Source: Lachnospiraceae bacterium
GTDB taxonomy: Bacteria > Bacillota > Clostridia > Lachnospirales > Lachnospiraceae
Assembly: GCA_017539565.1 (NCBI GenBank)
Contig: JAFYCS010000048.1
Coordinates: 1-64,000 of the forward strand
DNA: 64,000 nt
Reading direction: 5' to 3'
The position numbers and the translations under genes were made by a program. The notes under the pieces are model-generated. The model did no database searches and was not told the DNA's origin. It saw nothing but the letters and a program-made list of their open reading frames with translations. Numbering within the stretch: position 1 is the stretch's first letter; the number at the start of each line of letters is the position of its first letter. Below, one piece after another: positions 1 to 64,000 of this stretch.

Positions 1-2
1 CA

Positions 3-536
3 TTACAACAACTTGGAGAGAATGTGGTAAGCAGCCATTTTTCACATGAGGGAGATCCTGCTTTTAAAAGATATAGATATACATATACATTTTCAAATAT
101 GATAGACACGTCGCCTATTGTTGCTGTGGTAATGAACGGAGTAGAGTATTCCTTTACGGATCATTTTTATCATAAAGAAGTTGATGTTCCGGAAACGCTC
201 AGGCCTTTCCTTAGTCCTTATACAGAAAAGGATGATACATACTATGTATATGCGTATGATGTATGTGAAAAACTTGGAGCAACAATACAATATGATGAGG
301 GTGATTATACAATCTGTTATCTGAACAACACGATCGGGTTTTCTCTTGGAAAAGATAAGATCTACTTAAACGGAGAAGAAAGAGATATGGGCGGTGCTGC
401 AGCAATACTTGAAGGTGATGAACTGCTTCTTCCGGATAAATATATTGAATGTTTAGGAGTGAGTATAAAAAGGTTTTATCCAACGGGGAGAAAATCGAGA
501 TCTCACTCGCCTGATGAGTGGCTGATTACCCCGTGA
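3..536 (+). CDS. Copper amine oxidase N-terminal-like (stalk) domain protein, 5' partial
   Basis: The reading frame is open from the window edge and the first in-frame start-like codon is GTG at 24, so the N-terminus is probably outside the window. The visible 170 residues carry a pattern typical of the copper-amine-oxidase-N-terminal (stalk) domain of Firmicute cell-surface proteins: YVYAYDVCEKLGATIQYDE, then IYLNGEERDMGG, then LLLPDKYIECLGVSIK. No catalytic domain is visible, and these modules are usually ligand-binding or wall-exposed. Composition is AT-rich compared with the housekeeping genes further right. The last dozen residues (RKSRSHSPDEWLITP) do not fit the domain and may reflect a frameshift, because coding-like sequence continues in other frames downstream. 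Family assignment is moderately sure; the role is unknown. Confidence 0.55.
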   Translation, partial: LQQLGENVVSSHFSHEGDPAFKRYRYTYTFSNMIDTSPIVAVVMNGVEYSFTDHFYHKEVDVPETLRPFLSPYTEKDDTYYVYAYDVCEKLGATIQYDEGDYTICYLNNTIGFSLGKDKIYLNGEERDMGGAAAILEGDELLLPDKYIECLGVSIKRFYPTGRKSRSHSPDEWLITP

Positions 537-670
537 TGATGATCAGAATATGATGGTAACAAATCAGATCGTATATTAAAGCTGGGAAGAACGCTGATGT
601 AAATGATATGGTTACAGAATACCGCATAGAGGAGAATCTAAAGCAATGGCTGAGGGCTTTTATAAATTAA
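537..670 (+). pseudogene. Possible frame-shifted C-terminal remnant
   Basis: Between the stop at 536 and the next gene, two short open stretches in different frames read like one broken protein tail: DDDQNMMVTNQIVY ending at the stop near 576, then YIKAGKNADVNDMVTEY and ENLKQWLRAFIN ending at the TAA at 668-670. Joining them needs one frame change near 574. This is a reading of codon patterns only; no homologue is recognised. Confidence 0.25.
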
Positions 671-717
671 CTATAGAACGTAGTTAAAGATATTTTTCTG
701 AAAGGAGTAATGGAAAT

Positions 718-870
718 ATGAATATGAAAACACTTGGCATCATTATACTTGTTTTAGCGGTGATAATACTATTGATAGGCATAATTTCACCGCTCAACAT
801 TTTTGTTTGTGCCCTGTTCGCTGTATTATTCTTTCTGCTTGGGGGGATAATCGTAAAAAAATATCAATAG
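718..870 (+). CDS. Small two-helix membrane protein (50 aa)
   Basis: This short ORF begins with ATG at 718, ten bases after an AAGGAG motif (702-707), and encodes 50 residues. Residues 6-23 and 28-45 are almost wholly hydrophobic (LGIIILVLAVIILLIG and FVCALFAVLFFLLGGI), and the tail is basic (VKKYQ), so it should form a hairpin of two membrane helices. It resembles the small hydrophobic proteins often found near mobile DNA in Firmicutes, some of which are toxins or membrane-stress proteins, but I do not recognise the family. It stands alone in an AT-rich region beside the integrase remnant. Confidence 0.5.
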   Translation: MNMKTLGIIILVLAVIILLIGIISPLNIFVCALFAVLFFLLGGIIVKKYQ

Positions 871-1010
871 TAGCGGAGTTCAAAATACAACTTCGCGAGC
901 AGTGCATTTGTAATACAAACGCACTTCACGCGTTGGGAGTTGCTCCCAATCCCTTCAAACGTTCAACGTTGTTGACTGGGCTACGCACCACTTTGTGGCG
1001 CTGGATGCTG

Positions 1011-1790
1011 TCAAAAACCTGCAGCTTTTTTGCCGCGCCCCTTCGGGTGCAGCATTTTTTTATATACACTGGAATACTTTTCAACGATCCCGGTAAAAAA
1101 CTGGACCTCTGCCGGATCCATTTTGTTAAAATTCATCCCCAGCTGTTTTCCAAGGGTTGAAAGTGTAGCCTTCATCGGATCTGTAGCTGTTTTATATTCC
1201 TTTACGAAATCGATAACCTCACTCAGCGGATTGTTATCATCCCCCGTCTCGGCATCTTTGCGGTGATCATCCCTGATATCTTCAACGATCTTTGTAAGAT
1301 CATCGCAGATGCACTTGATGAAATAATCATTCTCATCGATCTCACAGGCTTTAAGTGTCTGAATATAGCGTTCTGAATCCGGAACCTCATTTTTAAGCAG
1401 TATCTTTGCGCGCATTATAGCAACAAAAGAATTGAGATTGTTTATCTGCATGGAAGCAAGTCTGTCGACATATATCTCGGTGTCGCTCATGAACTTCCAA
1501 AAGTCAGGATGTTTTATGATCTCACAGAGCAGCCTGTTGTTTATCACACGTTCTTTTAGGATCCCGATGGTATTATCATCAAGATTGAGTTCCGAGAGCT
1601 CACAGTTTTCTGCTATCCGGTTCTCCGTTAACCCCATAAGATAATCAGTACTCACACCGTAGAACTTAGCAAGTATGATCATAGCCGTATGGGAGATATC
1701 TTTATAATCGTTACTTTCATAACTGCCCAGGGCAGACTTCGACAGACCGGAAAAACAGTCAAAGTATTTTGACAGTGAGATGGAAGCGGC
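1011..1790 (-). pseudogene. XRE-family transcriptional regulator, N-terminally truncated
   Basis: Read on the minus strand, the segment SGLSKSALGSYESNDYKDI followed by LAKFYGVSTDYLMGLTEN is the recognition helix and third/fourth helices of an XRE/Cro HTH domain of the type that controls prophages and integrative elements. A roughly 200-residue C-terminal region follows and ends in a basic KGRGKKAAGF. The first HTH helix is missing. Upstream of about 1780 the frame simply reads antisense through the integrase gene, so the native 5' end has been lost. I therefore treat it as a decayed gene, although translation from an internal start cannot be excluded. It lies head to head with the integrase, the usual layout for an element repressor and int, but with everything between them missing. 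Confidence 0.6.
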
Positions 1791-2802
1791 AAATTGGATC
1801 ATAGAATGGGAGAGCAAAGACCAGGAAGCGGCCAAAGAGGTAAGAGAGGATTTTGATGTACCGGAGCTTACGATGGATGAGCTTTTTGAAGCATGGATCG
1901 AGAAGAAGGCTAACAAGGGCCTGAGGTATAATTCTATCCGGATCTACCGCGAAAGGTATAATAACCGTATCAAACCGGTCCTGGGCAAGATGCTTGTCAG
2001 AGATGTGCAGCCTTACCATATAGATATGTTATGGGAAAAATGCATAAAGAGAGGCGATGCCAATGACTGCCTCAACAAGGTAAGGTATCTGTTAAAAAAC
2101 ATGTTTAAGTATGCCAGAGTCAGAAGGATCATCAAGATAAACCCTATGGAGGAGCTGGAATTGGAGCTCCCCAGAAGGGAAAAGAAAGAAGTGGAGCCTC
2201 TTGACAGGGCTGAGCAGAAATTATTTATGGAAAAGGCGAAGGACAGCGTCCATTATAATGCGTTTGTGCTCATGCTCAATACCGGGATAAGGTATGGTGA
2301 ACTGGCCGGTTTGAGGTGGTCGGATATTGACTGGAACGCGAAAACACTCAGCGTGAACAGAACAGTATATTACAAGCAGGCTGAAAAGCAGTTTGCTACA
2401 AACCCGCCCAAAACCCGAAAGGGTAAAAGAGTCATACCGCTTAATCCTTTGGCATATGAAACGTTGCTTAAGATAAAGAATGAACCTCATAAGTGTATAG
2501 CCATGACTGAATTTGCCAGAGTCGGGACGATCTTTCTTACAAAAGACGGATTGCCCACGCTGGATGCGGTATATAACAGGAGTCTGGCGGCGATCAAAAA
2601 GCGTATGAACTACAATAAGCAGTTAAGCTGCCATGTGCTCAGGCATACATTTGCAACGAGGTGTATTGAAAGCGGAATAAGCCCTAAGACGCTCCAGATG
2701 TGGATGGGACATAGTGACATAAGTCTTACCATGAATCGGTATGTTCATACCACATTTGAAGAGTCTGAAAGGGAAATGCTGAAGTTTGTATTATGCTCAT
2801 GA
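1780..2802 (+). CDS. Tyrosine recombinase (phage/ICE-type integrase), lacking the arm-binding domain
   Basis: The 340-residue product has the core-binding SAM-like domain (about 30-110) and a complete catalytic domain with the expected residues: Arg in TGIRYGELAGLRW, the HxLRH box in SCHVLRHTFATR, the GH of MWMGHSDISLTMNRY and the nucleophilic Tyr in that motif. Such integrases cut and rejoin DNA at att sites and usually start with a 50-70 residue AP2-like or Arm DNA-binding domain. Here the protein begins directly in the linker (AANWIIEWESKDQEAA), and only the weak CAGTGAG precedes the ATG. The gene reads toward tRNA-Gly 134 bp downstream, a common integration target. Truncation by the same deletion that cut the XRE gene is the simplest explanation, and it may no longer be functional. 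Confidence 0.8.
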   Translation: MEAANWIIEWESKDQEAAKEVREDFDVPELTMDELFEAWIEKKANKGLRYNSIRIYRERYNNRIKPVLGKMLVRDVQPYHIDMLWEKCIKRGDANDCLNKVRYLLKNMFKYARVRRIIKINPMEELELELPRREKKEVEPLDRAEQKLFMEKAKDSVHYNAFVLMLNTGIRYGELAGLRWSDIDWNAKTLSVNRTVYYKQAEKQFATNPPKTRKGKRVIPLNPLAYETLLKIKNEPHKCIAMTEFARVGTIFLTKDGLPTLDAVYNRSLAAIKKRMNYNKQLSCHVLRHTFATRCIESGISPKTLQMWMGHSDISLTMNRYVHTTFEESEREMLKFVLCS

Positions 2803-2817
2803 AAGGAGGTTGTTTTG

Positions 2818-2919
2818 GTGAAAAAAAGGGGTAATCTGAGATCGGAATATGAAAATCGAGCCCAAAACGAGCCCAAATCGAGCCCATTTTTTCTTGACAA
2901 CCTCCCGAAAGTCCTGTAA
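2818..2919 (+). CDS. Short ORF between integrase and tRNA-Gly
   Basis: A GTG codon at 2818 follows a strong AAAGGAGGT site (2802-2810) and opens a 33-codon frame ending at the TAA at 2917-2919. The predicted peptide is basic and polar (KKRGNLRSEYENRAQNEPK then SSPFFLDNLPKVL) and resembles no domain I know. Its 3' half overlaps the CGAGCCC repeats and the whole tRNA promoter. The good ribosome binding site is the main reason to list it. It could equally be a vestige of an element gene or non-coding att-arm DNA. Confidence 0.3.
   Translation: MKKRGNLRSEYENRAQNEPKSSPFFLDNLPKVL
2857..2885 (+). repeat. Three CGAGCCC direct repeats at exact 11-bp period
   Basis: CGAGCCC starts at 2857, 2868 and 2879, each followed by AAA, AAA and ATT. 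The 11-bp spacing puts all copies on about the same face of the helix. The position between int and the tRNA suggests integrase or excisionase arm-type binding sites, which is an inference. Confidence 0.6.
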
Positions 2920-2922
2920 TAT
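2894..2922 (+). promoter_or_regulatory. Sigma-A promoter of tRNA-Gly
   Basis: TTGACA at 2894-2899, a 17-bp spacer and TAATAT at 2917-2922 form a near-consensus promoter whose predicted start lies a few bases before the mature tRNA. Confidence 0.8.
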
Positions 2923-2936
2923 AAGGCTTCGGAGAT

Positions 2937-3007
2937 GCAGGATTAGTACATCGGTAGTATGCAAGCTTCCCAAGCTTGAGAGGCGGGTTCGACTCCCGTA
3001 TCCTGCT
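2937..3007 (+). tRNA. tRNA-Gly(CCC)
   Basis: The sequence folds as a tRNA: acceptor GCAGGAT/ATCCTGC, D-stem GTAC/GTAT, anticodon stem CAAGC/GCTTG around the loop TTCCCAA (anticodon CCC), T-arm GCGGG-TTCGACT-CCCGT, discriminator T at 3007. CCA is not encoded. tRNA-Gly genes are frequent integration sites, and an integrase remnant lies directly upstream. Confidence 0.93.
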
Positions 3008-3013
3008 TAATAA

Positions 3014-3142
3014 CCCGTCAAGCACAAGAGGCGTGGTCGTGCTAGCACGGACCACGCTTCTTGTATTTGACGGGCAAACGCATCCTTCGATAGGTGCGAA
3101 GCACCTATTGAAGGATGCGTTTGGGAATCGCGAAGCGATTCC
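3014..3142. repeat. Three abutting inverted-repeat hairpins
   Basis: Hairpin 1 (3014-3074) pairs CCCGTCAA, ACAAGA and GCGTGGTC with their complements and has the palindrome GTGCTAGCAC at its tip. Hairpin 2 (3075-3123) pairs CAAACGCATCCTTC and ATAGGTGC with their complements around a GAA loop. Hairpin 3 (3124-3142) is GGAATCGC-GAA-GCGATTCC. They abut with no gaps and there is no clear T-run, so they are more than an ordinary terminator, though they may end the tRNA transcript. Confidence 0.75.
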
Positions 3143-3204
3143 TATTAAGCAGATATTGCGCAGCCCCTGCGAATGCAGTAAATATATGTAGCGAAAGGAT
3201 AATC

Positions 3205-3477
3205 ATGGCAGAAGATTATAATATATCAGAAGAAGATGACCGGGTACTGCGCCAGAGGGATGAGAATCCTTTAAAGCCGGTACACAGCAATATGGTAGAG
3301 AATCTCAAGGAAGAGATCATTCAGGCATATGAGGCAGCCCTGGAAGCCAATGACAAGGACGTGATCAAGCGCATGGAGTGGGAATTTTCCACCATTGGCG
3401 TATATAAAAAGGAACTCAAAGAATACGTAGCCCAAAGAAAGGCACAAAGGGAGAATACGGCGGATGCTCCCATTTGA
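3205..3477 (+). CDS. Small acidic hypothetical protein (90 aa)
   Basis: The start is ATG 3205 after GAAAGGA; the frame is open further upstream, but that part runs through the hairpins and is not coding-like. The product is soluble and strongly charged (SEEDDRVLRQRDENPLKP, then an EEIIQAYEAALEANDKD helix and a basic YVAQRKAQRE end), so it is probably all-helical and cytoplasmic. I do not recognise a family. Its 3' end overlaps the start of the membrane glycosyltransferase-like gene by 14 bases, so the two are probably translationally coupled and in one operon. Confidence 0.7.
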   Translation: MAEDYNISEEDDRVLRQRDENPLKPVHSNMVENLKEEIIQAYEAALEANDKDVIKRMEWEFSTIGVYKKELKEYVAQRKAQRENTADAPI

Positions 3478-4756
3478 TAAAAAATTAAGGGAATATCTTA
3501 GAAAAAATGCGGAGATGGTCTTCATACTGCTCGTAACAGTGGGCGGTGTGGTCGGCCGTTTCTTTTTATGGGATATATACACCGGAGATCTGGGGGGATA
3601 TCTCATATGGTACGAGCGCGCAAAGAAATACGGAGGCCTGCCGGGTATATATGCTCTGGGGCAGAAGATCAAAGGTTATAATGCATTGTTCCAGCTTCTG
3701 ACTGCAGCGCTTACGCATATCCCCGTCGATCCGCAGTATCTGTTCAAGTTTGTGTGGACGTTGTTTGATGGCCTGCTGGCCTGGGGCGTAGGACGGCTGG
3801 TCTATGATATCTGCGGCACAAAGGACAGAGCCGCATTCAGGAAAGGGGCATTTGCCTACGGTCTGAGTTTCCTGGCGATGAATGTGATATTCAATTCGGC
3901 AGCCTGGGGACAGAGTGATGCTGTATATGTATCCCTTATCATCTGGTCGCTGGTGTGGCTTTTCAGGGATAAGTACCTTAAGTCGTTTGTCCTTTTGGGA
4001 CTGGCTTTTGCATTCAAGCTTCAGACGGTTTTCATACTGCCGTTCTTCGCATTCTATTATGTGTACAAAAAGAGTTTCAGCTGCCTGTATTTCCTGACCC
4101 TGCCGGGGATGCTCATAGTAAGTGCGCTGCCCAGACAGATAGTGGGACTTTTATCACCCATATCGGCACAGGCGGCGGAGAGTGCTGCGATACAGAGCGG
4201 TGCAGATTTTGCGGCTGCGTCGGAGAATGTGGCACGAATGCCGGGGATCATTGATGTCTATATCGCCCAGATAGCATCGGGCGGCAAGCTATATATGGAA
4301 TATCCCAGTTTCTGGGCCTTTTTCCCTGATCTGGAAGCGGATGTATTCACAGACTTTTACAAGTTCAGGAATGCGGCAATAGTCTTTACCATGATGATAC
4401 TGATCGTTCTGGTGGCTGCATTGCTGCGGCGTAAGGAAAAGTATACTGACAGGGAACTGATATATGTGGCTCTGCTCTTATGCCTTACAACCGTGTTCTT
4501 CCTTCCCTGCATGATAGACCGTTACGGTTATATATATGAGATACTGGCCATAGTGCTGATCTTTCTTGATAAGAGAAGTATAGTGCCGGCGGCGGTAATG
4601 CATATTACAATGAATTACCAGATAGCGGGCAGAGTGGGAATGGAAACGATCCCGGTAAGTATACAGAAGCTTTCTTTTATAATGCTTCTGGTATACGGAA
4701 TGTACCTTTATCTTTGCTTTACGGCAGGAAAGGAGGAGAAACATGCCGGCGTTTGA
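3464..4756 (+). CDS. Multi-pass membrane glycosyltransferase-like protein (GT-C fold, GT87/mannosyltransferase type)
   Basis: The 430-residue product has about ten hydrophobic segments and an early acidic extracytoplasmic loop (WDIYTGDLGGYLIWYERAKK) after the first helix. That layout is typical of GT-C enzymes that use lipid-linked sugar donors. Other conserved-looking points are the loop GYNALFQLL, AAWGQSDAVYVSL, FAFKLQTVFILP and an EYPSFWAF segment in a large outer loop. GT-C proteins add sugars to wall polymers, lipids or proteins at the outer membrane face. It overlaps the upstream small ORF by 14 bp and the downstream paralogue by 14 bp. The exact donor and acceptor cannot be told from sequence. 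Confidence 0.65.
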   Translation: MLPFDKKLREYLRKNAEMVFILLVTVGGVVGRFFLWDIYTGDLGGYLIWYERAKKYGGLPGIYALGQKIKGYNALFQLLTAALTHIPVDPQYLFKFVWTLFDGLLAWGVGRLVYDICGTKDRAAFRKGAFAYGLSFLAMNVIFNSAAWGQSDAVYVSLIIWSLVWLFRDKYLKSFVLLGLAFAFKLQTVFILPFFAFYYVYKKSFSCLYFLTLPGMLIVSALPRQIVGLLSPISAQAAESAAIQSGADFAAASENVARMPGIIDVYIAQIASGGKLYMEYPSFWAFFPDLEADVFTDFYKFRNAAIVFTMMILIVLVAALLRRKEKYTDRELIYVALLLCLTTVFFLPCMIDRYGYIYEILAIVLIFLDKRSIVPAAVMHITMNYQIAGRVGMETIPVSIQKLSFIMLLVYGMYLYLCFTAGKEEKHAGV

Positions 4757-5783
4757 GAAAAAACTGCTCACATGGTTCCATAAGCACATCGATATCCTCC
4801 TTCTTATAGCAGTCAGCGCTCTTGGGCTCCTGATACGTTTTATGCTCAGCAGCCTCCATGCGGATATATCTGCGGATATATCTGCGGATGTTATGACGAG
4901 ACGTGTATGCATGCTCTTTGACATACCCCTTGCTGTGGCAGCGGCACTTCTTGTAAGGGCTAATACCGGGAAGAAGGAAAGTGCACAGCCGAAATGGGCA
5001 TACGCCATCATGCTCATATCTTTCGGAAATATCTTCGCTTCAGCGGCGATCGGAAAAGCATCGGGATTGTGGGTGGCTTTATGCCTGGTATCGATATTGA
5101 TGGCTGTAAAAGATAAGTACCTTTGGGCTTTCGCGGCGATGGCGGCAGCCTGCCTCATCAGTTCTTGGGCATTATTGCTGTTACCGTTCTTCATATATGT
5201 ATATATAAGGGGAGAGAAGATAAGCCTGCCAGCGTTTGTTTTACCGCTGACGGCAGAACTTATCAGGTTACTGTCGGGAATAGACAGGGCGGGATGGCTG
5301 CCTGAAGGTCTTTCGCAAAAAAGCCTGTACGTGGCATATCCCTCTTTCTGGGGCTTTATAAAAGAAGGATCGGCTGCGGAGTTTGAGCATTATATGCCGC
5401 TGGCGTTTGCAGTGGCGCTTGCCGCAACTGCAGCGCTCCTTATGACAGTCTGCAGACGCAGTTACTGCTTTGATAAACAGCGTTTTGTGTGGATAGCTTT
5501 TCTGGGCTGTTTTACAGCGGCACAGCTGCTTCCCGGAGCGGGATCAGGGGCAGCGGCTCTGACGACTATACTGGCGTGGATGCTGGTGTTTGAGGATAAG
5601 CTGCTGGTAATACCGGCACTTATAATGGAAGTGCTGCGTATATGGCCTGCTGCAGCCGCAGTATACGGCAGTGAGTGGATGCCTTTCAGTATTCAGGGAC
5701 TGTGCTGGATACAGACGGGTATGCTGATCTTTTACCTTGTCTTCTTTTATAAAAATAAGCTTGACAGACAAGAGCAAGTATGA
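4743..5783 (+). CDS. Degenerate paralogue of the upstream GT-C-like membrane protein
   Basis: Length is 346 residues with about nine hydrophobic segments. Collinear similarity to the preceding protein is obvious: GLLIRFML against VGRFFL, VKDKYLWAFAAMA against RDKYLKSFVLLG, YVAYPSFWGF against YMEYPSFWAF, and MPFSIQGLCWIQ against IPVSIQKLSFIM. The block that holds the DLGGYLIWYERA catalytic-type loop and the following 60-80 residues is missing; in its place is a low-complexity ADISADISADV produced by a 12-bp tandem repeat. A pseudoenzyme or accessory subunit made after tandem duplication fits best. It is translationally coupled to its parent (14-bp overlap), which suggests that both are still needed. 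Confidence 0.65.
   Translation: MPAFEKKLLTWFHKHIDILLLIAVSALGLLIRFMLSSLHADISADISADVMTRRVCMLFDIPLAVAAALLVRANTGKKESAQPKWAYAIMLISFGNIFASAAIGKASGLWVALCLVSILMAVKDKYLWAFAAMAAACLISSWALLLLPFFIYVYIRGEKISLPAFVLPLTAELIRLLSGIDRAGWLPEGLSQKSLYVAYPSFWGFIKEGSAAEFEHYMPLAFAVALAATAALLMTVCRRSYCFDKQRFVWIAFLGCFTAAQLLPGAGSGAAALTTILAWMLVFEDKLLVIPALIMEVLRIWPAAAAVYGSEWMPFSIQGLCWIQTGMLIFYLVFFYKNKLDRQEQV
4860..4889 (+). repeat. 12-bp tandem repeat inside the GT-C paralogue
   Basis: GCGGATATATCT occurs at 4860-4871 and 4872-4883 and again partly at 4884, encoding repeated ADIS. It sits where the paralogue lacks the catalytic loop of its neighbour. Confidence 0.8.
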
Positions 5784-5789
5784 TATTTT
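5761..5789 (+). promoter_or_regulatory. Candidate promoter for infC-rpmI-rplT
   Basis: TTGACA (5761-5766) and TATTTT (5784-5789) are 17 bp apart and lie over the stop codon of the upstream gene. The predicted transcript would start near 5796 and carry a leader of about 155 nt with the attenuator at 5893-5917. Confidence 0.5.
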
Positions 5790-5892
5790 ATCAAAGTGCC
5801 AAGCAGAGCAAGAGCTCTCACCCTGCGACGATTTCAGTTTCAGGCGTTTGAATATGAAAGAGAATATATCTTTTATATATAAACTTGTGAGG

Positions 5893-5917
5893 GATACTGC
5901 GTGGCGGTATCTTTTTT
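5893..5917 (+). terminator. Attenuator (intrinsic terminator) in the infC leader
   Basis: GATACTGC-GTG-GCGGTATC forms an 8-bp stem with one G-U pair, followed by TTTTTT. It ends 20 bases before the infC ribosome binding site. Firmicute infC operons are known to be attenuated by r-protein L20 binding the leader, and this fits that arrangement; the L20 site itself is not identified. Confidence 0.75.
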
Positions 5918-5950
5918 GTTTTGGTAACCAGGATCAGGGGGTAAAAAACT

Positions 5951-6460
5951 ATTAGCGATTTATTGATCAACGGACAGATCAGGGAAAAGGAAGTGCGCGT
6001 CATCGGCCCGGACGGAGAACAGATGGGTGTTATGTCGATACAGGATGCGCAGCGTGTAGCCGATGAGGCAGAGGTGGATCTGGTAATGATCGCACCGGGT
6101 GCCAAGCCTCCCGTATGCAGGGTGGTTGATTACGGCAAGTTCTGCTATGAGCAGAAGCGTAAGGACAAGGAAGCTAAGAAAAAGCAGCATGTTGTGGAGA
6201 TAAAAGAGATCCGTTTATCACCCAATATCGACACGAACGATCTGAATACAAAGATCAATGCGGCAAGGAAGTTCCTTGCAAAGGGCGACAGGGTTAAGAT
6301 GACCCTTCGTTTCAGGGGACGTGAGATGGCGCATATGGCTAATTCAAAACACATACTGGATGACATCGCCGAGGAGCTGGCAGATGCAGCTACAGTAGAG
6401 AAGGCTCCCAAGGTTGAAGGCAGGGCCATGACAATGTTCCTGGCAGCCAAGAAGCAGTAA
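5951..6460 (+). CDS. infC: Translation initiation factor IF-3, AUU start
   Basis: IF-3 binds the 30S subunit, checks start-codon pairing and keeps subunits apart. The product has the N-domain ([50 protein letters not shown]) and the C-domain ([32 protein letters not shown]). Family alignment puts the start at ISDLLING, which here is ATT at 5951-5953, nine bases after GGGGG (5937-5941). An AUU start is the known autoregulatory start of infC in E. coli and some bacilli. The TTG at 5963 has no properly spaced site. Length from ATT is 169 residues, normal for the family. It is the first gene of the operon, behind an attenuator. Confidence 0.93.
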
Positions 6461-6533
6461 GGAAACAGTTGGCTTGATGCAAAACGGATCACAGACCCGT
6501 ATGCACATAGAAGGTAAACAGGAGGAAAAAGAA

Positions 6534-6731
6534 ATGCCTAAGATGAAAACAAGCAGAAGCGCGGCTAAGAGATTTAAGGTATCCGGTACCGGTAAGCTTA
6601 TTCGCAACAAGGCGTACAAGCGCCACATTCTGACAAAGAAGTCCACTAAGACTAAGAGAAATCTTCGCCAGGATATCGTAACTGATCCTACAAATGCAAT
6701 GAACATGAAGAAGATCCTTCCGTACATGTAA
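6534..6731 (+). CDS. rpmI: 50S ribosomal protein L35
   Basis: The 65-residue basic protein begins [20 protein letters not shown] and contains [12 protein letters not shown] and KRNLRQD, the standard L35 sequence. ATG 6534 is preceded by CAGGAGGAAAAAGAA, an excellent ribosome binding site; the frame is open upstream but has no such site. L35 is a small 23S rRNA-binding protein of the large subunit. It sits between infC and rplT as in nearly all Firmicutes. Confidence 0.97.
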
Positions 6732-6776
6732 TCAGGTTACGGATTTGACGAAAAAAAGATCGGAGGTAAATAAGAA

Positions 6777-7133
6777 ATGGCCAGGATTAAAGGTGGCGTT
6801 AACGCTAAGAAGAAGCATAACAGAGTATTAAAGCTTGCTAAGGGATACAGGGGCGCACGTTCAAAGCAGTATCGCGTTGCTAAGCAGTCAGTAATGCGTG
6901 CACTTGCATCAGCATATGCAGGCCGTAAGGAGAGAAAGCGTCAGTTCCGTCAGCTGTGGATCGCTCGTATCAACGCAGCAGCTCGTATGAACGGACTTTC
7001 ATATAGCAAGTTTATGTACGGACTTAAGCTTGCAGAGGTTGATATCAACCGCAAGATGCTGTCTGACATGGCAGTTAATGATGCAGAGGGCTTTACCGCT
7101 CTTGCTGAGCTTGCAAAGAGCAAGATCGCATAA
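6777..7133 (+). CDS. rplT: 50S ribosomal protein L20
   Basis: The 118-residue product starts [19 protein letters not shown] and continues with [18 protein letters not shown] and [20 protein letters not shown], all diagnostic of L20. L20 is an early assembly protein on 23S rRNA and the usual autogenous repressor of this operon in Firmicutes, acting on the leader upstream of infC. An AGATCGGAGGTAAATAAGA region supplies the ribosome binding site. A strong terminator follows at 7156-7212. Confidence 0.97.
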
Positions 7134-7155
7134 TCATAGTTTGCTTTTAAAAACT

Positions 7156-7212
7156 AAAGTTATTTGGAACTGCGGCCGTATACCGGTCTGCAGCTTCCCG
7201 ATAACTTTTTTT
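7156..7212 (+). terminator. Terminator of infC-rpmI-rplT
   Basis: AAAGTTAT (7156-7163) pairs with ATAACTTT ahead of a run of T. Inside lies a second stem, GGAACTGC with GCAGCTTCC (one bulge). The structure ends the operon before pepD. Confidence 0.8.
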
Positions 7213-7269
7213 ATAATATCAGGCATTGTGATTCTGAGCTGAAAATTCTTATCTGTATGGAGAATAACA

Positions 7270-8721
7270 ATGGGAAGATTACAGGGACTATATCCGGACG
7301 ATGTGTTTGCAGCTTTTGAGGAGATCTGCGGCATACCGCACGGTTCTTATAATATAGATGCGATAAGCGATCATCTGAAAGCCTGCGCGGAGAATGCGGG
7401 CTATGAGTGTGTTCAGGACAGGGAAAAGAACATACTTATCAGGGTGCCTGCAAGTGCGGGCTATGAGGATGAGGAGATACTGATCCTCCAGGGACATATG
7501 GACATGGTAGCCGTCCATTCCGACAAGAATGTAGATATGAAGACTCACATCCTTGATCTGACCCATGACGATGAATGGGTATTCGCTAAAGATTCAAGCT
7601 TGGGCGGAGATGACGGCATAGCAGTAGCCATGATGATGGCGATACTGAAAGATAAGAGCATAGAGCATCCGGCACTGGAGCTTCTTATCACCACTAACGA
7701 AGAAGTGGGGATGGACGGCGCCGTGGGGCTTGATACTTCCCTGCTTAAAGGCAGGAGACTGCTTAATCTGGATTCTGAAGACGAGGGGATATTTACGGTG
7801 GGCTGTGCCGGCGGCGTGCGGGTGGTGGCTCATTTTCCTTTTAATGCGAATGAAAAGCTTGCACGCAGGGCGCGCAAGGCTTATATTTATATAAAGGGAC
7901 TTCAGGGCGGACATTCCGGCCAGATGATCCACAAGGGCAGGGGCAATGCCTGCAGGCTGATGGCCAGGATTCTGTATTCGCTGGCTGATAAGGATGTATC
8001 CCTTATCGATATCAACGGCGGTACAGCGGCAAATGCCATACCCAATGAGGCTGTAGCACAGATAGCCGTGCCGGAGGATGTGATATCGGAGGTTGAGGCT
8101 TTATTTGAGCAGCTTAAGAAGGATATAATGCATGAGTATCACGGCAAGGATGACGGCATGCAGATAGAGCTGTCCGTAAGCGGTGAGGATGTGCAGACGG
8201 CGGTTTCACCCGAGCAGACAAAGCATATGGCTGCTTTTGTCATATCGGAGCCAGACGGCGTTCAGGCCATGAGCGGCGTGGTGGACGGCCTTGTGGAGAC
8301 TTCATTAAACCTTGGTATATTAAGGTGTGAAAACGGCATTACAGATGCGGTGTTTGAACTGCGCAGCATGATAGGCAGTGCGGCGGCACATTTAAAAGAC
8401 AGGGTCGTTGAGATAGCGGAGAGCTTCGGCGCACAGTGCAGTGTTTCTTCCTCATATCCTGAATGGGAATACAGGGAAGAGTCTCCGCTGCGTGATAAGA
8501 TGGTAGCGGTCTTTAAGGATATGTACGGCCGTGATCCGGTGGTGGAAGTGATACATGCCGGACTGGAGTGCGGTGTGCTTGCAAAGAAGATAGAAGGTTT
8601 TGATGCGGTATCCATAGGTCCTGATATGCAGGATATACATACCGTGAACGAAAAGCTCGGTATCAAGAGCGTGGGGCGTGTGTGGGATTACGTTAAGGAA
8701 GTACTGAAAAGAAAGGGCTGA
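7270..8721 (+). CDS. pepD: Aminoacyl-histidine dipeptidase (peptidase D, M20C)
   Basis: PepD is a cytoplasmic di-zinc dipeptidase that splits Xaa-His and other dipeptides. The 483-residue protein has the normal length for M20C. Zinc-site and catalytic motifs are visible: LQGHMDMVAV (His and Asp), SLGGDDGIAVAMMM (bridging Asp), TTNEEVGMDGA (Glu-Glu pair), LDSEDEGIF and HAGLECGVL. The lid/dimerisation domain lies between about residues 180 and 370. Start ATG 7270 follows TATGGAGAATAACA. The stop is one base before the next ATG, so it is transcribed with the PAS-like gene, though no functional link is evident. Confidence 0.92.
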   Translation: MGRLQGLYPDDVFAAFEEICGIPHGSYNIDAISDHLKACAENAGYECVQDREKNILIRVPASAGYEDEEILILQGHMDMVAVHSDKNVDMKTHILDLTHDDEWVFAKDSSLGGDDGIAVAMMMAILKDKSIEHPALELLITTNEEVGMDGAVGLDTSLLKGRRLLNLDSEDEGIFTVGCAGGVRVVAHFPFNANEKLARRARKAYIYIKGLQGGHSGQMIHKGRGNACRLMARILYSLADKDVSLIDINGGTAANAIPNEAVAQIAVPEDVISEVEALFEQLKKDIMHEYHGKDDGMQIELSVSGEDVQTAVSPEQTKHMAAFVISEPDGVQAMSGVVDGLVETSLNLGILRCENGITDAVFELRSMIGSAAAHLKDRVVEIAESFGAQCSVSSSYPEWEYREESPLRDKMVAVFKDMYGRDPVVEVIHAGLECGVLAKKIEGFDAVSIGPDMQDIHTVNEKLGIKSVGRVWDYVKEVLKRKG

Positions 8722-8722
8722 A

Positions 8723-10651
8723 ATGAGCGATCTGAAAGAATTCTGGGGCATGATGAACGTCCTGGATAATGCGGATGATGTAGCCATATTTGTGGTTAGC
8801 GGAAGAGACCAGACGTTATTGTACTGCAATCATCTGGTAACGGTCCTTACCAATGCGCATACGGGATCTCCCGTCTCCCAGGTCTGGGATATGGAGGATT
8901 ACCGCAAGGCGAATACCCGTTGCAATGAAGGCGGTACATACCGTTACGTGGTGGAGAAGTCGGCATTCGGAAAACGCAGGAATGTGACGGTATCCAAGGT
9001 GGTATGGAGCAGTGGTATACTGGCGTATTCTTTCCTGATCACGGCTCATGTTGACGATAAGGAAGAAGAGGAGAGGGATAAGATCTTTAACCTCCTCGGA
9101 AGGAATTTTAGACACATATATCTTATAGATATGATGAAGGGTGACGTTACCACCCTGATCAAGCCGGTGGACGGCGGTGAGGGTCATTACAGGGCTGTTT
9201 ACTACCATCCCGTGAGCTTTGATGAGTGGAGACGTGACATGATAGAGGCGCTGGCCCATCCCGATGACAGGGAGCAGTTAAGGTCCGTTCTGGATCCGGC
9301 AGCGGTACGCGGCAAGCTGGAGGAACGGGGAGATTATGCTTTCCAGTACAGGCAGAGCCGCGGCGATGTATATCACTGGACAGAACTGCGTTTCCGAAAG
9401 CTGGATGAGATCAAGGGCAAGATAGTCTGTACCGAAAGGGATGTGCAGGGCGAGATATCCTTAAGTGACAGGGAGCGTGCCAACGAGGCAATACTCAGCT
9501 CCCTTAGCAACGCATACAGATCCATATATCTGCTGGATATGGCAAACAATGAGTATTCCACTGTCAAGGCGGATGCACTGCTCTTCGGTACACCTAAGGA
9601 AGGCAATTACGATACCCTTCTGCAGATAGTATCCGAGTTTATACCGGACAGCGGACAGAAGAGAGACCTGGCCGCAACCTTTTCAGCCAAGGCGCTGGCA
9701 GAGGCGCTTTCAGGAGATGTGGACAATGTGGTGCGTGAGTATGCATCAGCGATAAATGAGGGTGAAAGCTGGATGAGCATAACCGCTTTCATGCCCCCTT
9801 ATATGCAGGGCATGGAAGATAAGTGCGTGCTCACATTTATGGATATAACCGAGAACAAGCGTGTTGAAGCTGAGAGGAATGAGAAGAACATCATCGTGGA
9901 TGTGCTTTCGGCAAGATACAGATCGGTGTATTTTGTGGATCTGATAAAGGGGACTTATCATTCAATACAGATCCCTCAGGAATACAGATATATCGAAAAG
10001 CAGTTCAAGACCATAGATGCAGCCATGGATCATTATGCCAAGGCATATGTGCTGGAACAGTACAGGGATATATTTAAGAACAGTCTTTCCAGAAAAGAAG
10101 TCCTGGCTCATAAGAACGATCACACAAGGCGTGAATATGTTTACCGTACCGTGGAAGATACCTGGATACGGCTTCATATCTATCCGCTGTCCGATGAAAA
10201 GGGGCATGCGGAAGCCATACTGATATTTGAGGATTTTACCGACGTGATGGTACAGAGGGAAGTATCACTTCTGTATAACGCTGTGCTGCTGGCGGATTAC
10301 GATTATATGTATGAATATGATATCGACACCGATATGATATACAGCCTGCAGTTTAACGGTGAGCGTCTGATCAGGGAGAAGAGCTGGGACAGCGATCTCC
10401 ATTCGGATGAGTTCAAGAAGCAGGTACCCATACATCCGGATGATCTGCCACTGTTCCTTCTGGCTCTGTCGAAGGAGAATCTGGATGATGCATTTGCGGC
10501 GGGAAAGACCGTATCACACATGTTCTTCAGGCGCAAGGTGGCCGAAGACAGCGAATACAGGCTGTTTATGTACGGCATGCATTATTTTGAGGATATGGGC
10601 AAGAGGCGTGTATTGATCATGGCCCGCGATTCCGAGAGAGAGGTAATGTAG
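8723..10651 (+). CDS. Protein of tandem PAS-like sensor modules without output domain
   Basis: The 642-residue soluble protein consists of about five consecutive PAS-like modules (roughly 10-115, 118-245, 255-375, 390-505 and 515-640). A recurring helix-to-strand phrase marks several of them: LGRNFRHIYLIDMMKGD, LSNAYRSIYLLDMANNEY, LSARYRSVYFVDLIKGTY and LADYDYMYEYDIDTD. Module ends often read like PAS-to-effector linkers (LTFMDITENKRVEAERNEK, ILIFEDFTDVMVQRE). In relatives these PAS modules precede GGDEF, EAL or kinase domains, but here the protein ends at ARDSEREVM with no enzyme domain. It starts one base after pepD ends and is followed 10 bp later by the SH3b gene. A sensor that acts through partner proteins is the simplest reading. 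Confidence 0.7.
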   Translation: MSDLKEFWGMMNVLDNADDVAIFVVSGRDQTLLYCNHLVTVLTNAHTGSPVSQVWDMEDYRKANTRCNEGGTYRYVVEKSAFGKRRNVTVSKVVWSSGILAYSFLITAHVDDKEEEERDKIFNLLGRNFRHIYLIDMMKGDVTTLIKPVDGGEGHYRAVYYHPVSFDEWRRDMIEALAHPDDREQLRSVLDPAAVRGKLEERGDYAFQYRQSRGDVYHWTELRFRKLDEIKGKIVCTERDVQGEISLSDRERANEAILSSLSNAYRSIYLLDMANNEYSTVKADALLFGTPKEGNYDTLLQIVSEFIPDSGQKRDLAATFSAKALAEALSGDVDNVVREYASAINEGESWMSITAFMPPYMQGMEDKCVLTFMDITENKRVEAERNEKNIIVDVLSARYRSVYFVDLIKGTYHSIQIPQEYRYIEKQFKTIDAAMDHYAKAYVLEQYRDIFKNSLSRKEVLAHKNDHTRREYVYRTVEDTWIRLHIYPLSDEKGHAEAILIFEDFTDVMVQREVSLLYNAVLLADYDYMYEYDIDTDMIYSLQFNGERLIREKSWDSDLHSDEFKKQVPIHPDDLPLFLLALSKENLDDAFAAGKTVSHMFFRRKVAEDSEYRLFMYGMHYFEDMGKRRVLIMARDSEREVM

Positions 10652-10661
10652 GGGAGGAAAA

Positions 10662-11126
10662 ATGAGAAAGAAAACATTGACCATAGTACTGGATGCATTC
10701 ATAGTATTGCTGCTGGTGACTATCGTACTGCTGATCGTAATGATCGTAAAGCGTGGTGAGGCACCGATAGAAGCCCAGGAAGCCCAGACAGAAGCACCCC
10801 CGGTGGTGCAGACCGAACCGACGGTAGCAGATACCGCCGACGAGCCTGAGGAGGAGCAGGAAGAGGAACCTAAGGGAGACCTGCTGGGGCGCTGTAATTC
10901 CGACGGAGTCAATATCCGTGCAGGAGCAGGTACCAACAACGATGTACTGGGTATGGCAGCTGAAGGAGATGAATACAAGGTTATCGTGAACCATGCAAAC
11001 GGCTGGACAGAACTTGAGTACAAGGGCGGGACAGGATTTATCTTCACTGAGTATCTTGACTTCTATCTTATGTCCGGTGGTGACTATACTCCCGTAGAAC
11101 GGGGCGATGTACCGATGGCAGATTAA
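10662..11126 (+). CDS. Membrane-anchored bacterial SH3 (SH3b) domain protein
   Basis: The N-terminus MRKKTLTIVLDAFIVLLLVT begins a single transmembrane helix of about 22 residues. A disordered acidic and proline-rich stretch follows (about 32-78: EAQTEAPPVVQTEPTVADTA, PEEEQEEEP), then an SH3b domain at about 80-140 with the hallmark GVNIRAGAGTNNDVLGMAAEGDE and GWTELEYKGGTGFIFTEYL. SH3b domains usually bind peptidoglycan or other wall ligands, so the domain should lie outside the membrane. The ribosome binding site is GGGGAGGAAAA. It is the last gene of the run from pepD and ends at a strong shared terminator. Confidence 0.8.
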   Translation: MRKKTLTIVLDAFIVLLLVTIVLLIVMIVKRGEAPIEAQEAQTEAPPVVQTEPTVADTADEPEEEQEEEPKGDLLGRCNSDGVNIRAGAGTNNDVLGMAAEGDEYKVIVNHANGWTELEYKGGTGFIFTEYLDFYLMSGGDYTPVERGDVPMAD

Positions 11127-11130
11127 TAAA

Positions 11131-11162
11131 AAAGAGGGACGGTAACTGAACCGTCCCTCTTT
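11131..11162. terminator. Bidirectional terminator
   Basis: A perfect 13-bp stem, AAAGAGGGACGGT (11131-11143) against ACCGTCCCTCTTT (11150-11162), with a 6-base loop and A/T runs on both sides, separates two convergent genes and can serve both. Confidence 0.9.
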
Positions 11163-11186
11163 CTTTATGTTGTCATAATGTGTATA

Positions 11187-13820
11187 TCACTCGTATCCTT
11201 CCAATGAGAAGTTATACCCCATTCCTTCAAGCAGCGCCCGTTGTTCTTCGAGGATCTGAGGATAATTGGGATCAGCGAAGAACTCTGCGTTATGCGGGCA
11301 GGATGCCGCTCTGGCAGTGCCTGCATTAACACCGGTATGCAGTATCGCCGGTTCCTGGGGCGGCAGCGTCAGGATGCCGGGAAGTTTGAAGGGACACATG
11401 CCGTCTGCCGGAAGGCCGGTAGCGGCGCATACCAGACCGGAATAATGCACGTTGCAGGTCTCCTGCGGAATGGTACCCTCTGCAAAGTATTCGTTCTTTA
11501 AACATTCACCGCAGAGCTCCGGATTGGGCAGCTTGCCTGATGCGGAACATACGGTGGCGGTGGTGATACCGTTAGGTACTTCAAAGGATTTATACTCCAG
11601 GTTTTCATGCAGGGTCTTCATAACGGTTTTCCACAGGGTCTTAGAAAGATTACGATCACTGGAAGGAAGATCCTCGTTATTATCATATCCCGTCCAGGTG
11701 GTGGCTGTGTAATAGGGGGTAAAGCCTGCAAACCATACATCCTTATAGCTTGAAGTGGTACCGGTCTTACCGGCGATAGCCATGTTACCGAAATTAGCGC
11801 CGCCGCCGGTACCCTTGGTAACAACATCTACCATTGCATCGGTGAGCAGGAAGGCGGTGGTCTCTTTGATAACACGGTGCTGTTCCTGTTTCTGGTTATT
11901 ATCTATCAATACGTTTCCGTCATGATCTACTATCTTGGTATAGAGGATGGGCTGCATGTACATACCGCCGTTTGCGATGGTAGCATACGCAGCGTTAAGT
12001 TCCATGTTCGTAACACCATCTGTGATACCGCCCAGCGCCAGAGCCTGATGTACGTCGTTTACGACTTTTCCGTCTTCGGTTACTCTTCGTTCTACCAGAG
12101 TGGTGAAACCGAATTTTTGCAGGTAGTCAAAGCCCAGCTGGGGAGTGATGACGGTAAGGGTTTTAACCGCAATGATGTTAAGAGACTGCTCTATGGCATA
12201 ACGTACGGAGCAGGTGCCTTTATAAGTACCTGTACCGTACCAGTTTTTAACAGGACGGCCGGTGTTATAGTTAAAGGGCTCATCTACAAATACATCAGCA
12301 AGTGTGATGCCGGCTGAATCCAGAGCGGGAGCATAGGTGGATACCACCTTGAAGCAGGAACCGGGCTGGCGGGGACAGGCATAGGCACGGTTAAGTGAAC
12401 GGCTGGTCTCCTTTACTCCGCGGCCGCCTACCATTGCCAGTATGTGTCCGGTATACTGGTCCTCTATGGTAAGTGCAACCTGGGGCTGAGGGGTCAGGCT
12501 GATCTTTTCGGCTATGATCTCGTCACCTTCCTCCATAACGACTTCCTGGTATGCTCTTATAGCGTCATAAGCTTCATCCTGTGAAGCATAGATCATGTTG
12601 AAGTTGGAATTCTGCTGCTTGTAATATGTTTTGAACATCTCGGAGGAGAAGTTCTGGGTCTCCCCGTTGGGATGCTGTATTGACAGACGGTAGTTCAGAT
12701 ACCAGTGGGTATTGTCCGGATAATTGGCCTCGTCCAAATAAATGCCGTCAACGATGGACTGGATCTGTGAATCCTGTGTGGTATAGATCGAAAGACCGCC
12801 GCTGTAAAGCATGTTGTATGCTTTTGAAGAAGCCTGGCTCTCGGTATAGCCGTCTTCCAGATATTTTGCGGTCAGATCCCTGGCAACTTCCTCAATAACT
12901 GCATCTTCGAAATAGGAGTATACATCCTCATTTACTGTCTGGGTATTGGTCTCGGTGATACGTGCGTATACATCATCGGCCAGGGCTTCGTCGTAAGCCG
13001 CTTTATCTATGTAGCCGTTCTCGAGCATCTTGTTAAGCACACGCTTACGCTTTTCGGCATTGGTCGCAGGATGGGTAATGGGATCGTTAGCTGAAGGATT
13101 CTGAGTTATACCTGCTATTGTGGCGCACTCGGAGAGATTGAGCTCGTATACGGGCTTTCCGAAGTAACGCATGGATGCAGCCATAACGCCCAGAGTGTTG
13201 TGACCAAGGTTTACGGTGTTCATATAAAGTTCCAGGATCTCTTCTTTGCTGAGACGTTTTTCAAGCTCGATAGCCAGAGCCTGCTCCTGAATCTTACGTT
13301 TGTATTTTTCAAAACCTGTCTCTTTAGTGAAGTTTGTAAAGACGTTGTTCTTGATGAGCTGCTGGGTAATGGTACTACCGCCCTGATTGAATTTGAACTT
13401 GTTCTTTACACCGATGGAAGCAGCACGGATGATACCCTGGATATCGATACCGTTATGCTGGTAAAAACGCTCATCCTCTATAGCGACAAAAGCATTGGCC
13501 ATATCCGAAGGAATCTTGTCCATGCTTACATAGGTACGGTTGGAATTCTCGGCCACCAGCTTGGTGAGGAGATGGCCTTCACAGTCGTAGAGGTTGGTCG
13601 CATAGCCTGTAGGCGTAACGTCGATGGTGGAGATATCCGGCGTGGTCGCCAGTACCCCTTTGAACATTCCTATTGCCAGGCAGGTACCTATGATAGCTGC
13701 CGAGAATGCACAGATAAGAAATGCTTTTATCACGTTGATACCAAGCATCTTTTTTATCTTTGTGCCGCGCGCGCAGAGTGCCCGCTGTTTTCTTTTTATG
13801 CCCTCACGGGAATAGTCCAT
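11187..13820 (-). CDS. Class A penicillin-binding protein (PBP1A-type), bifunctional
   Basis: This membrane enzyme polymerises lipid II and cross-links peptidoglycan. ATG 13820 (MDYSREG) is preferred because GGAGG lies 8 bases before it; the ATG at 13835 has no site. The 877-residue protein has a cytoplasmic basic tail and one helix (about 28-55), then the GT51 transglycosylase domain with the catalytic Glu about residue 115 in AIEDERFYQHNGID and GGSTITQQLIKN. The transpeptidase domain has SCFK (Ser about 488), SLN (about 546) and KTG (about 685). The C-terminal extension is Cys-rich (TVCSASGKLPNPELCGECL, CNVHYSGLVCAATG). The gene is alone on the minus strand, convergent with the SH3b gene. 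Symbol (ponA/mrcA) is left open. Confidence 0.93.
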   Translation of the reverse strand: MDYSREGIKRKQRALCARGTKIKKMLGINVIKAFLICAFSAAIIGTCLAIGMFKGVLATTPDISTIDVTPTGYATNLYDCEGHLLTKLVAENSNRTYVSMDKIPSDMANAFVAIEDERFYQHNGIDIQGIIRAASIGVKNKFKFNQGGSTITQQLIKNNVFTNFTKETGFEKYKRKIQEQALAIELEKRLSKEEILELYMNTVNLGHNTLGVMAASMRYFGKPVYELNLSECATIAGITQNPSANDPITHPATNAEKRKRVLNKMLENGYIDKAAYDEALADDVYARITETNTQTVNEDVYSYFEDAVIEEVARDLTAKYLEDGYTESQASSKAYNMLYSGGLSIYTTQDSQIQSIVDGIYLDEANYPDNTHWYLNYRLSIQHPNGETQNFSSEMFKTYYKQQNSNFNMIYASQDEAYDAIRAYQEVVMEEGDEIIAEKISLTPQPQVALTIEDQYTGHILAMVGGRGVKETSRSLNRAYACPRQPGSCFKVVSTYAPALDSAGITLADVFVDEPFNYNTGRPVKNWYGTGTYKGTCSVRYAIEQSLNIIAVKTLTVITPQLGFDYLQKFGFTTLVERRVTEDGKVVNDVHQALALGGITDGVTNMELNAAYATIANGGMYMQPILYTKIVDHDGNVLIDNNQKQEQHRVIKETTAFLLTDAMVDVVTKGTGGGANFGNMAIAGKTGTTSSYKDVWFAGFTPYYTATTWTGYDNNEDLPSSDRNLSKTLWKTVMKTLHENLEYKSFEVPNGITTATVCSASGKLPNPELCGECLKNEYFAEGTIPQETCNVHYSGLVCAATGLPADGMCPFKLPGILTLPPQEPAILHTGVNAGTARAASCPHNAEFFADPNYPQILEEQRALLEGMGYNFSLEGYE

Positions 13821-13892
13821 GGTTTCTGCCTCCATGAGTTTCTTCTTATTTAATGTGTTATTTTATCATTTTTGGAGAGAGAAGTCTACATA

Positions 13893-13938
13893 AAGATTCT
13901 TCGTCTTGTGACTTTCCTGAGCGCAGCGAAGGGTCTTT
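13893..13938. repeat. Dispersed hairpin repeat, copy a
   Basis: AAAGATTCTTCG (13893-13904) pairs, with G-U pairs, with CGAAGGGTCTTT. The right half, TTCCTGAGCGCAGCGAAGG, belongs to the repeat family also found at 19644, 36505 and 48266. It lies between the tRNA-Leu terminator and the PBP gene. Confidence 0.65.
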
Positions 13939-13947
13939 ACAAAACAA

Positions 13948-13971
13948 AAAGCCCTTGATATCAAGGGCTTT
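13948..13971 (-). terminator. tRNA-Leu terminator
   Basis: The perfect palindrome AAAGCCCTTGAT/ATCAAGGGCTTT lies directly after the tRNA on the minus strand and is followed by TTTTTGTTTTG in that direction. Confidence 0.85.
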
Positions 13972-13973
13972 AG

Positions 13974-14057
13974 TGCAGGAAGAGGGACTTGAACCCTCAT
14001 GAAATTGCTTTCACACGGACCTGAACCGTGCGCGTCTGCCAATTCCGCCATTCCTGC
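13974..14057 (-). tRNA. tRNA-Leu(CAG)
   Basis: On the minus strand the sequence folds as a class II tRNA: acceptor GCAGGAA/TTCCTGC, D-arm with GGCGGAATTGGCAGAC, anticodon stem CACGG/CCGTG around TTCAGGT (anticodon CAG), a long variable arm (TGAAAGCAATTTCA) and T-arm GAGGG-TTCAAGT-CCCTC, discriminator A. CCA is not encoded. It has its own promoter and terminator. Confidence 0.95.
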
Positions 14058-14068
14058 GCAACACAGCT

Positions 14069-14097
14069 ATATTACTATTTTTGGATACGCTTGTCAA
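14069..14097 (-). promoter_or_regulatory. tRNA-Leu promoter
   Basis: Read on the minus strand, TTGACA (14097-14092), 17 bp and TAATAT (14074-14069) form a near-perfect sigma-A promoter directly upstream of the tRNA. Confidence 0.85.
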
Positions 14098-14113
14098 GGA
14101 TTATTTTTCTTCA

Positions 14114-14142
14114 TTGAAAAACATATTTTTATAGTGTAAAGT
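14114..14142 (+). promoter_or_regulatory. Candidate promoter for the GH74 gene cluster
   Basis: TTGAAA (14114-14119), 17 bp and TAAAGT (14137-14142), divergent from the tRNA-Leu promoter, with GAGGTGAAAAG as ribosome binding site just before ATG 14163. Confidence 0.5.
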
Positions 14143-14162
14143 GATAATGAGGTGAAAAGAAG

Positions 14163-16430
14163 ATGTCTGAAAAGTCTGCTCTTTTAAACTACAGCTATTA
14201 TAACGCTCCCATTCCGGGGGGCGGATATGTCACGGGCTTCGCCTTTGACGAAAAGAATCCCGGTATCTTATATTGCCGCACCGATATAGGCGGCTGTTAC
14301 AGATATTGTTATGAAAGCGGCTGCTGGCAGAGCCTGTCCCGGCATGCGGGGATGGAGGATTTAAGCGAGACCTTCCCCATAGCTATTGCTGCTGCGGATA
14401 AAAAGCTCTATATCGCCTGCGGCTGCAGCAGACGCTATGAATGTGACCCCGCGGATCATGGCGGCAGGCTGTGCATATCCGAAGATGGCGGGGAAAGCTA
14501 TACTTATGAGGATATACCCTGCTTCATTCACGGAAACCTTAACGGCCGCGGGACCGGCAGGCGCCTGATCGCGGGAGCTTCCGGCAGGCTTTATTTTGCA
14601 AGCCAGTGTAACGGTCTGGGGATAAGGGATAAGGACGAGAGCTGGAGCTTTAGGGACGTATGCGGGGAGATGTATCTGACCGGCATCTATGTTTCGGAGG
14701 ATGAGAATATCATCGTGGCGGGGACAGCCGGCATATCGGAAAAAGCGGGAGACAGAAGGGGGCACAGTCTGTATATTTCGCGGGACAGTGGTATGAGCTT
14801 TGAAGAGCTGCCGGAGCCGGAGGATAAAGATGAGGCGCACTACAGCGGTTTTGTGGCACACAGAATGTCAGCGGACGATGAGTTCCTGTATGTTAGCTTC
14901 AGTGCAAGTGCTCCGGATGCTTATGCGGGCTGGATGGCATACAGCTGTGACGGAGGGAACTTTAAATACGGCAGGGTAGTGAGGTACCCGCTAATAGATT
15001 TTGCCGGGTATGAGGATATCACTCCGGAGGCGGATATGCCTCTGGGCTATGGCGGCATTGCCGTAAGCAGACTGCTTCCGGGACTTGTGGCAGTATCGAG
15101 TATATGCTCTATGCGCGGAGACCGTATCTGGGTATCACGTGACAGGGGGCTTAACTGGGAGGTTGCACTCTATGACCTGGAAAAGGGTGGGCTTACCATA
15201 CATACCGATTATCTGAAACCCCGGTGTCACGGGGGACATTCCCCTGTGCACTGGATGAGCGATCTTGCCATGAATCCCCACAACGCGGATGAATTGTGGT
15301 TCAACACGGGGACGGGTGTGTTTAAGAGCACGAATTTCACTTCGGATGAGCGTATTTTTTCCGACTGCTGTGAGGGAATTGAGGAGACGGTGCACCTTAA
15401 CCTGTACAGTCCGCCTTCGGGAGAGGTACAGCTTATCGACATACTGGGAGACCTTGGGGGATTTGCTTTCAGGGATCTGCACAGGGCGTGTAAGAATTCC
15501 TTTGCGGATGAAGCTGAAAACCGTTATATAACCTGTATAAACGCAGACTTCCCGGACAACGACCCGGATATGATAGCCGTGGCTGCCAGGGGCAACTGGA
15601 CCGGAGCGACCAGGGGAGGAATCATTCTGTCCCGCGATAATGCAAAGACCTGGGAGAGGCTGCCACTTCCATATGGGATAAACGAACGCATAGATAAGAT
15701 ATGCCATATGATCGAACGGCCCAATGTCAACCCGGGCTGGGTTGCGGTATCGGCCGACGGCAGCAGGATCGTCTATACCCTGGCGGAGTGGATCACATTG
15801 TGGGCGGACAATGCTGTGTGTGACGGTAAGAGCGTAAGGGTTGAATACCTTAAGGAGAATACACATAGACCCAAGCTTAAGATCATGTCTGACAGGGTGG
15901 ATCCCATGTATCTATACGGCTTCGGCGAAGACAGCAGGCTTTACGTCAGCAGGGACGGAGGTGAAAGCTTTAAGGAACTGCCTTCTCCCCTTCCCGGAGG
16001 GATAGACTTCGGCCTCATCGACTGCGCGGATAAGACACAGATACGCGGCGATGCGGGATTCTTCGGTACATTTTATCTGGCACTTGACGGGCATGGCCTG
16101 TGGAAGCTTGAATATGATAAAGAGAAGGAAAGCTTCAGTGCAAGGCGTCTCAGTGCTGAGGGAGATACGGTTTTCCGCTGCGGCCTGGGCATTAAGGGAG
16201 ATACATACACCGGGGCGGAAAAGATGATATACATATGCGGTATCATAGACGGTGAATATGGCTTTTACCGCAGCGCCGATGAGGGGAAAAGCTGGTATAA
16301 GCTCAACGACGATAAACACCGCTTTGGCGATATCAACTGCATCGAGGGCGACAGCCGTACTTTCGGGCGCTTCTTTATCGGCAGCGGAAGCTTTGGCCTG
16401 ATAGTAGGGGAAGAACAAAAAGTGATATAG
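14163..16430 (+). CDS. GH74-like xyloglucan-active glycoside hydrolase, intracellular
   Basis: The start YVTGFAFDEKNPGILYCRTD followed by IGGCYRY is the GH74 signature, with the first catalytic-type Asp at residue 41. Repeated sialidase-like Asp-box motifs mark the two seven-bladed propellers: SEDGGESY, SRDSGMSF, SRDRGLNW, SRDNAKTW, SRDGGESF and SADEGKSW. GDLGGFAFRDL near residue 435 corresponds to the region of the second catalytic Asp. GH74 enzymes cleave the beta-1,4-glucan backbone of xyloglucan. The 755-residue protein has no signal peptide, so it probably acts in the cytoplasm on imported oligosaccharides. The GH42-like gene follows after 94 bp. Confidence 0.82.
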   Translation: MSEKSALLNYSYYNAPIPGGGYVTGFAFDEKNPGILYCRTDIGGCYRYCYESGCWQSLSRHAGMEDLSETFPIAIAAADKKLYIACGCSRRYECDPADHGGRLCISEDGGESYTYEDIPCFIHGNLNGRGTGRRLIAGASGRLYFASQCNGLGIRDKDESWSFRDVCGEMYLTGIYVSEDENIIVAGTAGISEKAGDRRGHSLYISRDSGMSFEELPEPEDKDEAHYSGFVAHRMSADDEFLYVSFSASAPDAYAGWMAYSCDGGNFKYGRVVRYPLIDFAGYEDITPEADMPLGYGGIAVSRLLPGLVAVSSICSMRGDRIWVSRDRGLNWEVALYDLEKGGLTIHTDYLKPRCHGGHSPVHWMSDLAMNPHNADELWFNTGTGVFKSTNFTSDERIFSDCCEGIEETVHLNLYSPPSGEVQLIDILGDLGGFAFRDLHRACKNSFADEAENRYITCINADFPDNDPDMIAVAARGNWTGATRGGIILSRDNAKTWERLPLPYGINERIDKICHMIERPNVNPGWVAVSADGSRIVYTLAEWITLWADNAVCDGKSVRVEYLKENTHRPKLKIMSDRVDPMYLYGFGEDSRLYVSRDGGESFKELPSPLPGGIDFGLIDCADKTQIRGDAGFFGTFYLALDGHGLWKLEYDKEKESFSARRLSAEGDTVFRCGLGIKGDTYTGAEKMIYICGIIDGEYGFYRSADEGKSWYKLNDDKHRFGDINCIEGDSRTFGRFFIGSGSFGLIVGEEQKVI

Positions 16431-16524
16431 CACGGGGACGGAAATTAAGTGGCTGCCCTTTTGCCTGACTGATACCATATTTCGGAAACATGTACACTTT
16501 TTGTCACACACGCGGAGGTATCCC

Positions 16525-18270
16525 ATGAGTGCTCATTTCAGAAATTTCACTACTGTAGTCTACATCCCTGCCTGGATAGGACAGAACCTTACCAGGGAAA
16601 AGCTGGAGACGGACTATGCTTTTATCGAGAAATATATAGGCCTTGACAAGGTTTATCTGGAGACCCATCGCGGTGGAGTCGATATCAAAGAAGACCAGCT
16701 TCTGATGATCAGGGATTTTCTGCAGGATAAGGGAGTGACGGTATCCGGCGGCATCACCACGACGATAGATGATTTTGACGGAGCGGAGAAGGGGAAGAGA
16801 AGACTTTTCGGCACCTTCTGCTATACGGATCCGGCCATGCGTGAACGGATGAAGCAGATTTCCGAATATGCGGCACGTCTCTTTGATGAGGTCATACTGG
16901 ATGATTTCTATTTCACCAACTGTACCTGTGAAAGATGCATAAAGGAAAAGGGAGACCGCGACTGGGTAACGTTCCGCCGCGAGCTTATGCGTGACGTGTC
17001 CAAAAACCTGGTGGTTGATCCTGCGAAGGCTGTCAATCCGGGTGTAAAGATGGTGATAAAATATCCCAACTGGCGTGAATCATTTCATTTTACCGGATAT
17101 GTTCCCGAAGCACAGGATGATATATTCGATGCGACATATATAGGCACAGAGACCCGAAGCCCCCAGTATACCGACCAGCATCTGCCGGAGTATCTGAGCT
17201 ACTCTCTGGTCAGGTTTATGGAAAACGCATGGCCAGGAAGGTGCGGTGGCGGCTGGTTTGATACCTATCAGTGTTATTCGGTGGACCGTTATCTGGAACA
17301 GGCTTATCTTACCGCGTTTGCGCAGGCTAAGGAGCTTATGATGTTCCAATGGAGCGACCTGATAGATAATCCTTATGTTTGCGCACTGGGACTGCAGATC
17401 GGAAAGATCGATGCGCTGATGGACAAGCTGGGGAAAGCAACAGGTATACCTGTATACATCCCTCACGCATCCTGCGGGGAGAATCACCTGGAGATGAGAC
17501 TGGGCATGCTGGGTGTGCCTATAGAGCCGGTTCCCTATTTCCCGGCTACTGAGCCTAAACTGCTGCTGACCGAATCGGCCGCAGAGGATAAGGGCATAGT
17601 TGACAAGCTGGCTGCCTATGTGGAAAAGGGCGGGGATGCCGTCATAACCACAGGCTTTCTGAAGCACACCGGAGATGAACTGAGGAATCGCGGGCTTACG
17701 GAAGCATATCTGGGCGGCGGCAGGGTAAATGCCACCAGATATCAGGTGACCGGAGATTTCGCAGGCTATACAGAACACTGTATACCTGTATTATTTCCCG
17801 AGATAGTTCACGGAAATAACGCGTCATGGTCATTATTAAATGCCGGTGACGGGGATGAGCATTCATCTGTGTTCTTAAGGAGTGCTTATGGTAAGGGCAG
17901 GCTTTACATCTGGGCTGTCCCGGAGCACGGCAGCGATATTTACAGGATGCCGCAGGAAGCTGTAGATGTGCTTAAGAGAGCGCTTTTGAGCTCCGGTCAT
18001 GATACTTACGTGACGGGAAATGACATTTCGATGTTTACATATGACGACGGCAGCGTTATCCTATATAGATATGTTAAGAATGATAACCATACCGTGCGGG
18101 TGACCCTTCATACGACGAAGAAGGTCAAAGCGCTGAAGGATCTTAACAGCGGCAGGGAGATACCCGTAAGGGAAAAATTCCTGTTTGAGGATTTTGAGAG
18201 GCATACTGAATACGTGGCTGAAGTCATACTACAGCCCGGAATGTTCAGCGGATTTAAGTGGGAAGAGTGA
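16525..18270 (+). CDS. GH42-like glycoside hydrolase (TIM barrel plus trimerisation-type domain), substrate unknown
   Basis: ATG 16525 follows GCGGAGGTATCCC; the longer frame upstream lacks a site. The 581-residue cytoplasmic protein begins with a barrel-like half whose strand end DEVILDDFYFTNCTCERCIK carries acidic residues and a small Cys cluster. A second conserved-looking block is MMFQWSDLIDNPYVCALG. The middle resembles the amidotransferase-like trimerisation domain of GH42 beta-galactosidases (LLLTESAAEDKGIVDKLAAY then VEKGGDAVITTGF), and a beta-sandwich ends the protein. No family could be named with certainty. Position between a GH74 enzyme and an exporter suggests action on a xyloglucan side chain or derived oligosaccharide. 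Confidence 0.6.
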   Translation: MSAHFRNFTTVVYIPAWIGQNLTREKLETDYAFIEKYIGLDKVYLETHRGGVDIKEDQLLMIRDFLQDKGVTVSGGITTTIDDFDGAEKGKRRLFGTFCYTDPAMRERMKQISEYAARLFDEVILDDFYFTNCTCERCIKEKGDRDWVTFRRELMRDVSKNLVVDPAKAVNPGVKMVIKYPNWRESFHFTGYVPEAQDDIFDATYIGTETRSPQYTDQHLPEYLSYSLVRFMENAWPGRCGGGWFDTYQCYSVDRYLEQAYLTAFAQAKELMMFQWSDLIDNPYVCALGLQIGKIDALMDKLGKATGIPVYIPHASCGENHLEMRLGMLGVPIEPVPYFPATEPKLLLTESAAEDKGIVDKLAAYVEKGGDAVITTGFLKHTGDELRNRGLTEAYLGGGRVNATRYQVTGDFAGYTEHCIPVLFPEIVHGNNASWSLLNAGDGDEHSSVFLRSAYGKGRLYIWAVPEHGSDIYRMPQEAVDVLKRALLSSGHDTYVTGNDISMFTYDDGSVILYRYVKNDNHTVRVTLHTTKKVKALKDLNSGREIPVREKFLFEDFERHTEYVAEVILQPGMFSGFKWEE

Positions 18271-19634
18271 ACGAAAAGAAAAACAGCGTTACCCAGGGCA
18301 GTCTGCCGAAGGCGATAGTGGCCTTCGCCCTGCCGCTGGCGGCAACAGGAATCTTACAACAATTGTTTAATGCGGCGGATGTGGCCGTAGTGGGGCGCTT
18401 TACCGGAGACAAGGGTGAAGCCTGTATGGCGGCAGTAGGTGCCAATACACCCATAATAGGCCTCATTGTCAACAGCTTTGTGGCTATATCCATGGGCAGT
18501 AATGTGGTAATAGCCAATGCTGTGGGACGCAGGTCGGAAAAAGATGCCAACAAGGCGGCGCATACATCCATAAGCTTTGCGCTGATAGCGGGTGTAGTTC
18601 TATTAATACTGGCACAGCTGCTGGCTGAACCTGTATTCAGATCCCAGAGCCTGCCGGATGAAGTATATCCGATGGCTCTTCTGTATTTCAGGCTGTATGT
18701 GGGCGGGCTTCCCGTGATACTCCTGTATAACTTTGAGGCGGCTATATTCAGATCTACCGGTGATACCAGAACGCCTTTGATAGCGCTGGTCATATCCGGT
18801 GTTCTTAACGTACTGCTTAATATAAGTCTGGTGGTAGGGCTTGGCCGTACGGTGGACGGTGTGGCTATAGCCACGGTCTTATCAAATGCGGTAAGCTGTG
18901 TGATCCTGGGGATCATGCTTATAAAGGGCAGGACTCACATTAAGCTGGATATCAGGCAGCTTAAGATTGATAAAGCGGTGCTTAAGAAGATCCTGGCCAT
19001 AGGAGTGCCGGCCGGGCTTCAGTCCATGGTCTTTTCGGCTGCGAACATCATAATCCAGGCAGCAGTCAACAGCCTTGGAACGGTAGTTATGGCTGCCTCC
19101 AGCGCGGCATTTAACCTTGAGATATTCGCTTATCAGGTATTCAACAGCTTTTCGCAGGCTACGACCACCTTTGTCGGGCAGAATTTCGGCGCCGGCAAGA
19201 TCAAACGCTGTAAGCAGAGCATGTTCGTCTCACTGATAGAAGGTGCTGTGGCTCTTGGGATCGCTGTTGCCCTTATATTGGGCTTCGGCAGGAACATTCT
19301 TTCGATATTTAACGACAATCCTGAGGTCATTGAGGTGGGCTATCAGAGGCTGATCCTTATCTTTTCGGCCTATTTCTTCAGTATGACCTATGAGATAGTA
19401 TCTGGCTACCTAAGGGGCTTCGGTATATCGGTTATCCCGGCTATCATCACTATGGTCTGCGTATGCGGAGTCAGGATCAGCTGGATCTATCTGGTATTTC
19501 CTCTGGAACGTACATTTAACCGCATAATGATGGTCTACCCCATCAGTCTGGCCACCACGGCAGTCGCGATGGTCATCGCGGCCCTCATCCTGCACCCGGG
19601 GGCAAAGCATGAGCGCACGCAGATGTCATCCTGA
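18267..19634 (+). CDS. MATE-family (multidrug/oligosaccharidyl-lipid type) transporter
   Basis: The product has twelve membrane helices in two related halves. The first begins QGSLPKAIVAFALPLAATGI, then LFNAADVAVVGRFTG and NALVGRRS-like VVIANAVGRRSEKDANKA; the second has IGVPAGLQSMVFSAANIIIQ and TTFVGQNFGAGKIKR. MATE transporters move cationic compounds outward using Na+ or H+. GTG 18267 overlaps the upstream TGA (GTGA), which suggests coupled translation; GTG 18258 is an alternative. The TGA stop lies inside a copy of the dispersed repeat (CAGATGTCATCCTGAGC), so the repeat supplies the last codons. The exported compound is unknown. Confidence 0.88.
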   Translation: MNEKKNSVTQGSLPKAIVAFALPLAATGILQQLFNAADVAVVGRFTGDKGEACMAAVGANTPIIGLIVNSFVAISMGSNVVIANAVGRRSEKDANKAAHTSISFALIAGVVLLILAQLLAEPVFRSQSLPDEVYPMALLYFRLYVGGLPVILLYNFEAAIFRSTGDTRTPLIALVISGVLNVLLNISLVVGLGRTVDGVAIATVLSNAVSCVILGIMLIKGRTHIKLDIRQLKIDKAVLKKILAIGVPAGLQSMVFSAANIIIQAAVNSLGTVVMAASSAAFNLEIFAYQVFNSFSQATTTFVGQNFGAGKIKRCKQSMFVSLIEGAVALGIAVALILGFGRNILSIFNDNPEVIEVGYQRLILIFSAYFFSMTYEIVSGYLRGFGISVIPAIITMVCVCGVRISWIYLVFPLERTFNRIMMVYPISLATTAVAMVIAALILHPGAKHERTQMSS

Positions 19635-19676
19635 GCTCCCTTCATGTCATCCTGAGCGAAGCGAAGGATCTTTTTT
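19624..19676. repeat. Dispersed hairpin repeat, copy b (partial plus full unit)
   Basis: A truncated unit TGTCATCCTGAGC (19624-19636) is followed by a full unit, TGTCATCCTGAGCGAAGCG then AAGGATCTTTTTT (19645-19676). The T-run makes it a plausible terminator for the GH74 cluster. Confidence 0.75.
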
Positions 19677-19778
19677 AGTAAATTTTCCCAATTTTCTTCA
19701 TTTAAACTCAACATTTTCCCGTTTTGACCGATATAGTTAATGAGGTGTGTTAACCCTGCCCGAAATGGCTTGCATTAT

Positions 19779-19807
19779 TTGACCACAGGTGGCCCGGGTG
19801 CTATAAT
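19779..19807 (+). promoter_or_regulatory. Promoter of the pilus operon
   Basis: TTGACC (19779-19784), exactly 17 bp and TATAAT (19802-19807) lie 54 bp before the first pilin start. No other good promoter is seen until the pilB/pilA region, so about 17 kb may depend on it. Confidence 0.8.
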
Positions 19808-19861
19808 TTAAGGGTTAAAGTAGCGTTTTTTCATATGATTAAGGTGCAAAGGAGTGCGCTT

Positions 19862-20587
19862 ATGGGTGCTGAGACGAGACAGAACAGACGAAACGCTTTA
19901 TACAAAAACGAGAAAGGCTTCACCCTGGTGGAGCTTATTGTCGTGCTTGTGATATTAGCTATTATGGCGGCGATACTGATTCCCCAGCTGCTGGGATGGA
20001 TAGATGAGGCAAAGAATAAGGGTGATGTAATAACAGCCCGTAATACGATAACCGCTACTCAGGCAAAGCTTACCGAACTGTATGCATTTGCGCGTGAAGG
20101 TCAGGCGGCCGGAAAGGACGGGGGAGGCAATAAAAGGAATAAGGCTACAGTTATAAAGGGCAAACAGGGAGATAATGATAACGGTGACTGTGATGTGACA
20201 GGTACTGATTTTGCAAAGTCAATACTTGATACTATCGATGAAGAACCATACGTGCTTATTTTGGGTATGGGAAGAATGGACAAGTATAAAGAGACGGATC
20301 TGAAAAGGGCATTCACCGTATATGTAGCCATGTATATGAAGACGGAGGATTCAAAACCCTTGTTTTTTGACGGGGAGCAGTGGACTACAAAATATCCGGA
20401 GAAGGATAAAAGGGATCCGGATGCAGTGTTTTATCCAACAGAAAATAAAATGAAGAAAAACGATGTATTTATCCAGTATTATATTATCTCCAATAAGACA
20501 GGCAAGGATCATACAAACAGTGATAAGAATAAAAATCTCTGGAATCATCTGCGCAGGCTGAGCGGAAGTAAGTATGCACAATGGTGA
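19862..20587 (+). CDS. Type IV pilin-like protein (class III prepilin signal)
   Basis: ATG 19862 follows CAAAGGAGTGCGCTT; the in-frame ATG at 19835 lacks a site. A basic leader (ETRQNRRNALYKNEKG) ends in Gly, and cleavage before FTLVELIVVLVILAIMAAIL gives the N-methylated Phe and Glu5 of type IV pilins. The hydrophobic helix is followed by an amphipathic helix (AKNKGDVITARNTITATQAK) and a charged C-terminal domain of about 170 residues rich in Lys and Asp. It is the first gene of the pilus operon. Together with the major pilin at 38423 and the one at 24134 it is likely a structural or minor pilin. The 241-residue length is in the normal range. Confidence 0.85.
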   Translation: MGAETRQNRRNALYKNEKGFTLVELIVVLVILAIMAAILIPQLLGWIDEAKNKGDVITARNTITATQAKLTELYAFAREGQAAGKDGGGNKRNKATVIKGKQGDNDNGDCDVTGTDFAKSILDTIDEEPYVLILGMGRMDKYKETDLKRAFTVYVAMYMKTEDSKPLFFDGEQWTTKYPEKDKRDPDAVFYPTENKMKKNDVFIQYYIISNKTGKDHTNSDKNKNLWNHLRRLSGSKYAQW

Positions 20588-20693
20588 TATTTCTGCAGCC
20601 TGACCATACAGACAGCCGGGAAATATGTATAACTTTGTTTTTTATATAAGCAGGAAATTACCGGTCACGGACAGAGTGCAAAGGAGTGCGCTT

Positions 20694-23600
20694 ATGAAAG
20701 AATTGAGACGGAACGGATATAAAGTCATAAGAAAAAATGCAAAAGGCTTCACCCTGGTGGAGCTTATTGTCGTACTCATGATAATCGCTATTCTGGCTGC
20801 GCTGGCATTACCGGCGCTTTTTGGCTTTTTGGATAATGCCCATAAAAAGCAGGTGATCTCCAGGGCACAGACAGCTCTTTCGTCTACTCAGGCAGCTCTT
20901 TCGGATATCTATTCATCAAATGATAATAAGTATGACAGTGATAAGCGTGTCCAGACACGTATAAATGCCGGATCTGAAGAAGGAGATCAGACAGAGTTTA
21001 CAGTATGGTGCGTAGTACCGCTGTATGACGAGCCGGTAGGCGATGAAGAAGCTACGAAGGCTATAGTCAGCGAGATAGGCTCATATACTATCGGCATGGC
21101 GTTGTATAAGGATTATGAAGCGGAATATGCTGCATATAACGGTATCGAATGGGAAGTATTTGACAGCGAAGAAGAAGCGCTTGCTATGTTAAGCCAGGGG
21201 AAGGAAATAGCCGTCAGCAGATCCAAAGAAGATAACAGCGATGTTATCTGTGTCTGGCCCTTTGAAAAAGGTGATGATTACGCTTTGATGGATGACGGCC
21301 CCAGAAAGCCCGATCCGGAAGATGAGGAAGATGATACTCCCGTCATCGTGTGCCAGAAAAAAGTCAGATTCTGGGACAATCCCGATGGCAAGGCATTTTA
21401 TGTTAGTGGGGATGAATCTGATACACCGGCAGATGATCATTATGTAGATCTTATTTTTAATCAGGATGACCGTGGCGTCATTTCCATTGATGATGGGCAG
21501 TGGAACAGTAATTCCAACGAATTCCGTCAAGGTATCACCAGGCTGATACTGAAGCCTTTATATACCTATATTTTCAGATATTGGAAGCTGAAGGACGGTG
21601 ATTTTGCGGCTGCAGACCGGAGTGCTATAGAGAGTTATATATTCAGCAATGAGCCTATGGAATATGAATTCGTTGCCCAGGTTATACGTGATCCTAATCT
21701 GAAAGAAGTGGCTACGCTTAGTAAGCAGCTGTTTAAAGACAGGATCAATAATACTACAAGTGGCATGAGACAGATACCTACTGAAGAGTATACTCTTGAA
21801 GAGGTGAAGAAGAAGAGCGGGGCAAAAAAAGTTGATGACAATGAGACCGATTTTTCAATATATGCCTGGTATAGCGGTAATGAACTTCAGTGGTGGACCG
21901 ATGCGCTGGTTGCATATCTGCCGGCTGATGGCAGCAGCTGGCTGGAAGGTAAGGGATATCTGAATACAGTTGATTTTACGGGCTTTGATGCAGAAAAGCT
22001 TACGACTGCGGAAAGGATGTTTGCAGAATGTAAAAATCTGAAATCCGTGAATTTTGGTAATGACTTCAACGCGATTAACCTTACAAATATGAATGAATGC
22101 TTTGGTTATAATCTGGAAAAACTGGATGACACTAAAAACAATATGGAATATAACTTAAAAACGGTGGATCTCAGTGGTGTTAAGGAAGTCGGCCCTGCAC
22201 TAAGCTTGACAAAGGCATTTATGAACCGCGCCGGTCTTACATCGGTGACTTTCGGAGAGGGCTTTAGATCAACAAAGATAAACGGTAGCCTGGCACATCT
22301 GTTCTATAAAAATGAGGCCCTGAATCAAGTGAATCTTTCGGGATGGAATGTAGGACAGGTTACAAGTCTTGAACATGCTTTTTATAACTGTAAATCGCTT
22401 AAGCTTGTAAATGGCGCATTTGAAGGCTGGGATCTTCAGAATGTCGAAACACTTTTCTATGCGTTTTACGGCTGTGGTGAAAATACACATCATGAATCGG
22501 ATATGCATGAACTAAAGACCGGAGACAAGCTTGCAAATATTGCGGAATGTTTTAAGCTGTCAACATTTACCAGCCTAGATCTGAGAGGATTTAATGTTAC
22601 GAATGTCACAAACATGCGATCCTTTGTTTCAACATGCAGTGAACTTAAGACGCTGAATATGACCGGCTGGCGGCCGACAAAAATGGTCAATATGATGGAA
22701 GCGTTCAGGGACTGCGCCGTGTTAGAGAAAATAGATGTATCTTACTGGAACCTCAGTGATGTGGAGATATTATTCCGTACTTTTTCCGGATGCCACAAGG
22801 CTCAGATAATTACAACGGGATGGGGGGATGAAGAGTACAGACCCAAGAACGGAAAACTCAGATCGGTAATGGATATGTTTAAGGATTGCAACAGTATGAC
22901 CGGGACCGTGGACCTCAGCGGATGGAGTACCACCGGATTAAAGGGGGATTTCTATCTGGAGAATACCGGGGAGTATACTAACACCGGCTGGTATAAGGTT
23001 GATGGTGATATGGCCAATATGTTCAGCGGCTGTTCATCGTTGCAGGGGGTAAGTCTTAATGGCTGGGATATTACAAATGCAAAGAATCTTGGAGGTGTTT
23101 TTACAAACTGCAGTAGCCTGAAAACGCTTGATCTTGGCGGGTTTACAGTCGGCGGAAACTTCACAAATACTTTTTTGAATGGGGTAAAAAGCAGTCTTGA
23201 GACCCTTGTACTGAAGAAAGCAAACTTTGGCGCCATAAGCTCGCTGGCCTCTTTCTTCACCGGCTATCCGATGCTTGAACGTGTAGATATGGATGGATTT
23301 ACAGCTGAAGGTACAACAAATATCTCAAAGATGTTTGCCAGCAATGCCAGACTTAATACCGTGATCATGTCAAATGTTAAACTTGGAACGGCAACCGATG
23401 CCTCGTACATTTTCGGAGAGTGTAAAAATCTTATAGAAGTGGATCTGAGTAATGCTGAATTTACGGCTCTCCAAAATGCGACGGGAATGTTTAATAAGTG
23501 CTATAGTCTAAAGACAGTCAGCTTTGGGGATAAACTGGATCTGGGCAGTGTTACTACAATGAAACTTATGTTCTTTGACTGCATCTCTTTGGAGAATCTT

Positions 23601-24113
23601 GCAGCAGAGAAAATATATACGAGTAACAACTTACAAAGTGTTGAGGATATGTTTAAGGGATGTTTCAGGCTAAAACATGTCTATCTTGATAATATGAATA
23701 CCCATGGAACAAAGATCATGACCGGTATGTTTAATATGGGGGATTGGAATACGACCAAGACGATCGATTTAGGAGACGACCGGGAGATATCAGTTACACC
23801 CCAGATATTTGCGGATGAAAGTGCATTGAAGGAAATACGTCTGGGCCCGGATTTTATGCCGACGAGTGTGACCGATGCAAATAACGTGGGTAGTATGTTC
23901 AAGAGATGTGTGGCTCTGGAGACCATACGTGTATATGACGGGATGGATATAACAACATTAACTAATACACCCAAGAATACCTGTTTTGAAGGTGATACAA
24001 AGCTTAAGGGCGGGGCAGGGACTGTTTTTTCTTCCAATCATACGAACCAGTATTACGGATGCATTGATGGTAAAAACGGTAAGCCGGGATATTTCACGGA
24101 GATAACGCAATAA
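20694..24113 (+). CDS. Giant pilin: prepilin N-terminus fused to DUF285/BspA-type repeats (1139 aa)
   Basis: ATG 20694 has the same 20-odd-base translation start as the first pilin (GTGCAAAGGAGTGCGCTTAT), so the upstream ATG at 20625 is not used. The leader ends NAKG and the mature protein starts FTLVELIVVLMIIAILAALA, a normal pilin helix. After about 390 residues of mixed sequence, about twenty repeats of the form MF.xCxxLKxVxFG...LTNM follow from residue 430 to the end (MFAECKNLKSV, MFKDCNSM, MFSGCSSLQGV, MFNKCYSLKTV, MFKRCVALETI). These are BspA-like leucine-rich repeats of the DUF285 type, surface-adhesin modules in other bacteria. The end GKPGYFTEI is usual for such domains. A tip or minor pilin that displays an adhesin is the inferred role. 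Confidence 0.85.
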   Translation: MKELRRNGYKVIRKNAKGFTLVELIVVLMIIAILAALALPALFGFLDNAHKKQVISRAQTALSSTQAALSDIYSSNDNKYDSDKRVQTRINAGSEEGDQTEFTVWCVVPLYDEPVGDEEATKAIVSEIGSYTIGMALYKDYEAEYAAYNGIEWEVFDSEEEALAMLSQGKEIAVSRSKEDNSDVICVWPFEKGDDYALMDDGPRKPDPEDEEDDTPVIVCQKKVRFWDNPDGKAFYVSGDESDTPADDHYVDLIFNQDDRGVISIDDGQWNSNSNEFRQGITRLILKPLYTYIFRYWKLKDGDFAAADRSAIESYIFSNEPMEYEFVAQVIRDPNLKEVATLSKQLFKDRINNTTSGMRQIPTEEYTLEEVKKKSGAKKVDDNETDFSIYAWYSGNELQWWTDALVAYLPADGSSWLEGKGYLNTVDFTGFDAEKLTTAERMFAECKNLKSVNFGNDFNAINLTNMNECFGYNLEKLDDTKNNMEYNLKTVDLSGVKEVGPALSLTKAFMNRAGLTSVTFGEGFRSTKINGSLAHLFYKNEALNQVNLSGWNVGQVTSLEHAFYNCKSLKLVNGAFEGWDLQNVETLFYAFYGCGENTHHESDMHELKTGDKLANIAECFKLSTFTSLDLRGFNVTNVTNMRSFVSTCSELKTLNMTGWRPTKMVNMMEAFRDCAVLEKIDVSYWNLSDVEILFRTFSGCHKAQIITTGWGDEEYRPKNGKLRSVMDMFKDCNSMTGTVDLSGWSTTGLKGDFYLENTGEYTNTGWYKVDGDMANMFSGCSSLQGVSLNGWDITNAKNLGGVFTNCSSLKTLDLGGFTVGGNFTNTFLNGVKSSLETLVLKKANFGAISSLASFFTGYPMLERVDMDGFTAEGTTNISKMFASNARLNTVIMSNVKLGTATDASYIFGECKNLIEVDLSNAEFTALQNATGMFNKCYSLKTVSFGDKLDLGSVTTMKLMFFDCISLENLAAEKIYTSNNLQSVEDMFKGCFRLKHVYLDNMNTHGTKIMTGMFNMGDWNTTKTIDLGDDREISVTPQIFADESALKEIRLGPDFMPTSVTDANNVGSMFKRCVALETIRVYDGMDITTLTNTPKNTCFEGDTKLKGGAGTVFSSNHTNQYYGCIDGKNGKPGYFTEITQ

Positions 24114-24133
24114 AGCAGCGGGCAGGGATACAG

Positions 24134-24781
24134 ATGAGAACAGATGCGGGTAAAGACAAGAGCATGAGTAATAAAGGCTTCACTCTGGTGGAGCTTGTTG
24201 TGGTACTCGTGATACTTGCTATACTTGCGGCGCTGGTCACACCGGCTCTGCTTGGCTTTATCGATAATGCAAACCGTGAAGAAGAGAAGACACATGCGAA
24301 GGTATTATTAAATGCCGTGCAGTCGAAGCTTTCTTCGCTTTATGATCAGGGGCTGATGCCAAATGTCGATCCTGAAGGGATCGGAGACAAATCCACGGAT
24401 TTTCTCTGGAAGACCGAATGGTCGAATGATGTTATATATAATTCGGGCCTGAAGGAAAAACCGTATATCTGCGGATTTGCATGCGGACAGTTAAGCAGCG
24501 GCGGAAGTTCCAATTACCTGGATCAGGGGCTGGGCGCCCTTAAAAAGGGCTATAAAGTATATGCGTTTTTCTATATGGACAGCAATACCAGTGCTCCTCT
24601 TTTCTATTACGGTGAAGAGTGGAGTGATCAGCCGCCGCAGATAGATGAAGCGGACGGTTCGATTCAGGTTTCGGAAGAAGAATCGGTATTCCTGTCATCC
24701 TGGTATGTGCTTGATGGATGTCAGGGAACGGAAGGTGTAAGTCGTACCTGGGATGTGGTGCTGGCTGCGGTCAGGAACTGA
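24134..24781 (+). CDS. Type IV pilin-like protein
   Basis: The leader MRTDAGKDKSMSNKG is followed by FTLVELVVVLVILAILAALV, giving a class III signal with Glu5, then PALLGFIDNANREEEKTHAK as the amphipathic continuation. The remaining domain (about 150 residues) includes aromatic-rich strands (YKVYAFFYMDSN, APLFYYGEEW) that resemble the C-terminal part of the first and major pilins, where YYDGTTGEWFEG or FFDGEQWTT occurs. So these pilins share a common globular fold. ATG 24164 (MSNKG) is an alternative start. It lies 20 bp after the DUF285 pilin and 15 bp before the GLUG pilin. Confidence 0.83.
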   Translation: MRTDAGKDKSMSNKGFTLVELVVVLVILAILAALVTPALLGFIDNANREEEKTHAKVLLNAVQSKLSSLYDQGLMPNVDPEGIGDKSTDFLWKTEWSNDVIYNSGLKEKPYICGFACGQLSSGGSSNYLDQGLGALKKGYKVYAFFYMDSNTSAPLFYYGEEWSDQPPQIDEADGSIQVSEEESVFLSSWYVLDGCQGTEGVSRTWDVVLAAVRN

Positions 24782-24796
24782 TAAAGAAGGCGTTGT

Positions 24797-27700
24797 ATGA
24801 GAAGATGGCATGAAAAGAGAAAACTGAATAATGCCGGCTTTACTCTGGTAGAGATGATAGTTGTACTGGTCATCCTGGTGATCATGCTTTCTTTAAGTGC
24901 GGTCGGGATCATGGCATGGCAGGACTGGTCAAAAATGAAACAGCTCAATGCCAATGCAGAGACGATCTTTATTGCGGCGCAGACCCAGCTTTCCGATTTC
25001 TCAAGCAGCGGTTCACTGGAAAGCAGGGTTATCGATCAGATAAAGAGCGGAGATGATTATCTTGTAAAGGAGATCACATCAGCAAATATCGGTGATATTA
25101 CAGATCCGGATGGAGTTCCTTATGAATGGGAACAGGTATGGAGTACCGGGGAACATAAGGGTACCATAGTATCTGTATCAAGTAAGCCCGGAGAGTATCA
25201 GGATTTCCTTGAGAACAAGGCACTTGATCCCGGAACCCAATTGCTTTTTGAGCTGATAACAGCTTATGTATATGATAAATCCATATTGAATGATTCAGCC
25301 ATTCTCATAGAGTTTTCGCCTGATGCAGCGCAGGTTTTAGCGGTATGCTATTCCAGATCAGCGGAAAAATTAAGCTATGATCCCGATGAGGCAGGTGCGG
25401 TATGTGTGCTGAAACGTGACGAGACAACCCGTAATGATATCATGCTGGGATATTACGGAGTAAAAACTTTAGCAATGCGTATAGAGGGAAAAACGGATAA
25501 TACGCTTCATATAGGCGCAGGCGATTTCCTGCTGAGAAACGGATCTATCCTGGATGCGGTTTATGTACCCGAAAATGAAGAAGACGTATTCGGAAGCGGC
25601 AAGGATCTTACATTTATATTCTCTGTGTATAATCCGGAGACGGAAGGCAGCAGAAACAGGGTGATGTCGTTTGAATTTGCTGTAAACAGCAGCGATATGC
25701 TTCCGTCGGGAATGAAACAGGCACAGGGAAAGAATGCACGTGTGGCTGATGTAAAATATTACCATCATAATATTCAGGTCGGGGATACAACGCAGTTCCG
25801 TATCCCTGTATGGATAGAGCTTACAGACGAAGGCAGAAGAGCCATAAGGGTTGCGCTTGATGCGGCTGATATACAGGCGCAGTCAATAACCTCTGCTCTT
25901 GCACTGGGGCTGGATACAGGCGATGATGTGAGGGATGTCGACAGGGAAAATGCTAAAGAGGCGTTCCTGAGGACATACAGTTTCTACCGCTTCGGTCTTG
26001 ATGTGGATAAGATATATCTGGGACTGACGATACAGGATAATACCGATCCGTCCAGCGATCCAGATGACGAGATCTATACTGATGAAGAAGGTGTTTATAC
26101 CACTTTCGCTTCGATAAGCCGTAATAACACGGATAAAAAAGCGAACTATGAGATAGCAAACGGCAGGCATCTGTATAATATGCGTTTTGTTGAGGATTAT
26201 GCAGATAAGATCGTGGAGATTACACCGGAAAGTACCGAGCTTATAGGTACTTTGCAGAACAACAGGGATTGGAATACCTGTTATGTTCGCAGCTTTAAGC
26301 TTATACAGGATATCGACTGGCACAGCTTTACCGCATACGGATATATGGGCAGTAATGCGGGAGAAAACAATTTCTTTGATTCGTATGATATGAGCGATCC
26401 TGTGAATTCGGGTATAGGTGTTGCAGGGCTGATAACGGAGACGGAAGAGTTCCCTTCTTTCAGGCAGTTAAACGCCGGTGACAGCTTCAGTGCGGAAAGG
26501 AAGAACGGAAACGGCAGCTTCGGTATTTCCAATCTTACCATTACGACAGATGCAAATGAGTTCTTTGGTGTATACGGATATGGAGCTCAGGATGATAATA
26601 AAAAATTACATACTGATGCACTGGTGTCTGCACGTGCAGAGGGACTGCATCCTACCGGACTGTTTGTTTATAATTTCGGAACAATAAAGAATCTTGTGCT
26701 TGAGAAACATAAGGTGTTCGGAACATATATGACCGGTGGCTTTGTAGGTGAGAATTTCGGTACCATATCGGATCTGGAGCTTAAGAACGAAACGAATACG
26801 GCAGCCATGGATAAAACCGAGGACACTTTTGTAAACAAGATCGTGGCACTTAAGCTGCTCATCCCTGCCCTGGAGGGAAGCGGCGATTCAGGCAATGAGG
26901 ATCAGATCTTAAAAACCTACATAAAAGAACAGCTGTATTCGCGTAATACCAGTTTTGTTGTGGGTATACTTGATGTCGGCGGTATCTGCGGTTATCAGAA
27001 GTATGCCAATACCGGCAGCACTACCGTCAGCTACAATGCGCTTAAGAATGAGGCGCAGGTAGCAGGACAGGCATACCTGGGAGGCATCATAGGACGCAGC
27101 ATTGTTCATTATGAAACTAAGACAGACGGATACACTGTGATCAGTCTGCCGGCAGGGGCACAGCAGAATGAGATGAGATATGTGTCTTTCTGTGATAATG
27201 AGAATTACGGAAGGATACAGGCATTGCCTATATATGATACCGACGGAAATTCTGGAAACGGCAGCGGGCCTGATTACAGGGCAGCGTTCTATATCGGCGG
27301 TATCTGCGGTATGGCTTGTGATAATATTGTAAATGATTCTGATACATATTTAAATATCAGTACTTCCTCTCCGACCGTACTGCTTAAAAATTGCAGAAGT
27401 TACTGGCTGTATACCGATGAGGAGATAGATGCCCTGATAAACGGGAAGAAAGACGGATTCAGTGCATTGCAGTCTGAACTTAGGGGCTCATTTACAGGCT
27501 GTCTGGTCGGTTTTGCCAGAAGAGTAATGTTTGAAAACTGTTCAACCGAGCTTAATGAGGAGAGAGAAAACAACGGTAATCAGTACATTTTCGGAAAGTA
27601 TTACACCGGCGGCTTTGCCGGAGTAATGAGCGTCTGTGCGATAAAGAATGAAGAAGACAGCAAAACCGTTAATGCGGTAAATATTATCGGACGAAATGCA

Positions 27701-30601
27701 GTGGGCGGCTTTGCAGGGCTGATAGGAGCACCTGCCGGCTTTGATCCGAAAAAAGACGATGCAGATACAAAGCTTGTCAGATATCAGTATGCGCCCTGGG
27801 ATCTGGGACTTGATACTCCCATAGACGGAGATCCGCAAAGATCCGGTAAGATAAGCAACGTGATCAATACCGGCCTGACATTTGCGACAGGCGGTAAAGA
27901 GGATATGGCTAAAAACGGCTGGGTAGGTGGTATCTGCGGCTATAACGCAGAGAATATAACCGACTGCAGCAGTGTTTTAAATGTTTATGCGAAACAGACC
28001 ATGTTAAAGCTTATCGATATGACAAGCGATGACGATGATCTTATCTGTGACTATGCCGGAGGCCTGGCAGGTTATAATTCCCTGACCATAAACGGAGATA
28101 CGGGAACATCATCTGTCAATACGGTAGTATATGGAGATAATTATGTCGGCGGCGCAGTGGGAGCAGCAGATGTCGGTGGTGAAAATGAATCCGAAGCTGT
28201 TAAGACTGTCATGGAGTGTTACCTTGTTAACGCTGAAGACGGCATAGATGTAGAAGGCATATCCGGATTTAAGGGCAGTTATATACTGGCGCGGCACGAC
28301 AATGCAGGCGGAATATGCGGATGGATAAAGAGGGCCGGAGTATTTAACAATAATGCGGATATCACAGGGGACTTTATCGTACATGCAGATAATTATGCCG
28401 GAGGGTATATAGGACGTGTATATGGTGAGCCGGGGATTGCTGCTCCGCGATACTATGCAAGGCTTAAAGCCGGCAACGGCGGTAAGCAGATAGTTAAGGC
28501 CGACGGCTTCTATGCCGGAGGATTTGCTGGAGCGGTAACCGCTCAGGTAACCGACAGGATAGCAACATGTGTATCAGGTGTTTCGTCGGTTACGGCTAAG
28601 TACTTCGCCGGAGGTTTTGCGGGAGCAGTTATTATTCCGCAGATGTCAAAGACAGATTCCAATCTTGCGGTACCGCCGGGATTTTACAGTGTAGACAATG
28701 AAAATATGATGATCAGCGCCCTGGCAGCGGCCGGCGGATGCTACGGATATTATGAGGTGGCTTCGGAATACTGGCCTGACGCACCTGAAGTGCTGCGCTC
28801 GTATCTGGAAACACCTGAGAATATGAATAATGCTGCAGCATTTTCAAATACACTTGATAGTATCGGCGGCGATGCCATGAAGGTTTCTTCGATAACTTAC
28901 ATTGATAATAAAGTGGCTGACCACGGGATCAATAACGGTAATTATATAAACAACCTTCAGATAGAAGCAATGACTGTAAATGCAGATACCGTACAGGCTC
29001 AGTATTATGCCGGCGGATTGTTTGGTTATGTATCTGCTGCGCAGAGTATATATATAGAGCATGGTAACAGCTGCAACGTAAGCACGCTTGCACAGGATAC
29101 TTTGGACGGCGGTTTCACTTATGCCGGAGGTATAATGGGCAAGATTGGGGAAAGGATGGTCCTTAATAACTGTACCAGTACGGGAGTCATCAGTTCCGGT
29201 TCCGTATATTACGGTGCTCTTTGTGAACTGAATATGGGGACCATACAGAACTGTACGGTGGGATATGCGTTCGCCGGGAACGGGGAAAGCGGATATCTGG
29301 GTGATCATGATTATGTTGGCGGTCTGTGCGGATTAAACGCGGTAAGCGGAAGACTTATCGGTACTTTCAACGGAATGCGGAACAGGGACGGATACCCGTA
29401 TCCCAATGATGTATCAGGGCGGTATTGCGCCGGCGGGCTTTGCGGGGCAAATGATGGTCACATCGCTTTGTCTGATGGTTTCGGATATGTTATCGATGTG
29501 TGCGGTGAAGAATACGCCGGCGGTGTCTGCGGAGTAAACCGCGGTACTATTACTGCAGGAGATACAGGAACCGCTGCACACACAGAAGGCCGTAATATAC
29601 AGGTCAAAGGCAGGTATGCCGGACTGATAGCGGGTATTAATGAGGGAAGCATAAGCGGTGTGAGAATAAATGATAACAGCATCGGGCTTATTCCCGAAAA
29701 CAATGCATCGGAAGCAGGAGCTGCCGGAGCGTTTGCCGGGATAAATGCAGGTACGATCGCTAATTGTATAAATGAAAAATCTTTCACAGTTAATGTTGAA
29801 ACGGCAACAGGGGTGGCAGGCGGCTTTGCCGGAGCGGCACAGGGAAATGCTGTATTTGAAGAACTTATCAATAAGGGCGATATACAGGCGGACGATGTTG
29901 CGGCAGGTATAGCAGCGGTGCGCAGCGGCGAAGGAAATATCAGGATAAGTAATTGCAGGAATTACGGCAGGATAAACTCCGGTACGGGAGATGCATACGG
30001 TATCTCAGGCGTGAGCGGAGCTGTTGTTACCGGTTGCCTGGAGGCAGGCGGGATAGAGGATCATCAGCATATATATGCTGATGGCTCGACTGCGCAGAAT
30101 AACTATTTTATAGCCGAGAGATTAAGCGATGTATCACGTAAGGAAAACTTTACTTTCACTGCTGAAGGCACCGAAACATATAAGGCTAAGGTCAGCGGAA
30201 CCTATATCTTTAAACTGTGGTATAGTTATGAAGGTTCAGATGTTGTAGTTGCTGAAAATGTGAAAGTGACACTGCAGGAGAATGATATCATTAACCTGAA
30301 TATCAATGATGTGTGCAGCAGGCTTAATATTGACATAGATCAGGTGTATGTTGGCGAAGATGTTGTTTATCATCTGGATGTTCAGGCACCTCCTTTGGTC
30401 AGACAGGTAGATAAGAGTGCAGCACTTACCAAGCTTTCACCGTATCGGGAGGAAGACGGTACATACACTTTATGCCGGGATATAGAAGGCAAAAAGTATA
30501 GTACCGGAATAACCGGGCTGCAATACGACCCTATGGATTTCAATAATAAGACGCAGCGTGTTGACATGCTGGAGCAGGTATATGCTACCTATCTTAAGTG
30601 A
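24797..30601 (+). CDS. Giant pilin: prepilin N-terminus fused to GLUG-type repeat adhesin domain (1934 aa)
   Basis: The leader MRRWHEKRKLNNAG precedes FTLVEMIVVLVILVIMLSLS, a class III prepilin signal with Glu5. Residues to about 450 form a non-repeat region. From about 450 the protein enters a beta-helix-like region (YEIANGRHLYNMRF) and then dozens of GLUG-like motifs such as FGTIKNLVLE, GGFVGENFGTISDL, VGGICGYNAENITDCSSV, YAGGFAGAV, YAGGLFGYV and YAGGVCGVNRGTI until about 1780. GLUG repeats occur in surface proteases and adhesins of gut Firmicutes. The last 150 residues are a separate domain (TETYKAKVSGTYIFKLWYSY). At 5.8 kb it is the largest gene here and over ten times a normal pilin. ATG 24797 follows AAAGAAGGCGTTGT. 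Confidence 0.85.
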   Translation: MRRWHEKRKLNNAGFTLVEMIVVLVILVIMLSLSAVGIMAWQDWSKMKQLNANAETIFIAAQTQLSDFSSSGSLESRVIDQIKSGDDYLVKEITSANIGDITDPDGVPYEWEQVWSTGEHKGTIVSVSSKPGEYQDFLENKALDPGTQLLFELITAYVYDKSILNDSAILIEFSPDAAQVLAVCYSRSAEKLSYDPDEAGAVCVLKRDETTRNDIMLGYYGVKTLAMRIEGKTDNTLHIGAGDFLLRNGSILDAVYVPENEEDVFGSGKDLTFIFSVYNPETEGSRNRVMSFEFAVNSSDMLPSGMKQAQGKNARVADVKYYHHNIQVGDTTQFRIPVWIELTDEGRRAIRVALDAADIQAQSITSALALGLDTGDDVRDVDRENAKEAFLRTYSFYRFGLDVDKIYLGLTIQDNTDPSSDPDDEIYTDEEGVYTTFASISRNNTDKKANYEIANGRHLYNMRFVEDYADKIVEITPESTELIGTLQNNRDWNTCYVRSFKLIQDIDWHSFTAYGYMGSNAGENNFFDSYDMSDPVNSGIGVAGLITETEEFPSFRQLNAGDSFSAERKNGNGSFGISNLTITTDANEFFGVYGYGAQDDNKKLHTDALVSARAEGLHPTGLFVYNFGTIKNLVLEKHKVFGTYMTGGFVGENFGTISDLELKNETNTAAMDKTEDTFVNKIVALKLLIPALEGSGDSGNEDQILKTYIKEQLYSRNTSFVVGILDVGGICGYQKYANTGSTTVSYNALKNEAQVAGQAYLGGIIGRSIVHYETKTDGYTVISLPAGAQQNEMRYVSFCDNENYGRIQALPIYDTDGNSGNGSGPDYRAAFYIGGICGMACDNIVNDSDTYLNISTSSPTVLLKNCRSYWLYTDEEIDALINGKKDGFSALQSELRGSFTGCLVGFARRVMFENCSTELNEERENNGNQYIFGKYYTGGFAGVMSVCAIKNEEDSKTVNAVNIIGRNAVGGFAGLIGAPAGFDPKKDDADTKLVRYQYAPWDLGLDTPIDGDPQRSGKISNVINTGLTFATGGKEDMAKNGWVGGICGYNAENITDCSSVLNVYAKQTMLKLIDMTSDDDDLICDYAGGLAGYNSLTINGDTGTSSVNTVVYGDNYVGGAVGAADVGGENESEAVKTVMECYLVNAEDGIDVEGISGFKGSYILARHDNAGGICGWIKRAGVFNNNADITGDFIVHADNYAGGYIGRVYGEPGIAAPRYYARLKAGNGGKQIVKADGFYAGGFAGAVTAQVTDRIATCVSGVSSVTAKYFAGGFAGAVIIPQMSKTDSNLAVPPGFYSVDNENMMISALAAAGGCYGYYEVASEYWPDAPEVLRSYLETPENMNNAAAFSNTLDSIGGDAMKVSSITYIDNKVADHGINNGNYINNLQIEAMTVNADTVQAQYYAGGLFGYVSAAQSIYIEHGNSCNVSTLAQDTLDGGFTYAGGIMGKIGERMVLNNCTSTGVISSGSVYYGALCELNMGTIQNCTVGYAFAGNGESGYLGDHDYVGGLCGLNAVSGRLIGTFNGMRNRDGYPYPNDVSGRYCAGGLCGANDGHIALSDGFGYVIDVCGEEYAGGVCGVNRGTITAGDTGTAAHTEGRNIQVKGRYAGLIAGINEGSISGVRINDNSIGLIPENNASEAGAAGAFAGINAGTIANCINEKSFTVNVETATGVAGGFAGAAQGNAVFEELINKGDIQADDVAAGIAAVRSGEGNIRISNCRNYGRINSGTGDAYGISGVSGAVVTGCLEAGGIEDHQHIYADGSTAQNNYFIAERLSDVSRKENFTFTAEGTETYKAKVSGTYIFKLWYSYEGSDVVVAENVKVTLQENDIINLNINDVCSRLNIDIDQVYVGEDVVYHLDVQAPPLVRQVDKSAALTKLSPYREEDGTYTLCRDIEGKKYSTGITGLQYDPMDFNNKTQRVDMLEQVYATYLK

Positions 30602-30618
30602 TAAGAGCGGACAGTGAT

Positions 30619-31272
30619 ATGAAGAAGAATTACAGTATAAAAACAGATGATCGTGGTGTGGCAATGATGGTGTGTATCACTATCATAGCTATTCTTATGA
30701 TCTTTTGTTTTTCCCTGCTGGCGGTATCATATAGTCTATATAGTTCACAGAACAATACCATGCAGGAGGAGCGTAATGCAGAAGCCGCCAAGAGTCTTTC
30801 CATGGCTATAAGGGAAGAGCTTACTGCGGATTCGGAAGATAGTCTGCTGGTCAAGTATCTCAGATATAATATCGTTACCGGGGCTGATGCGGAGAAGAAT
30901 GAAGAAGAAAGCTGGCCACATTACGAGCCCGGGGTTACCGGTCATGATGAGGAAAGTGCAAAGCGTTATTTTAAACTTCAGAAATCAGATGCCGTTAGTA
31001 TAAACGGTGTACCCAGCAGTACAGAGATATGCATGTGGTGGACTGCACCTGAGACTGAAATAAATCCGGACGAAGATGCGCATCTGTTTGTTGAAGTAGA
31101 ATGCCGCTCCGGCAGTCAGAGTTATGTGGTGTGCAGTGAATATAAGCTTATGGAATTTGACGATGAGGTCTGTTCTTATGCCGCCAATTCCGAGCAGGTC
31201 AGTATAAACCCCGCACACAGATTTATTGACAGGAATTTTATATGGCGCTGGGAATTTGTGGGAAGCAGATAA
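30619..31272 (+). CDS. PilX-like minor pilin-type protein
   Basis: The N-terminus KKNYSIKTDDRGVAMMVCIT runs into a hydrophobic helix (IIAILMIFCFSLLAVSYSLY), the RG-(V/A)-AMM pattern of PilX/GspK-like minor pilins, which often lack Glu5. The helix continues amphipathically (SQNNTMQEERNAEAAKSLSM) and a mixed domain of about 150 residues follows. ATG 30619 is chosen; GTG 30598 overlaps the stop of the GLUG pilin gene and would add seven residues. PilX/GspK-type subunits usually cap a minor-pilin priming complex. Position directly after the giant pilin supports that role. Confidence 0.65.
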   Translation: MKKNYSIKTDDRGVAMMVCITIIAILMIFCFSLLAVSYSLYSSQNNTMQEERNAEAAKSLSMAIREELTADSEDSLLVKYLRYNIVTGADAEKNEEESWPHYEPGVTGHDEESAKRYFKLQKSDAVSINGVPSSTEICMWWTAPETEINPDEDAHLFVEVECRSGSQSYVVCSEYKLMEFDDEVCSYAANSEQVSINPAHRFIDRNFIWRWEFVGSR

Positions 31273-31305
31273 AATGCTGTAAAGCTTTAACGATGGTAGA
31301 GGATT

Positions 31306-31794
31306 ATGAAGGATATCAGCAGGAGAAAAGTTGATAATGCGGGAACAACGCTTATAGAAACACTGGCAGCATTTACCGTGCTGGCAGCTATACTTGCTAT
31401 ACTTTTTCATATAGTTAATTTTTCGGGTACGCTGCGGACACAGGCTGTTGATGCTGCTCATCTGGATCAGATGTTTCAGCGTGAAGTGTGTAAAAATGAC
31501 AGCAGTATCGATACTTCATTTGTGGAGATCACCTATTATTCACGCGAAGGCGGCGAGGCTGAGAATGAATTGGCCTGCGGTTTCTGGATGGTACTGGATA
31601 CGGAAAAGACAGTACTTCAAAAGAACTATCTGGGAGTAAGCTATGACGAAAATGGTATCAAAGACAATCCGCCGCTGTTCCGTATGGATAATCTTGGGAT
31701 CACTGTATATACCTGCAGGGATAACCTGATAGAAGAAGAGAAATTACCCAGACCGGTGATGGTAAGCTATCACTTTAATGCACCTGCACCCTGA
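31306..31794 (+). CDS. Pseudopilin-like minor pilin (PilV/GspI-type N-terminus)
   Basis: The leader MKDISRRKVDNAG is followed by TTLIETLAAFTVLAAILAIL, a prepilin signal with Thr at position 1 and Glu at 5. Minor pseudopilins often have a non-Phe first residue. The 162-residue protein then has a short globular domain (YYSREGGEAENELACGF). ATG 31306 follows GTAGAGGATT. It belongs to the compact minor-pilin cluster (nine bases to the next gene) typical of priming complexes in type IV pilus and type II secretion operons. Confidence 0.72.
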   Translation: MKDISRRKVDNAGTTLIETLAAFTVLAAILAILFHIVNFSGTLRTQAVDAAHLDQMFQREVCKNDSSIDTSFVEITYYSREGGEAENELACGFWMVLDTEKTVLQKNYLGVSYDENGIKDNPPLFRMDNLGITVYTCRDNLIEEEKLPRPVMVSYHFNAPAP

Positions 31795-31803
31795 GGAGAG
31801 TAT

Positions 31804-32544
31804 ATGACGGTTAATAAGCGTAAACAATCGAATAAGGGTTCAACGCTTCTTGAGCTGATAGTATGTTTTGCCCTGCTGGGTATATTTATGAGTGCGGCAG
31901 CAGTGGTCATAACCAATGTTACCAATGTATTCTTTGATGTAAAGGGACAGACATACGGCAGACAGGTTGCCGACATAATCTTAAGCAAGATAACCGGGGA
32001 GATAGAGGGGGCCAAGCTTTCGGCAGAGAGTACTTTTGAACAGCCGATAATATATCAGGATCCGGCAGATGAATTAGCCGGGAACCGCTCCGGATATAAG
32101 ATTGACCTTTATGACAGGACCGATACGCATATACAGATGTATGAAGAGGACGGCGTATTAAAGATAAGATACTTTGAGATCAATCCGCCTAAGGATGGCA
32201 CTGATGATAATTATAAAAACGGCCATATAAACGGAACGGTATGGACTTTTGATGAGGCCGTCTATCAGGGATATACGATCAAATCCCTGAGGTTTGTGCC
32301 TGCAGACCAGGGTGTGGGAGCTGAAACGGCGGACGCTGAAACGATTGAAGGCGCGGCTTACGCTAACGGAACGGTCAGCGGAAACGATTATCCCGGGAAT
32401 GTGATAGGAGTATATCTTACGCTTCAGAGTCCTCAATACGGCGAATTCTATGCATACAGATATGTTAAGATGTATAATATTACCGATACTGAAGCGCAGA
32501 ACTATAAGATACAGCTGCTTACGAGCGAAAACTATGGCGATTAA
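31804..32544 (+). CDS. Pseudopilin-like minor pilin (PilW/GspJ-type N-terminus)
   Basis: The leader NKRKQSNKG precedes STLLELIVCFALLGIFMSAA, again a class III signal with Glu5 and a long hydrophobic helix. A continuing helix (YGRQVADIILSKITGEIEGA) and a beta-rich C-terminal half follow (IQMYEEDGVLKIRYFEI, IGVYLTLQSPQYGEFYAYRY). PilW/GspJ-like subunits have this size (246 residues) and this position beside PilV- and PilX-like proteins. Ribosome binding site GAGGAGAGTAT; spacing to the next gene is 8 bp. Confidence 0.7.
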   Translation: MTVNKRKQSNKGSTLLELIVCFALLGIFMSAAAVVITNVTNVFFDVKGQTYGRQVADIILSKITGEIEGAKLSAESTFEQPIIYQDPADELAGNRSGYKIDLYDRTDTHIQMYEEDGVLKIRYFEINPPKDGTDDNYKNGHINGTVWTFDEAVYQGYTIKSLRFVPADQGVGAETADAETIEGAAYANGTVSGNDYPGNVIGVYLTLQSPQYGEFYAYRYVKMYNITDTEAQNYKIQLLTSENYGD

Positions 32545-32552
32545 GGGTACAC

Positions 32553-32981
32553 ATGGAGAACGAAAAGTCCTATAATAAGAGTACGATAAGGGTGATAAAG
32601 TTCATACTGATAACGGCGGTGGTTGTATTTATACTGCTGGCGGCATTCTTTGTGTTTAAAGTGTATTCCGAAGGACGTTTTGCACTCAGGGAAGCAAAGA
32701 ATGTAAAGCTGGCATTATATACAACAGACATAGAACTGTATCCTGCAGGGAAATGCGTATATGCACCGGAGAGATATGACGGACTTGCAGACGGAGTAAT
32801 AGAAAATGTGGAGAAATATGCAGGAGTCAGTTCGGGTGTTACCATTCTTTCATATGACAGAGAAGAGCGTGAAATTCTGATGTTCACCTACAGTGCGAAC
32901 AACTATCTGGTCAGATATGAATATGACGGGGAAAATGAGCACTGGACGGTGGATTATCTGTGGAGGATACTGGTATATTAA
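32553..32981 (+). CDS. Single-pass membrane protein of the pilus operon
   Basis: A basic N-terminus (SYNKSTIRVIKF) precedes one hydrophobic helix (ILITAVVVFILLAAFFVFKV) and a soluble domain of about 100 residues ending in a Trp/Tyr-rich tail (EHWTVDYLWRILVY). There is no Gly-Phe prepilin cleavage site, so it is not a canonical pilin. Its place between minor pilins and pilC suggests an accessory or assembly function. No family recognised. Confidence 0.6.
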   Translation: MENEKSYNKSTIRVIKFILITAVVVFILLAAFFVFKVYSEGRFALREAKNVKLALYTTDIELYPAGKCVYAPERYDGLADGVIENVEKYAGVSSGVTILSYDREEREILMFTYSANNYLVRYEYDGENEHWTVDYLWRILVY

Positions 32982-33007
32982 GTTGCTGACGGAGGAATGA
33001 GGGGGCA

Positions 33008-34210
33008 ATGGCAGCCTACAGGTATAAGGCAAAGGATGACCAGGGCAAAGTAATATCGGGGATCATGAACGCGGCCAGCGAGCAGGATCTGCACGAGAAG
33101 CTTAAGGCCGAAGGAAGATTCCTTATTGAAGCAAAAGAACAGACAGGAAAGGTCAGGACTAAAAGACTTAAGGCCGACCGCCTGGCTGACTTTTCGCGTA
33201 ATCTGGGAAAGCTTATCAATGCAGGTATCACACTGGTACGTGCTTTAAAGATCATCTCTGAGGATGAGTCTACATCTCCGAAGGAAAGAGAGATATATGC
33301 GGATGTATTGAAGAGTGTCCGTCAGGGTATGCCGCTTTCAGATGCCCTTATGGATCAGGGAGATACTTTCCCCAGCCTGTTTATAAATATGATCCGAAGC
33401 TCGGAAAATGCCGGTAACATGGATAAGGTTGCGGATCAGATGGCAGAGTATTACAGTAAGGAACACCGCCTTAACCAGAAGATAAAAAGCTCAATGACAT
33501 ATCCCAAGATACTGGCGGTGATGATAGTAGCGGTGGTCATCATCATAATGGGCTTTGTTCTGCCGCAGTTTGAAGAACTGTTTGCGCAGATGGAAACACT
33601 TCCGCCTGCCACCAGGATACTGATGGCTATAAGTGATTTCGTAAAGAACCGCTGGTATGTATTGATCTTTTTCGGAGTGGTGGGCTATATGGTACTCAGG
33701 CTTTTCTTCTCCATACCCAAGATAAGGTATCTTCGTGATAAATTCGAGATCCATATGCCGGTAATAGGCAAGCTTCGCAGGATAGTTTATACGGCTAGAT
33801 TTGCAAGGACGTTATCAAGTCTCTATTCTGCGGGTATATCCATATTAAACTGTCTTACCATTGCCAAGACAACCATAGGCAATACATATATAGAATCACA
33901 GTTCGACGAGCTTATAGCCGCCATCAGATCGGGTGAGAATCTCTCCACTGCGATCGATAAGGTGGACGGATTTACAAAGAAGCTTTCTTCTACGGTAATG
34001 GTAGGTGAAGAGACAGGTGCACTTGATTCCATGCTTATCTCTATTGCGGATCAGATGGAGTTTGATTCCGAGATGGCAGTAAGCAAGATGGTAGCAATGC
34101 TCGAGCCTACTATGATAGTGGTTATGGCAGTGATCGTCGGTTTCATTATGATAGCCGTGATCCAGCCTATATACGGATCTTATCAGACTATAGCCAGCTC
34201 AGCGGGCTAA
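33008..34210 (+). CDS. pilC: Type IV pilus inner-membrane platform protein (PilC/GspF)
   Basis: The start YRYKAKDDQGKVISGIMNA is the standard PilC/GspF opening. Two related T2SSF domains follow (about 60-180 and 260-390), with LADFSRNLGKLINAGITLVR and ARFARTLSSLYSAGISIL, each followed by a hydrophobic helix pair; VGEETGALDSML and the closing PIYGSYQTIASSA are also typical. PilC is the membrane platform that couples the PilB ATPase to pilin insertion. The 400-residue length is standard. ATG 33008 follows GAGGGGGCA. One copy is present, as expected for a single pilus machine. Confidence 0.95.
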   Translation: MAAYRYKAKDDQGKVISGIMNAASEQDLHEKLKAEGRFLIEAKEQTGKVRTKRLKADRLADFSRNLGKLINAGITLVRALKIISEDESTSPKEREIYADVLKSVRQGMPLSDALMDQGDTFPSLFINMIRSSENAGNMDKVADQMAEYYSKEHRLNQKIKSSMTYPKILAVMIVAVVIIIMGFVLPQFEELFAQMETLPPATRILMAISDFVKNRWYVLIFFGVVGYMVLRLFFSIPKIRYLRDKFEIHMPVIGKLRRIVYTARFARTLSSLYSAGISILNCLTIAKTTIGNTYIESQFDELIAAIRSGENLSTAIDKVDGFTKKLSSTVMVGEETGALDSMLISIADQMEFDSEMAVSKMVAMLEPTMIVVMAVIVGFIMIAVIQPIYGSYQTIASSAG

Positions 34211-34228
34211 GGGGGAGGAATCTGATAC

Positions 34229-35692
34229 ATGAGCACGGTAATATACATTTCCAACAAACAGATACAGGTGGTGACCGCAAGCGGGAGCGGGCCCAAGGCA
34301 AAGCCTAAGATGGCATATACCATGGCTTCTCCCGAGGGCAGCGTTATCAACGGTATGATCATGGATCCCGATGCGCTGGCACCTTTTATCAAAGGTTTCT
34401 TTGCGCATAACAAGCTGTCTACAAAAGATGTCAGCCTGGTGATCAACAGCTCGAAGATAGCAGGTAAGAGGATAGAACTGCCGCCCATGAGCCATAACAA
34501 GACCATGGATTTTGTGGCTCGTGAGTTCAATGATGTTACCAGGGACGATACAGTGCCTATTTTCGCCTATACGGATCTGGCAGTTGAAAAAGGCAGCAAG
34601 ATAAAGAAGGTATATGCGGAAAGCATTGATTCCGAATTTATAAAAGATTATATAGCGCTGTTTAATGATGCAGGAATAACTCTTAAGGGCATATATTCAA
34701 GCGAAGGCGTAATGATCAGAATGATCGAGCAGAGTGCCGGAAAGCGCTGCAAGAATTTTGTTGTACAGATCGCAGATGATAATATGCTCACCAATGTCCT
34801 CTGGGCTGACGGCAATTTTGTTTATTACTCCGGACAGCGATGCTTTAACGAGCCGGGAACTGAGGAGTATATGGAAGAGTGCGTGCGTGCGCTTTCACAG
34901 CTGACCCAGTTCATGAAGGCTAATCAGATGGAAACCCCCATTCAGAACATTTTTGTAGCGGGCATCAAAGGGCTTGATATAGATGTATACCGTCAGCTGA
35001 CCAGTTCATCACGTATCGATGCTGCAGTTGAATGGTTCGACTGTGGTCTTTCACAGAAAGTAAAACGCCGCTTTGACCTGACTGCGGTACTGCCTGTACT
35101 GGCAGGTCTTTTCGGAGAGGATAAGACCAATAATCTTCTCACAAATTTTAATCTGAAAAAGAAACAGAAGAAGGTGGATGCTTTCTGGAAGAAGAGCATC
35201 ATACTGATAAGCTTGATCTTCATCATAATGCTGGGGATCACCATACTTGTGAATGTTAAGAAGAATCAATTGGAGGAAGAGCTTGACCGGGTTCAGACTT
35301 ATAATGAGAATCCGGCTACGATGATGCAGCTGGCTTTATATGACACGGCGGTTGAGGAGATCAAGGAAGGAAGCGACCGTTATAACAGCTATGTCAATGT
35401 TAAAAATGCGGTTGAGACATTTCCTATCTTTAACGAGAAGATAAGAGAACCGCTGGAACGCTGTGCTGTAGGTTATGCGGAGATCGAGATCACCAGTTTT
35501 GATGCCGTGGCCGGGTCCCTGAGCTTTACCGCTAATTCCGAAAGGGTTCAGGATATCAATAAGTTCATAGCCAGGATACAGGAAGAGAGTATTTTCAGTT
35601 CTGTATCTTATTCGGGATACAGTATTAACGCCAAGGATAATTCCTGGAATATACACGTGACCTGCATTCTTGCAGAGAGCGCGGGAAGGTAG
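34229..35692 (+). CDS. PilM-PilN fusion protein of the pilus assembly complex
   Basis: Residues 1-310 look like the actin-like PilM protein: STVIYISNKQIQVVTASG at the start, VSLVINSSKIAGKRIELPP and FVAREFNDV in the middle, QIADDNMLTNVLWADG later. After a basic linker (NFNLKKKQKKVDAFWKKS) one membrane helix follows (IILISLIFIIMLGITILV), then a periplasm-side-type coiled coil and ferredoxin-like domain as in PilN. PilM and PilN are normally separate proteins joined by the PilN N-terminal peptide; here both are on one chain of 487 residues. It lies between pilC and the PilO-like gene, as expected for the PilMNO alignment complex. Confidence 0.78.
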   Translation: MSTVIYISNKQIQVVTASGSGPKAKPKMAYTMASPEGSVINGMIMDPDALAPFIKGFFAHNKLSTKDVSLVINSSKIAGKRIELPPMSHNKTMDFVAREFNDVTRDDTVPIFAYTDLAVEKGSKIKKVYAESIDSEFIKDYIALFNDAGITLKGIYSSEGVMIRMIEQSAGKRCKNFVVQIADDNMLTNVLWADGNFVYYSGQRCFNEPGTEEYMEECVRALSQLTQFMKANQMETPIQNIFVAGIKGLDIDVYRQLTSSSRIDAAVEWFDCGLSQKVKRRFDLTAVLPVLAGLFGEDKTNNLLTNFNLKKKQKKVDAFWKKSIILISLIFIIMLGITILVNVKKNQLEEELDRVQTYNENPATMMQLALYDTAVEEIKEGSDRYNSYVNVKNAVETFPIFNEKIREPLERCAVGYAEIEITSFDAVAGSLSFTANSERVQDINKFIARIQEESIFSSVSYSGYSINAKDNSWNIHVTCILAESAGR

Positions 35693-36469
35693 GTGACGGA
35701 TATGCAGATGCAGATGACAGAAAGAGACAAAAGACTGATAGTAATGCTGTCTATCATCGTTATAGTCGTTGGCTTTGGCTGGTGGGGCATACGTCCGGCT
35801 ATCAAGAAAAGCAAAGATATGACAAAGGAACTTGAAAAGCAGGAAGCGCAGATGCAGATCACCGATTCCAAGCTTTCCAAGCTGTTCATGTACGAGGTGG
35901 AAGCAGAGGAATATGATGAGAGGATAGCTGTAGAAAAGGTAAACTATTTCCCTATGATGTCTTCAAGCGAAATAGACCGTTACTTTACCAATATGATACT
36001 GGACAGGGGGCTCTCGGCTTACGATCTTACCATAAGGATAGGGGGAAGCCCGGTAAAAGTTGAGCCTTATCAGTATTCTGCATTGGCGCAGATAGTTTCG
36101 GAAGAATCGGAAAAAATGAAAAACAAGAGCAAGGACAGCTCGAAGAAGAATTCCTCAAATAAGGAAGAAGATCCCTTCGAGTATGAAAGCTCTCCCGCAT
36201 TTAATTCCGAGATATACGGAGTTGATATAACCCTTCGTCTGGCCGGAGATATTAAGGATCTTAAGGGGCTGATTGAGGAGATCTCCAGTGCTGAACAGCT
36301 GCTGCTGGTCCGCAACTGCGTATGGTCGGAGCAGGTCTCAAAGGTGAACTATCCTTCCGATGACGAGGAAGGCGGCTATACCCAGACACTCCAGACTACA
36401 ACTGTACTCAATATCAATCTTACTATGTATATGTGTGATCAGACCGAACCTGTTGAAGAGGATGAATAA
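35693..36469 (+). CDS. PilO-like pilus assembly protein
   Basis: A short cytoplasmic head (MTERDKRLIVM) leads into one membrane helix (LSIIVIVVGFGWWGIRPAIK), then a coiled-coil-like stretch (DMTKELEKQEAQMQITDSKL) and a ferredoxin-like domain interrupted by a Lys/Ser-rich disordered insert (KMKNKSKDSSKKNSSNKEED). This order and the length of 258 residues match PilO/GspM. GTG 35693 directly follows the stop of the PilM-PilN gene; ATG 35702 is an alternative start. PilO pairs with the PilN domain to form the membrane scaffold of the pilus. Confidence 0.75.
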   Translation: MTDMQMQMTERDKRLIVMLSIIVIVVGFGWWGIRPAIKKSKDMTKELEKQEAQMQITDSKLSKLFMYEVEAEEYDERIAVEKVNYFPMMSSSEIDRYFTNMILDRGLSAYDLTIRIGGSPVKVEPYQYSALAQIVSEESEKMKNKSKDSSKKNSSNKEEDPFEYESSPAFNSEIYGVDITLRLAGDIKDLKGLIEEISSAEQLLLVRNCVWSEQVSKVNYPSDDEEGGYTQTLQTTTVLNINLTMYMCDQTEPVEEDE

Positions 36470-36473
36470 GTAA

Positions 36474-36534
36474 TGTCATTCTGAGCAGATATAACCGGCA
36501 GCGTGTGTCATTCTGAGCGCAGCGAAGAATCTTA
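36474..36534. repeat. Dispersed hairpin repeat, copy c, inside the pilus operon
   Basis: A partial unit TGTCATTCTGAGC (36474-36486) and a full unit, GTGTCATTCTGAGCGCAGCG then AAGAATCTTA (36505-36534), fill the 80-bp gap between the PilO-like gene and pilB. There is no T-run, so readthrough into pilB is likely. Confidence 0.75.
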
Positions 36535-36549
36535 AATAAGGAGCCAAAT

Positions 36550-38235
36550 ATGGAAGTCAAACGAAACAACGCCATACGAATAGGTGACGTGCTGAAGGAG
36601 TTCGGTTACGTTACGGAGGATCAGATAGGTCAGGCTATTGCCTACCAGAAGGAGAATAAGGGCGTACTGATGGGCGGTGCGCTGATAGCACTGGGCTTTA
36701 TCAATGAGCGCCAGATGCTCGATGCGTTGGGACGAAAGCTGGACCACGAAGTTGTTAATGTGGGCGACCTCAGCGTGGATATAAAGTCTGTTGAACGCAT
36801 CCCCAAGGCCATGGCAGAAAAGTACTGCATGATGCCTTATGCGGAGGATGAACAGGCGCTCTACATGATCGTGAACGATCCTCTTAACTTCTATGGTATA
36901 GAGGATGTCCGCCAGATAACCGGTGCACAGCTGGTCATCAAGCTTTGCGAAAAGGCGCAGCTGGAAAATGCCATTCAGTATTACTATTCGGAAGTAAGCG
37001 CCAGAAAGGCAGCTGATAAGGCGGCAAAAAATTCCAATTTCGTTGAACAGATCGTAGAGGTCAATGTTGAAGACGGCGATGATGATACGCCTATCATCAA
37101 CCTGTTGAACAGCCTTATAATCAGGGCATATAACTCCAACGTATCCGACGTTCATATCGAGCCCTTTGAGAGCCATACCTCGGTACGTATGCGTCTGGAT
37201 GGTGTCATCACCGATATAATGCAGCTGCAGAAGAGTATACATAATTCACTTATAGCCCGTATCAAGATACTGGGCGACCTGGATATCGCTGAGCGTCGTG
37301 TGCCTCAGGACGGTCACTTCCGTACCAGTATTGAAGGTACTAACTTAAATATCCGTGTTTCCGTTATACCTACGGTATTCGGGGAAAAAGCGGTGTTACG
37401 ACTCCTGGCCTCAGCAGCCACCATCGATAATTCGGGAACCTTCGGTATGAAGCAGAAATACTACGAACTTGTATCGAAGATGCTGGATTCGCCCAACGGT
37501 ATCATCTATGTTACCGGACCCACCGGTTCCGGTAAGTCTACAACACTTTATATGATACTTGAGGCGCTTTCAAAGCGTTCGGTTAATATTTCCACCATAG
37601 AGGATCCCGTGGAGAAGAATGTACCGAAGCTTAATCAGATGCAGGTTAATAACGTGGCCGGCCTGACCTTTGAAGTGGGACTGAGAGCTCTGCTGCGACA
37701 GGATCCCGATATCATAATGGTTGGTGAGACACGTGATAACGAGACTGCAGCGATATCCGTACGTGCAGCTATCACCGGTCACCTGGTGCTTTCCACCCTG
37801 CATACCAATGATGCTGCATCTACGGTAGTCCGACTTGTGGATATGGGTATCGAGCCTTTCATGCTTGCCAACTCACTTGTAGGTGTTATCGCCCAGCGTC
37901 TGGTCCGTAAGGTATGTCCTTTATGTTCTACCTGGGGCCCCATGACAGACAGGGAAGCGGATATAGCAGGTAAGATGATACCTCAGGTAAGACATGCCGT
38001 AGGCTGCGCCCAGTGTAATAATACGGGCTATAAAGGACGTATCTCTATTCATGAGATCCTCCCCGTTGATAAGAGAGTGCGCGCGATGATATCGGCTGAG
38101 GCCCAGGCGGAGGAGATCAAGGATTACGCCCGTAATACACTTGGCATGCTCACCCTTAAAGAGAGTGCTCTTGAACTGGTGGAGGAAGGTCTGACAACGG
38201 TAGAAGAGCTGGTCAAGGTGGCATATTACGATTAA
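36550..38235 (+). CDS. pilB: Type IV pilus assembly ATPase PilB/GspE with MshEN-type N-domain
   Basis: The hexameric cytoplasmic ATPase drives pilin polymerisation. Walker A is GPTGSGKSTT (about 323-332), the Asp box IEDPVEKNV and Walker B DPDIIMVGETRD follow, then the His box LSTLHTNDAAST and the zinc tetracysteine CPLC/CAQC (about 457-487). The N-terminus carries RIGDVLKEFGYVTEDQIGQA and then GGALIALGFINERQMLDAL, which fits the RLGxxLxxxG...L...L..Q pattern of c-di-GMP-binding MshEN domains. Length 561 is normal. ATG 36550 follows AAGGAGCCAAAT. No PilT retraction ATPase is present in the window. Confidence 0.95.
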   Translation: MEVKRNNAIRIGDVLKEFGYVTEDQIGQAIAYQKENKGVLMGGALIALGFINERQMLDALGRKLDHEVVNVGDLSVDIKSVERIPKAMAEKYCMMPYAEDEQALYMIVNDPLNFYGIEDVRQITGAQLVIKLCEKAQLENAIQYYYSEVSARKAADKAAKNSNFVEQIVEVNVEDGDDDTPIINLLNSLIIRAYNSNVSDVHIEPFESHTSVRMRLDGVITDIMQLQKSIHNSLIARIKILGDLDIAERRVPQDGHFRTSIEGTNLNIRVSVIPTVFGEKAVLRLLASAATIDNSGTFGMKQKYYELVSKMLDSPNGIIYVTGPTGSGKSTTLYMILEALSKRSVNISTIEDPVEKNVPKLNQMQVNNVAGLTFEVGLRALLRQDPDIIMVGETRDNETAAISVRAAITGHLVLSTLHTNDAASTVVRLVDMGIEPFMLANSLVGVIAQRLVRKVCPLCSTWGPMTDREADIAGKMIPQVRHAVGCAQCNNTGYKGRISIHEILPVDKRVRAMISAEAQAEEIKDYARNTLGMLTLKESALELVEEGLTTVEELVKVAYYD

Positions 38236-38335
38236 CAGGCAGGAGGCAGGAAAAGCCTGAGGTTTACATAATTTTCGGTTTGAACATGCTCCAAAAAAAT
38301 AAAAAAAATTCCTGTAAAAACCTAAAGTAAAGTCG

Positions 38336-38341
38336 TATAAT
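38336..38341 (+). promoter_or_regulatory. Candidate -10 element for the major pilin gene
   Basis: The 187-bp gap between pilB and the pilin gene holds TATAAT at 38336 with only a weak -35 (TGTAAA, 38313-38318, 17-bp spacing). No recognisable c-di-GMP riboswitch is seen there. Confidence 0.4.
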
Positions 38342-38422
38342 GACGATATATAATTCAGATGCGGACGTGACAAGATCGAACGCAGAAAAAAACACTACAA
38401 AGACGATAAGGAGGTCGAACTT

Positions 38423-38935
38423 ATGAAGAAAAGGAATTTAGACAACAAAGGTTTTACTCTTGTAGAGTTGATCGTGGTACTGGTTATCCTGGCTATTCTG
38501 GCTGCTATCCTGGTACCCGCACTGCTGGGCTACATTGATCAGGCTAAGAGCAAGCAGTCTATGATAAATGCAAGAACAGTTTTGACAGCAGCACAGGCTG
38601 AGTTATCAAGTATTTACGGAAGCAAGGCAGAACCCGAGGCTATACAAGTTGGTGGAAATCATAATGCTAACTTCAAGAAGACAGCTGATTTTGATAATTT
38701 AACACCTTCTGTTAATAAGGTCACGATTGCTTGCAAGAAAGATTTTGAGAAGGGGGCATCAGCTAAACCTCGTAACGAACAACATGATGCTTTTACGGTT
38801 GTATATATGGAGTATATAGATGAATCTGTGACATTATACTATGACGGTACGACCGGTGAGTGGTTTGAGGGCGCGGATTCGAAGCCTACTATAGCAAATA
38901 AGGGATCTGAGTTTGTGGTTTATGGTGGTAACTGA
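38423..38935 (+). CDS. Major type IV pilin (PilA/PilE-like)
   Basis: The leader MKKRNLDNKG is short and basic, and the mature protein begins FTLVELIVVLVILAILAAIL with Glu5 and continues VPALLGYIDQAKSKQSMINA, a textbook pilin N-terminus. The compact globular domain (about 110 residues) ends with YYDGTTGEWFEG and FVVYGGN. The gene has the best ribosome binding site of the locus (AAGGAGGTCG), its own upstream gap with a candidate -10 and a strong terminator, so it is probably made in larger amounts than the operon pilins and forms the fibre. At 170 residues it is the smallest pilin with a canonical signal. Confidence 0.88.
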   Translation: MKKRNLDNKGFTLVELIVVLVILAILAAILVPALLGYIDQAKSKQSMINARTVLTAAQAELSSIYGSKAEPEAIQVGGNHNANFKKTADFDNLTPSVNKVTIACKKDFEKGASAKPRNEQHDAFTVVYMEYIDESVTLYYDGTTGEWFEGADSKPTIANKGSEFVVYGGN

Positions 38936-38971
38936 GTCAGTCCATAATAGAATGTGAATAAGTAGAGTTTT

Positions 38972-39000
38972 AAGAGGCAACCAATCGGTTGCCTCTTTTA
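38972..39000 (+). terminator. Terminator of the pilus locus
   Basis: AAGAGGCAACC-AATC-GGTTGCCTCTT (38972-38997) is a perfect 11-bp stem followed by TTATATT. It closes the pilin transcript. Confidence 0.88.
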
Positions 39001-39060
39001 TATTACAATAATCCATCTATGTAAGCCCTTCGCTTATTTGAGAAGGTGTTATCAGGGATT

Positions 39061-39249
39061 CTAAGACCTATAATCAGAAACTGTTGAACCGACTACTTCC
39101 AAAGTGTTCTCGTCAGGGCAACACTTCTCATCAGGACAACACACAGAGGCGCATATATAACCTGCCTCACAAAAAATGAGATCATTCAGGGAAAGGTTGG
39201 TGAGATCATGGGCGGCGAGATAATAGAAATGGATGTGATCAAGGCTCAC
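39061..39249 (-). CDS. Possible small Cys-rich ORF (CCPDE repeat)
   Basis: A minus-strand frame of up to 62 codons ends at 39061 and contains GYICASVCCPDEKCCPDENT, in which CCPDE is repeated through an 18-bp imperfect duplication. No ribosome binding site or start is convincing, so it may be a remnant of a larger gene. The plus strand here has another short frame (39208, MGGEIIEMDVIKAHREGKAV) that overlaps the end of the transglutaminase gene and is likewise unsupported. Apart from these, 39001-39284 shows nothing I can name. Confidence 0.25.
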   Translation of the reverse strand: MSLDHIHFYYLAAHDLTNLSLNDLIFCEAGYICASVCCPDEKCCPDENTLEVVGSTVSDYRS

Positions 39250-39284
39250 CGTGAGGGAAAAGCCGTGAGAAGATTTCTCATAAT

Positions 39285-39312
39285 AAAAGGAGCATATCGC
39301 AGCTCCTTTTTT
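39285..39312. terminator. Terminator of the MoxR-DUF58-transglutaminase operon
   Basis: AAAAGGAGC (39285-39293) pairs with GCTCCTTTT (39302-39310) around ATATCGCA. T-runs occur on both strands, so it can also stop rightward transcription. It lies 17 bp beyond the stop of the minus-strand operon. Confidence 0.8.
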
Positions 39313-39329
39313 ATACCTGATCTATTTAC

Positions 39330-42026
39330 TTATTTACGTTTCTTCTGCTTACGGATCCTGCCGGTGAGTTTCTTTAACAGATCACGGCTGCGGTCGTATT
39401 CACTGCGGTCAAGCTCATTATTACTGAAGGCGGCCTGCTCAACGGCGCTGCGCAAGGCGGCGGCATCGTCTGTTTCAAGAGGAGTACCGTCTACACCGGT
39501 ATTTATAAGCAGCTCGTAGCTGTCACGGATCGTAGGGTGTGTGAGGGCCATTGTACGGCTTGAGATGAGCTTCTTGATGAAGCGCCTGTAGTATATGAGC
39601 AGGGCGCGTGAGAACTCTCCGCGGCTGCAATGGCGGCTGATATTATATTCTTCGCGTATAAAGCGTATCATCGGGAAGCTGAGGATGAACAGTATAAGTG
39701 ATGCCAGCAGTATACCCAGAGGGCGCAGCAGGAATGAAAGGCTGCCGAGGAATGCGAAGGAGCCTGAGTTCTGGGGAAGCTGCAAAGCTGCGGGATCGTT
39801 ACCGGTGGCTGCGGTTCTGTTAGTTGTGGTAAACAGGCCCGAAAACAATCCCAGGAAATTAAAGTTTACCGGTACGTCGTTTTCGTCGGAGGGAGGCGTG
39901 GTATCATAAGGGATCCAGCCATAGCCGTCTAAGTATATCTCTATCCATGCATGCGCCGAGGCGTCGGTCACAGGCACTTCGATGATACCGCTGTCGGGAA
40001 GTATGGTAGTAGCGGGATATTGCCAGCCCTCTACATCTGTTGTTACGCCGGAGCCTTCCAGCATATCAGTAAAGGTCATCATATAGCCTTCAACGTAGCG
40101 GGTAGGTATTCCCATATGACGCAGCAGCATGGTAGAGGAGGAGGCAAAGTGTGCACAGTAGCCGCGCTTCTGAACCGTAAGGAAGTAGCTTACCACATCT
40201 TTGCTGCGGGGAGTGGCTCCGGGAGCCATAGTGTACTGGAAATTGGAGGCAAAGTAGCGCTTTAATCTGGCTGCTATGCCCAGGCGCTGTTTCTGCAGCT
40301 CCAGATAACGCTCATATTCGGCAGCATCAGCCGGATAGACGGGATGATCTTCTCCGTCGGCCAGGGAATCGTAGTAGCCGGCAGCGTCATATAACTGTGC
40401 TTCCTGGCAGAACTCTTCCAGTGTATCTTCGATATCTTCAGGTACCTGAAGGTAGTATTCGTATACCTTATCCTGATATTCCTTTGTTATTTCCGGATTG
40501 GGGGTATATGTTGCCAGTTCACTGTAAGGCATATAGAGTGTTTCATAGTTTGACAGTGCATCATCGGCGGCATATGATTCAATGGTGTCTTCATCATCGA
40601 GCATCTTATACTCCACGGGATATCTTTCGGGAGTCTGGGAAAGAATCCTGTCTGCAATGCCGCCGCTTTCACCGCTGTTGCCCGTAGTAGATGCTATGGT
40701 GTAATAAGGACGGTAATCGTATTCATCGCCGGCATCTATATTGGATATCCACATTTTACTGATGTAAGTATCCTTGTCCTCCATCTGGGAGAAATCGGTA
40801 TCGTGCATGGCGGAAAGCTGCGGATAATATGAGTCCAGCTCTGTAAGCTCATCACCGCTTATCCGTTCGTTATCTCCGGCATCATAAAAAGGATAGAATG
40901 TGCTGCTGGAATAGGTGACACCGGTATATGCTTTCAGATACATGCTCTCCGAACTGTTGGGTAAAAACCGTACCAGCAGGTCCGTCTCGAAATCGGGACT
41001 GACGTTGCTTATACCGCCCAGACGGCCGTGTGACAGACCGCCTGTCGCATCGTAACGGTCAAAGAGAGAAGCAAAGCCACCATCCAGATATTTCTTGATC
41101 ATATTGTCAGTGGCGTCTTTAACTTTGTTTGAGCTGTTCTGTGTGGATATATCTGCGGAGAAAAGACCGCCGCATACCAGAAGGAATATAACGGAAAGGC
41201 CTATACTCCAAGCACTGATCTGCAGCATACCCTTTGAAGTGGAATAGTAGATATGACTGGTCTTTTTCCTGCTGCGCTGCCTTGAAAAGTCATCACGGCT
41301 GCCGCTTTTGTACGGAAGAGTAAAGCGGCCGCTGTGTCCCAGTACTGCCACGGCTATGTAGGATGCAAAAAGCATCATCATGTAGGGCAGGGGCGGAACG
41401 ATGTTTACGTAGAAAGCGATCTGCAGAGGCAGGAAGGTTATCAGGAAAGTGGTAAACAGATCCATATATCCCGATATAGTGATGTTGAGCAGTATGCTGA
41501 AGAACCAGCCCATAAAGATCATGGCCATGGTAACGGTCAGATAACGGTCCTGGATTATCTCGGTAACATCGGAGGTGGCAACATGGAAGAAATCGGAGTA
41601 TTTTTTGAAGACTTCACTTAAAAAGGCCATGTAACCGGAGTTGACTTCCCAGTAAAAGAAAAGGGAAAAGAAGATAAAGGCTCCGAATATCACAAAATAT
41701 CCCAAATAAAAGGTCAGTTTGTTGTAATAAAGAAAAGCAGTGATGAATGCCAGGAACATGTAGGCGATCACCACGACGGGAATGGAGAAGCTAAGGCCGA
41801 AGGCGCGTACCAGTCCGCCCAGCATGCCGAAGCTTGCCAGGAAAATCAGGGCGGCACGTACAAAGCATAAGAAGAAACGTCCGGGGCCGGGTTCGCTCTT
41901 TATATCCTGCAGTGCGGCTCCGTACATTAGCAGTTCTTCATTACGCTTCTGGGCTTCACGCTTTTGTGCGCGGCTTAAACGTTTAGGCTTTTCGACTTTG
42001 TTCTGTAACCTGACTGTGGCAGGCAT
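39330..42026 (-). CDS. Transglutaminase-like membrane protein (TgpA-type)
   Basis: The N-terminal third has a basic cytoplasmic tail (KRLSRAQKREAQKRNEELLM) and six or more membrane helices. A large outer domain carries a transglutaminase/papain-like core with Cys624 in KRGYCAHFASSSTMLLRHMG, His692 in DASAHAWIEIYLDGYGWIPY and Asp708 in PYDTTPP, so the catalytic triad is intact. A last helix (about 775-795) precedes a cytoplasmic DUF4129-like tail. Total 898 residues. Ribosome binding site GAGAGGAGACGCAG. It is the last gene of a three-gene operon with DUF58 and MoxR, a widespread grouping thought to act at the cell surface; its substrate is unknown. Confidence 0.88.
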   Translation of the reverse strand: MPATVRLQNKVEKPKRLSRAQKREAQKRNEELLMYGAALQDIKSEPGPGRFFLCFVRAALIFLASFGMLGGLVRAFGLSFSIPVVVIAYMFLAFITAFLYYNKLTFYLGYFVIFGAFIFFSLFFYWEVNSGYMAFLSEVFKKYSDFFHVATSDVTEIIQDRYLTVTMAMIFMGWFFSILLNITISGYMDLFTTFLITFLPLQIAFYVNIVPPLPYMMMLFASYIAVAVLGHSGRFTLPYKSGSRDDFSRQRSRKKTSHIYYSTSKGMLQISAWSIGLSVIFLLVCGGLFSADISTQNSSNKVKDATDNMIKKYLDGGFASLFDRYDATGGLSHGRLGGISNVSPDFETDLLVRFLPNSSESMYLKAYTGVTYSSSTFYPFYDAGDNERISGDELTELDSYYPQLSAMHDTDFSQMEDKDTYISKMWISNIDAGDEYDYRPYYTIASTTGNSGESGGIADRILSQTPERYPVEYKMLDDEDTIESYAADDALSNYETLYMPYSELATYTPNPEITKEYQDKVYEYYLQVPEDIEDTLEEFCQEAQLYDAAGYYDSLADGEDHPVYPADAAEYERYLELQKQRLGIAARLKRYFASNFQYTMAPGATPRSKDVVSYFLTVQKRGYCAHFASSSTMLLRHMGIPTRYVEGYMMTFTDMLEGSGVTTDVEGWQYPATTILPDSGIIEVPVTDASAHAWIEIYLDGYGWIPYDTTPPSDENDVPVNFNFLGLFSGLFTTTNRTAATGNDPAALQLPQNSGSFAFLGSLSFLLRPLGILLASLILFILSFPMIRFIREEYNISRHCSRGEFSRALLIYYRRFIKKLISSRTMALTHPTIRDSYELLINTGVDGTPLETDDAAALRSAVEQAAFSNNELDRSEYDRSRDLLKKLTGRIRKQKKRK

Positions 42027-42038
42027 CTGCGTCTCCTC

Positions 42039-43061
42039 TCAGTATACTTCGGGTTCTTCGGGCAGTATCAGCCTGCCGGAAGATATGCGTATAACACCCT
42101 GCATATCAGGGTACTGGTAATCAAAGCTTTCTGCAGCCGTGGAGAGGTTTTCCACGGGTTCTAAGTACAGGCGGTAAAGTGCCTGTATAAGGGATTCGTC
42201 GTCATTGATCTTATACATGTCAAAGCTCTTGTCGGTCGTGTGGTAAATGGCCACACGGAAGCTCTCACGCTGTTTGATCAGGCTAAGGCCCAGGCTGTAA
42301 AAGACTGACAGGTCAGACTGAAGGTAATTGATATCCAGCTCCGGCAGGATAAGATAATAAAGGTCCTTTGAACGCTCGTATTCCTTTACGGAGATATCGC
42401 CGGTCTTGGCAGTCATCTTCCAATGGATATCCTTGATCCTGTCACCGGGACGGTATTCGCGCAGCTGCAGCAGATCCCTCGTGAGCTCACCTTCCGGGGA
42501 TGTCTCACTTTCATCGCTCTCTATAAGAGCCTTACTCAGTTTAAAGGGTGGCAGTTCGCATTTTTCGGGAAGTACCGGGATCTCACGGTGAAAGGTATAA
42601 GGCAGCTTAAAGCTGTAAAAATGCAGATAATCGGTAACAAATACTTCGGTCACGCTAAAGTCGAACATCCCGGCTCCGCCTAAAGTGAAGGGCAGTTTGA
42701 AATCATGGCGGCTTAAAGCTTCAGCCGGCATGATCAGTTCCTGTACGGGAGGTTTCCGGAAAAAGAGGTTACCGAAGGTGAAGTTCAGGGCGCAGTTAAG
42801 AAGCGGAAAAGGTGTGTGATTGTGCAGACTGATCGTAACGTTCAGATCGGACGGCATGGATAACTCGCCTTCCGGCATGATCACTTCGATAGTGAGCTTC
42901 TTCATTGCGGCCCGGGTCAGGGCTATGGATATAACGGGCAGTATCATCATCAGCAATATAAGGACTGTGATGAGCGGCTGTCTGTAAAAAACTGCTCCCA
43001 GGATCAGAATGAAGATCCCCGTGAAATATCCGGCTATATAAAGGAGGTTGCGTCCCCTCAT
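42039..43061 (-). CDS. DUF58 family membrane protein
   Basis: Two N-terminal membrane helices (NLLYIAGYFTGIFILILGAV and LITVLILLMMILPVISIALT) are followed by a beta-rich domain and then the DUF58 core LLQLREYRPGDRIKDIHWKM with TAKTGDISVKEYE. DUF58 proteins have a degenerate von Willebrand A-like fold and work with MoxR ATPases. The ATG overlaps the MoxR stop (ATGA), and the transglutaminase gene follows after 12 bp. Length 340 is typical of Firmicute members. Molecular role not established for this branch. Confidence 0.88.
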   Translation of the reverse strand: MRGRNLLYIAGYFTGIFILILGAVFYRQPLITVLILLMMILPVISIALTRAAMKKLTIEVIMPEGELSMPSDLNVTISLHNHTPFPLLNCALNFTFGNLFFRKPPVQELIMPAEALSRHDFKLPFTLGGAGMFDFSVTEVFVTDYLHFYSFKLPYTFHREIPVLPEKCELPPFKLSKALIESDESETSPEGELTRDLLQLREYRPGDRIKDIHWKMTAKTGDISVKEYERSKDLYYLILPELDINYLQSDLSVFYSLGLSLIKQRESFRVAIYHTTDKSFDMYKINDDESLIQALYRLYLEPVENLSTAAESFDYQYPDMQGVIRISSGRLILPEEPEVY

Positions 43062-43990
43062 GGATTCACCTTGGGTACAGGTACCTGTCTGAGTACCATA
43101 TCAAGCAGCACGGGAAGGGTAGCGCCTTCGGCCTTGGCACGGGCGTTCATGCGCACACGGTGTGCTGCTACAGCATAGAAGATATCATGGATATCCTCGG
43201 GCAGTACATAATTCCTGCCGCTGACGAAAGCGTGGGCACGGGCCATACGCATGAGAGCTATGGAACCGCGGGGGCTTAAGCCCAGCGCAAAATACTCGGG
43301 ATTACGGGTCTGTTCCGTAAGTGCAACTACATATTCAAATATTTCTTCGGCGGCATAAAGATCATGCACCGTTTTCTGCATTGCGATAAGCTCGTCGGCG
43401 CCGGTAACGGCGTTGACTGTCTTAAGGTCGATGGAGGAGTCACCCTTTAATACGGCGACTGCATCGTTAAATTCGGGATAGCCCATGGTAAGGCAGATCA
43501 TGAAACGGTCGAGCTGTGATTCCGGAAGGCGCTGTGTACCTGAAGAACCGAAGGGATTCTGGGTGGCCAGTACGAAGAAAGGTGAGGGGAGTTCCCTGGT
43601 CACGCCTTCAACGGTAGCGTGTCTTTCTTCCATAACTTCCAGAAGTGCCGACTGGGTCTTGGGTGAGGTACGGTTGATCTCGTCGGCCAGGAAGAGGTTG
43701 GTATAGATGGAACCTTCCTGGAAACGGAATTCACCGCTGTTCTTATCGTATAACTGAAAGCCCAGCAGATCGGAAGGCAGTACATCGGGTGTAAACTGCA
43801 CACGCTGGTATTTAAGTGAAAGGGCTCTTGATATAGCTACAGCCAGAGTTGTCTTGCCTACACCGGGGATGTCTTCCAGTAGTACATGGCCGCCTGCCAG
43901 TATCGCACAGAGGGTCAGTTTGATGACATTGTCTTTGCCGTGGATCACCTTTTTGATCTCGGCAGTGATCTTAGCGGGAATATCGTTCAT
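43058..43990 (-). CDS. MoxR-family AAA+ ATPase
   Basis: ATG 43990 (MNDIPAKIT) follows TTGGAGGATACT and is preferred over the longer frame. The 310-residue protein has Walker A in LEDIPGVGKTTLAVAISRAL, Walker B in LFLADEINRTSPKTQSALLE, sensor 1 in FVLATQNPF and the arginine finger region SQLDRFMI, all standard for MoxR. These chaperone-like ATPases are thought to mature or activate partners encoded beside them, here DUF58 and the transglutaminase. It is the first gene of that minus-strand operon and diverges from the EAL gene. Confidence 0.92.
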   Translation of the reverse strand: MNDIPAKITAEIKKVIHGKDNVIKLTLCAILAGGHVLLEDIPGVGKTTLAVAISRALSLKYQRVQFTPDVLPSDLLGFQLYDKNSGEFRFQEGSIYTNLFLADEINRTSPKTQSALLEVMEERHATVEGVTRELPSPFFVLATQNPFGSSGTQRLPESQLDRFMICLTMGYPEFNDAVAVLKGDSSIDLKTVNAVTGADELIAMQKTVHDLYAAEEIFEYVVALTEQTRNPEYFALGLSPRGSIALMRMARAHAFVSGRNYVLPEDIHDIFYAVAAHRVRMNARAKAEGATLPVLLDMVLRQVPVPKVNP

Positions 43991-44156
43991 AGTATCCTCC
44001 AAACAGAATAAATCACGTAATATTTTATAAGAAAATACGGGTAAGTGCAAGTTTTTTAATTTGAACTAAAAAACACCGCAGATGTATAGAAACAGGGCTT
44101 TTTTTGTGGTATACTTATTCAGTAATTTTGTGCTCGGACTTGCTTTTGGAGGACAG

Positions 44157-46430
44157 ATGGCGGGTAAAGATAAGAGTAAAAGTGAAAGATCTTCGGCCGG
44201 TATCATTAAAGCCGGTCTGTTTGTGCTTTTGATCAGTATCGCCATGAGTATTGCTATGGTGGCGATACAGCAGAAAACATACCGTACCCAGGTTTCGTCG
44301 GAGTTCCACCAGCAGCACATGAGTATGGGGGAATATCTGAACAACCTGCTGGCAGGATATGGCCAGAGCATCTTGAGCGTAGCCTGGTCCATACCGGGTA
44401 TTGATGAAGAGACCATCATGGCGCGCGTAGATACCACAAGGGAATTGACGGCCCTGGAACATATCTGTTATATAGAGCCGGACGGCAGACTCTGGGTTGA
44501 TGGGGAAGAATCGGAAGGCGGCAGCGAAATGATGTATGAACAGCTGCAGGAGATCAACTATCCCAAGTCGGCTGCATATATAGGACTGGCTCCGTCAACG
44601 GTAAGGCTTTCTACCGACAGCAGGGTGCTGATAGCTGCACCGGTGCGTACTGCGGATTACGGGATGAGCGGAGTGGTCTTCTCTACGATCGACATAGAAG
44701 ACATATTTATGACGGAAGCCTTTGCATACCAGATACAGAAAGGCCAGTGCCTGGTGGTAAGCGATGCAGGAGAGATAGTAGCCGGCAGCAGCGGATATGA
44801 GATAATCAGTCTTAATGACGAGAGCTTCCAGCTGGGGCTTTTGGAGCATTCAAACGGCGAGGGCTTAAGCAAGCGCGCAGTCCAGGATTATAATTATGCT
44901 GTGGCAAGGAGATCCAGCGGGTTCATAACCATTACCACTGAAGACGGATACCGTATGCAGGTCAGCTATTCACCTTTGAACAGCTGCGATCGTATGTTTT
45001 ATGTCAGCTGTTTCCAGGACAACCTGGTGGATGAGAGGATACGGCCCCTTATATTTACCAGCGTGCTTACCTGTGCTGTGATAATAGTGCTGATGCTAGC
45101 GGCGCTTACCGGTGTGTGGGCTACTGCCAAGAGGACCAATCTGACGGTCGAGCGTCTTGCGTATGAGGATCCGGTAACCCGCGGAAAGAACCTCAACTAT
45201 TTCAGGGAATTCGCGATCAATACCATGATAGCCAACAGGGAAACACCCTTTGTACTCTATCGTTTTGATATTGCCAATTTCCGCTATATCAACGAGTCAT
45301 ACGGGCATCACAGGGCTGATATGGTGCTCATAAGCTGTATACAGACTTTTGAAAAGCTTTTCTCCGAAAGGGAACTGTGTGTACGTATGGATGCGGACCA
45401 GTTCCTTGCGATATTAATAAACGATTCGCTTCTGGATAAGCGCTTCGATGAGTTTACCAACGCGGTAAATGCCGATGCCAGGGGAAATCAGATCAAATAC
45501 CCCATACGTTTTAAGTATGGTATCTATCCCATTAAGAAGCATGACCATGATATTGATGTGATGATCGATTATGCAAATGTGGCTAAGAAGACCATCAAGA
45601 GCGATTCAAAGGAGAATAAGGCATACTATACCGAGCGCTTTGTGGATGACATGCGTAAGGTGGATCATATAGAAAGCTCCATGCAGAAGGCGCTTGCAAA
45701 TAACGAGTTCAAGGTATACCTGCAGACAAAGTGGGATATCATCGATAATAAGGTGACGGGGGCGGAAGCGCTGGTACGCTGGGTGCGTCCAAACGGGAGC
45801 GTACTTGGACCGGAGCAGTTCGTACCAATATTTGAGAACAACGGTTTTATCGAGCAGCTGGATTTCTATACGCTGGAATCAGTATGTATGCGCATGCGTG
45901 AGATGATGGATGAAGGTATCGAGGTTGTTCCCGTATCCGTAAACCAGTCAAGACTTCTGCTCCACAGCCCTGATTACGTTGAAAATGTGGAGAAGGTACT
46001 TAAACAGTACAATATACCGGCCGGCGCTATAGAACTTGAGATCACGGAAAGCGTATTCGATAATGAAAAGGAAGATATGATCGCCATTATCCGAAGACTT
46101 AAGCTCCTTGGAGTGCGCCTGTCGATGGACGATTTCGGCACGGGTTATTCGTCACTCAACATGCTGACGGAAGTACCTTTTGATGTGATAAAGATCGACG
46201 GTGCGTATTTTGCACGCAGTGCGGAGAGCGAGCCTGAGCGTATGGTGCTGGGCAAGATAGTTGATATCATAAAGGATCTTGGTATGGAAGTGGTATGCGA
46301 GGGTGTTGAGAATGAAGCGCAGGTAGAATACTTAAAGACTACCGGCTGCCGTAAGGTACAGGGATATTACTTCTCGATACCTGTACCGGAACCGGAGTTC
46401 ATAACCCGTTATCTTAAGAAGAATGATTAA
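44157..46430 (+). CDS. EAL phosphodiesterase with degenerate GGDEF and extracytoplasmic sensor
   Basis: ATG 44157 follows TTTTGGAGGACAG; the longer frame upstream is unlikely. Two membrane helices (about 18-38 and 310-335) frame an extracellular dCache-like sensor domain. The GGDEF domain is degenerate: RMDADQFLAIL replaces RxGGDEF, so no cyclase activity is expected. The EAL domain keeps its metal and catalytic residues: GAEALVRW (Glu about 538), LEITESVF, MDDFGTGYSSLNML, KIDGAYF and CEGVENEAQ. The protein should degrade c-di-GMP in response to an outer signal. Its stop overlaps the queH start by 8 bp. Confidence 0.87.
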   Translation: MAGKDKSKSERSSAGIIKAGLFVLLISIAMSIAMVAIQQKTYRTQVSSEFHQQHMSMGEYLNNLLAGYGQSILSVAWSIPGIDEETIMARVDTTRELTALEHICYIEPDGRLWVDGEESEGGSEMMYEQLQEINYPKSAAYIGLAPSTVRLSTDSRVLIAAPVRTADYGMSGVVFSTIDIEDIFMTEAFAYQIQKGQCLVVSDAGEIVAGSSGYEIISLNDESFQLGLLEHSNGEGLSKRAVQDYNYAVARRSSGFITITTEDGYRMQVSYSPLNSCDRMFYVSCFQDNLVDERIRPLIFTSVLTCAVIIVLMLAALTGVWATAKRTNLTVERLAYEDPVTRGKNLNYFREFAINTMIANRETPFVLYRFDIANFRYINESYGHHRADMVLISCIQTFEKLFSERELCVRMDADQFLAILINDSLLDKRFDEFTNAVNADARGNQIKYPIRFKYGIYPIKKHDHDIDVMIDYANVAKKTIKSDSKENKAYYTERFVDDMRKVDHIESSMQKALANNEFKVYLQTKWDIIDNKVTGAEALVRWVRPNGSVLGPEQFVPIFENNGFIEQLDFYTLESVCMRMREMMDEGIEVVPVSVNQSRLLLHSPDYVENVEKVLKQYNIPAGAIELEITESVFDNEKEDMIAIIRRLKLLGVRLSMDDFGTGYSSLNMLTEVPFDVIKIDGAYFARSAESEPERMVLGKIVDIIKDLGMEVVCEGVENEAQVEYLKTTGCRKVQGYYFSIPVPEPEFITRYLKKND

Positions 46431-47058
46431 GCAGAATTATCAAAAACTACTGGATGAACGTATAGCTTCCCTTAAGGGGGAAAAGAAAAAGCTTTTACTC
46501 CACAGCTGCTGTGCACCCTGCAGCAGTGCCTGCCTTGAATACCTGGCATCATATTTTGATATTACCGTATATTACTACAATCCCAATATCACGGCGAAAG
46601 AGGAATATGCCCACAGGGTATCGGAGCAGCAGCGCCTTATAAAGGAGCTTTCTGCAAATGTGGCGGCGGAGATAAAGTTTGCGGAAGGTGCATATGAGCC
46701 TTCGGTATATCTCGAGGCGGTAAAAGGACTTGAGGATTGCCCAGAGGGCGGAGACAGATGTCGCGTATGCTTTAAACTGAGGCTTTCTTCGGCCGGACGT
46801 TATGCAGCAGACAACGGCTTTGACTTTTTTACAACAACGCTTACAATATCGCCGCTCAAGAATGCACAGCTTCTTAATGAACTGGGACTTGAGACCGCGG
46901 AGGAATGCGGTGTCGAATACCTTACATCGGATTTTAAGAAAAAGAACGGATATAAACGCTCCATAGAACTGTCAGAAAAATACGGGCTGTACCGGCAGGA
47001 TTACTGCGGCTGCGGTTTCAGTAAGGCGCAGAGGGAGCGGGAGAAGGAGGAAAGATAA
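46423..47058 (+). CDS. queH: Epoxyqueuosine reductase QueH
   Basis: QueH catalyses the last step of queuosine tRNA modification, reduction of epoxyqueuosine, and replaces QueG in many anaerobes. The 211-residue product has the family cysteines: LHSCCAPCSSAC (Cys29, Cys30, Cys33), GDRCRVCFKLRL and YRQDYCGCGFS, ligands of the iron-sulfur cluster and metal centre, plus TTTLTISPLKN. It starts inside the end of the EAL gene (8-bp overlap), and the DUF6465-like gene follows after one base. Confidence 0.93.
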   Translation: MIKQNYQKLLDERIASLKGEKKKLLLHSCCAPCSSACLEYLASYFDITVYYYNPNITAKEEYAHRVSEQQRLIKELSANVAAEIKFAEGAYEPSVYLEAVKGLEDCPEGGDRCRVCFKLRLSSAGRYAADNGFDFFTTTLTISPLKNAQLLNELGLETAEECGVEYLTSDFKKKNGYKRSIELSEKYGLYRQDYCGCGFSKAQREREKEER

Positions 47059-47059
47059 A

Positions 47060-47281
47060 ATGGAGAAGGCAACACCCGAATACACCGGGAAAACGCAGAT
47101 GTTTCTTGAGGTGGACAATGCACAGTACGAGCTGGGAGCAGTGATGGAGAAGGCTAAGGCTGATTATAAAGCCAATAATAAAGGTAAGCTTACAGACATC
47201 AAACTGTACGTAAAACCCGAGGACGGAAAGGCTTATTATACCGCAAACGGCGGCAAGATAAGCGGAAGCGTGGACTTGTAA
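47060..47281 (+). CDS. DUF6465-like small protein
   Basis: The 73-residue protein (FLEVDNAQYELGAVMEKAKA, then TDIKLYVKPEDGKAYYTANG) matches the pattern of the small Firmicute family DUF6465: a helix with KADY followed by two strands IKLYVKPEDxxAYY. Function unknown. It is one base after queH with GGAGGAAAGATAAA as ribosome binding site and probably shares its transcript. The stop codon overlaps the -35 of the next gene. Confidence 0.7.
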   Translation: MEKATPEYTGKTQMFLEVDNAQYELGAVMEKAKADYKANNKGKLTDIKLYVKPEDGKAYYTANGGKISGSVDL

Positions 47282-47304
47282 AAATACCGGAAATATAGTA
47301 TAAT
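47276..47304 (+). promoter_or_regulatory. Promoter of the FliD-like gene
   Basis: TTGTAA (47276-47281), 17 bp and TATAAT (47299-47304) lie over the end of the upstream gene. The FliD-like ATG follows 48 bp downstream after AAGGAGG. Confidence 0.7.
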
Positions 47305-47351
47305 ATTTACAGAACTATAGGCATGTCATACGTATTCAAGGAGGAAAAGTT

Positions 47352-48200
47352 ATGGCAGGAATAAGCGGATTAGGTTCGGGTATCGACTATTCCGTACTGT
47401 TCGGAACATCATCCGATAAACAGTCGTCTTCGACAGATTACAGCAGTATCCTGAATCTGGATCTGACCGAGGTGGCATCAGTGCGGAAAGGCAGCTATGG
47501 AAAGCTGCTGAAGAGCTACTACGCACAGGAGAAGGCTGAAGCAAAGTCTTCTGTCGGCGATACGGACGCAAAACTCACAAGTATAAAGAGCGATGCGGAC
47601 AAGCTTGCAAAAGCGGCAGATGCACTGGGCAGCAGCAGTCTGTACAAGACAAAGACCGTTACAGATGATAACGGAAAGCAGAGCGAAGTATTGGAGGATC
47701 CCTCCAAAGCGGCAGGAGCCGTTAAGGATTTCGTAAAGGCCTATAATGCGGCTATCGATTCGGCAGGGGATTCGGAAACAAAGAGCGTACTGCGCCAGGG
47801 CGGCTGGATGGCCAATATGTCCAAGCAGAACGCAAGACTCCTGGCTGAGGTGGGCATCACCATCGGTTCGGACGACAAGCTCAGCTTTAACGAGGATACC
47901 TTTAAGAAGGCAAACACCACCACTGTTAAGGAACTGTTTTCCGGTGTAGACTCCTACGCATCGCAGGTTTGGGCTAAAGCTGGCTCAATAAGCCGTGCGA
48001 CACAGAATGCCGGAGCTGCTACCTACAATGCCAGCGGCAACTGGTCCACCCAGGCAAATACCATGGCGAAGGAGAGCATTGCAAAGCTTTCCGGAAATAC
48101 TGAAGAAAAGGATGAGGAAGAGACCGATCCTTCAAAGAAGATAACCATAAACGAAGATGCGTTGCAGCAGGCAACAACATTATTGAACGGATTAACTTAA
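47352..48200 (+). CDS. Minimal FliD-like (flagellar cap-related) protein
   Basis: The start MAGISGLGSGIDYSVLFG matches the FliD N-terminal motif (I-S-G-L-x-S-G-[IL]-D). The C-terminal half reads like FliD_C: AVKDFVKAYNAAIDSAGD, KQNARLLAEVGITIGSDDKL, SFNEDTFKKANTTTVKELF. The exposed central domains of a true FliD cap are absent, so the protein is 282 residues instead of 450 or more. There is no signal peptide, as for FliD, which is exported by the flagellar system. No other flagellar gene lies in the window. It may be a reduced cap or hook-associated paralogue, or a repurposed surface protein. It has its own promoter and the hairpin at 48225 as terminator. Confidence 0.6.
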   Translation: MAGISGLGSGIDYSVLFGTSSDKQSSSTDYSSILNLDLTEVASVRKGSYGKLLKSYYAQEKAEAKSSVGDTDAKLTSIKSDADKLAKAADALGSSSLYKTKTVTDDNGKQSEVLEDPSKAAGAVKDFVKAYNAAIDSAGDSETKSVLRQGGWMANMSKQNARLLAEVGITIGSDDKLSFNEDTFKKANTTTVKELFSGVDSYASQVWAKAGSISRATQNAGAATYNASGNWSTQANTMAKESIAKLSGNTEEKDEEETDPSKKITINEDALQQATTLLNGLT

Positions 48201-48224
48201 TTATCTGTGAACATCAGAACCAAA

Positions 48225-48294
48225 TAAAGATTCTTCGCTCCATTCAGAATGACAGAGTATAACGTGTCATCCTGAGCGTCAGCGAAGGATCTTT
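48225..48294. terminator. Bidirectional terminator built from two inverted copies of the dispersed repeat (copy d)
   Basis: AAAGATTCTTCGCT and TCAGAATGACA on the left pair with TGTCATCCTGA and AGCGAAGGATCTTT on the right, a stem of about 25 bp with few mismatches, flanked by a T-run. It lies between convergent genes, and both arms are units of the repeat family seen at 19645 and 36505. Confidence 0.8.
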
Positions 48295-48295
48295 T

Positions 48296-49372
48296 TTACA
48301 TCAGATAAAAGCTGCTCATGAATACCCATTTCAGGGTTCTCATCATGGGTATGAACTGTCCAAGGTCTATAAATACCGGCGAGAATATCAGGCATGATAA
48401 AAGGTAAACCGGCATAAATGCATATATCACCGATCTTCCGCGTATCAGCGTGGTGATGAGCAGAAGGAAGGCCAGACATATGATCTGATAGAATACCAGT
48501 CTTACCAGTTCTGTAAATACATTTCCCTCCATAAGTCCCGGTATGAAGAGGATGCATAAGAATGCCAGCAGCGAACATAAGAGCATGGGAGCCAGTATCA
48601 TGACCACACGGACAGAGAAACGGGCGTATAAAGGATTTTCCGCTGCATTGTAATAAGTGAGTGCACCGGTGAATCCGGCCAGCAGTATTATCACGGCCAG
48701 CAGTCCCTTTAATGGAGAGAGCAGTACGGCATTTCGCGATACCGCATGTGCCTTGGGAGTATTCTCATAGAGGAATGAGAAAGTGGAGCCATCCTGCTGG
48801 TGTGCAGCCTGTTCGCTGAGGACCTCTTCTTCGCTTATCAGAGAGGGGATCGCATCAGCTATGGCACTTTCGTCCTTAAGGTAATCCAGAAATACAGGTC
48901 CGGATACGCATTCGAAGATGGCGGCGTATACGGTCTCGCTTACCAGTGCGGTCAGGCTGCTCTTGGGTGAAGTGAGTATCGTGATCAGGTTTTTCTTATC
49001 ACCGGCACGCATGCGGCTGAACAGATCCTCCGGGATAACATAAGCGCATTCCAGGTCTCCAGATACAACGCCGGCACGCAGTTCGTTCATGTCTTCAAAA
49101 CCTTTGAAAGAGAAGAGTGAATCGGGATCACCGTGATCCAGTATGGCTGTAAGCTGTTCTATATCGTCTGCATAATCATCAATAGCGATGACTTCATTCT
49201 CTTCATCCACGACTATATAACCGGCGGCTACAGTATCGTCTACACCGGTATCGTAACTGACAACGGCGGGGATCAGCACTGCAGCGACAGGCAGTGCCAG
49301 GAGCAGCACCAGAAATGCCGGTGTGAGTATCAGGCTTCTTAATCTGAATAAAAGAAGGCGGAAAGGATTCAT
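48296..49372 (-). CDS. ABC-2 type exporter permease subunit B
   Basis: The 358-residue product has one N-terminal membrane helix (LVLLLALPVAAVLIPAVVSY), a large outer domain (residues 40-215) and five C-terminal helices, the ABC2_membrane_3 layout. Inner motifs include GYIVVDEENEV and ELRAGVVSGDLECAYVIPED, which match the partner permease (VGVVTDESDS, GLNRGKLVAVLLLPED), so the two are paralogues. ATG 49372 follows AAAGGAGGCGCGTT and overlaps the stop of the upstream permease by 4 bp. It probably forms a heterodimer; the exported substrate is unknown. Confidence 0.85.
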   Translation of the reverse strand: MNPFRLLLFRLRSLILTPAFLVLLLALPVAAVLIPAVVSYDTGVDDTVAAGYIVVDEENEVIAIDDYADDIEQLTAILDHGDPDSLFSFKGFEDMNELRAGVVSGDLECAYVIPEDLFSRMRAGDKKNLITILTSPKSSLTALVSETVYAAIFECVSGPVFLDYLKDESAIADAIPSLISEEEVLSEQAAHQQDGSTFSFLYENTPKAHAVSRNAVLLSPLKGLLAVIILLAGFTGALTYYNAAENPLYARFSVRVVMILAPMLLCSLLAFLCILFIPGLMEGNVFTELVRLVFYQIICLAFLLLITTLIRGRSVIYAFMPVYLLSCLIFSPVFIDLGQFIPMMRTLKWVFMSSFYLM

Positions 49373-50556
49373 GAACGCGCCTCCTTTCTCAGCTTAAATA
49401 CCAGCCAGGCTGCAGCAAACAGACCTGCACTCCATACAGCCATGGGCAGGAGTTCGGGATCTGCACTGTTGCCGTTTAAGAAATAAGCCAGGCTGCGGTG
49501 CAGCGGCGCAAAAAGCAGCGCGTTGCCTATAGATAACATAGGGCCCGGAAGGAATGCTGCGGGGAGTATGGCGCCGCAAAGGAAGAGCATCGCGATGCAC
49601 AGTATTATCTGCGCCATAATGGCGCCCGCCTCGGAAAAAAGCTGCTCCAGAAAAAGTCCCAGTGATGTTATCAGGCAGGAGCAGAGAAGTATCATCAGTA
49701 TATTCTTTATATCAAAGCTGATGCTGAAATCACTGCCGGCCTTTGAAAAGATGAACATTCCGGTGAGCAGCAGTATGAAATACAGCAGGCTGTTGACCAG
49801 GTATTTCACGATAAGATACAGCAGGGGGCTGGTCCTGTCGGAAAAAAGCAGCTGGTAAAAGCCGGTATCTTCACGTTTGAGTGAAGGCGCAAAGCATATA
49901 TGTGAGAATGAGATGAGAAGTATGAGGGCTGTTGCGGCATAGGTATAGATTGCCGGCAGGGTATCCTCTGTAAAGAAGAGCTTCTCACGTGAGAGTACGT
50001 AGGAGAAGTTCAGCATGTCTATATCATTGTAGGCATCCCAGAGCTCTTCGGTCTTCTCTGCCTTTGCATACAGAGTTGTAGCAGCATAGGTGGAAGCCTG
50101 GGCCGATGAGAGCAGCTTCATGCCCGCGTGGGTCAGCTCGTAGAGGAAAACGTTAGATAAGCTCTGTTCCTTTGAGAATACTACCTGCACGGGGAAGTTT
50201 TCGCCGTAGAGTATGCCGTTTATGGTATCTTCGGGGAGCAGCAGCACGGCTACCAGTTTGCCGCGGTTTAAGCCGTTCATGGCTTCCTCCTCATCCATCA
50301 CTTCAAAGTCTAAAGCGAAGGCTGCAGATTCCATGCCGGAAAGATAATCAATGAGCATATCGATATAGCGGCTGTCGGATTCGTCGGTGACCACACCTAC
50401 GGTGGCACGGGCTACGGCTTCGCCTTCGTAGAGACTGCGGGATAGGGAAGAGTATATCATTCCTATCAGCACGCCGAAGATCACAAGAGCCGCAAAGAAT
50501 ACCGGCAGGCAGTGAAGTGCTTTTTTTGTTTCGAGCTTTAAGAGTTTAAGGAACAT
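49369..50556 (-). CDS. ABC-2 type exporter permease subunit A
   Basis: ATG 50556 (MFLKLLKLETKK) follows AAAGGAGAACGTG and lies inside the end of the ATPase gene. One N-terminal helix (LPVFFAALVIFGVLIGMIYS), an outer domain and five or six C-terminal helices make up the 395-residue ABC2_membrane_3 architecture. Paralogous to subunit B. Together with the ATPase it forms a complete three-gene exporter of the type used for peptides, antibiotics or wall precursors; no substrate gene is nearby. Confidence 0.85.
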   Translation of the reverse strand: MFLKLLKLETKKALHCLPVFFAALVIFGVLIGMIYSSLSRSLYEGEAVARATVGVVTDESDSRYIDMLIDYLSGMESAAFALDFEVMDEEEAMNGLNRGKLVAVLLLPEDTINGILYGENFPVQVVFSKEQSLSNVFLYELTHAGMKLLSSAQASTYAATTLYAKAEKTEELWDAYNDIDMLNFSYVLSREKLFFTEDTLPAIYTYAATALILLISFSHICFAPSLKREDTGFYQLLFSDRTSPLLYLIVKYLVNSLLYFILLLTGMFIFSKAGSDFSISFDIKNILMILLCSCLITSLGLFLEQLFSEAGAIMAQIILCIAMLFLCGAILPAAFLPGPMLSIGNALLFAPLHRSLAYFLNGNSADPELLPMAVWSAGLFAAAWLVFKLRKEARS

Positions 50557-51259
50557 CACGTTCTCCTTTTATCACGCCTATGAGCTCGTCACCGCGGACG
50601 ACCCTGCTGCTTTTATGCAGACGTCCGTCGCGTATAAGACAGAGTAACGTTATTATGGAAAGATCCTCTTCATCATGGGTGGTGAGCAGGAGAGTGCGGC
50701 CGCTTTCATGAAAAGCTGCAAGGTATTCCCGGATCTCGGCTTTATAGCAGAGATCCAGTGCCGCAGCGGGCTCGTCCATTATCAGGATCTGGGGATCGTT
50801 TATAAGAGCGGTGGCAAGGCTGACGCGCTTGCGCATGCCGCCTGAAAGAGCCTTGACAGGCTTTTTGATAAAGTCTTTGATATTGAGCATCTGCACCGAA
50901 GGCAGCTCCAGCGCTGCATCCAGCTGTTTTGCAGGGCCTTTCAGCCAGAGAAGGAGGTTATCGCGCACACTCAGTTCCGGCAGCAGCGGATCGGTCTGGG
51001 GGACATAGCCTATAAGCTTGGAACGCATCTTCTTATCTTTAGTAAGGTCGCAGTTCCCGTACATCATGGCTGCACCGTGGCAGTGACGTACACCGGCAAG
51101 TATCGACAGGAGCGTAGATTTGCCGCAGCCGTTGGCGCCCAGTATTGCGATACTCTCGCCCAGGGGCAGGGAAAAGTTCAGATCCTTGAGTACGTGATTC
51201 TTCCTATAAGAAAAGTCAACTCCCGTGACTTCTATACTGTTTATAACCTGTCCGTCCAT
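50546..51259 (-). CDS. ABC transporter ATP-binding protein
   Basis: All nucleotide-binding motifs are present in 237 residues: Walker A GANGCGKST, Q-loop YVPQTDP, signature LSGGMRKRVSLA, Walker B ILIMDEPAAALD and the H-loop TTHDEED. It is the first gene of the minus-strand exporter operon, with GGGAGGATTATT before ATG 51259, and its stop overlaps the permease A start by 11 bp. It energises export by the two ABC-2 permeases. Confidence 0.93.
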   Translation of the reverse strand: MDGQVINSIEVTGVDFSYRKNHVLKDLNFSLPLGESIAILGANGCGKSTLLSILAGVRHCHGAAMMYGNCDLTKDKKMRSKLIGYVPQTDPLLPELSVRDNLLLWLKGPAKQLDAALELPSVQMLNIKDFIKKPVKALSGGMRKRVSLATALINDPQILIMDEPAAALDLCYKAEIREYLAAFHESGRTLLLTTHDEEDLSIITLLCLIRDGRLHKSSRVVRGDELIGVIKGERDVP

Positions 51260-51366
51260 AATAATCCTCCCGCAGGAGATTTTACCATTTAAATGAATGA
51301 TTGAAAAGGGCTAACGGCAGAATTGAACTATATCAACCGGCTATTACAGTAAATTTGTCATATGAT

Positions 51367-51380
51367 TAAAACCGCGGTTT
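51367..51380. promoter_or_regulatory. Palindrome AAAACCGCGGTTTT, possible operator
   Basis: A perfect 14-bp palindrome lies between the divergent exporter and rplM promoters. The size suits a dimeric repressor site, but no regulator is assigned. Confidence 0.35.
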
Positions 51381-51421
51381 TATGCTCTGCGGGATCATCT
51401 GCAGGGAAAAGAAAAAAATAA

Positions 51422-51450
51422 TTGACATAGTCAGGCGACTATATTATAAT
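51422..51450 (+). promoter_or_regulatory. rplM-rpsI promoter
   Basis: Perfect consensus: TTGACA (51422-51427), 17-bp spacer, TATAAT (51445-51450). Predicted start near 51457. Confidence 0.9.
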
Positions 51451-51456
51451 TTGTTT

Positions 51457-51612
51457 CCGTGGCGGCTTAAGGATCAGCAACCGTGCCGCCGGATATTCCA
51501 CGCAGGCAGCGGTGCCTGTGGCGTTAAGAAGGCCATATGTGCCCGGACATCACGTATGTGCATAACTTTCTTAAGGCGGGGAGATTATTTACAGGTATTA
51601 TTGTCAGGAGGT
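51457..51612 (+). promoter_or_regulatory. Structured 5' leader of rplM (L13-leader-like)
   Basis: About 160 nt of leader precede rplM. It can form GGCGGC/GCCGCC, CCACGCAGGCA against TGCCTGTGG, and a long stem closed by TTAAGAA/TTCTTAA with ATATGTG/CACGTAT inside. Firmicutes carry an L13 leader element bound by L13 in this place; family membership was not tested. Confidence 0.6.
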
Positions 51613-51619
51613 AAGCAGG

Positions 51620-52048
51620 ATGAAAACTTATATGGCTACTCCGTCAACTATCGAGCGTAAGTGGTACGTTGTTGATGCGAGCGGATATACTTTAGGGCGT
51701 CTGGCAAGCGAGATCGCCAAGGTGCTCAGGGGCAAGAATAAGCCCGAGTTCACACCCCATGTAGATACCGGGGATTATGTGATCGTAGTGAATGCAGAGA
51801 AGATCAAGGTTACCGGCAAGAAGCTGGATCAGAAGATCTATTACAAGCATTCCGATTATGTTGGTGGTATGAAGGAAGCAACCCTTCGTGAGAAGCTTGC
51901 AGGCAAGCCCGAAGAAGTTATAGAGCTTGCAGTTAAAGGCATGCTTCCCAAGGGGCCTTTAGGCAGGGAAATGTTCAAGAAGCTTTTTGTGTATGCCGGA
52001 CCTGAGCACAATCATGCAGCACAGAAGCCTGAAGCATTGACTTTTTAA
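51620..52048 (+). CDS. rplM: 50S ribosomal protein L13
   Basis: The 142-residue product begins [20 protein letters not shown] and has [60 protein letters not shown] and [11 protein letters not shown], the full L13 pattern. L13 is an early-assembling large-subunit protein and the probable effector of its own leader. ATG 51620 follows TCAGGAGGTAAGCAG. It is first in the conserved two-gene operon with rpsI. Confidence 0.98.
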
Positions 52049-52066
52049 TCGGGAGGAAATTGAAAG

Positions 52067-52468
52067 ATGGCTAAGAAAGATAGTGTAAAATATTACGGAA
52101 CAGGCAGAAGGAAGAAATCCATTGCCAGAGTATTCTTAACTCCCGGTAAGGGCAAGATCACCATTAATAAGCGTGAGCTTGATGATTACTTTGGACTTGA
52201 GACCCTTAAGGTTATCGTAAAGCAGCCTCTGGTAGCTCTGGATGCAGAAGCTAAGTATGATGCTTACATCACCGTAAAGGGTGGCGGATTTACCGGACAG
52301 GCAGGTGCTGTTCGTCACGGTATCGCAAGAGCACTGGTACAGGCAGACGCAGAGAACCGTCCCGTTCTTAAGAAGGCAGGTTACTTAACACGTGATCCTC
52401 GTATGAAAGAGCGTAAGAAGTACGGCCTCAAGGCAGCGAGACGTGCGCCTCAGTTCAGCAAGAGATAA
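52067..52468 (+). CDS. rpsI: 30S ribosomal protein S9
   Basis: S9 contacts the P-site tRNA through its basic C-terminal tail. The 133-residue product shows [40 protein letters not shown] and the universally conserved ending [15 protein letters not shown] 52067 follows CGGGAGGAAATTGAAAG, 18 bp after rplM. A terminator follows at 52497. Confidence 0.98.
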
Positions 52469-52496
52469 TTATTTTCAAGATTATTTACACATTTCA

Positions 52497-52527
52497 TCCC
52501 GGAGGCATCTGCTTCCGGGATTTCCGT
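52497..52527 (+). terminator. rplM-rpsI terminator
   Basis: TCCCGGA (52497-52503) pairs with TCCGGGA (52514-52520), followed by TTTCCGTTT. Confidence 0.7.
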
Positions 52528-52641
52528 TTCAATCTTATTTGACTGCAATTCGCGTTTTAAGCATATGCAGTTACTCAGGGTTTCATGGTCATATGACCAC
52601 TAACTCCTTTTTTTTAAATAAGCCAGAAGGCAGACCACGTT
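52528..52641. other. AT-rich spacer with degenerate repeat half-units and a palindrome
   Basis: No gene is visible. TTTGACTGCAA (52548) and TATGCAGTTAC (52564) resemble the GTGACTGCA and GCAGTCAC arms of the adjoining array, in the same inverted order. The palindrome TGGTCATATGACCA occupies 52586-52599 and a T8 run follows. Confidence 0.5.
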
Positions 52642-53036
52642 TAGTGACTGCAAAATAAGAAAGTTTCAGCGCAGTCACATATCTATCATTCCATTAGTGC
52701 CTGCAACTAACAAAAGAGCTGATGCAGTCACATATCTAACACTCCATTAGTGCCTGCAACTAACAAAAGAGCTGATGCAGTCACATATCTAACACTCCAT
52801 TAGTGCCTGCAACTAACGAAAGTGCTGATGCAGTCACATATCTAACACTCCATTAGTGCCTGCAACTAACGAAAGAGCCGCTGCAGTCACTTGCCTAACA
52901 CTCCATTAGTGCCTGCAACTAACAAAAGAGCTGATGCAGTCACACACCCACCCCACATTCAATGCCTGCAAAGTAAGAAAATGCCGATGCAGTCACATGT
53001 CTATCATTCTATTGGTGGCTGCAAATAACAAAAGTC
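52642..53036. repeat. 53-bp tandem repeat array, seven units
   Basis: GCAGTCAC occurs at 52671, 52724, 52777, 52830, 52883, 52936 and 52989, exactly 53 bp apart each time. A unit runs GCAGTCACATATCTAACACT then CCATTAGTGCCTGCAACTAA then CAAAAGAGCTGAT. Inner units are nearly identical and the first and last are divergent. Within a unit TGCAGTCAC and GTGCCTGCA (GTGACTGCA in the left flank) are inverted complements, with CTAA/TTAG between them, so each unit can form a hairpin. 53 bp is close to five helical turns. The array ends 41 bp before the nuclease gene. The whole unit repeats, so this is not a CRISPR array. Confidence 0.92.
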
Positions 53037-53077
53037 CTAATTTTTAATTATGAATCATATTTAAAGGAGGAAGTTTT

Positions 53078-53863
53078 ATGTATGGATTAAAGAAAATGCT
53101 GATTCAGGAGAAAAAACACCTGGAAGACGTTATTAATAAGGCGAAAGTAGAAGCAGAAACTTTTCCTGAGGGATATTTGCGTATTTCTGCGAATCAGGGA
53201 CGTATTAGATTTTATCATTGTACCAACGACAGGTATGGGATGTATATTCATAAGGATAATCTACAGTTAGCCAGGCAACTCGCGCAGAAGGCTTATCAAA
53301 AAACAGTGATGCAGAAAGCAGAATCGCGGCTTAAGCAGATATCTAAAATTCTTCGTGATTATGCAGATGATGAGATCGAGCAGATGTATCTTTCTTTGCA
53401 CGCAGAGAGACAGGTTTTGATCACGCCTGTAGAGCCTACAATGAAGCAGTTACTGGACTGCTGGACAAACGAGACATACAAAGGGAAAGAATTTCAGGAA
53501 GGAGCGATGGTGATCCTGTCTGAAAAGGGGGAAAGAGTGCGGTCAAAATCGGAGAAAATCCTGGCAGATTATTTTTTTAGAAATAATATTCCATACAAAT
53601 ACGAAAAACCATTGCTGCTCCAGGGGTATGGGACGGTGTATTCGGATTTTACGCTCTTTTCTCCCAAGCTTCGGAAAGAGATTTATTGGGAACATGAAGG
53701 ACGAATGGATGATCCTGTTTATGCAAGATCTGCCGTAAAAAAGATTTATGGTTATGAGCAGAATGGAATCTTTGAAGGGGAGCGGCTGATCCTTACGTAT
53801 GAGACGGAAGAAACAGTCATTAATACCCGGGACATTGAAAGAAAACTGGATAGGTTCTATTGA
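53078..53863 (+). CDS. PD-(D/E)XK-like nuclease, uncharacterised
   Basis: The 261-residue soluble protein has a helical N-terminal half (LKKMLIQEKKHLEDVINKAK; KAESRLKQISKILRDYADDE) and a C-terminal domain with the outline of a PD-(D/E)XK nuclease: Glu159 in RSKSEKILADYF, IPYKYEKPLLLQGYGTVYSD with Asp190, then KEIYWEHEGRMD with Glu205 and Glu207. The classical Lys is replaced by or near Glu, as in some relatives. ATG 53078 follows TTAAAGGAGGAAGTTTT. Composition is more AT-rich than the ribosomal genes to the left. It stands alone directly after the 53-bp repeat array, which could be its target, its regulatory region or simply an old insertion scar. No methylase or partner gene is adjacent. Confidence 0.6.
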   Translation: MYGLKKMLIQEKKHLEDVINKAKVEAETFPEGYLRISANQGRIRFYHCTNDRYGMYIHKDNLQLARQLAQKAYQKTVMQKAESRLKQISKILRDYADDEIEQMYLSLHAERQVLITPVEPTMKQLLDCWTNETYKGKEFQEGAMVILSEKGERVRSKSEKILADYFFRNNIPYKYEKPLLLQGYGTVYSDFTLFSPKLRKEIYWEHEGRMDDPVYARSAVKKIYGYEQNGIFEGERLILTYETEETVINTRDIERKLDRFY

Positions 53864-53990
53864 ACAACCTGTTATAAGCACCGCTGTTAAGGGGAAGAGT
53901 TGCATCGTTGTGGACTGTTTGATAGAATTTTTCCGGGGGTGATAAGGCTTTGGAATATGAATCTTTGATAACAGGGCAAGGGAGTTTAAA

Positions 53991-54830
53991 ATGAGAACCT
54001 TATATGTAACAGATCTTGATGGAACGCTTATGAAAAATGATATGACAGTTTCTGATGATTCAGTAAGGATCCTGAATCAGTTAATAGACCGTGGTGTCCT
54101 TATAACATATGCAACTGCCAGATCTTTTCACAGTGCATATGAAATTACAAAGGATATCCGGTTTAAGATTCCTGTCATAACCAGAAACGGAACTACCCTT
54201 GCAGATCAGATATCTGCAAAGGAAAAAGAAACTGCTTTTTTTGCGGCAGATATATTAAAGGAACTGAAAGGATTACTTCCGGTCATCAGCATCTGTGGTT
54301 TTACATCTGTGTATATTGATGGTGAAATGTATAAGATGTATCAGGGAGGAGAAAAGAGTAAAGAATTTCAAGGATATATAGATTATTATCAGTCTATTGG
54401 GGATAAACGCATGCGTATGGTTAATGATGCGGAAAAACAATTTGAGGGTAATATTTCTTATATAACCCTGATCAGCAGCAGAGAAGAACTTCTCCCGTAT
54501 TATGAAGCTGTAAAAGGATCTGACAAGTGGGAGACAGTATTTCAAAAGGATACTTACAGAGATGAATTCTGGCTGGAGATATGCCCAAAGGATTCTACAA
54601 AAGCAAAAGCAGTGATCAAGCTTAAAGAGAGACTTGGATGTGACAGACTTGTTGTATTTGGTGACTCCGTAAATGATCTGTCAATGTTTGAGGTCGCAGA
54701 TGAAGCGATAAGCGTATCGAATGCTAGACCGGAGACACTAAGCAGTGCAGATCGTATCATTGGCAGTAATGAAGAGGATGCTGTAGCTAATTATATTCAA
54801 AGGGTAGAAATTGGTGGCTCTGAAGATTAA
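53991..54830 (+). CDS. HAD-superfamily phosphatase, Cof/IIB type
   Basis: Motif I VTDLDGTLMKND (Asp8 nucleophile, Asp10), motif II TYATARS, motif III Lys in DSTKAKAVIKL and motif IV VVFGDSVNDLSMF are all present in 279 residues, with a Cof-type cap domain between about 85 and 185. Such cytoplasmic Mg-dependent enzymes dephosphorylate sugar phosphates, nucleotides or cofactors; the substrate cannot be read from sequence. ATG 53991 follows AAGGGAGTTTAAA. The 127 bp before it show no clear promoter. Confidence 0.88.
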   Translation: MRTLYVTDLDGTLMKNDMTVSDDSVRILNQLIDRGVLITYATARSFHSAYEITKDIRFKIPVITRNGTTLADQISAKEKETAFFAADILKELKGLLPVISICGFTSVYIDGEMYKMYQGGEKSKEFQGYIDYYQSIGDKRMRMVNDAEKQFEGNISYITLISSREELLPYYEAVKGSDKWETVFQKDTYRDEFWLEICPKDSTKAKAVIKLKERLGCDRLVVFGDSVNDLSMFEVADEAISVSNARPETLSSADRIIGSNEEDAVANYIQRVEIGGSED

Positions 54831-54959
54831 ATGGTCCATGTGGTTTTGCCGGCTAAACCATGTAGAGGATACAGCCATTGATCTTTAAACCACCGCTGAT
54901 AAATGATTTATATAAAACTGACAAAATGCAGATGATTGAAAAAAGGAGAAAACCATAGA

Positions 54960-55472
54960 ATGCTGCTTGCCCAAAACATAGAAACTCCAAGACTCGTTAT
55001 ACGATCGTGGAAAAAAACGGATACTGATTTTACGTTAGCACTTTGGGGAGACGGGGAAAACGGACAGTATATGTCCGATCCTGTCCGTGATGATCAAGAT
55101 GAAGAATATCTTAAAGCTGTTGATGAGATGGAAGATAATCCGGACGGGTATTACCTGACCGCTGTTCTGAAGGAGGATGGCAGTCCCGTAGGCACCTGCT
55201 GTGCATTCCCTGAAAACGGAAACTATGATATCGGCTATTGTATTTCCAGGGCACATTGGAAGGAAGGGCTTGGAACCGAAATGATCGGTGCCCTGATCAG
55301 TCTGATAAAAGCAGAAGGCGGGAAATCCGTAACCGGAGAGGTGGCAGATATGAATCTTGCATCGATAGCTCTTCTGCGCAAATTCGGATTTTCGGAAGAC
55401 AGGAAAAGCCGTTTTAAAAAATGGGGAAAAGAAATATACTTTGACGCTCATTACTATAAGCTGGATCTTTAG
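54960..55472 (+). CDS. GNAT-family N-acetyltransferase (RimJ/RimL-like)
   Basis: The opening ETPRLVIRSWKKTDTDFTLA is the RimJ/RimL-type start, and IGYCISRAHWKEGLGTEMIG and ASIALLRKFGFSED are the acetyl-CoA-binding motif A region and motif B. The protein uses acetyl-CoA to acetylate an amine, perhaps on a protein or small molecule. ATG 54960 is chosen, with AAAAGGAGAAAA upstream; the TTG at 54936 would place the site inside the gene. Length 170. Alone between HAD and LRR lipoprotein genes. Confidence 0.85.
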   Translation: MLLAQNIETPRLVIRSWKKTDTDFTLALWGDGENGQYMSDPVRDDQDEEYLKAVDEMEDNPDGYYLTAVLKEDGSPVGTCCAFPENGNYDIGYCISRAHWKEGLGTEMIGALISLIKAEGGKSVTGEVADMNLASIALLRKFGFSEDRKSRFKKWGKEIYFDAHYYKLDL

Positions 55473-55485
55473 CGGACGGGGGACG

Positions 55486-55583
55486 GACTTTATAACAAAA
55501 CGGTCCCGTATATGACATGGGGACTATCGGATGATCCGCCAGAACTATCTTTTGCTCCCCGGACAGTTTATAATAAGACCGTA
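55486..55583 (+). repeat. Imperfect direct repeat in the intergenic region
   Basis: GGACTTTATAACAAAACGGT (near 55492) and GGACAGTTTATAATAAGACC then GT (near 55561) share the order GGAC, TTTATAAYAA, AC.GT. No gene is present between 55473 and 55639. Confidence 0.45.
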
Positions 55584-55609
55584 AATCCTTCCTTACAACT
55601 ATTAATAAA

Positions 55610-55632
55610 AACCGGCAGCTTCAGTGCCGGTT
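55610..55632. promoter_or_regulatory. Hairpin abutting the LRR lipoprotein start
   Basis: AACCGGCA-GCTTCAG-TGCCGGTT, 8 bp perfect stem, ends 7 bases before ATG 55640. There is no T-run in the plus direction; on the minus strand it is followed by TTTTTATT. It may hide the initiation site or stop leftward transcripts. Confidence 0.5.
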
Positions 55633-55639
55633 GGGGTAT

Positions 55640-57559
55640 ATGATCAAGAGTATGAAGAAGAACAAAGCCGTCAAAATACTGATATCGATAATGGGGGTTA
55701 TGCTTATGTTCGGCCTTTTCGGTTGTACAAAAAACAATCTGCCCTTAAGCGGAAGCTGCGGGGATGATATGCAATGGGAATATGATAAGAAGAGCAAGAC
55801 ACTTACTATCACCGGCAGCGGGGAGATGGTCACTCCCGACCGCTGGATGTGGAGCAAGTATAAGATAAAAAAGCTGGTCATTTCCGAAGGGGTCACCTCC
55901 ATCGCAGCGGATGCATTCTATTCCAATCATGAGCTGAGCGGAGAACTGGTACTTCCCGAAAGCCTTAAGGAGATCGGGGAGTTCGCATTTTACAGATGTG
56001 ACGGGCTTACGGGAACTCTTAAGATTCCTGATAATGTTGAAAATGTCGGTAGCTATGCCTTTGTGCGGTGTGAAGGTTTTACCGGCCTGGAATTATCCGC
56101 ATCGTTAAAAACAATAGGCGAAGAGAGCTTTAAGGATATGACGGGCCTTAAAGGTACGCTTACGCTTCCGGATGGCCTTGAAACTGTGGGAAGATGTGCC
56201 TTTACGCGATGTGAAAATCTAAGAGGCGATCTGATAATCCCGGATTCTGTGACCAAAGTTGATTATTACAGCTTTGCGGAGTGCGGCTTTGACGGAGAAC
56301 TGCATATCTCCGAAGGCCTGACGGAGATCCCGGGCTGCTGTTTTTCCATGTGCGAATCCCTTAAGGGAGATGTTGAGATACCGGCCGGAGTCGTATCCAT
56401 AGGGGAAGGGGCATTCCGCGGTTGCGGTGCTGACGGAAGGCTGATACTTCACGAGGGGCTTGAGTCCATAGGGGAATTAGCCTTTTGTTCTGCTTCTAAG
56501 CTGACGGGAACTCTTGAATTGCCTGACAGTGTTGAATACATAGGTGAGTCTGCATTTGAATACGACGAATCCTTTACAGGGCTTAAGCTGCCCCAGGGGC
56601 TGCAGGCTATATGCTGCAATACCTTTGATCATTGTACGGGGATGGGTGGCGCATGTGTTCTGCCCTCTTCACTGATAATCATCGGCGACAAAGCGTTTGG
56701 CGGCACGGCATTCGGAGGCGTGATCGTATTTCCCGAGGGGCTCAGATCCATAGGAAGCTCAGCCTTTGCAGGCTGCAAAAACATCAGGGGGATCGCGGCA
56801 CTGCCTGATTCGCTGGAGCATATAAAGGCCGGAGCGTTCAGCGGATGCACATCACTTGGCGGGGATCTGGTCTTTAACGACAATATGAGCAGTATAGGAA
56901 AAAATGCTTTCAAAGATTGCACCGGTCTTACATCCGTTACCTTCGGAAAGGGGATGCAGAGTATAGGGCAGAATGCGTTCGCAGGATGTACGGCCTTAAA
57001 GAATGTCTGCTTTACGGGAGATAAAGCGGATTATTATGCGTCGGATGATGAGAAAGCATCCTTCCCGGGAGGCTGCACGGTGGATATCCCGCCTGCTGCA
57101 CGGGATCTGTGGAAAGTCTGGGAGCAGAAGAGTGTGCAGCAGTCACCGGAAGCGGACGGTGACAGTGACGGATCCGCAAAGGACCAGCCTTATTACTGGA
57201 CGCAGTCGCTTGAAGGCAGTGACTTCTATGGCAGTGCAGATCTGGCCGATGTAATGCTTAAGTTTGATTCCGGGATACTTAAAGTATACGTAAATGAAAG
57301 GCTTTTGGGGGAGTACGATTACTCGGCAGACAGGAATTCACAGGATCAGACTGTGGTTACAAACGGTTTCTTCTGCCGCGGAGGTCAGATAAAAGAGCTT
57401 AAGTTTGAACAGGGCTACCGATCGGACAGCAAGCTGGTAGCAGATATCATCCGCGAAGACAATAGTTCCGATGTAGTGGTTTTCCATACGGGATCGGAGG
57501 AAAAGCTGCATATAACCCTGCCGGCGGATGCAGGACACCCTGTGTTAGTATTTAAATAA
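55640..57559 (+). CDS. Lipoprotein with LRR_5 (BspA-like) repeats
   Basis: A lipoprotein signal peptide (KKNKAVKILISIMGVMLMFG) ends in the lipobox LFGC, so the mature protein is lipid-anchored outside the membrane. From about residue 60 to 470, LRR_5 repeats alternate strands and turns in a regular pattern: LPESLKEIGEFAFYRCDGLT, IPDNVENVGSYAFVRCEGFT, LPDGLETVGRCAFTRCENLR and so on. Such Treponema/BspA-type repeats are adhesion modules. A Ser/Asp-rich linker leads to a C-terminal domain of about 150 residues (YYWTQSLEGSDFYGSADLAD) that I do not recognise. ATG 55640 is used; ATG 55652 is possible. No strong ribosome binding site is visible. Confidence 0.85.
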   Translation: MIKSMKKNKAVKILISIMGVMLMFGLFGCTKNNLPLSGSCGDDMQWEYDKKSKTLTITGSGEMVTPDRWMWSKYKIKKLVISEGVTSIAADAFYSNHELSGELVLPESLKEIGEFAFYRCDGLTGTLKIPDNVENVGSYAFVRCEGFTGLELSASLKTIGEESFKDMTGLKGTLTLPDGLETVGRCAFTRCENLRGDLIIPDSVTKVDYYSFAECGFDGELHISEGLTEIPGCCFSMCESLKGDVEIPAGVVSIGEGAFRGCGADGRLILHEGLESIGELAFCSASKLTGTLELPDSVEYIGESAFEYDESFTGLKLPQGLQAICCNTFDHCTGMGGACVLPSSLIIIGDKAFGGTAFGGVIVFPEGLRSIGSSAFAGCKNIRGIAALPDSLEHIKAGAFSGCTSLGGDLVFNDNMSSIGKNAFKDCTGLTSVTFGKGMQSIGQNAFAGCTALKNVCFTGDKADYYASDDEKASFPGGCTVDIPPAARDLWKVWEQKSVQQSPEADGDSDGSAKDQPYYWTQSLEGSDFYGSADLADVMLKFDSGILKVYVNERLLGEYDYSADRNSQDQTVVTNGFFCRGGQIKELKFEQGYRSDSKLVADIIREDNSSDVVVFHTGSEEKLHITLPADAGHPVLVFK

Positions 57560-57585
57560 AACCTATAGTTTGTCGGGGATATTCA

Positions 57586-57614
57586 TTGACTCTGTCACGC
57601 AGAATTGGTAAAAT
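57586..57614 (+). promoter_or_regulatory. Promoter of the HD-GYP gene
   Basis: TTGACT (57586-57591), 17 bp, TAAAAT (57609-57614); start expected near 57621, which rules out the in-frame TTG at 57586 as start codon. Confidence 0.75.
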
Positions 57615-57645
57615 ATTACGATACAGAAGCTGTGTGGGGAGCGAG

Positions 57646-59721
57646 GTGCCTGATCGGGTGAAAGAAACGTCCGGCAAAAAAAATGCGGTTAATATAATCG
57701 GCATTATAGAGTATGTACTGCTATTGGCGTTTTATTTTTCGGCAACGGCGCTTACGTCCATGGTAGCGCGTGATCCGGGAACGGTGTCTGTTTTTGGCGG
57801 CGAAATGCGTATTTCGACGTTTACCGGAGTTCTGTCGTCTCTTGCAAATATCTGTCTGATCTTCCTTGTGGTGTTATTCGACAAGCTGGGATTTATCACG
57901 GCTCTCCTGATATTGATCGGGCAGTTCCCAATTCTGATGGTTACCATCCTGAAGGCCGGAAACTACGGATCGGTCCCCGGAGTGTTCAGTAATTTTTTTA
58001 CCATCATAGCTATCATCATCATCTACTCAAGAAACAAAAGCATAAAGAAATACCGGCAGACCGAGATAGATCACATTAAGGAGCAGCAGATGCTTTCACA
58101 GCGCCTGTTTGAACAGACGGCTACGGCCCTGGTAAATGCGGTGGATGCAAAGGATACCTATTCACACGGACATTCACTGCGTGTGGCAGAATACTCGGGG
58201 AAGATCGCCAGGAAGATGGGCAAGAGCGAGGATGAGATCGAAAAGATCTACTATGCGGCGCTGCTTCATGATGTTGGTAAGATAGGCATAGATGACAGCA
58301 TAATAAATAAAAACGGCCGGCTGACCCCGGAAGAATACGAGGTGATCAAACAGCATCCTGTAATGGGTTATCAGATACTCTCAAGCATAAGTGAGTATCC
58401 TTATCTGAGTATAGGTGCCCATTATCATCATGAACGTTACGATGGTAAGGGTTATCCCGAAGGCTTAAAAGGAGACGATATCCCCGAGATAGCGCGTATC
58501 ATCTCGGTAGCGGATTCCTATGATGCCATGACATCCACCAGAAGCTACAGGGAGACGCTCCCCCAGCCCCTGGTACGTGAGGAGATAGTCAAGGGTGCTG
58601 GCAGCCAGTTTGATCCCGAGATAGCCCGGATAATGCAGCGTATGATCGATGAGGATCTGGAATACAGATTGAGGGAACAGAGGGCAGTAAAGGAATTCGC
58701 CTGGAAGAGCGGGCTTGAGTGTACCGGCTTTAAAGAGACTGTGTCAGGCAGTGGTCTGATAACGCCAACAAGAATAAGGCTTACGCTTAAGGTGACTCCG
58801 GAAGAAGGGCAGAAGTCCGGGGCAGCCATGATACTTTTTGACGCCAGCGATGGTCAAGTTCATACCACCGAGAGAGCTATCGAGGAAATGTCCTATTTTG
58901 AATATGCTGTTGTGTGGCTCGATGGCAGGGTAGAGAATATCAATGCCAGGGAAATAGAGAGCCATGTATCCGAAAGTAAGAATAAGAAGCTTGCGGAAGA
59001 TGGCATTTATGCGCTGAGCGGTGTAAAATTCAAAGATCATGTAATGCTGACTATTGATGACGGAAAAAAGTATCGGGAAGTGGTGATCGCACTTCAGGAT
59101 GCGGCACGTTTCGTATACGGTTCGCTTTCCGGAGAACACTGCCTTATCAGCGATACCCACATGGAGAGAGACGATAAGCCGATAGATGCGGATGTTATCC
59201 CCCGCATAGCTCCGGAGATAAGCTATATAGACGGGCCCGAAGGTGATATCCCCAACTTGCAGGTGAATTTCTACAGGACGGAGAGTACTGACGGTATAGA
59301 AGTTAAAGACGGGATGAAATTAAGCTTCCATTCCATGAGCCTGCCTACCGCAAGGCTGGTATGGCACTGCCCTTATATCGTACTGTTCTATTCCGCAGAC
59401 GGTAAAGTAAATGGTAAAGACTATCATGAGTATGCGTTTATAAGGCTTGACGGCGAGTTCTGGGACGGAGCTGAAGGCGCTAAGAATGAGCTTGTTGTTA
59501 AGGATGACGAATTCGTCGGCTGGAACAGATGGAAGGAAGAGAATAAGAAAGGCATAGATTGCGTTGTGGAATTCGACTGCAAAGCAGATAGTATAGTCGT
59601 GTCATCTGTTAATCTGGGGCTCTATATCGAGAACACTACCGTATTCAGCAAAAACGCAGGTAAGATCTATGCGGCTCTTACGGGAGACCAGTGTGCCATC
59701 ACGGATATTCATGTAAAATAG
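57646..59721 (+). CDS. HD-GYP domain membrane protein (putative c-di-GMP phosphodiesterase)
   Basis: GTG 57646 follows GGGGAGCGA and lies just after the promoter. Four membrane helices (about 15-130) precede the HD-GYP domain: AVDAKDTYSHGHSLRVAEYS, LLHDVGKIGIDD (HD), HHERYDGKGYPEGLKGDDIP (HD-GYP) and IISVADSYDAMTS, with the metal ligands in place. HD-GYP proteins hydrolyse c-di-GMP to pGpG or GMP. The C-terminal 350 residues are an unusual addition: two similar beta-rich segments, each ending in the phrase LSGEHCLISDTHM or LTGDQCAITDIHV. They would be cytoplasmic if the topology is right. Length 691. Confidence 0.85.
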   Translation: MPDRVKETSGKKNAVNIIGIIEYVLLLAFYFSATALTSMVARDPGTVSVFGGEMRISTFTGVLSSLANICLIFLVVLFDKLGFITALLILIGQFPILMVTILKAGNYGSVPGVFSNFFTIIAIIIIYSRNKSIKKYRQTEIDHIKEQQMLSQRLFEQTATALVNAVDAKDTYSHGHSLRVAEYSGKIARKMGKSEDEIEKIYYAALLHDVGKIGIDDSIINKNGRLTPEEYEVIKQHPVMGYQILSSISEYPYLSIGAHYHHERYDGKGYPEGLKGDDIPEIARIISVADSYDAMTSTRSYRETLPQPLVREEIVKGAGSQFDPEIARIMQRMIDEDLEYRLREQRAVKEFAWKSGLECTGFKETVSGSGLITPTRIRLTLKVTPEEGQKSGAAMILFDASDGQVHTTERAIEEMSYFEYAVVWLDGRVENINAREIESHVSESKNKKLAEDGIYALSGVKFKDHVMLTIDDGKKYREVVIALQDAARFVYGSLSGEHCLISDTHMERDDKPIDADVIPRIAPEISYIDGPEGDIPNLQVNFYRTESTDGIEVKDGMKLSFHSMSLPTARLVWHCPYIVLFYSADGKVNGKDYHEYAFIRLDGEFWDGAEGAKNELVVKDDEFVGWNRWKEENKKGIDCVVEFDCKADSIVVSSVNLGLYIENTTVFSKNAGKIYAALTGDQCAITDIHVK

Positions 59722-59748
59722 AATCATCATATTGATCAGGAGGTTTTT

Positions 59749-60579
59749 ATGTCTGCACGTTTTATAGGAGACAGCTGCTGTGATTTTACTAAACTTGACA
59801 AAAGAAAGTATGATATTGTAAGCGTTCCCATGTCGATAATAATCGGCGGAGTGGAATATCAGGATGACGGATCCAGAACCCAGGCGGATTGGATCGAACT
59901 GGTAAAGAATGATGCGGATTATCCCCGTTCTGCCTGCCCTTCTCCCGATGCGTTCTACAAGGCATATAAGGAAGATGCAGATAACTATGTTATAACTCTG
60001 TCAAGCAAGCTGAGCGGTGTATACAACAGCGCCATGGTCGCTAAGGAGATGTTCCTTGAGGATCATGAGGATACCCGTATACATGTGTTTGATTCCCGGT
60101 CCGCTGCTGCCGGCGAGCATCTTATGTTCGAAAAAATCGCAGAGCTGGCAGATTCAGGTTTGCCGTTCGAAGATGTAGTGAAACAGGGAGAAGCCTTCAG
60201 GGATGATATGCGTACCATCTTTGTGCTGGATGATCTGGATACGTTTAAGAAAAACGGCCGTTTAAAGGGTATAAAGGCTGTGGTTGCTACTGCCATGAAC
60301 ATCAAGCCTGTCCTTGTGGGCGATGAGGGGGAAGTAAAGCAGATCGATCAGGGCATCGGTATGGAACGCGCGATCAACAGGATGCTGCGTCATATCGAAA
60401 AAATGGGCCTGGACCCCAAACGCAAGGTGCGTATTACCCAGTGTGACAGTAAGGAACTGTGTCTTAAGATCGCCAGAGTGCTTGCGGAACGCTTCGGCTT
60501 TGAGGATGTTAAGATATTAAACGCTAACGGTTTAAGCACCATATACGAGAATCCCGGCGGGGTAGTAATGGCTTTGTAA
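59749..60579 (+). CDS. DegV family fatty-acid-binding protein
   Basis: The 276-residue protein opens ARFIGDSCCDFTKLDKRKYD (D-S-x-x-D motif), with VPMSIIIGGVEYQDD, ITLSSKLSGVYNSAMVAKE and FVLDDLDTFKKNGRLKGIKA, the standard DegV fold markers. DegV/FakB proteins bind a fatty acid and, with FakA, present it for phosphorylation in phospholipid synthesis. No FakA kinase gene is adjacent. ATG 59749 follows ATCAGGAGGTTTTT. Confidence 0.92.
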   Translation: MSARFIGDSCCDFTKLDKRKYDIVSVPMSIIIGGVEYQDDGSRTQADWIELVKNDADYPRSACPSPDAFYKAYKEDADNYVITLSSKLSGVYNSAMVAKEMFLEDHEDTRIHVFDSRSAAAGEHLMFEKIAELADSGLPFEDVVKQGEAFRDDMRTIFVLDDLDTFKKNGRLKGIKAVVATAMNIKPVLVGDEGEVKQIDQGIGMERAINRMLRHIEKMGLDPKRKVRITQCDSKELCLKIARVLAERFGFEDVKILNANGLSTIYENPGGVVMAL

Positions 60580-60588
60580 GGTGCATTG

Positions 60589-61770
60589 ATGAAAAGAACA
60601 GCTTTTTTACCTATCATATTTTTTCTGCTTTCAGTATTCACGCTAAGAGCATCTGCTGCCGGCCGCTGGCAGGATACCGGTGATGAACTGGTTGTGGTCA
60701 TCGACCCCGGCCACGGCGGCATAGACAGCGGATCCGATTCTTATCCGCCTTTAGAAAAAGACAGAAACCTGGCTACGGCTATAGCGTTTGCCAATGAACT
60801 GGCGCGTTATGAAGGCGTTAGTATCTATCTTACCCGTACGACGGATGTGGAGCTTACTCTTAAAGAACGTGCGGAGTTTGCAAATTCCGTAAATGCGGAT
60901 CTTTTGATAAGCCTGCATCATAATGCCAGCAGTGATCACAGCCAGTACGGCACAGAGATCTGGATACCCTCTGCATCGCCAAATAATGCTTATTGTTACC
61001 AGTTCGCACAGGTCTGGGAAAATGAGATGATCAGTCTGGGACTGCATGACAGGGGCTGCAAGGTACGTATCAACGGACATGGACGTGACTATTACGGAGT
61101 GATAAGGGAAGCAGCTTATTACGGGATCCCCTGCGTGATCATAGAACAGTGCCATCTGGATAATCAGAATGACAGGATGTTCTGCGACGAAGAGGTGGAC
61201 ATGTATAACTTTGCCAGGGGTGATGCCGTGGCTGTCGCAAAGTACTTCGGCTTGCGCAGTAACGACCTGGGTGTAGATTATAAAAACTATGACCTTGTCA
61301 ATGTAGATACAGCCCTTCAGTACGGAGAGGTGCACAACGATCCCCAGGCATCGGAGTCCACACCGCCGGGGCCTTTGCCGGAGGGAGTTGAGAATCCGGA
61401 ATTTGACGGGTTGAGGGAAGCATTGGCAAAAAAAGATCCCGTACCGGAAGATGAGATAGTCACCATCGAGATGCCGGAATTTAACATATCAGATGATACC
61501 GGTGAGATAATCCTGGCTGCAGAGGAGGCGGTATCGGAAAATGAGATCGAGGAGCCTGAGGATGAAGGTCCCGTATATGAGGATAACGAGGCGATGATGG
61601 AGAGGCTGCGCAGGGATGCCGCCCTTAAGGAAGAGGCAGAGGCAGCTGAACAGCCGGCAGTATCAGACACGGTAACGGAAGATAAGAAGGATATGGTATT
61701 CCCGGCAATAGTATTTGCCGTGCTCCTGCTGGCGGTCATGCTGATACTGGCCTTCGCCCGCGATAAATAA
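60589..61770 (+). CDS. N-acetylmuramoyl-L-alanine amidase (Amidase_3) with C-terminal membrane anchor
   Basis: A signal peptide (MKRTAFLPIIFFLLSVFTLR then ASAAG) leads into an Amidase_3 domain (about 30-230) with the zinc ligands: VVVIDPGHGGIDSG (His), a conserved Glu in the SYPPLEKDRNLATA region, LLISLHHNAS (His) and the catalytic Glu in CVIIEQCHLDN. It cuts the bond between MurNAc and the stem peptide. A long acidic, proline-rich linker (about 240-360) and a final helix (MVFPAIVFAVLLLAVMLILA then FARDK) follow, so it is tethered to the membrane at its C-terminus instead of to the wall; there is no LPXTG. ATG 60589 is seven bases past the DegV stop region. Confidence 0.88.
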   Translation: MKRTAFLPIIFFLLSVFTLRASAAGRWQDTGDELVVVIDPGHGGIDSGSDSYPPLEKDRNLATAIAFANELARYEGVSIYLTRTTDVELTLKERAEFANSVNADLLISLHHNASSDHSQYGTEIWIPSASPNNAYCYQFAQVWENEMISLGLHDRGCKVRINGHGRDYYGVIREAAYYGIPCVIIEQCHLDNQNDRMFCDEEVDMYNFARGDAVAVAKYFGLRSNDLGVDYKNYDLVNVDTALQYGEVHNDPQASESTPPGPLPEGVENPEFDGLREALAKKDPVPEDEIVTIEMPEFNISDDTGEIILAAEEAVSENEIEEPEDEGPVYEDNEAMMERLRRDAALKEEAEAAEQPAVSDTVTEDKKDMVFPAIVFAVLLLAVMLILAFARDK

Positions 61771-61860
61771 AAAAATGTAACAAAAACAAGTACAAAATTC
61801 CCCGTGATGTGCTATACTGTTATCTGTATCATATCGGTATAGCGTATACGGGGGTTTTAT

Positions 61861-64000
61861 ATGAAGCTCATTGCCATTTGCGTAAGCAGTATATTTGACC
61901 GGGACAGGTTCCTGACAGCAAATATGCTTATCAACCAGAGAATAGCTGCCGGCGAGCATGTCATACTTCTCCCACTGGCCATGGCCAAGCGTGCGATCAA
62001 TGCAATGGACCGCGCGGATTTCCTTTATTTTATAAGCGGTGCAGGTGTGAGCGAATGCATCGCATTAGAGTCTGACAGTATCGATAAACGCTTTATCGTA
62101 GCGCTCTCAAAAAAATTCGACAGCTGGAATATCCCTTTTTCGATAATAAAGCCTGAGGATCTGCCTGCCCCGTCAAAGGAAGACGAAGCACTGGCCGATG
62201 AATGGCAGAAAAGCTCGATACTTTTAAATGAGGATATATTCTCCGGTCTGTTCTCCTTCAGTGAGGAATTCTTAAAGAGCGAAAATGTTGAGCATATTTC
62301 CAAAGCGATAGATCATATACTTCCCGAGAACAGTTTTGTGTGTATGCGTGATTCCTTCCTGCAGGATCTGTATGCGGACAGGGGAGCATGCCCTACGAAT
62401 TATGAAAAATTCTATATACTGGCAGATAAGCGCAAGGATCCCCGCTGCTGGGAAAGCTTTATGACTAAGGAATTCTTTCCCGATGCGGATACGGTTATGG
62501 AGGATACACCGCTGATAGTGGCCCTGCCTGTACACTGCAAGCAGTCCTTCTTCGGATATATGCTGTACCTTGCGGAAAAACTGGATGTCCGCAGTGGTGT
62601 GCTGGAACAGTGCAGCGTACTGATGGATATGCTGATCGCCAGATACATCACCGAAAGAAAGCTCATGTTCGCAAACCATGAACTGGTCAATGCGAACGAG
62701 AACGTCCAGAGACTTCAGGAGACCGATGTGCTTACAGGCCTCCGTAACAGCAAGGGCTTCATGCGTGAAGCCAAAGAAATGCTCGAACGCTGCATAGAAG
62801 CAGGGCAGAGGATCTCCAGTATCTGCATAGATGTGGACAGACTGGGGAATATAAATGAGATATACGGACATCTTGAAGGTGATATAGCCATACAGATGCT
62901 GGCACAGATAGTAATGGACAGCATACACAGCGGCACCATAGCGGCACGCCTGGGATCGGATGAATTTATCGTTCTTTCCGTTATCGATGACAATGGAAAG
63001 AAAGTCGAGGAATTCATGGAAATGATAAAGAACAGGCTTCAGACATACAATCGTATTTCCGGCAAGGAATATACCCTGGAAGCCAATATGAGCGCGCTCA
63101 GCATAACCACTGATGAGCGTACCACCGTTGAACAGATACTTGATGAATCCTTCTCAAGGAAGCGCATGATGAAAGAGAGCCGCTACAGCCGCAGGAGCAA
63201 TGCGGCAGCCGGTAATATCGAGATCGATGAGAAGGAACACGGGGAAGTACGTGCCGTTATGGATGATAACGATTTCCGTTACGCGTTCCAGCCCATCGTT
63301 TCCGCAAAGAACGGGGATATAGTGGCATATGAGGCTCTCATGCGTACGGGACAGGAGAGCAGGCTTTCGCCGCTTACCATCCTTAAATATGCTACCATGG
63401 ATGAGAGGCTTTACGATGTTGAACTCTACACGTTCACTAACGTGCTGCGGACCATGGATGAGCGCAGGGAGTGCTTCGGTGATAAGAAGATATTCATTAA
63501 TTCGATATCAAGCCATTATTTAAATGATACCGATTACAAAAAACTCCGCCACAGATATAAAGAGCTTTTCAGGAATATCGTTGTGGAGATAACAGAGGAG
63601 ACAGAGCTGGCCAATGACGGTGCCGATCTGCTGCGTGAGCGCAGCACGGAGGACGGCTTTGAAGTGGCTGTCGATGATTTCGGAACGGGCTATTCCAATA
63701 TGTCCAACCTCCTCAAGTTCCTGCCCAACTATGTAAAGATCGACAGGAGCCTTATCGAGAATGTGCAGGAGGATCCAAAGAAGCAGCACTTTGTTAAGAC
63801 AATTATAGAGTTTGCGCATGACAACGGATTCTTATCCCTGGCAGAGGGCGTTGAGACTGCGCGTGAGCTCACGGCAGTTATACGTATGGGCGTCGATCTG
63901 GTACAGGGGTATTATACCGGCAGGCCCGAGTTCGATCCCATTTCCGAGATAGCCGAAAACATAAGGGATGAGATAGTCAAAGCCAATATAGAGGATAATC
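61861..64000 (+). CDS. GGDEF-EAL protein with soluble N-terminal domain (3' end beyond window)
   Basis: The frame is open from ATG 61861 (after ACGGGGGTTTTAT) to the window end, at least 713 codons. The N-terminal 280 residues (MKLIAICVSSIFDRDRF; GAGVSECIALESDSIDKRF) are soluble and unrecognised; an unproven possibility is a periplasmic-binding-protein-like sensor kept inside the cell. The GGDEF domain has RLGSDEF (363-369), one change from RxGGDEF that is found in active cyclases. The EAL domain keeps YEALMRT (Glu491), VEITEETEL, VDDFGTGYSNMSN, KIDRSLI and AEGVETAREL. It may make, break or sense c-di-GMP. Confidence 0.85.
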   Translation, partial: MKLIAICVSSIFDRDRFLTANMLINQRIAAGEHVILLPLAMAKRAINAMDRADFLYFISGAGVSECIALESDSIDKRFIVALSKKFDSWNIPFSIIKPEDLPAPSKEDEALADEWQKSSILLNEDIFSGLFSFSEEFLKSENVEHISKAIDHILPENSFVCMRDSFLQDLYADRGACPTNYEKFYILADKRKDPRCWESFMTKEFFPDADTVMEDTPLIVALPVHCKQSFFGYMLYLAEKLDVRSGVLEQCSVLMDMLIARYITERKLMFANHELVNANENVQRLQETDVLTGLRNSKGFMREAKEMLERCIEAGQRISSICIDVDRLGNINEIYGHLEGDIAIQMLAQIVMDSIHSGTIAARLGSDEFIVLSVIDDNGKKVEEFMEMIKNRLQTYNRISGKEYTLEANMSALSITTDERTTVEQILDESFSRKRMMKESRYSRRSNAAAGNIEIDEKEHGEVRAVMDDNDFRYAFQPIVSAKNGDIVAYEALMRTGQESRLSPLTILKYATMDERLYDVELYTFTNVLRTMDERRECFGDKKIFINSISSHYLNDTDYKKLRHRYKELFRNIVVEITEETELANDGADLLRERSTEDGFEVAVDDFGTGYSNMSNLLKFLPNYVKIDRSLIENVQEDPKKQHFVKTIIEFAHDNGFLSLAEGVETARELTAVIRMGVDLVQGYYTGRPEFDPISEIAENIRDEIVKANIEDN

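Follow-up and report, generated by a model that had tools for sequence, protein, structure and literature searches.

The window analysed here, a stretch of 64,000 nucleotides from the genome of a rumen Lachnospiraceae bacterium, carries a type IV pilus assembly operon (positions 19779–38998) with eight pilin-like genes, and two of these encode pilins with giant adhesin-type ectodomains. The occurrence of both in one type IV pilus operon of a monoderm rumen bacterium, put forward in a preliminary description of this DNA, was found to be real and conserved. Judging from gene order, signals, and predicted folds, the operon probably builds a type IVa-like pilus in which the larger modular pilin takes the H place of the tip complex, with the BspA-type pilin as a second adhesin.

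Operon Organization and Assembly Machinery

The features of the operon are compiled in Table 1. Gene set, order, and sizes of the preliminary description were reproduced almost to the residue, as was the closing terminator. For the first pilin (P1) the list of open reading frames gives an alternative start at 19835. The 1139 residues of the BspA-type pilin are counted from the ATG behind AAAGGAG; the listed frame comprises 1162 residues from an ATG further upstream. A single promoter had been claimed, and the top-scoring site indeed heads the operon. However, 46 promoter-like sites were found in the region where 42.4 were expected by chance, and further promoters could lie in the intergenic gaps of 106, 80, and 187 nt inside the operon, so that a single promoter is plausible but not more.

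Table 1. Features of the type IV pilus operon (positions refer to the window).
Feature	Positions	Strand	Evidence
Promoter-like site	19779..19807	+	TTGACC-17-TATAAT, TG before -10; 11/12 matches, top of 46 sites
Pilin P1, 241 aa	19862..20587	+	Class III signal; N_methyl 38 bits (cutoff 21.2); AAAGGAG before ATG 19862
BspA/DUF285 pilin, 1139 aa	20694..24113	+	N_methyl 33.1 bits; DUF285 122.7 bits; AAAGGAG
Pilin P3, 215 aa	24134..24781	+	N_methyl 33.8 bits
Giant pilin, 1934 aa	24797..30601	+	N_methyl 26.1 bits; predicted beta-helix
K-like minor pilin, 224 aa	30598..31272	+	Val at +5, not Glu; position and N-terminus
I-like minor pilin, 162 aa	31306..31794	+	Glu5 present; alignment; N_methyl E 0.064, ComGE E 0.053, both weak
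J-like minor pilin, 246 aa	31804..32544	+	Glu5 present; N_methyl 24.6 bits; alignment
Small single-pass membrane protein, 142 aa	32553..32981	+	One hydrophobic segment
pilC, platform protein	33008..34210	+	T2SSF 183.7 bits; GspF model 329 bits, under its cutoff of 424
PilM-PilN fusion, 487 aa	34229..35692	+	TIGR01175 (pilM) weak; single membrane segment 323-341
pilO-like, 258 aa	35693..36469	+	T2SSM E 3.6e-4, under cutoff; membrane segment 15-33
pilB, extension ATPase	36550..38235	+	T2SSE 413.7 bits; MshEN 46.4 bits; NF053729 44 bits (cutoff 38)
Last pilin, 170 aa, probable major pilin	38423..38935	+	N_methyl 37.2 bits
Intrinsic terminator	38972..38997	+	11-pair stem, T-rich tail; 0.5 expected by chance in the stretch

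The type IVa-like set PilB/PilC/PilM/PilN/PilO was found in one locus, with pilC and pilB recognized strongly and PilM and PilO weakly by profile, in line with the earlier gene assignments. The PilM part of the fusion matched TIGR01175 over residues 5–101 (E 2.9e-6, 26.5 bits; cutoff 133), and a PilN part is suggested by the membrane segment at residues 323–341 and by gene order. PilB has an N-terminus of the c-di-GMP-binding MshEN type. The GspE and GspF models scored highest for PilB and PilC, all under their cutoffs. Neither PilT nor PilD was found among the open reading frames of the operon, and no PilT-like protein was among the matches listed for its contig. A second type IV pilus locus of the genome, on contig C63, has a PilT-like gene beside pilB and a PilM-N-like fusion of 635 aa; A24 peptidase matches were obtained on C63, too, and on C120 and C38.

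Two Pilins With Giant Ectodomains

Both large proteins possess the class III motif with Glu5 ascribed to them in the preliminary description, with N_methyl scores of 33.1 and 26.1 bits (Pfam cutoff 21.2), and each has a single hydrophobic segment. By their sequences, both are modular type IV pilins, combining a class III signal with Gly-1, Glu5, and alpha1 with a domain that is not specific for type IV pili.

The DUF285/BspA-type repeats reported for the 1139-aa pilin were clear. DUF285 (PF03382) scored 122.7 bits (E 8.7e-36; cutoff 25) in six stretches, accompanied by LRR_5 (46.1 bits) and the PARCEL repeat TIGR02167 (62.4 bits). BspA/DUF285 repeats usually occur on lipoproteins or wall proteins. 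Compared to such BspA/DUF285 (PARCEL) surface proteins the repeat type is the same, but here it stands behind a class III pilin signal. Another open frame with DUF285, of 1751 aa, was observed on contig C104 of the same genome.

For the 1934-aa pilin, GLUG-type repeats had been proposed. The predicted fold of its ectodomain, an IgA1-protease-type (GLUG) beta-helix, agrees with this proposal, but the Pfam model GLUG (PF07581) reached 16.3 bits at best, under the curated cutoff of 20.5. Structure prediction was run as two pieces (residues 1–1000 and 930–1934), with the pilin head inside the first. In the resulting layout, with approximate limits, a leader to Gly14 is followed by a predicted alpha1 helix (17–71), an alpha/beta region to about 440, a beta-helix from about 440 to 1770, and a C-terminal domain from about 1775 to 1934. 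By sequence, the first half matched pilin N-termini only among solved structures, covering the first 68 profile positions, and the second half matched none at E 0.1. Glug was above its cutoff in 7 of the 13 outside-genus giants scanned and failed in the other 6; it was absent among the Pfam families listed for 17 genus giants. N_methyl remained under its cutoff in the giants of loci L112, L114, and L115, and among 17 giants PilX_N gave weak matches in 5, the best at E 0.01.

The beta-helix is shared with the M26 IgA1 proteases and with structure 3n6z, presumably a GLUG protein. The peptidase role that this fold might suggest was rejected: the 1934 residues contain no HExxH zinc motif, and the M26 model was not among the Pfam matches listed for the 17 genus giants. 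The N-terminal M26 family, which is not the catalytic one, scored above cutoff in the giants of L104 and L115. No ligand site was found.

Conservation of the Giant Pilins

The giant pilin was found with this system in 21 of the 22 genus genomes carrying it, and in the remaining one the contig ends first. Outside the genus, 23 giant-pilin loci from 15 genera were read, with sizes up to 4121 aa. The BspA-type pilin was detected in 5 genus genomes and in 2 of 298 other genomes of the family sample, and its pairing with a GLUG-type pilin was found again in two other genera. The two giants thus differ in status: the GLUG-type one accompanies the system, while the BspA-type one is accessory, an optional and putatively adhesive second component. 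In a draft genome of 120 contigs such as this one, an assembly or sequencing error could have joined repeat domains to pilins. As separate genomes within the genus (18–55% identity) and other genera (27–30%) show the same fusions, this explanation was rejected and its probability is negligible.

The K-, I-, and J-Like Pilins

Directly behind the giant lies a minor-pilin cluster whose first member lacks Glu5, as recognized from N-termini and gene order. The labels K-, I-, and J-like refer to position and N-terminus. All 22 aligned K-like N-termini, a set gathered by motif, lack Glu5, as do 2 of 22 I-like proteins. Identification of K by family match was unsuccessful: neither T2SSK nor PilX was among 25 Pfam families listed for 22 proteins, and a comparison to PDB sequences yielded nothing below E 0.1. 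The I- and J-like proteins gave pilin-like matches or weak ComGE matches (E 0.053 for the I-like one) at best. In 17 of the 23 loci outside the genus, drawn from 13 genera, the first pilin gene after the giant belongs to the K-like type without Glu5. Exceptions in gene order are subtype B of the genus (K-I-J-giant) and genome G017, where the giant follows the last pilin; in L102 and L107 a K-like gene is absent downstream of the giant. P1 and P3 are two further small pilins, either of them possible as H. The small membrane protein of 142 aa has relatives at the same place in L106, L167, and L169.

Proposed Mechanism and Alternatives

In the mechanism that we propose, priming of the fibre would fall to the K-like (without Glu5), I-like, and J-like pilins, a task of HIJK in other systems, and the 1934-aa pilin would join them in the H place via its ordinary class III N-terminus, presumably after processing. 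The end of the pilus would then be formed by a beta-helix of about 1300 residues, about 20 nm long if scaled from ComZ (380 residues per 60 angstroms), plus the C-terminal domain, and the giant would be to a monoderm what PilC/PilY1 is to diderms. An optional second adhesin may be provided by the BspA/DUF285 pilin, located either at the tip or along the shaft. The fibre would be extended by PilB, whose N-terminus is of the c-di-GMP-binding type, and prepilin peptidase and PilT-like motor might be borrowed from the second type IV pilus locus. Plant fibre, mucin, or other cells are candidate ligands.

Tip display of the giants is the most economical reading. Alternatively, both large pilins might be accessory adhesins that are distributed over the shaft or retained in the membrane, with P1 or P3 as H and the giants as cargo without a part in priming. 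The presence of the ordinary pilins P1 and P3 in the same operon and the optional nature of the BspA-type pilin are in favour of this reading, which we nevertheless regard as unlikely. In the minor-pilin run of subtype B operons, and in what was read of L105, L116, and L172, no small pilin is present besides K, I, and J, yet the giant has been kept. Moreover, shaft subunits with so long a rod would not pack without clashes, an argument made for ComZ (PMC6561018). It is very unlikely that the operon encodes a short pseudopilus or a type II-like secretion machine of a monoderm, in which a piston would push out the giants as surface or secreted effectors. Such a reading would fit the PilM-N fusion, reported in similar form for the T2SS protein PulL, the high-ranking GspE and GspF models, and the operon without pilT. 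However, the second type IV pilus locus also combines a PilM-N-like fusion with a PilT-like gene, a secretin is neither needed nor expected in a monoderm, and several small major-type pilins together with an MshEN-type PilB suit a pilus. It is highly improbable that the giant works mainly as a receptor for DNA and not as an adhesin of the cell surface. The model for such a role is ComZ, a proposed tip minor pilin with a DNA-binding beta-solenoid; however, this solenoid is described as closest to an ice-binding protein (PMC6561018), and the giant matches the IgA1-protease-type helix.

Extending tip display of the giants beyond this genome, we tentatively consider it possible that H has become, across many monoderm Clostridia, an adhesin of giant size that is obligatory. 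A single chain would then complete the priming complex and also bring along a beta-solenoid 20 to 60 nm long, taking on the role of PilY1 in addition to that of H. If true, tips of up to 4100 residues would be explained, as no outer-membrane secretin would set such a limit to tip size.

Comparison to Known Systems

In the preliminary description, pilin-fused adhesins of this size had been called an unusual way to bring BspA and GLUG modules onto a fibre. We take InterPro entry IPR026906 to be LRR_5/BspA and IPR011493 to be GLUG. Pilins with these entries are named in a 2021 survey (PMC8179133), and modular pilins are an established class, so that an unprecedented status was not borne out. If the accessions are those domains, the survey pilins combine a class III signal with the same kinds of modules. 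In its available part, the "most extreme case" of multiple added domains has 860 residues, and neither operon slot nor conservation is treated.

In Streptococcus sanguinis, PilB and PilC are modular minor pilins proposed to form a tip complex with PilA (PMC8179133, PMC9934059). As here, a monoderm type IV pilus includes a pair of large modular minor pilins whose genes lie together, with grafted adhesive modules. There, the modules are vWA and lectin (PilB 50.5 kDa), here BspA LRR and beta-helix, and the chains of 1139 and 1934 aa (relatives to 4121 aa) beside a K/I/J-like set are unlike those of S. sanguinis as reported. ComZ of Thermus thermophilus, a proposed tip minor pilin that binds DNA, resembles the giant in its beta-solenoid (about 380 residues and 60 angstroms, inserted in the pilin sheet) argued to be at the tip (PMC6561018). 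It differs as a DNA receptor of a diderm, whose pilus must pass the PilQ secretin. PilC/PilY1, described as a large adhesin that sits on the HIJK complex of diderm T4aP, is like the proposed giant in being a large tip adhesin on this complex; unlike it, PilC/PilY1 is not a pilin, has a beta-propeller carrier domain, and is stated to be absent from monoderms. Literature searches led to papers on modular pilins and ComZ, but none of the titles, abstracts, and passages covered treats giant pilins of the GLUG or BspA type next to K/I/J. Giant size, recurrent slot, and two-giant cassette look new, while adhesin-bearing pilins as such are known.

A recurrent gene beside a K/I/J-like set offers a concrete candidate for a tip adhesin in rumen and gut Clostridia and bears on how monoderm pili adhere without PilY1. 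Pili have been linked to cellulose attachment in Ruminococcus (PMC6916266, PMC3672088). PilFind, as described, requires fewer than 350 residues in its pilin search (PMC3244431), and pilin finders with such a limit would miss these giant subunits. In the phylum sample of 299 genomes, frames of more than 1000 aa behind the pilin profile were among the matches listed only here and in G063 of the same family, an absence elsewhere that is weak evidence because the profile was built from the genus. An N_methyl census of 38 genomes of the order gave, among the matches listed, such frames in G000 (two), G062, G063, and G066.

Gene Content of the Pilus Operon

The preliminary description of a type IV pilus operon with at least seven pilin-like genes, pilC, a PilM-PilN fusion, a pilO-like gene, pilB and a terminator was borne out. 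Thirteen tightly packed genes were found on the plus strand of the window, with intergenic gaps of -4 to 187 nt. Eight encode pilin-like products; the others encode a small membrane protein, PilC, a PilM-PilN fusion, a PilO-like protein and PilB. The operon was found to contain no gene for PilT or for a prepilin peptidase. The MshEN/c-di-GMP-binding N-terminus of PilB scored above both cut-offs, which suggests that PilB-driven extension may respond to c-di-GMP.

An identical 21-nt element, GTGCAAAGGAGTGCGCTTATG, covers the RBS and start codon of both P1 and the BspA pilin, as if this start region had been duplicated. The single-pass small membrane protein, whose relatives occupy the same place in three loci outside the genus (L106, L167, L169), is possibly a T4P accessory protein. 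Genes for a transglutaminase-core membrane protein and a DUF58 protein adjoin the operon directly downstream in convergent orientation.

Features of the window and of other contigs (C) of the same genome (G000). H/I/J/K letters on C63 were assigned by N-terminus and gene order.
Feature	Contig	Coordinates	Length	Remark
Promoter-like site	window	19779-19807		upstream end of gene run
GTGCAAAGGAGTGCGCTTATG, copy at P1	window	19844-19864	21 nt	
GTGCAAAGGAGTGCGCTTATG, copy at BspA pilin	window	20676-20696	21 nt	
P1	window		241 aa	pilin-like
BspA pilin (DUF285)	window		1139 aa	pilin-like
P3	window		215 aa	pilin-like
Giant pilin (GLUG-type)	window		1934 aa	pilin-like
K-like	window		224 aa	pilin-like
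I-like	window		162 aa	pilin-like
J-like	window		246 aa	pilin-like
Small membrane protein	window	32553-32981		between J-like and pilC
Last pilin	window		170 aa	pilin-like
Terminator	window	38972-38997		11 pairs; downstream end of gene run
Transglutaminase-core and DUF58 proteins	window	39330-43061 (-)	898 and 340 aa	
Second T4P locus	C63	1854-10448 (L062), 2367-6507 (L063)		
PilB	C63		586 aa	
PilT-like ATPase	C63		353 aa	
PilC	C63		403 aa	
PilM-N-like	C63		635 aa	
A24 prepilin peptidase	C63			
H-, I-, J-, K-like	C63		179, 315, 590, 544 aa	pilin-like
Pilin gene	C61	1967-2041	227 aa	open frame
Pilin gene	C77	7046-7120	186 aa	open frame
Pilin gene	C2	7912-7986	258 aa	open frame
DUF285 repeats	C104	1809-4217	1751 aa	open frame

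Conservation of the Giant Pilin

Operon conservation, by which the preliminary description could be checked, was assessed in 35 genomes of the genus (G000-G034). A PilB at least 55% identical to that of the window was found in 22, and in 21 of these 22 a giant pilin accompanied it. Seventeen giants were intact and aligned (1704-2504 aa), all with Glu5. Those of G021 (3619 aa) and G024 (on a contig other than that of its pilB) are also intact, the one of G003 extends past the contig end, and that of G014 is fragmented into two contigs and two frames. In G009 (72% complete) a contig end interrupts the locus upstream of the small gene. G017, with PilB at 40%, has a 2275-aa giant located after the last pilin. 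Two chief gene orders became visible, giant-K-I-J as in the window versus K-I-J-giant in more distant operons, with longer overlapping ORFs masking some I- or J-like genes in the ORF lists (L043-L045, L055, L056).

When a profile built on residues 1-640 of the giants was run against 295 order genomes, with up to 4 candidates scored in each, open frames above 1000 aa were matched in 18 genomes besides G000, the longest with 4121 aa. Drawing on these matches and on the family search described below, we read 23 loci from 15 genera, selected on frame length or profile score irrespective of their neighbours; the loci L118 and L120 extend past contig ends, the frame of L120 measuring 955 aa so far. 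A K-like gene without Glu5 was the next pilin gene in 17 of the 23 (13 genera; L103-L106, L109, L111-L117, L119, L167, L169, L171, L172), after a 94-aa ORF in L116. I- and J-like genes both follow in 13 of these 17 and a J-like gene in L112 and L119; L103 and L104 are truncated. In L108, L110, L118 and L120 either the contig or the stretch read runs out, and no K-like gene was found in the stretches covered of L102 and L107. The pilins of L102 (G136; 4121 aa) and L103 (G214; 4035 aa) stand downstream of pilO and, with that of G024 (4064 aa counted from its earliest start), are the longest intact class III-signal proteins among those read.

A Pfam scan covered 13 of the 23 outside giants. Glug was above cut-off in seven (L109, L111, L112, L114, L115, L116, L171) and not in six (L102, L104, L105, L106, L107, L117). 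Peptidase_M26_N was above its cut-off in L104 and L115. N_methyl was below cut-off in L112, L114 and L115, where Glu5 is nevertheless present. The 2451-aa giant of L107 (G057:C9) showed a weak CBM5/12 match at residues 1877-1918 (21.8 bits, cut-off 26.2). It is the sole indication of a carbohydrate ligand and hints that a pilus subunit may bind chitin or cellulose.

The BspA-Pilin/Giant-Pilin Pair

Within the genus the BspA pilin was found only in the five closest genomes (the window's, G001, G026, G020 and G029; 1139 to at least 1510 aa), its identity in the latter four being based on alignment and not on a Pfam scan. Its N-terminal 429 residues, searched in 299 genomes of the family, recovered two full relatives besides the window's, from two other genera (G439, G476). 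Both directly precede a giant GLUG-like pilin followed by K-I-J-small-pilC-pilMN-pilO-pilB, with a 136-aa ORF before pilC in G476. BspA and giant pilins measure 1692 + 2296 and 2220 + 2065 aa; DUF285 reached 308 and 434 bits, and the GLUG-like partners were called solely from alignment and from the number of repeat motifs (13 and 12). Judged from the sequences, the pair is conserved. PilC (68%) and PilB (61-79%) are highly identical to those of the window, whereas giants (27-28%) and BspA pilins (29-30%) are not; the machine therefore appears to be preserved and the ectodomains to diverge rapidly, a pattern that would be expected for surface-exposed binding parts.

Placement in a Putative Tip Set

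In known T4F, according to the available text of two papers (PMC10191384, PMC9934059), the HIJK pilins serve as primer of the fibre and remain at its tip, K lacking Glu5. The K-, I- and J-like pilins and the giant would form such a set, with the giant as H. In L105, L116 and L172 the stretches read, which extend to contig ends in L105 and L172, hold besides K/I/J-like pilins only the giant and one pilin of ordinary size; by elimination, the giant most likely occupies the H place. In the window, P1 or P3 could alternatively be H, as the operon encodes these small pilins of its own. The K-, I- and J-like labels were not confirmed by any family model, and Glu5 is missing from 2 of 22 I-like proteins. 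The giant's predicted beta-helix of about 1300 residues would span about 20 nm by the ratio of ComZ, the Thermus thermophilus solenoid pilin with 380 residues for 60 angstroms (PMC6561018, available text). Tip location had been considered possible in the preliminary description.

We take IPR026906 to be LRR_5 and IPR011493 to be GLUG. In the available text of the modular-pilin survey both are among the modules named, IPR011493 being placed with the M26 peptidase family, and modular pilins form an established class of more than 1,200 proteins with 264 architectures (PMC8179133). Adhesin modules on pilins are a known principle; the preliminary description had regarded pilin-fused adhesins of this size as unusual. 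From the accessible parts of their reports, two modular pilins were proposed at one tip in S. sanguinis (PMC9934059), resembling the BspA/giant pair, and ComZ, a beta-solenoid pilin, was already argued to be tip-located (PMC6561018). In the published literature as far as available, no description was found of pilins of 1700-4100 residues as recurrent K/I/J neighbours or of a BspA+GLUG pilin pair. Giant size, recurrent adjacency and the pair thus appear to be new, as a variant of the established modular-pilin theme.

Other Pilus Genes of the Genome

The genome (3.37 Mb, 120 contigs, 99.75% complete) encodes a second T4P locus, whose J- and K-like pilins are themselves large, and further pilin genes on three contigs. 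Its five named relatives from a DNA scan are Lachnospiraceae MAGs, with rumen or omasum named for three; one carries a RUG label, which denotes a rumen series. The DUF285 frame on C104 represents a BspA-type protein that does not belong to the pilus operon.
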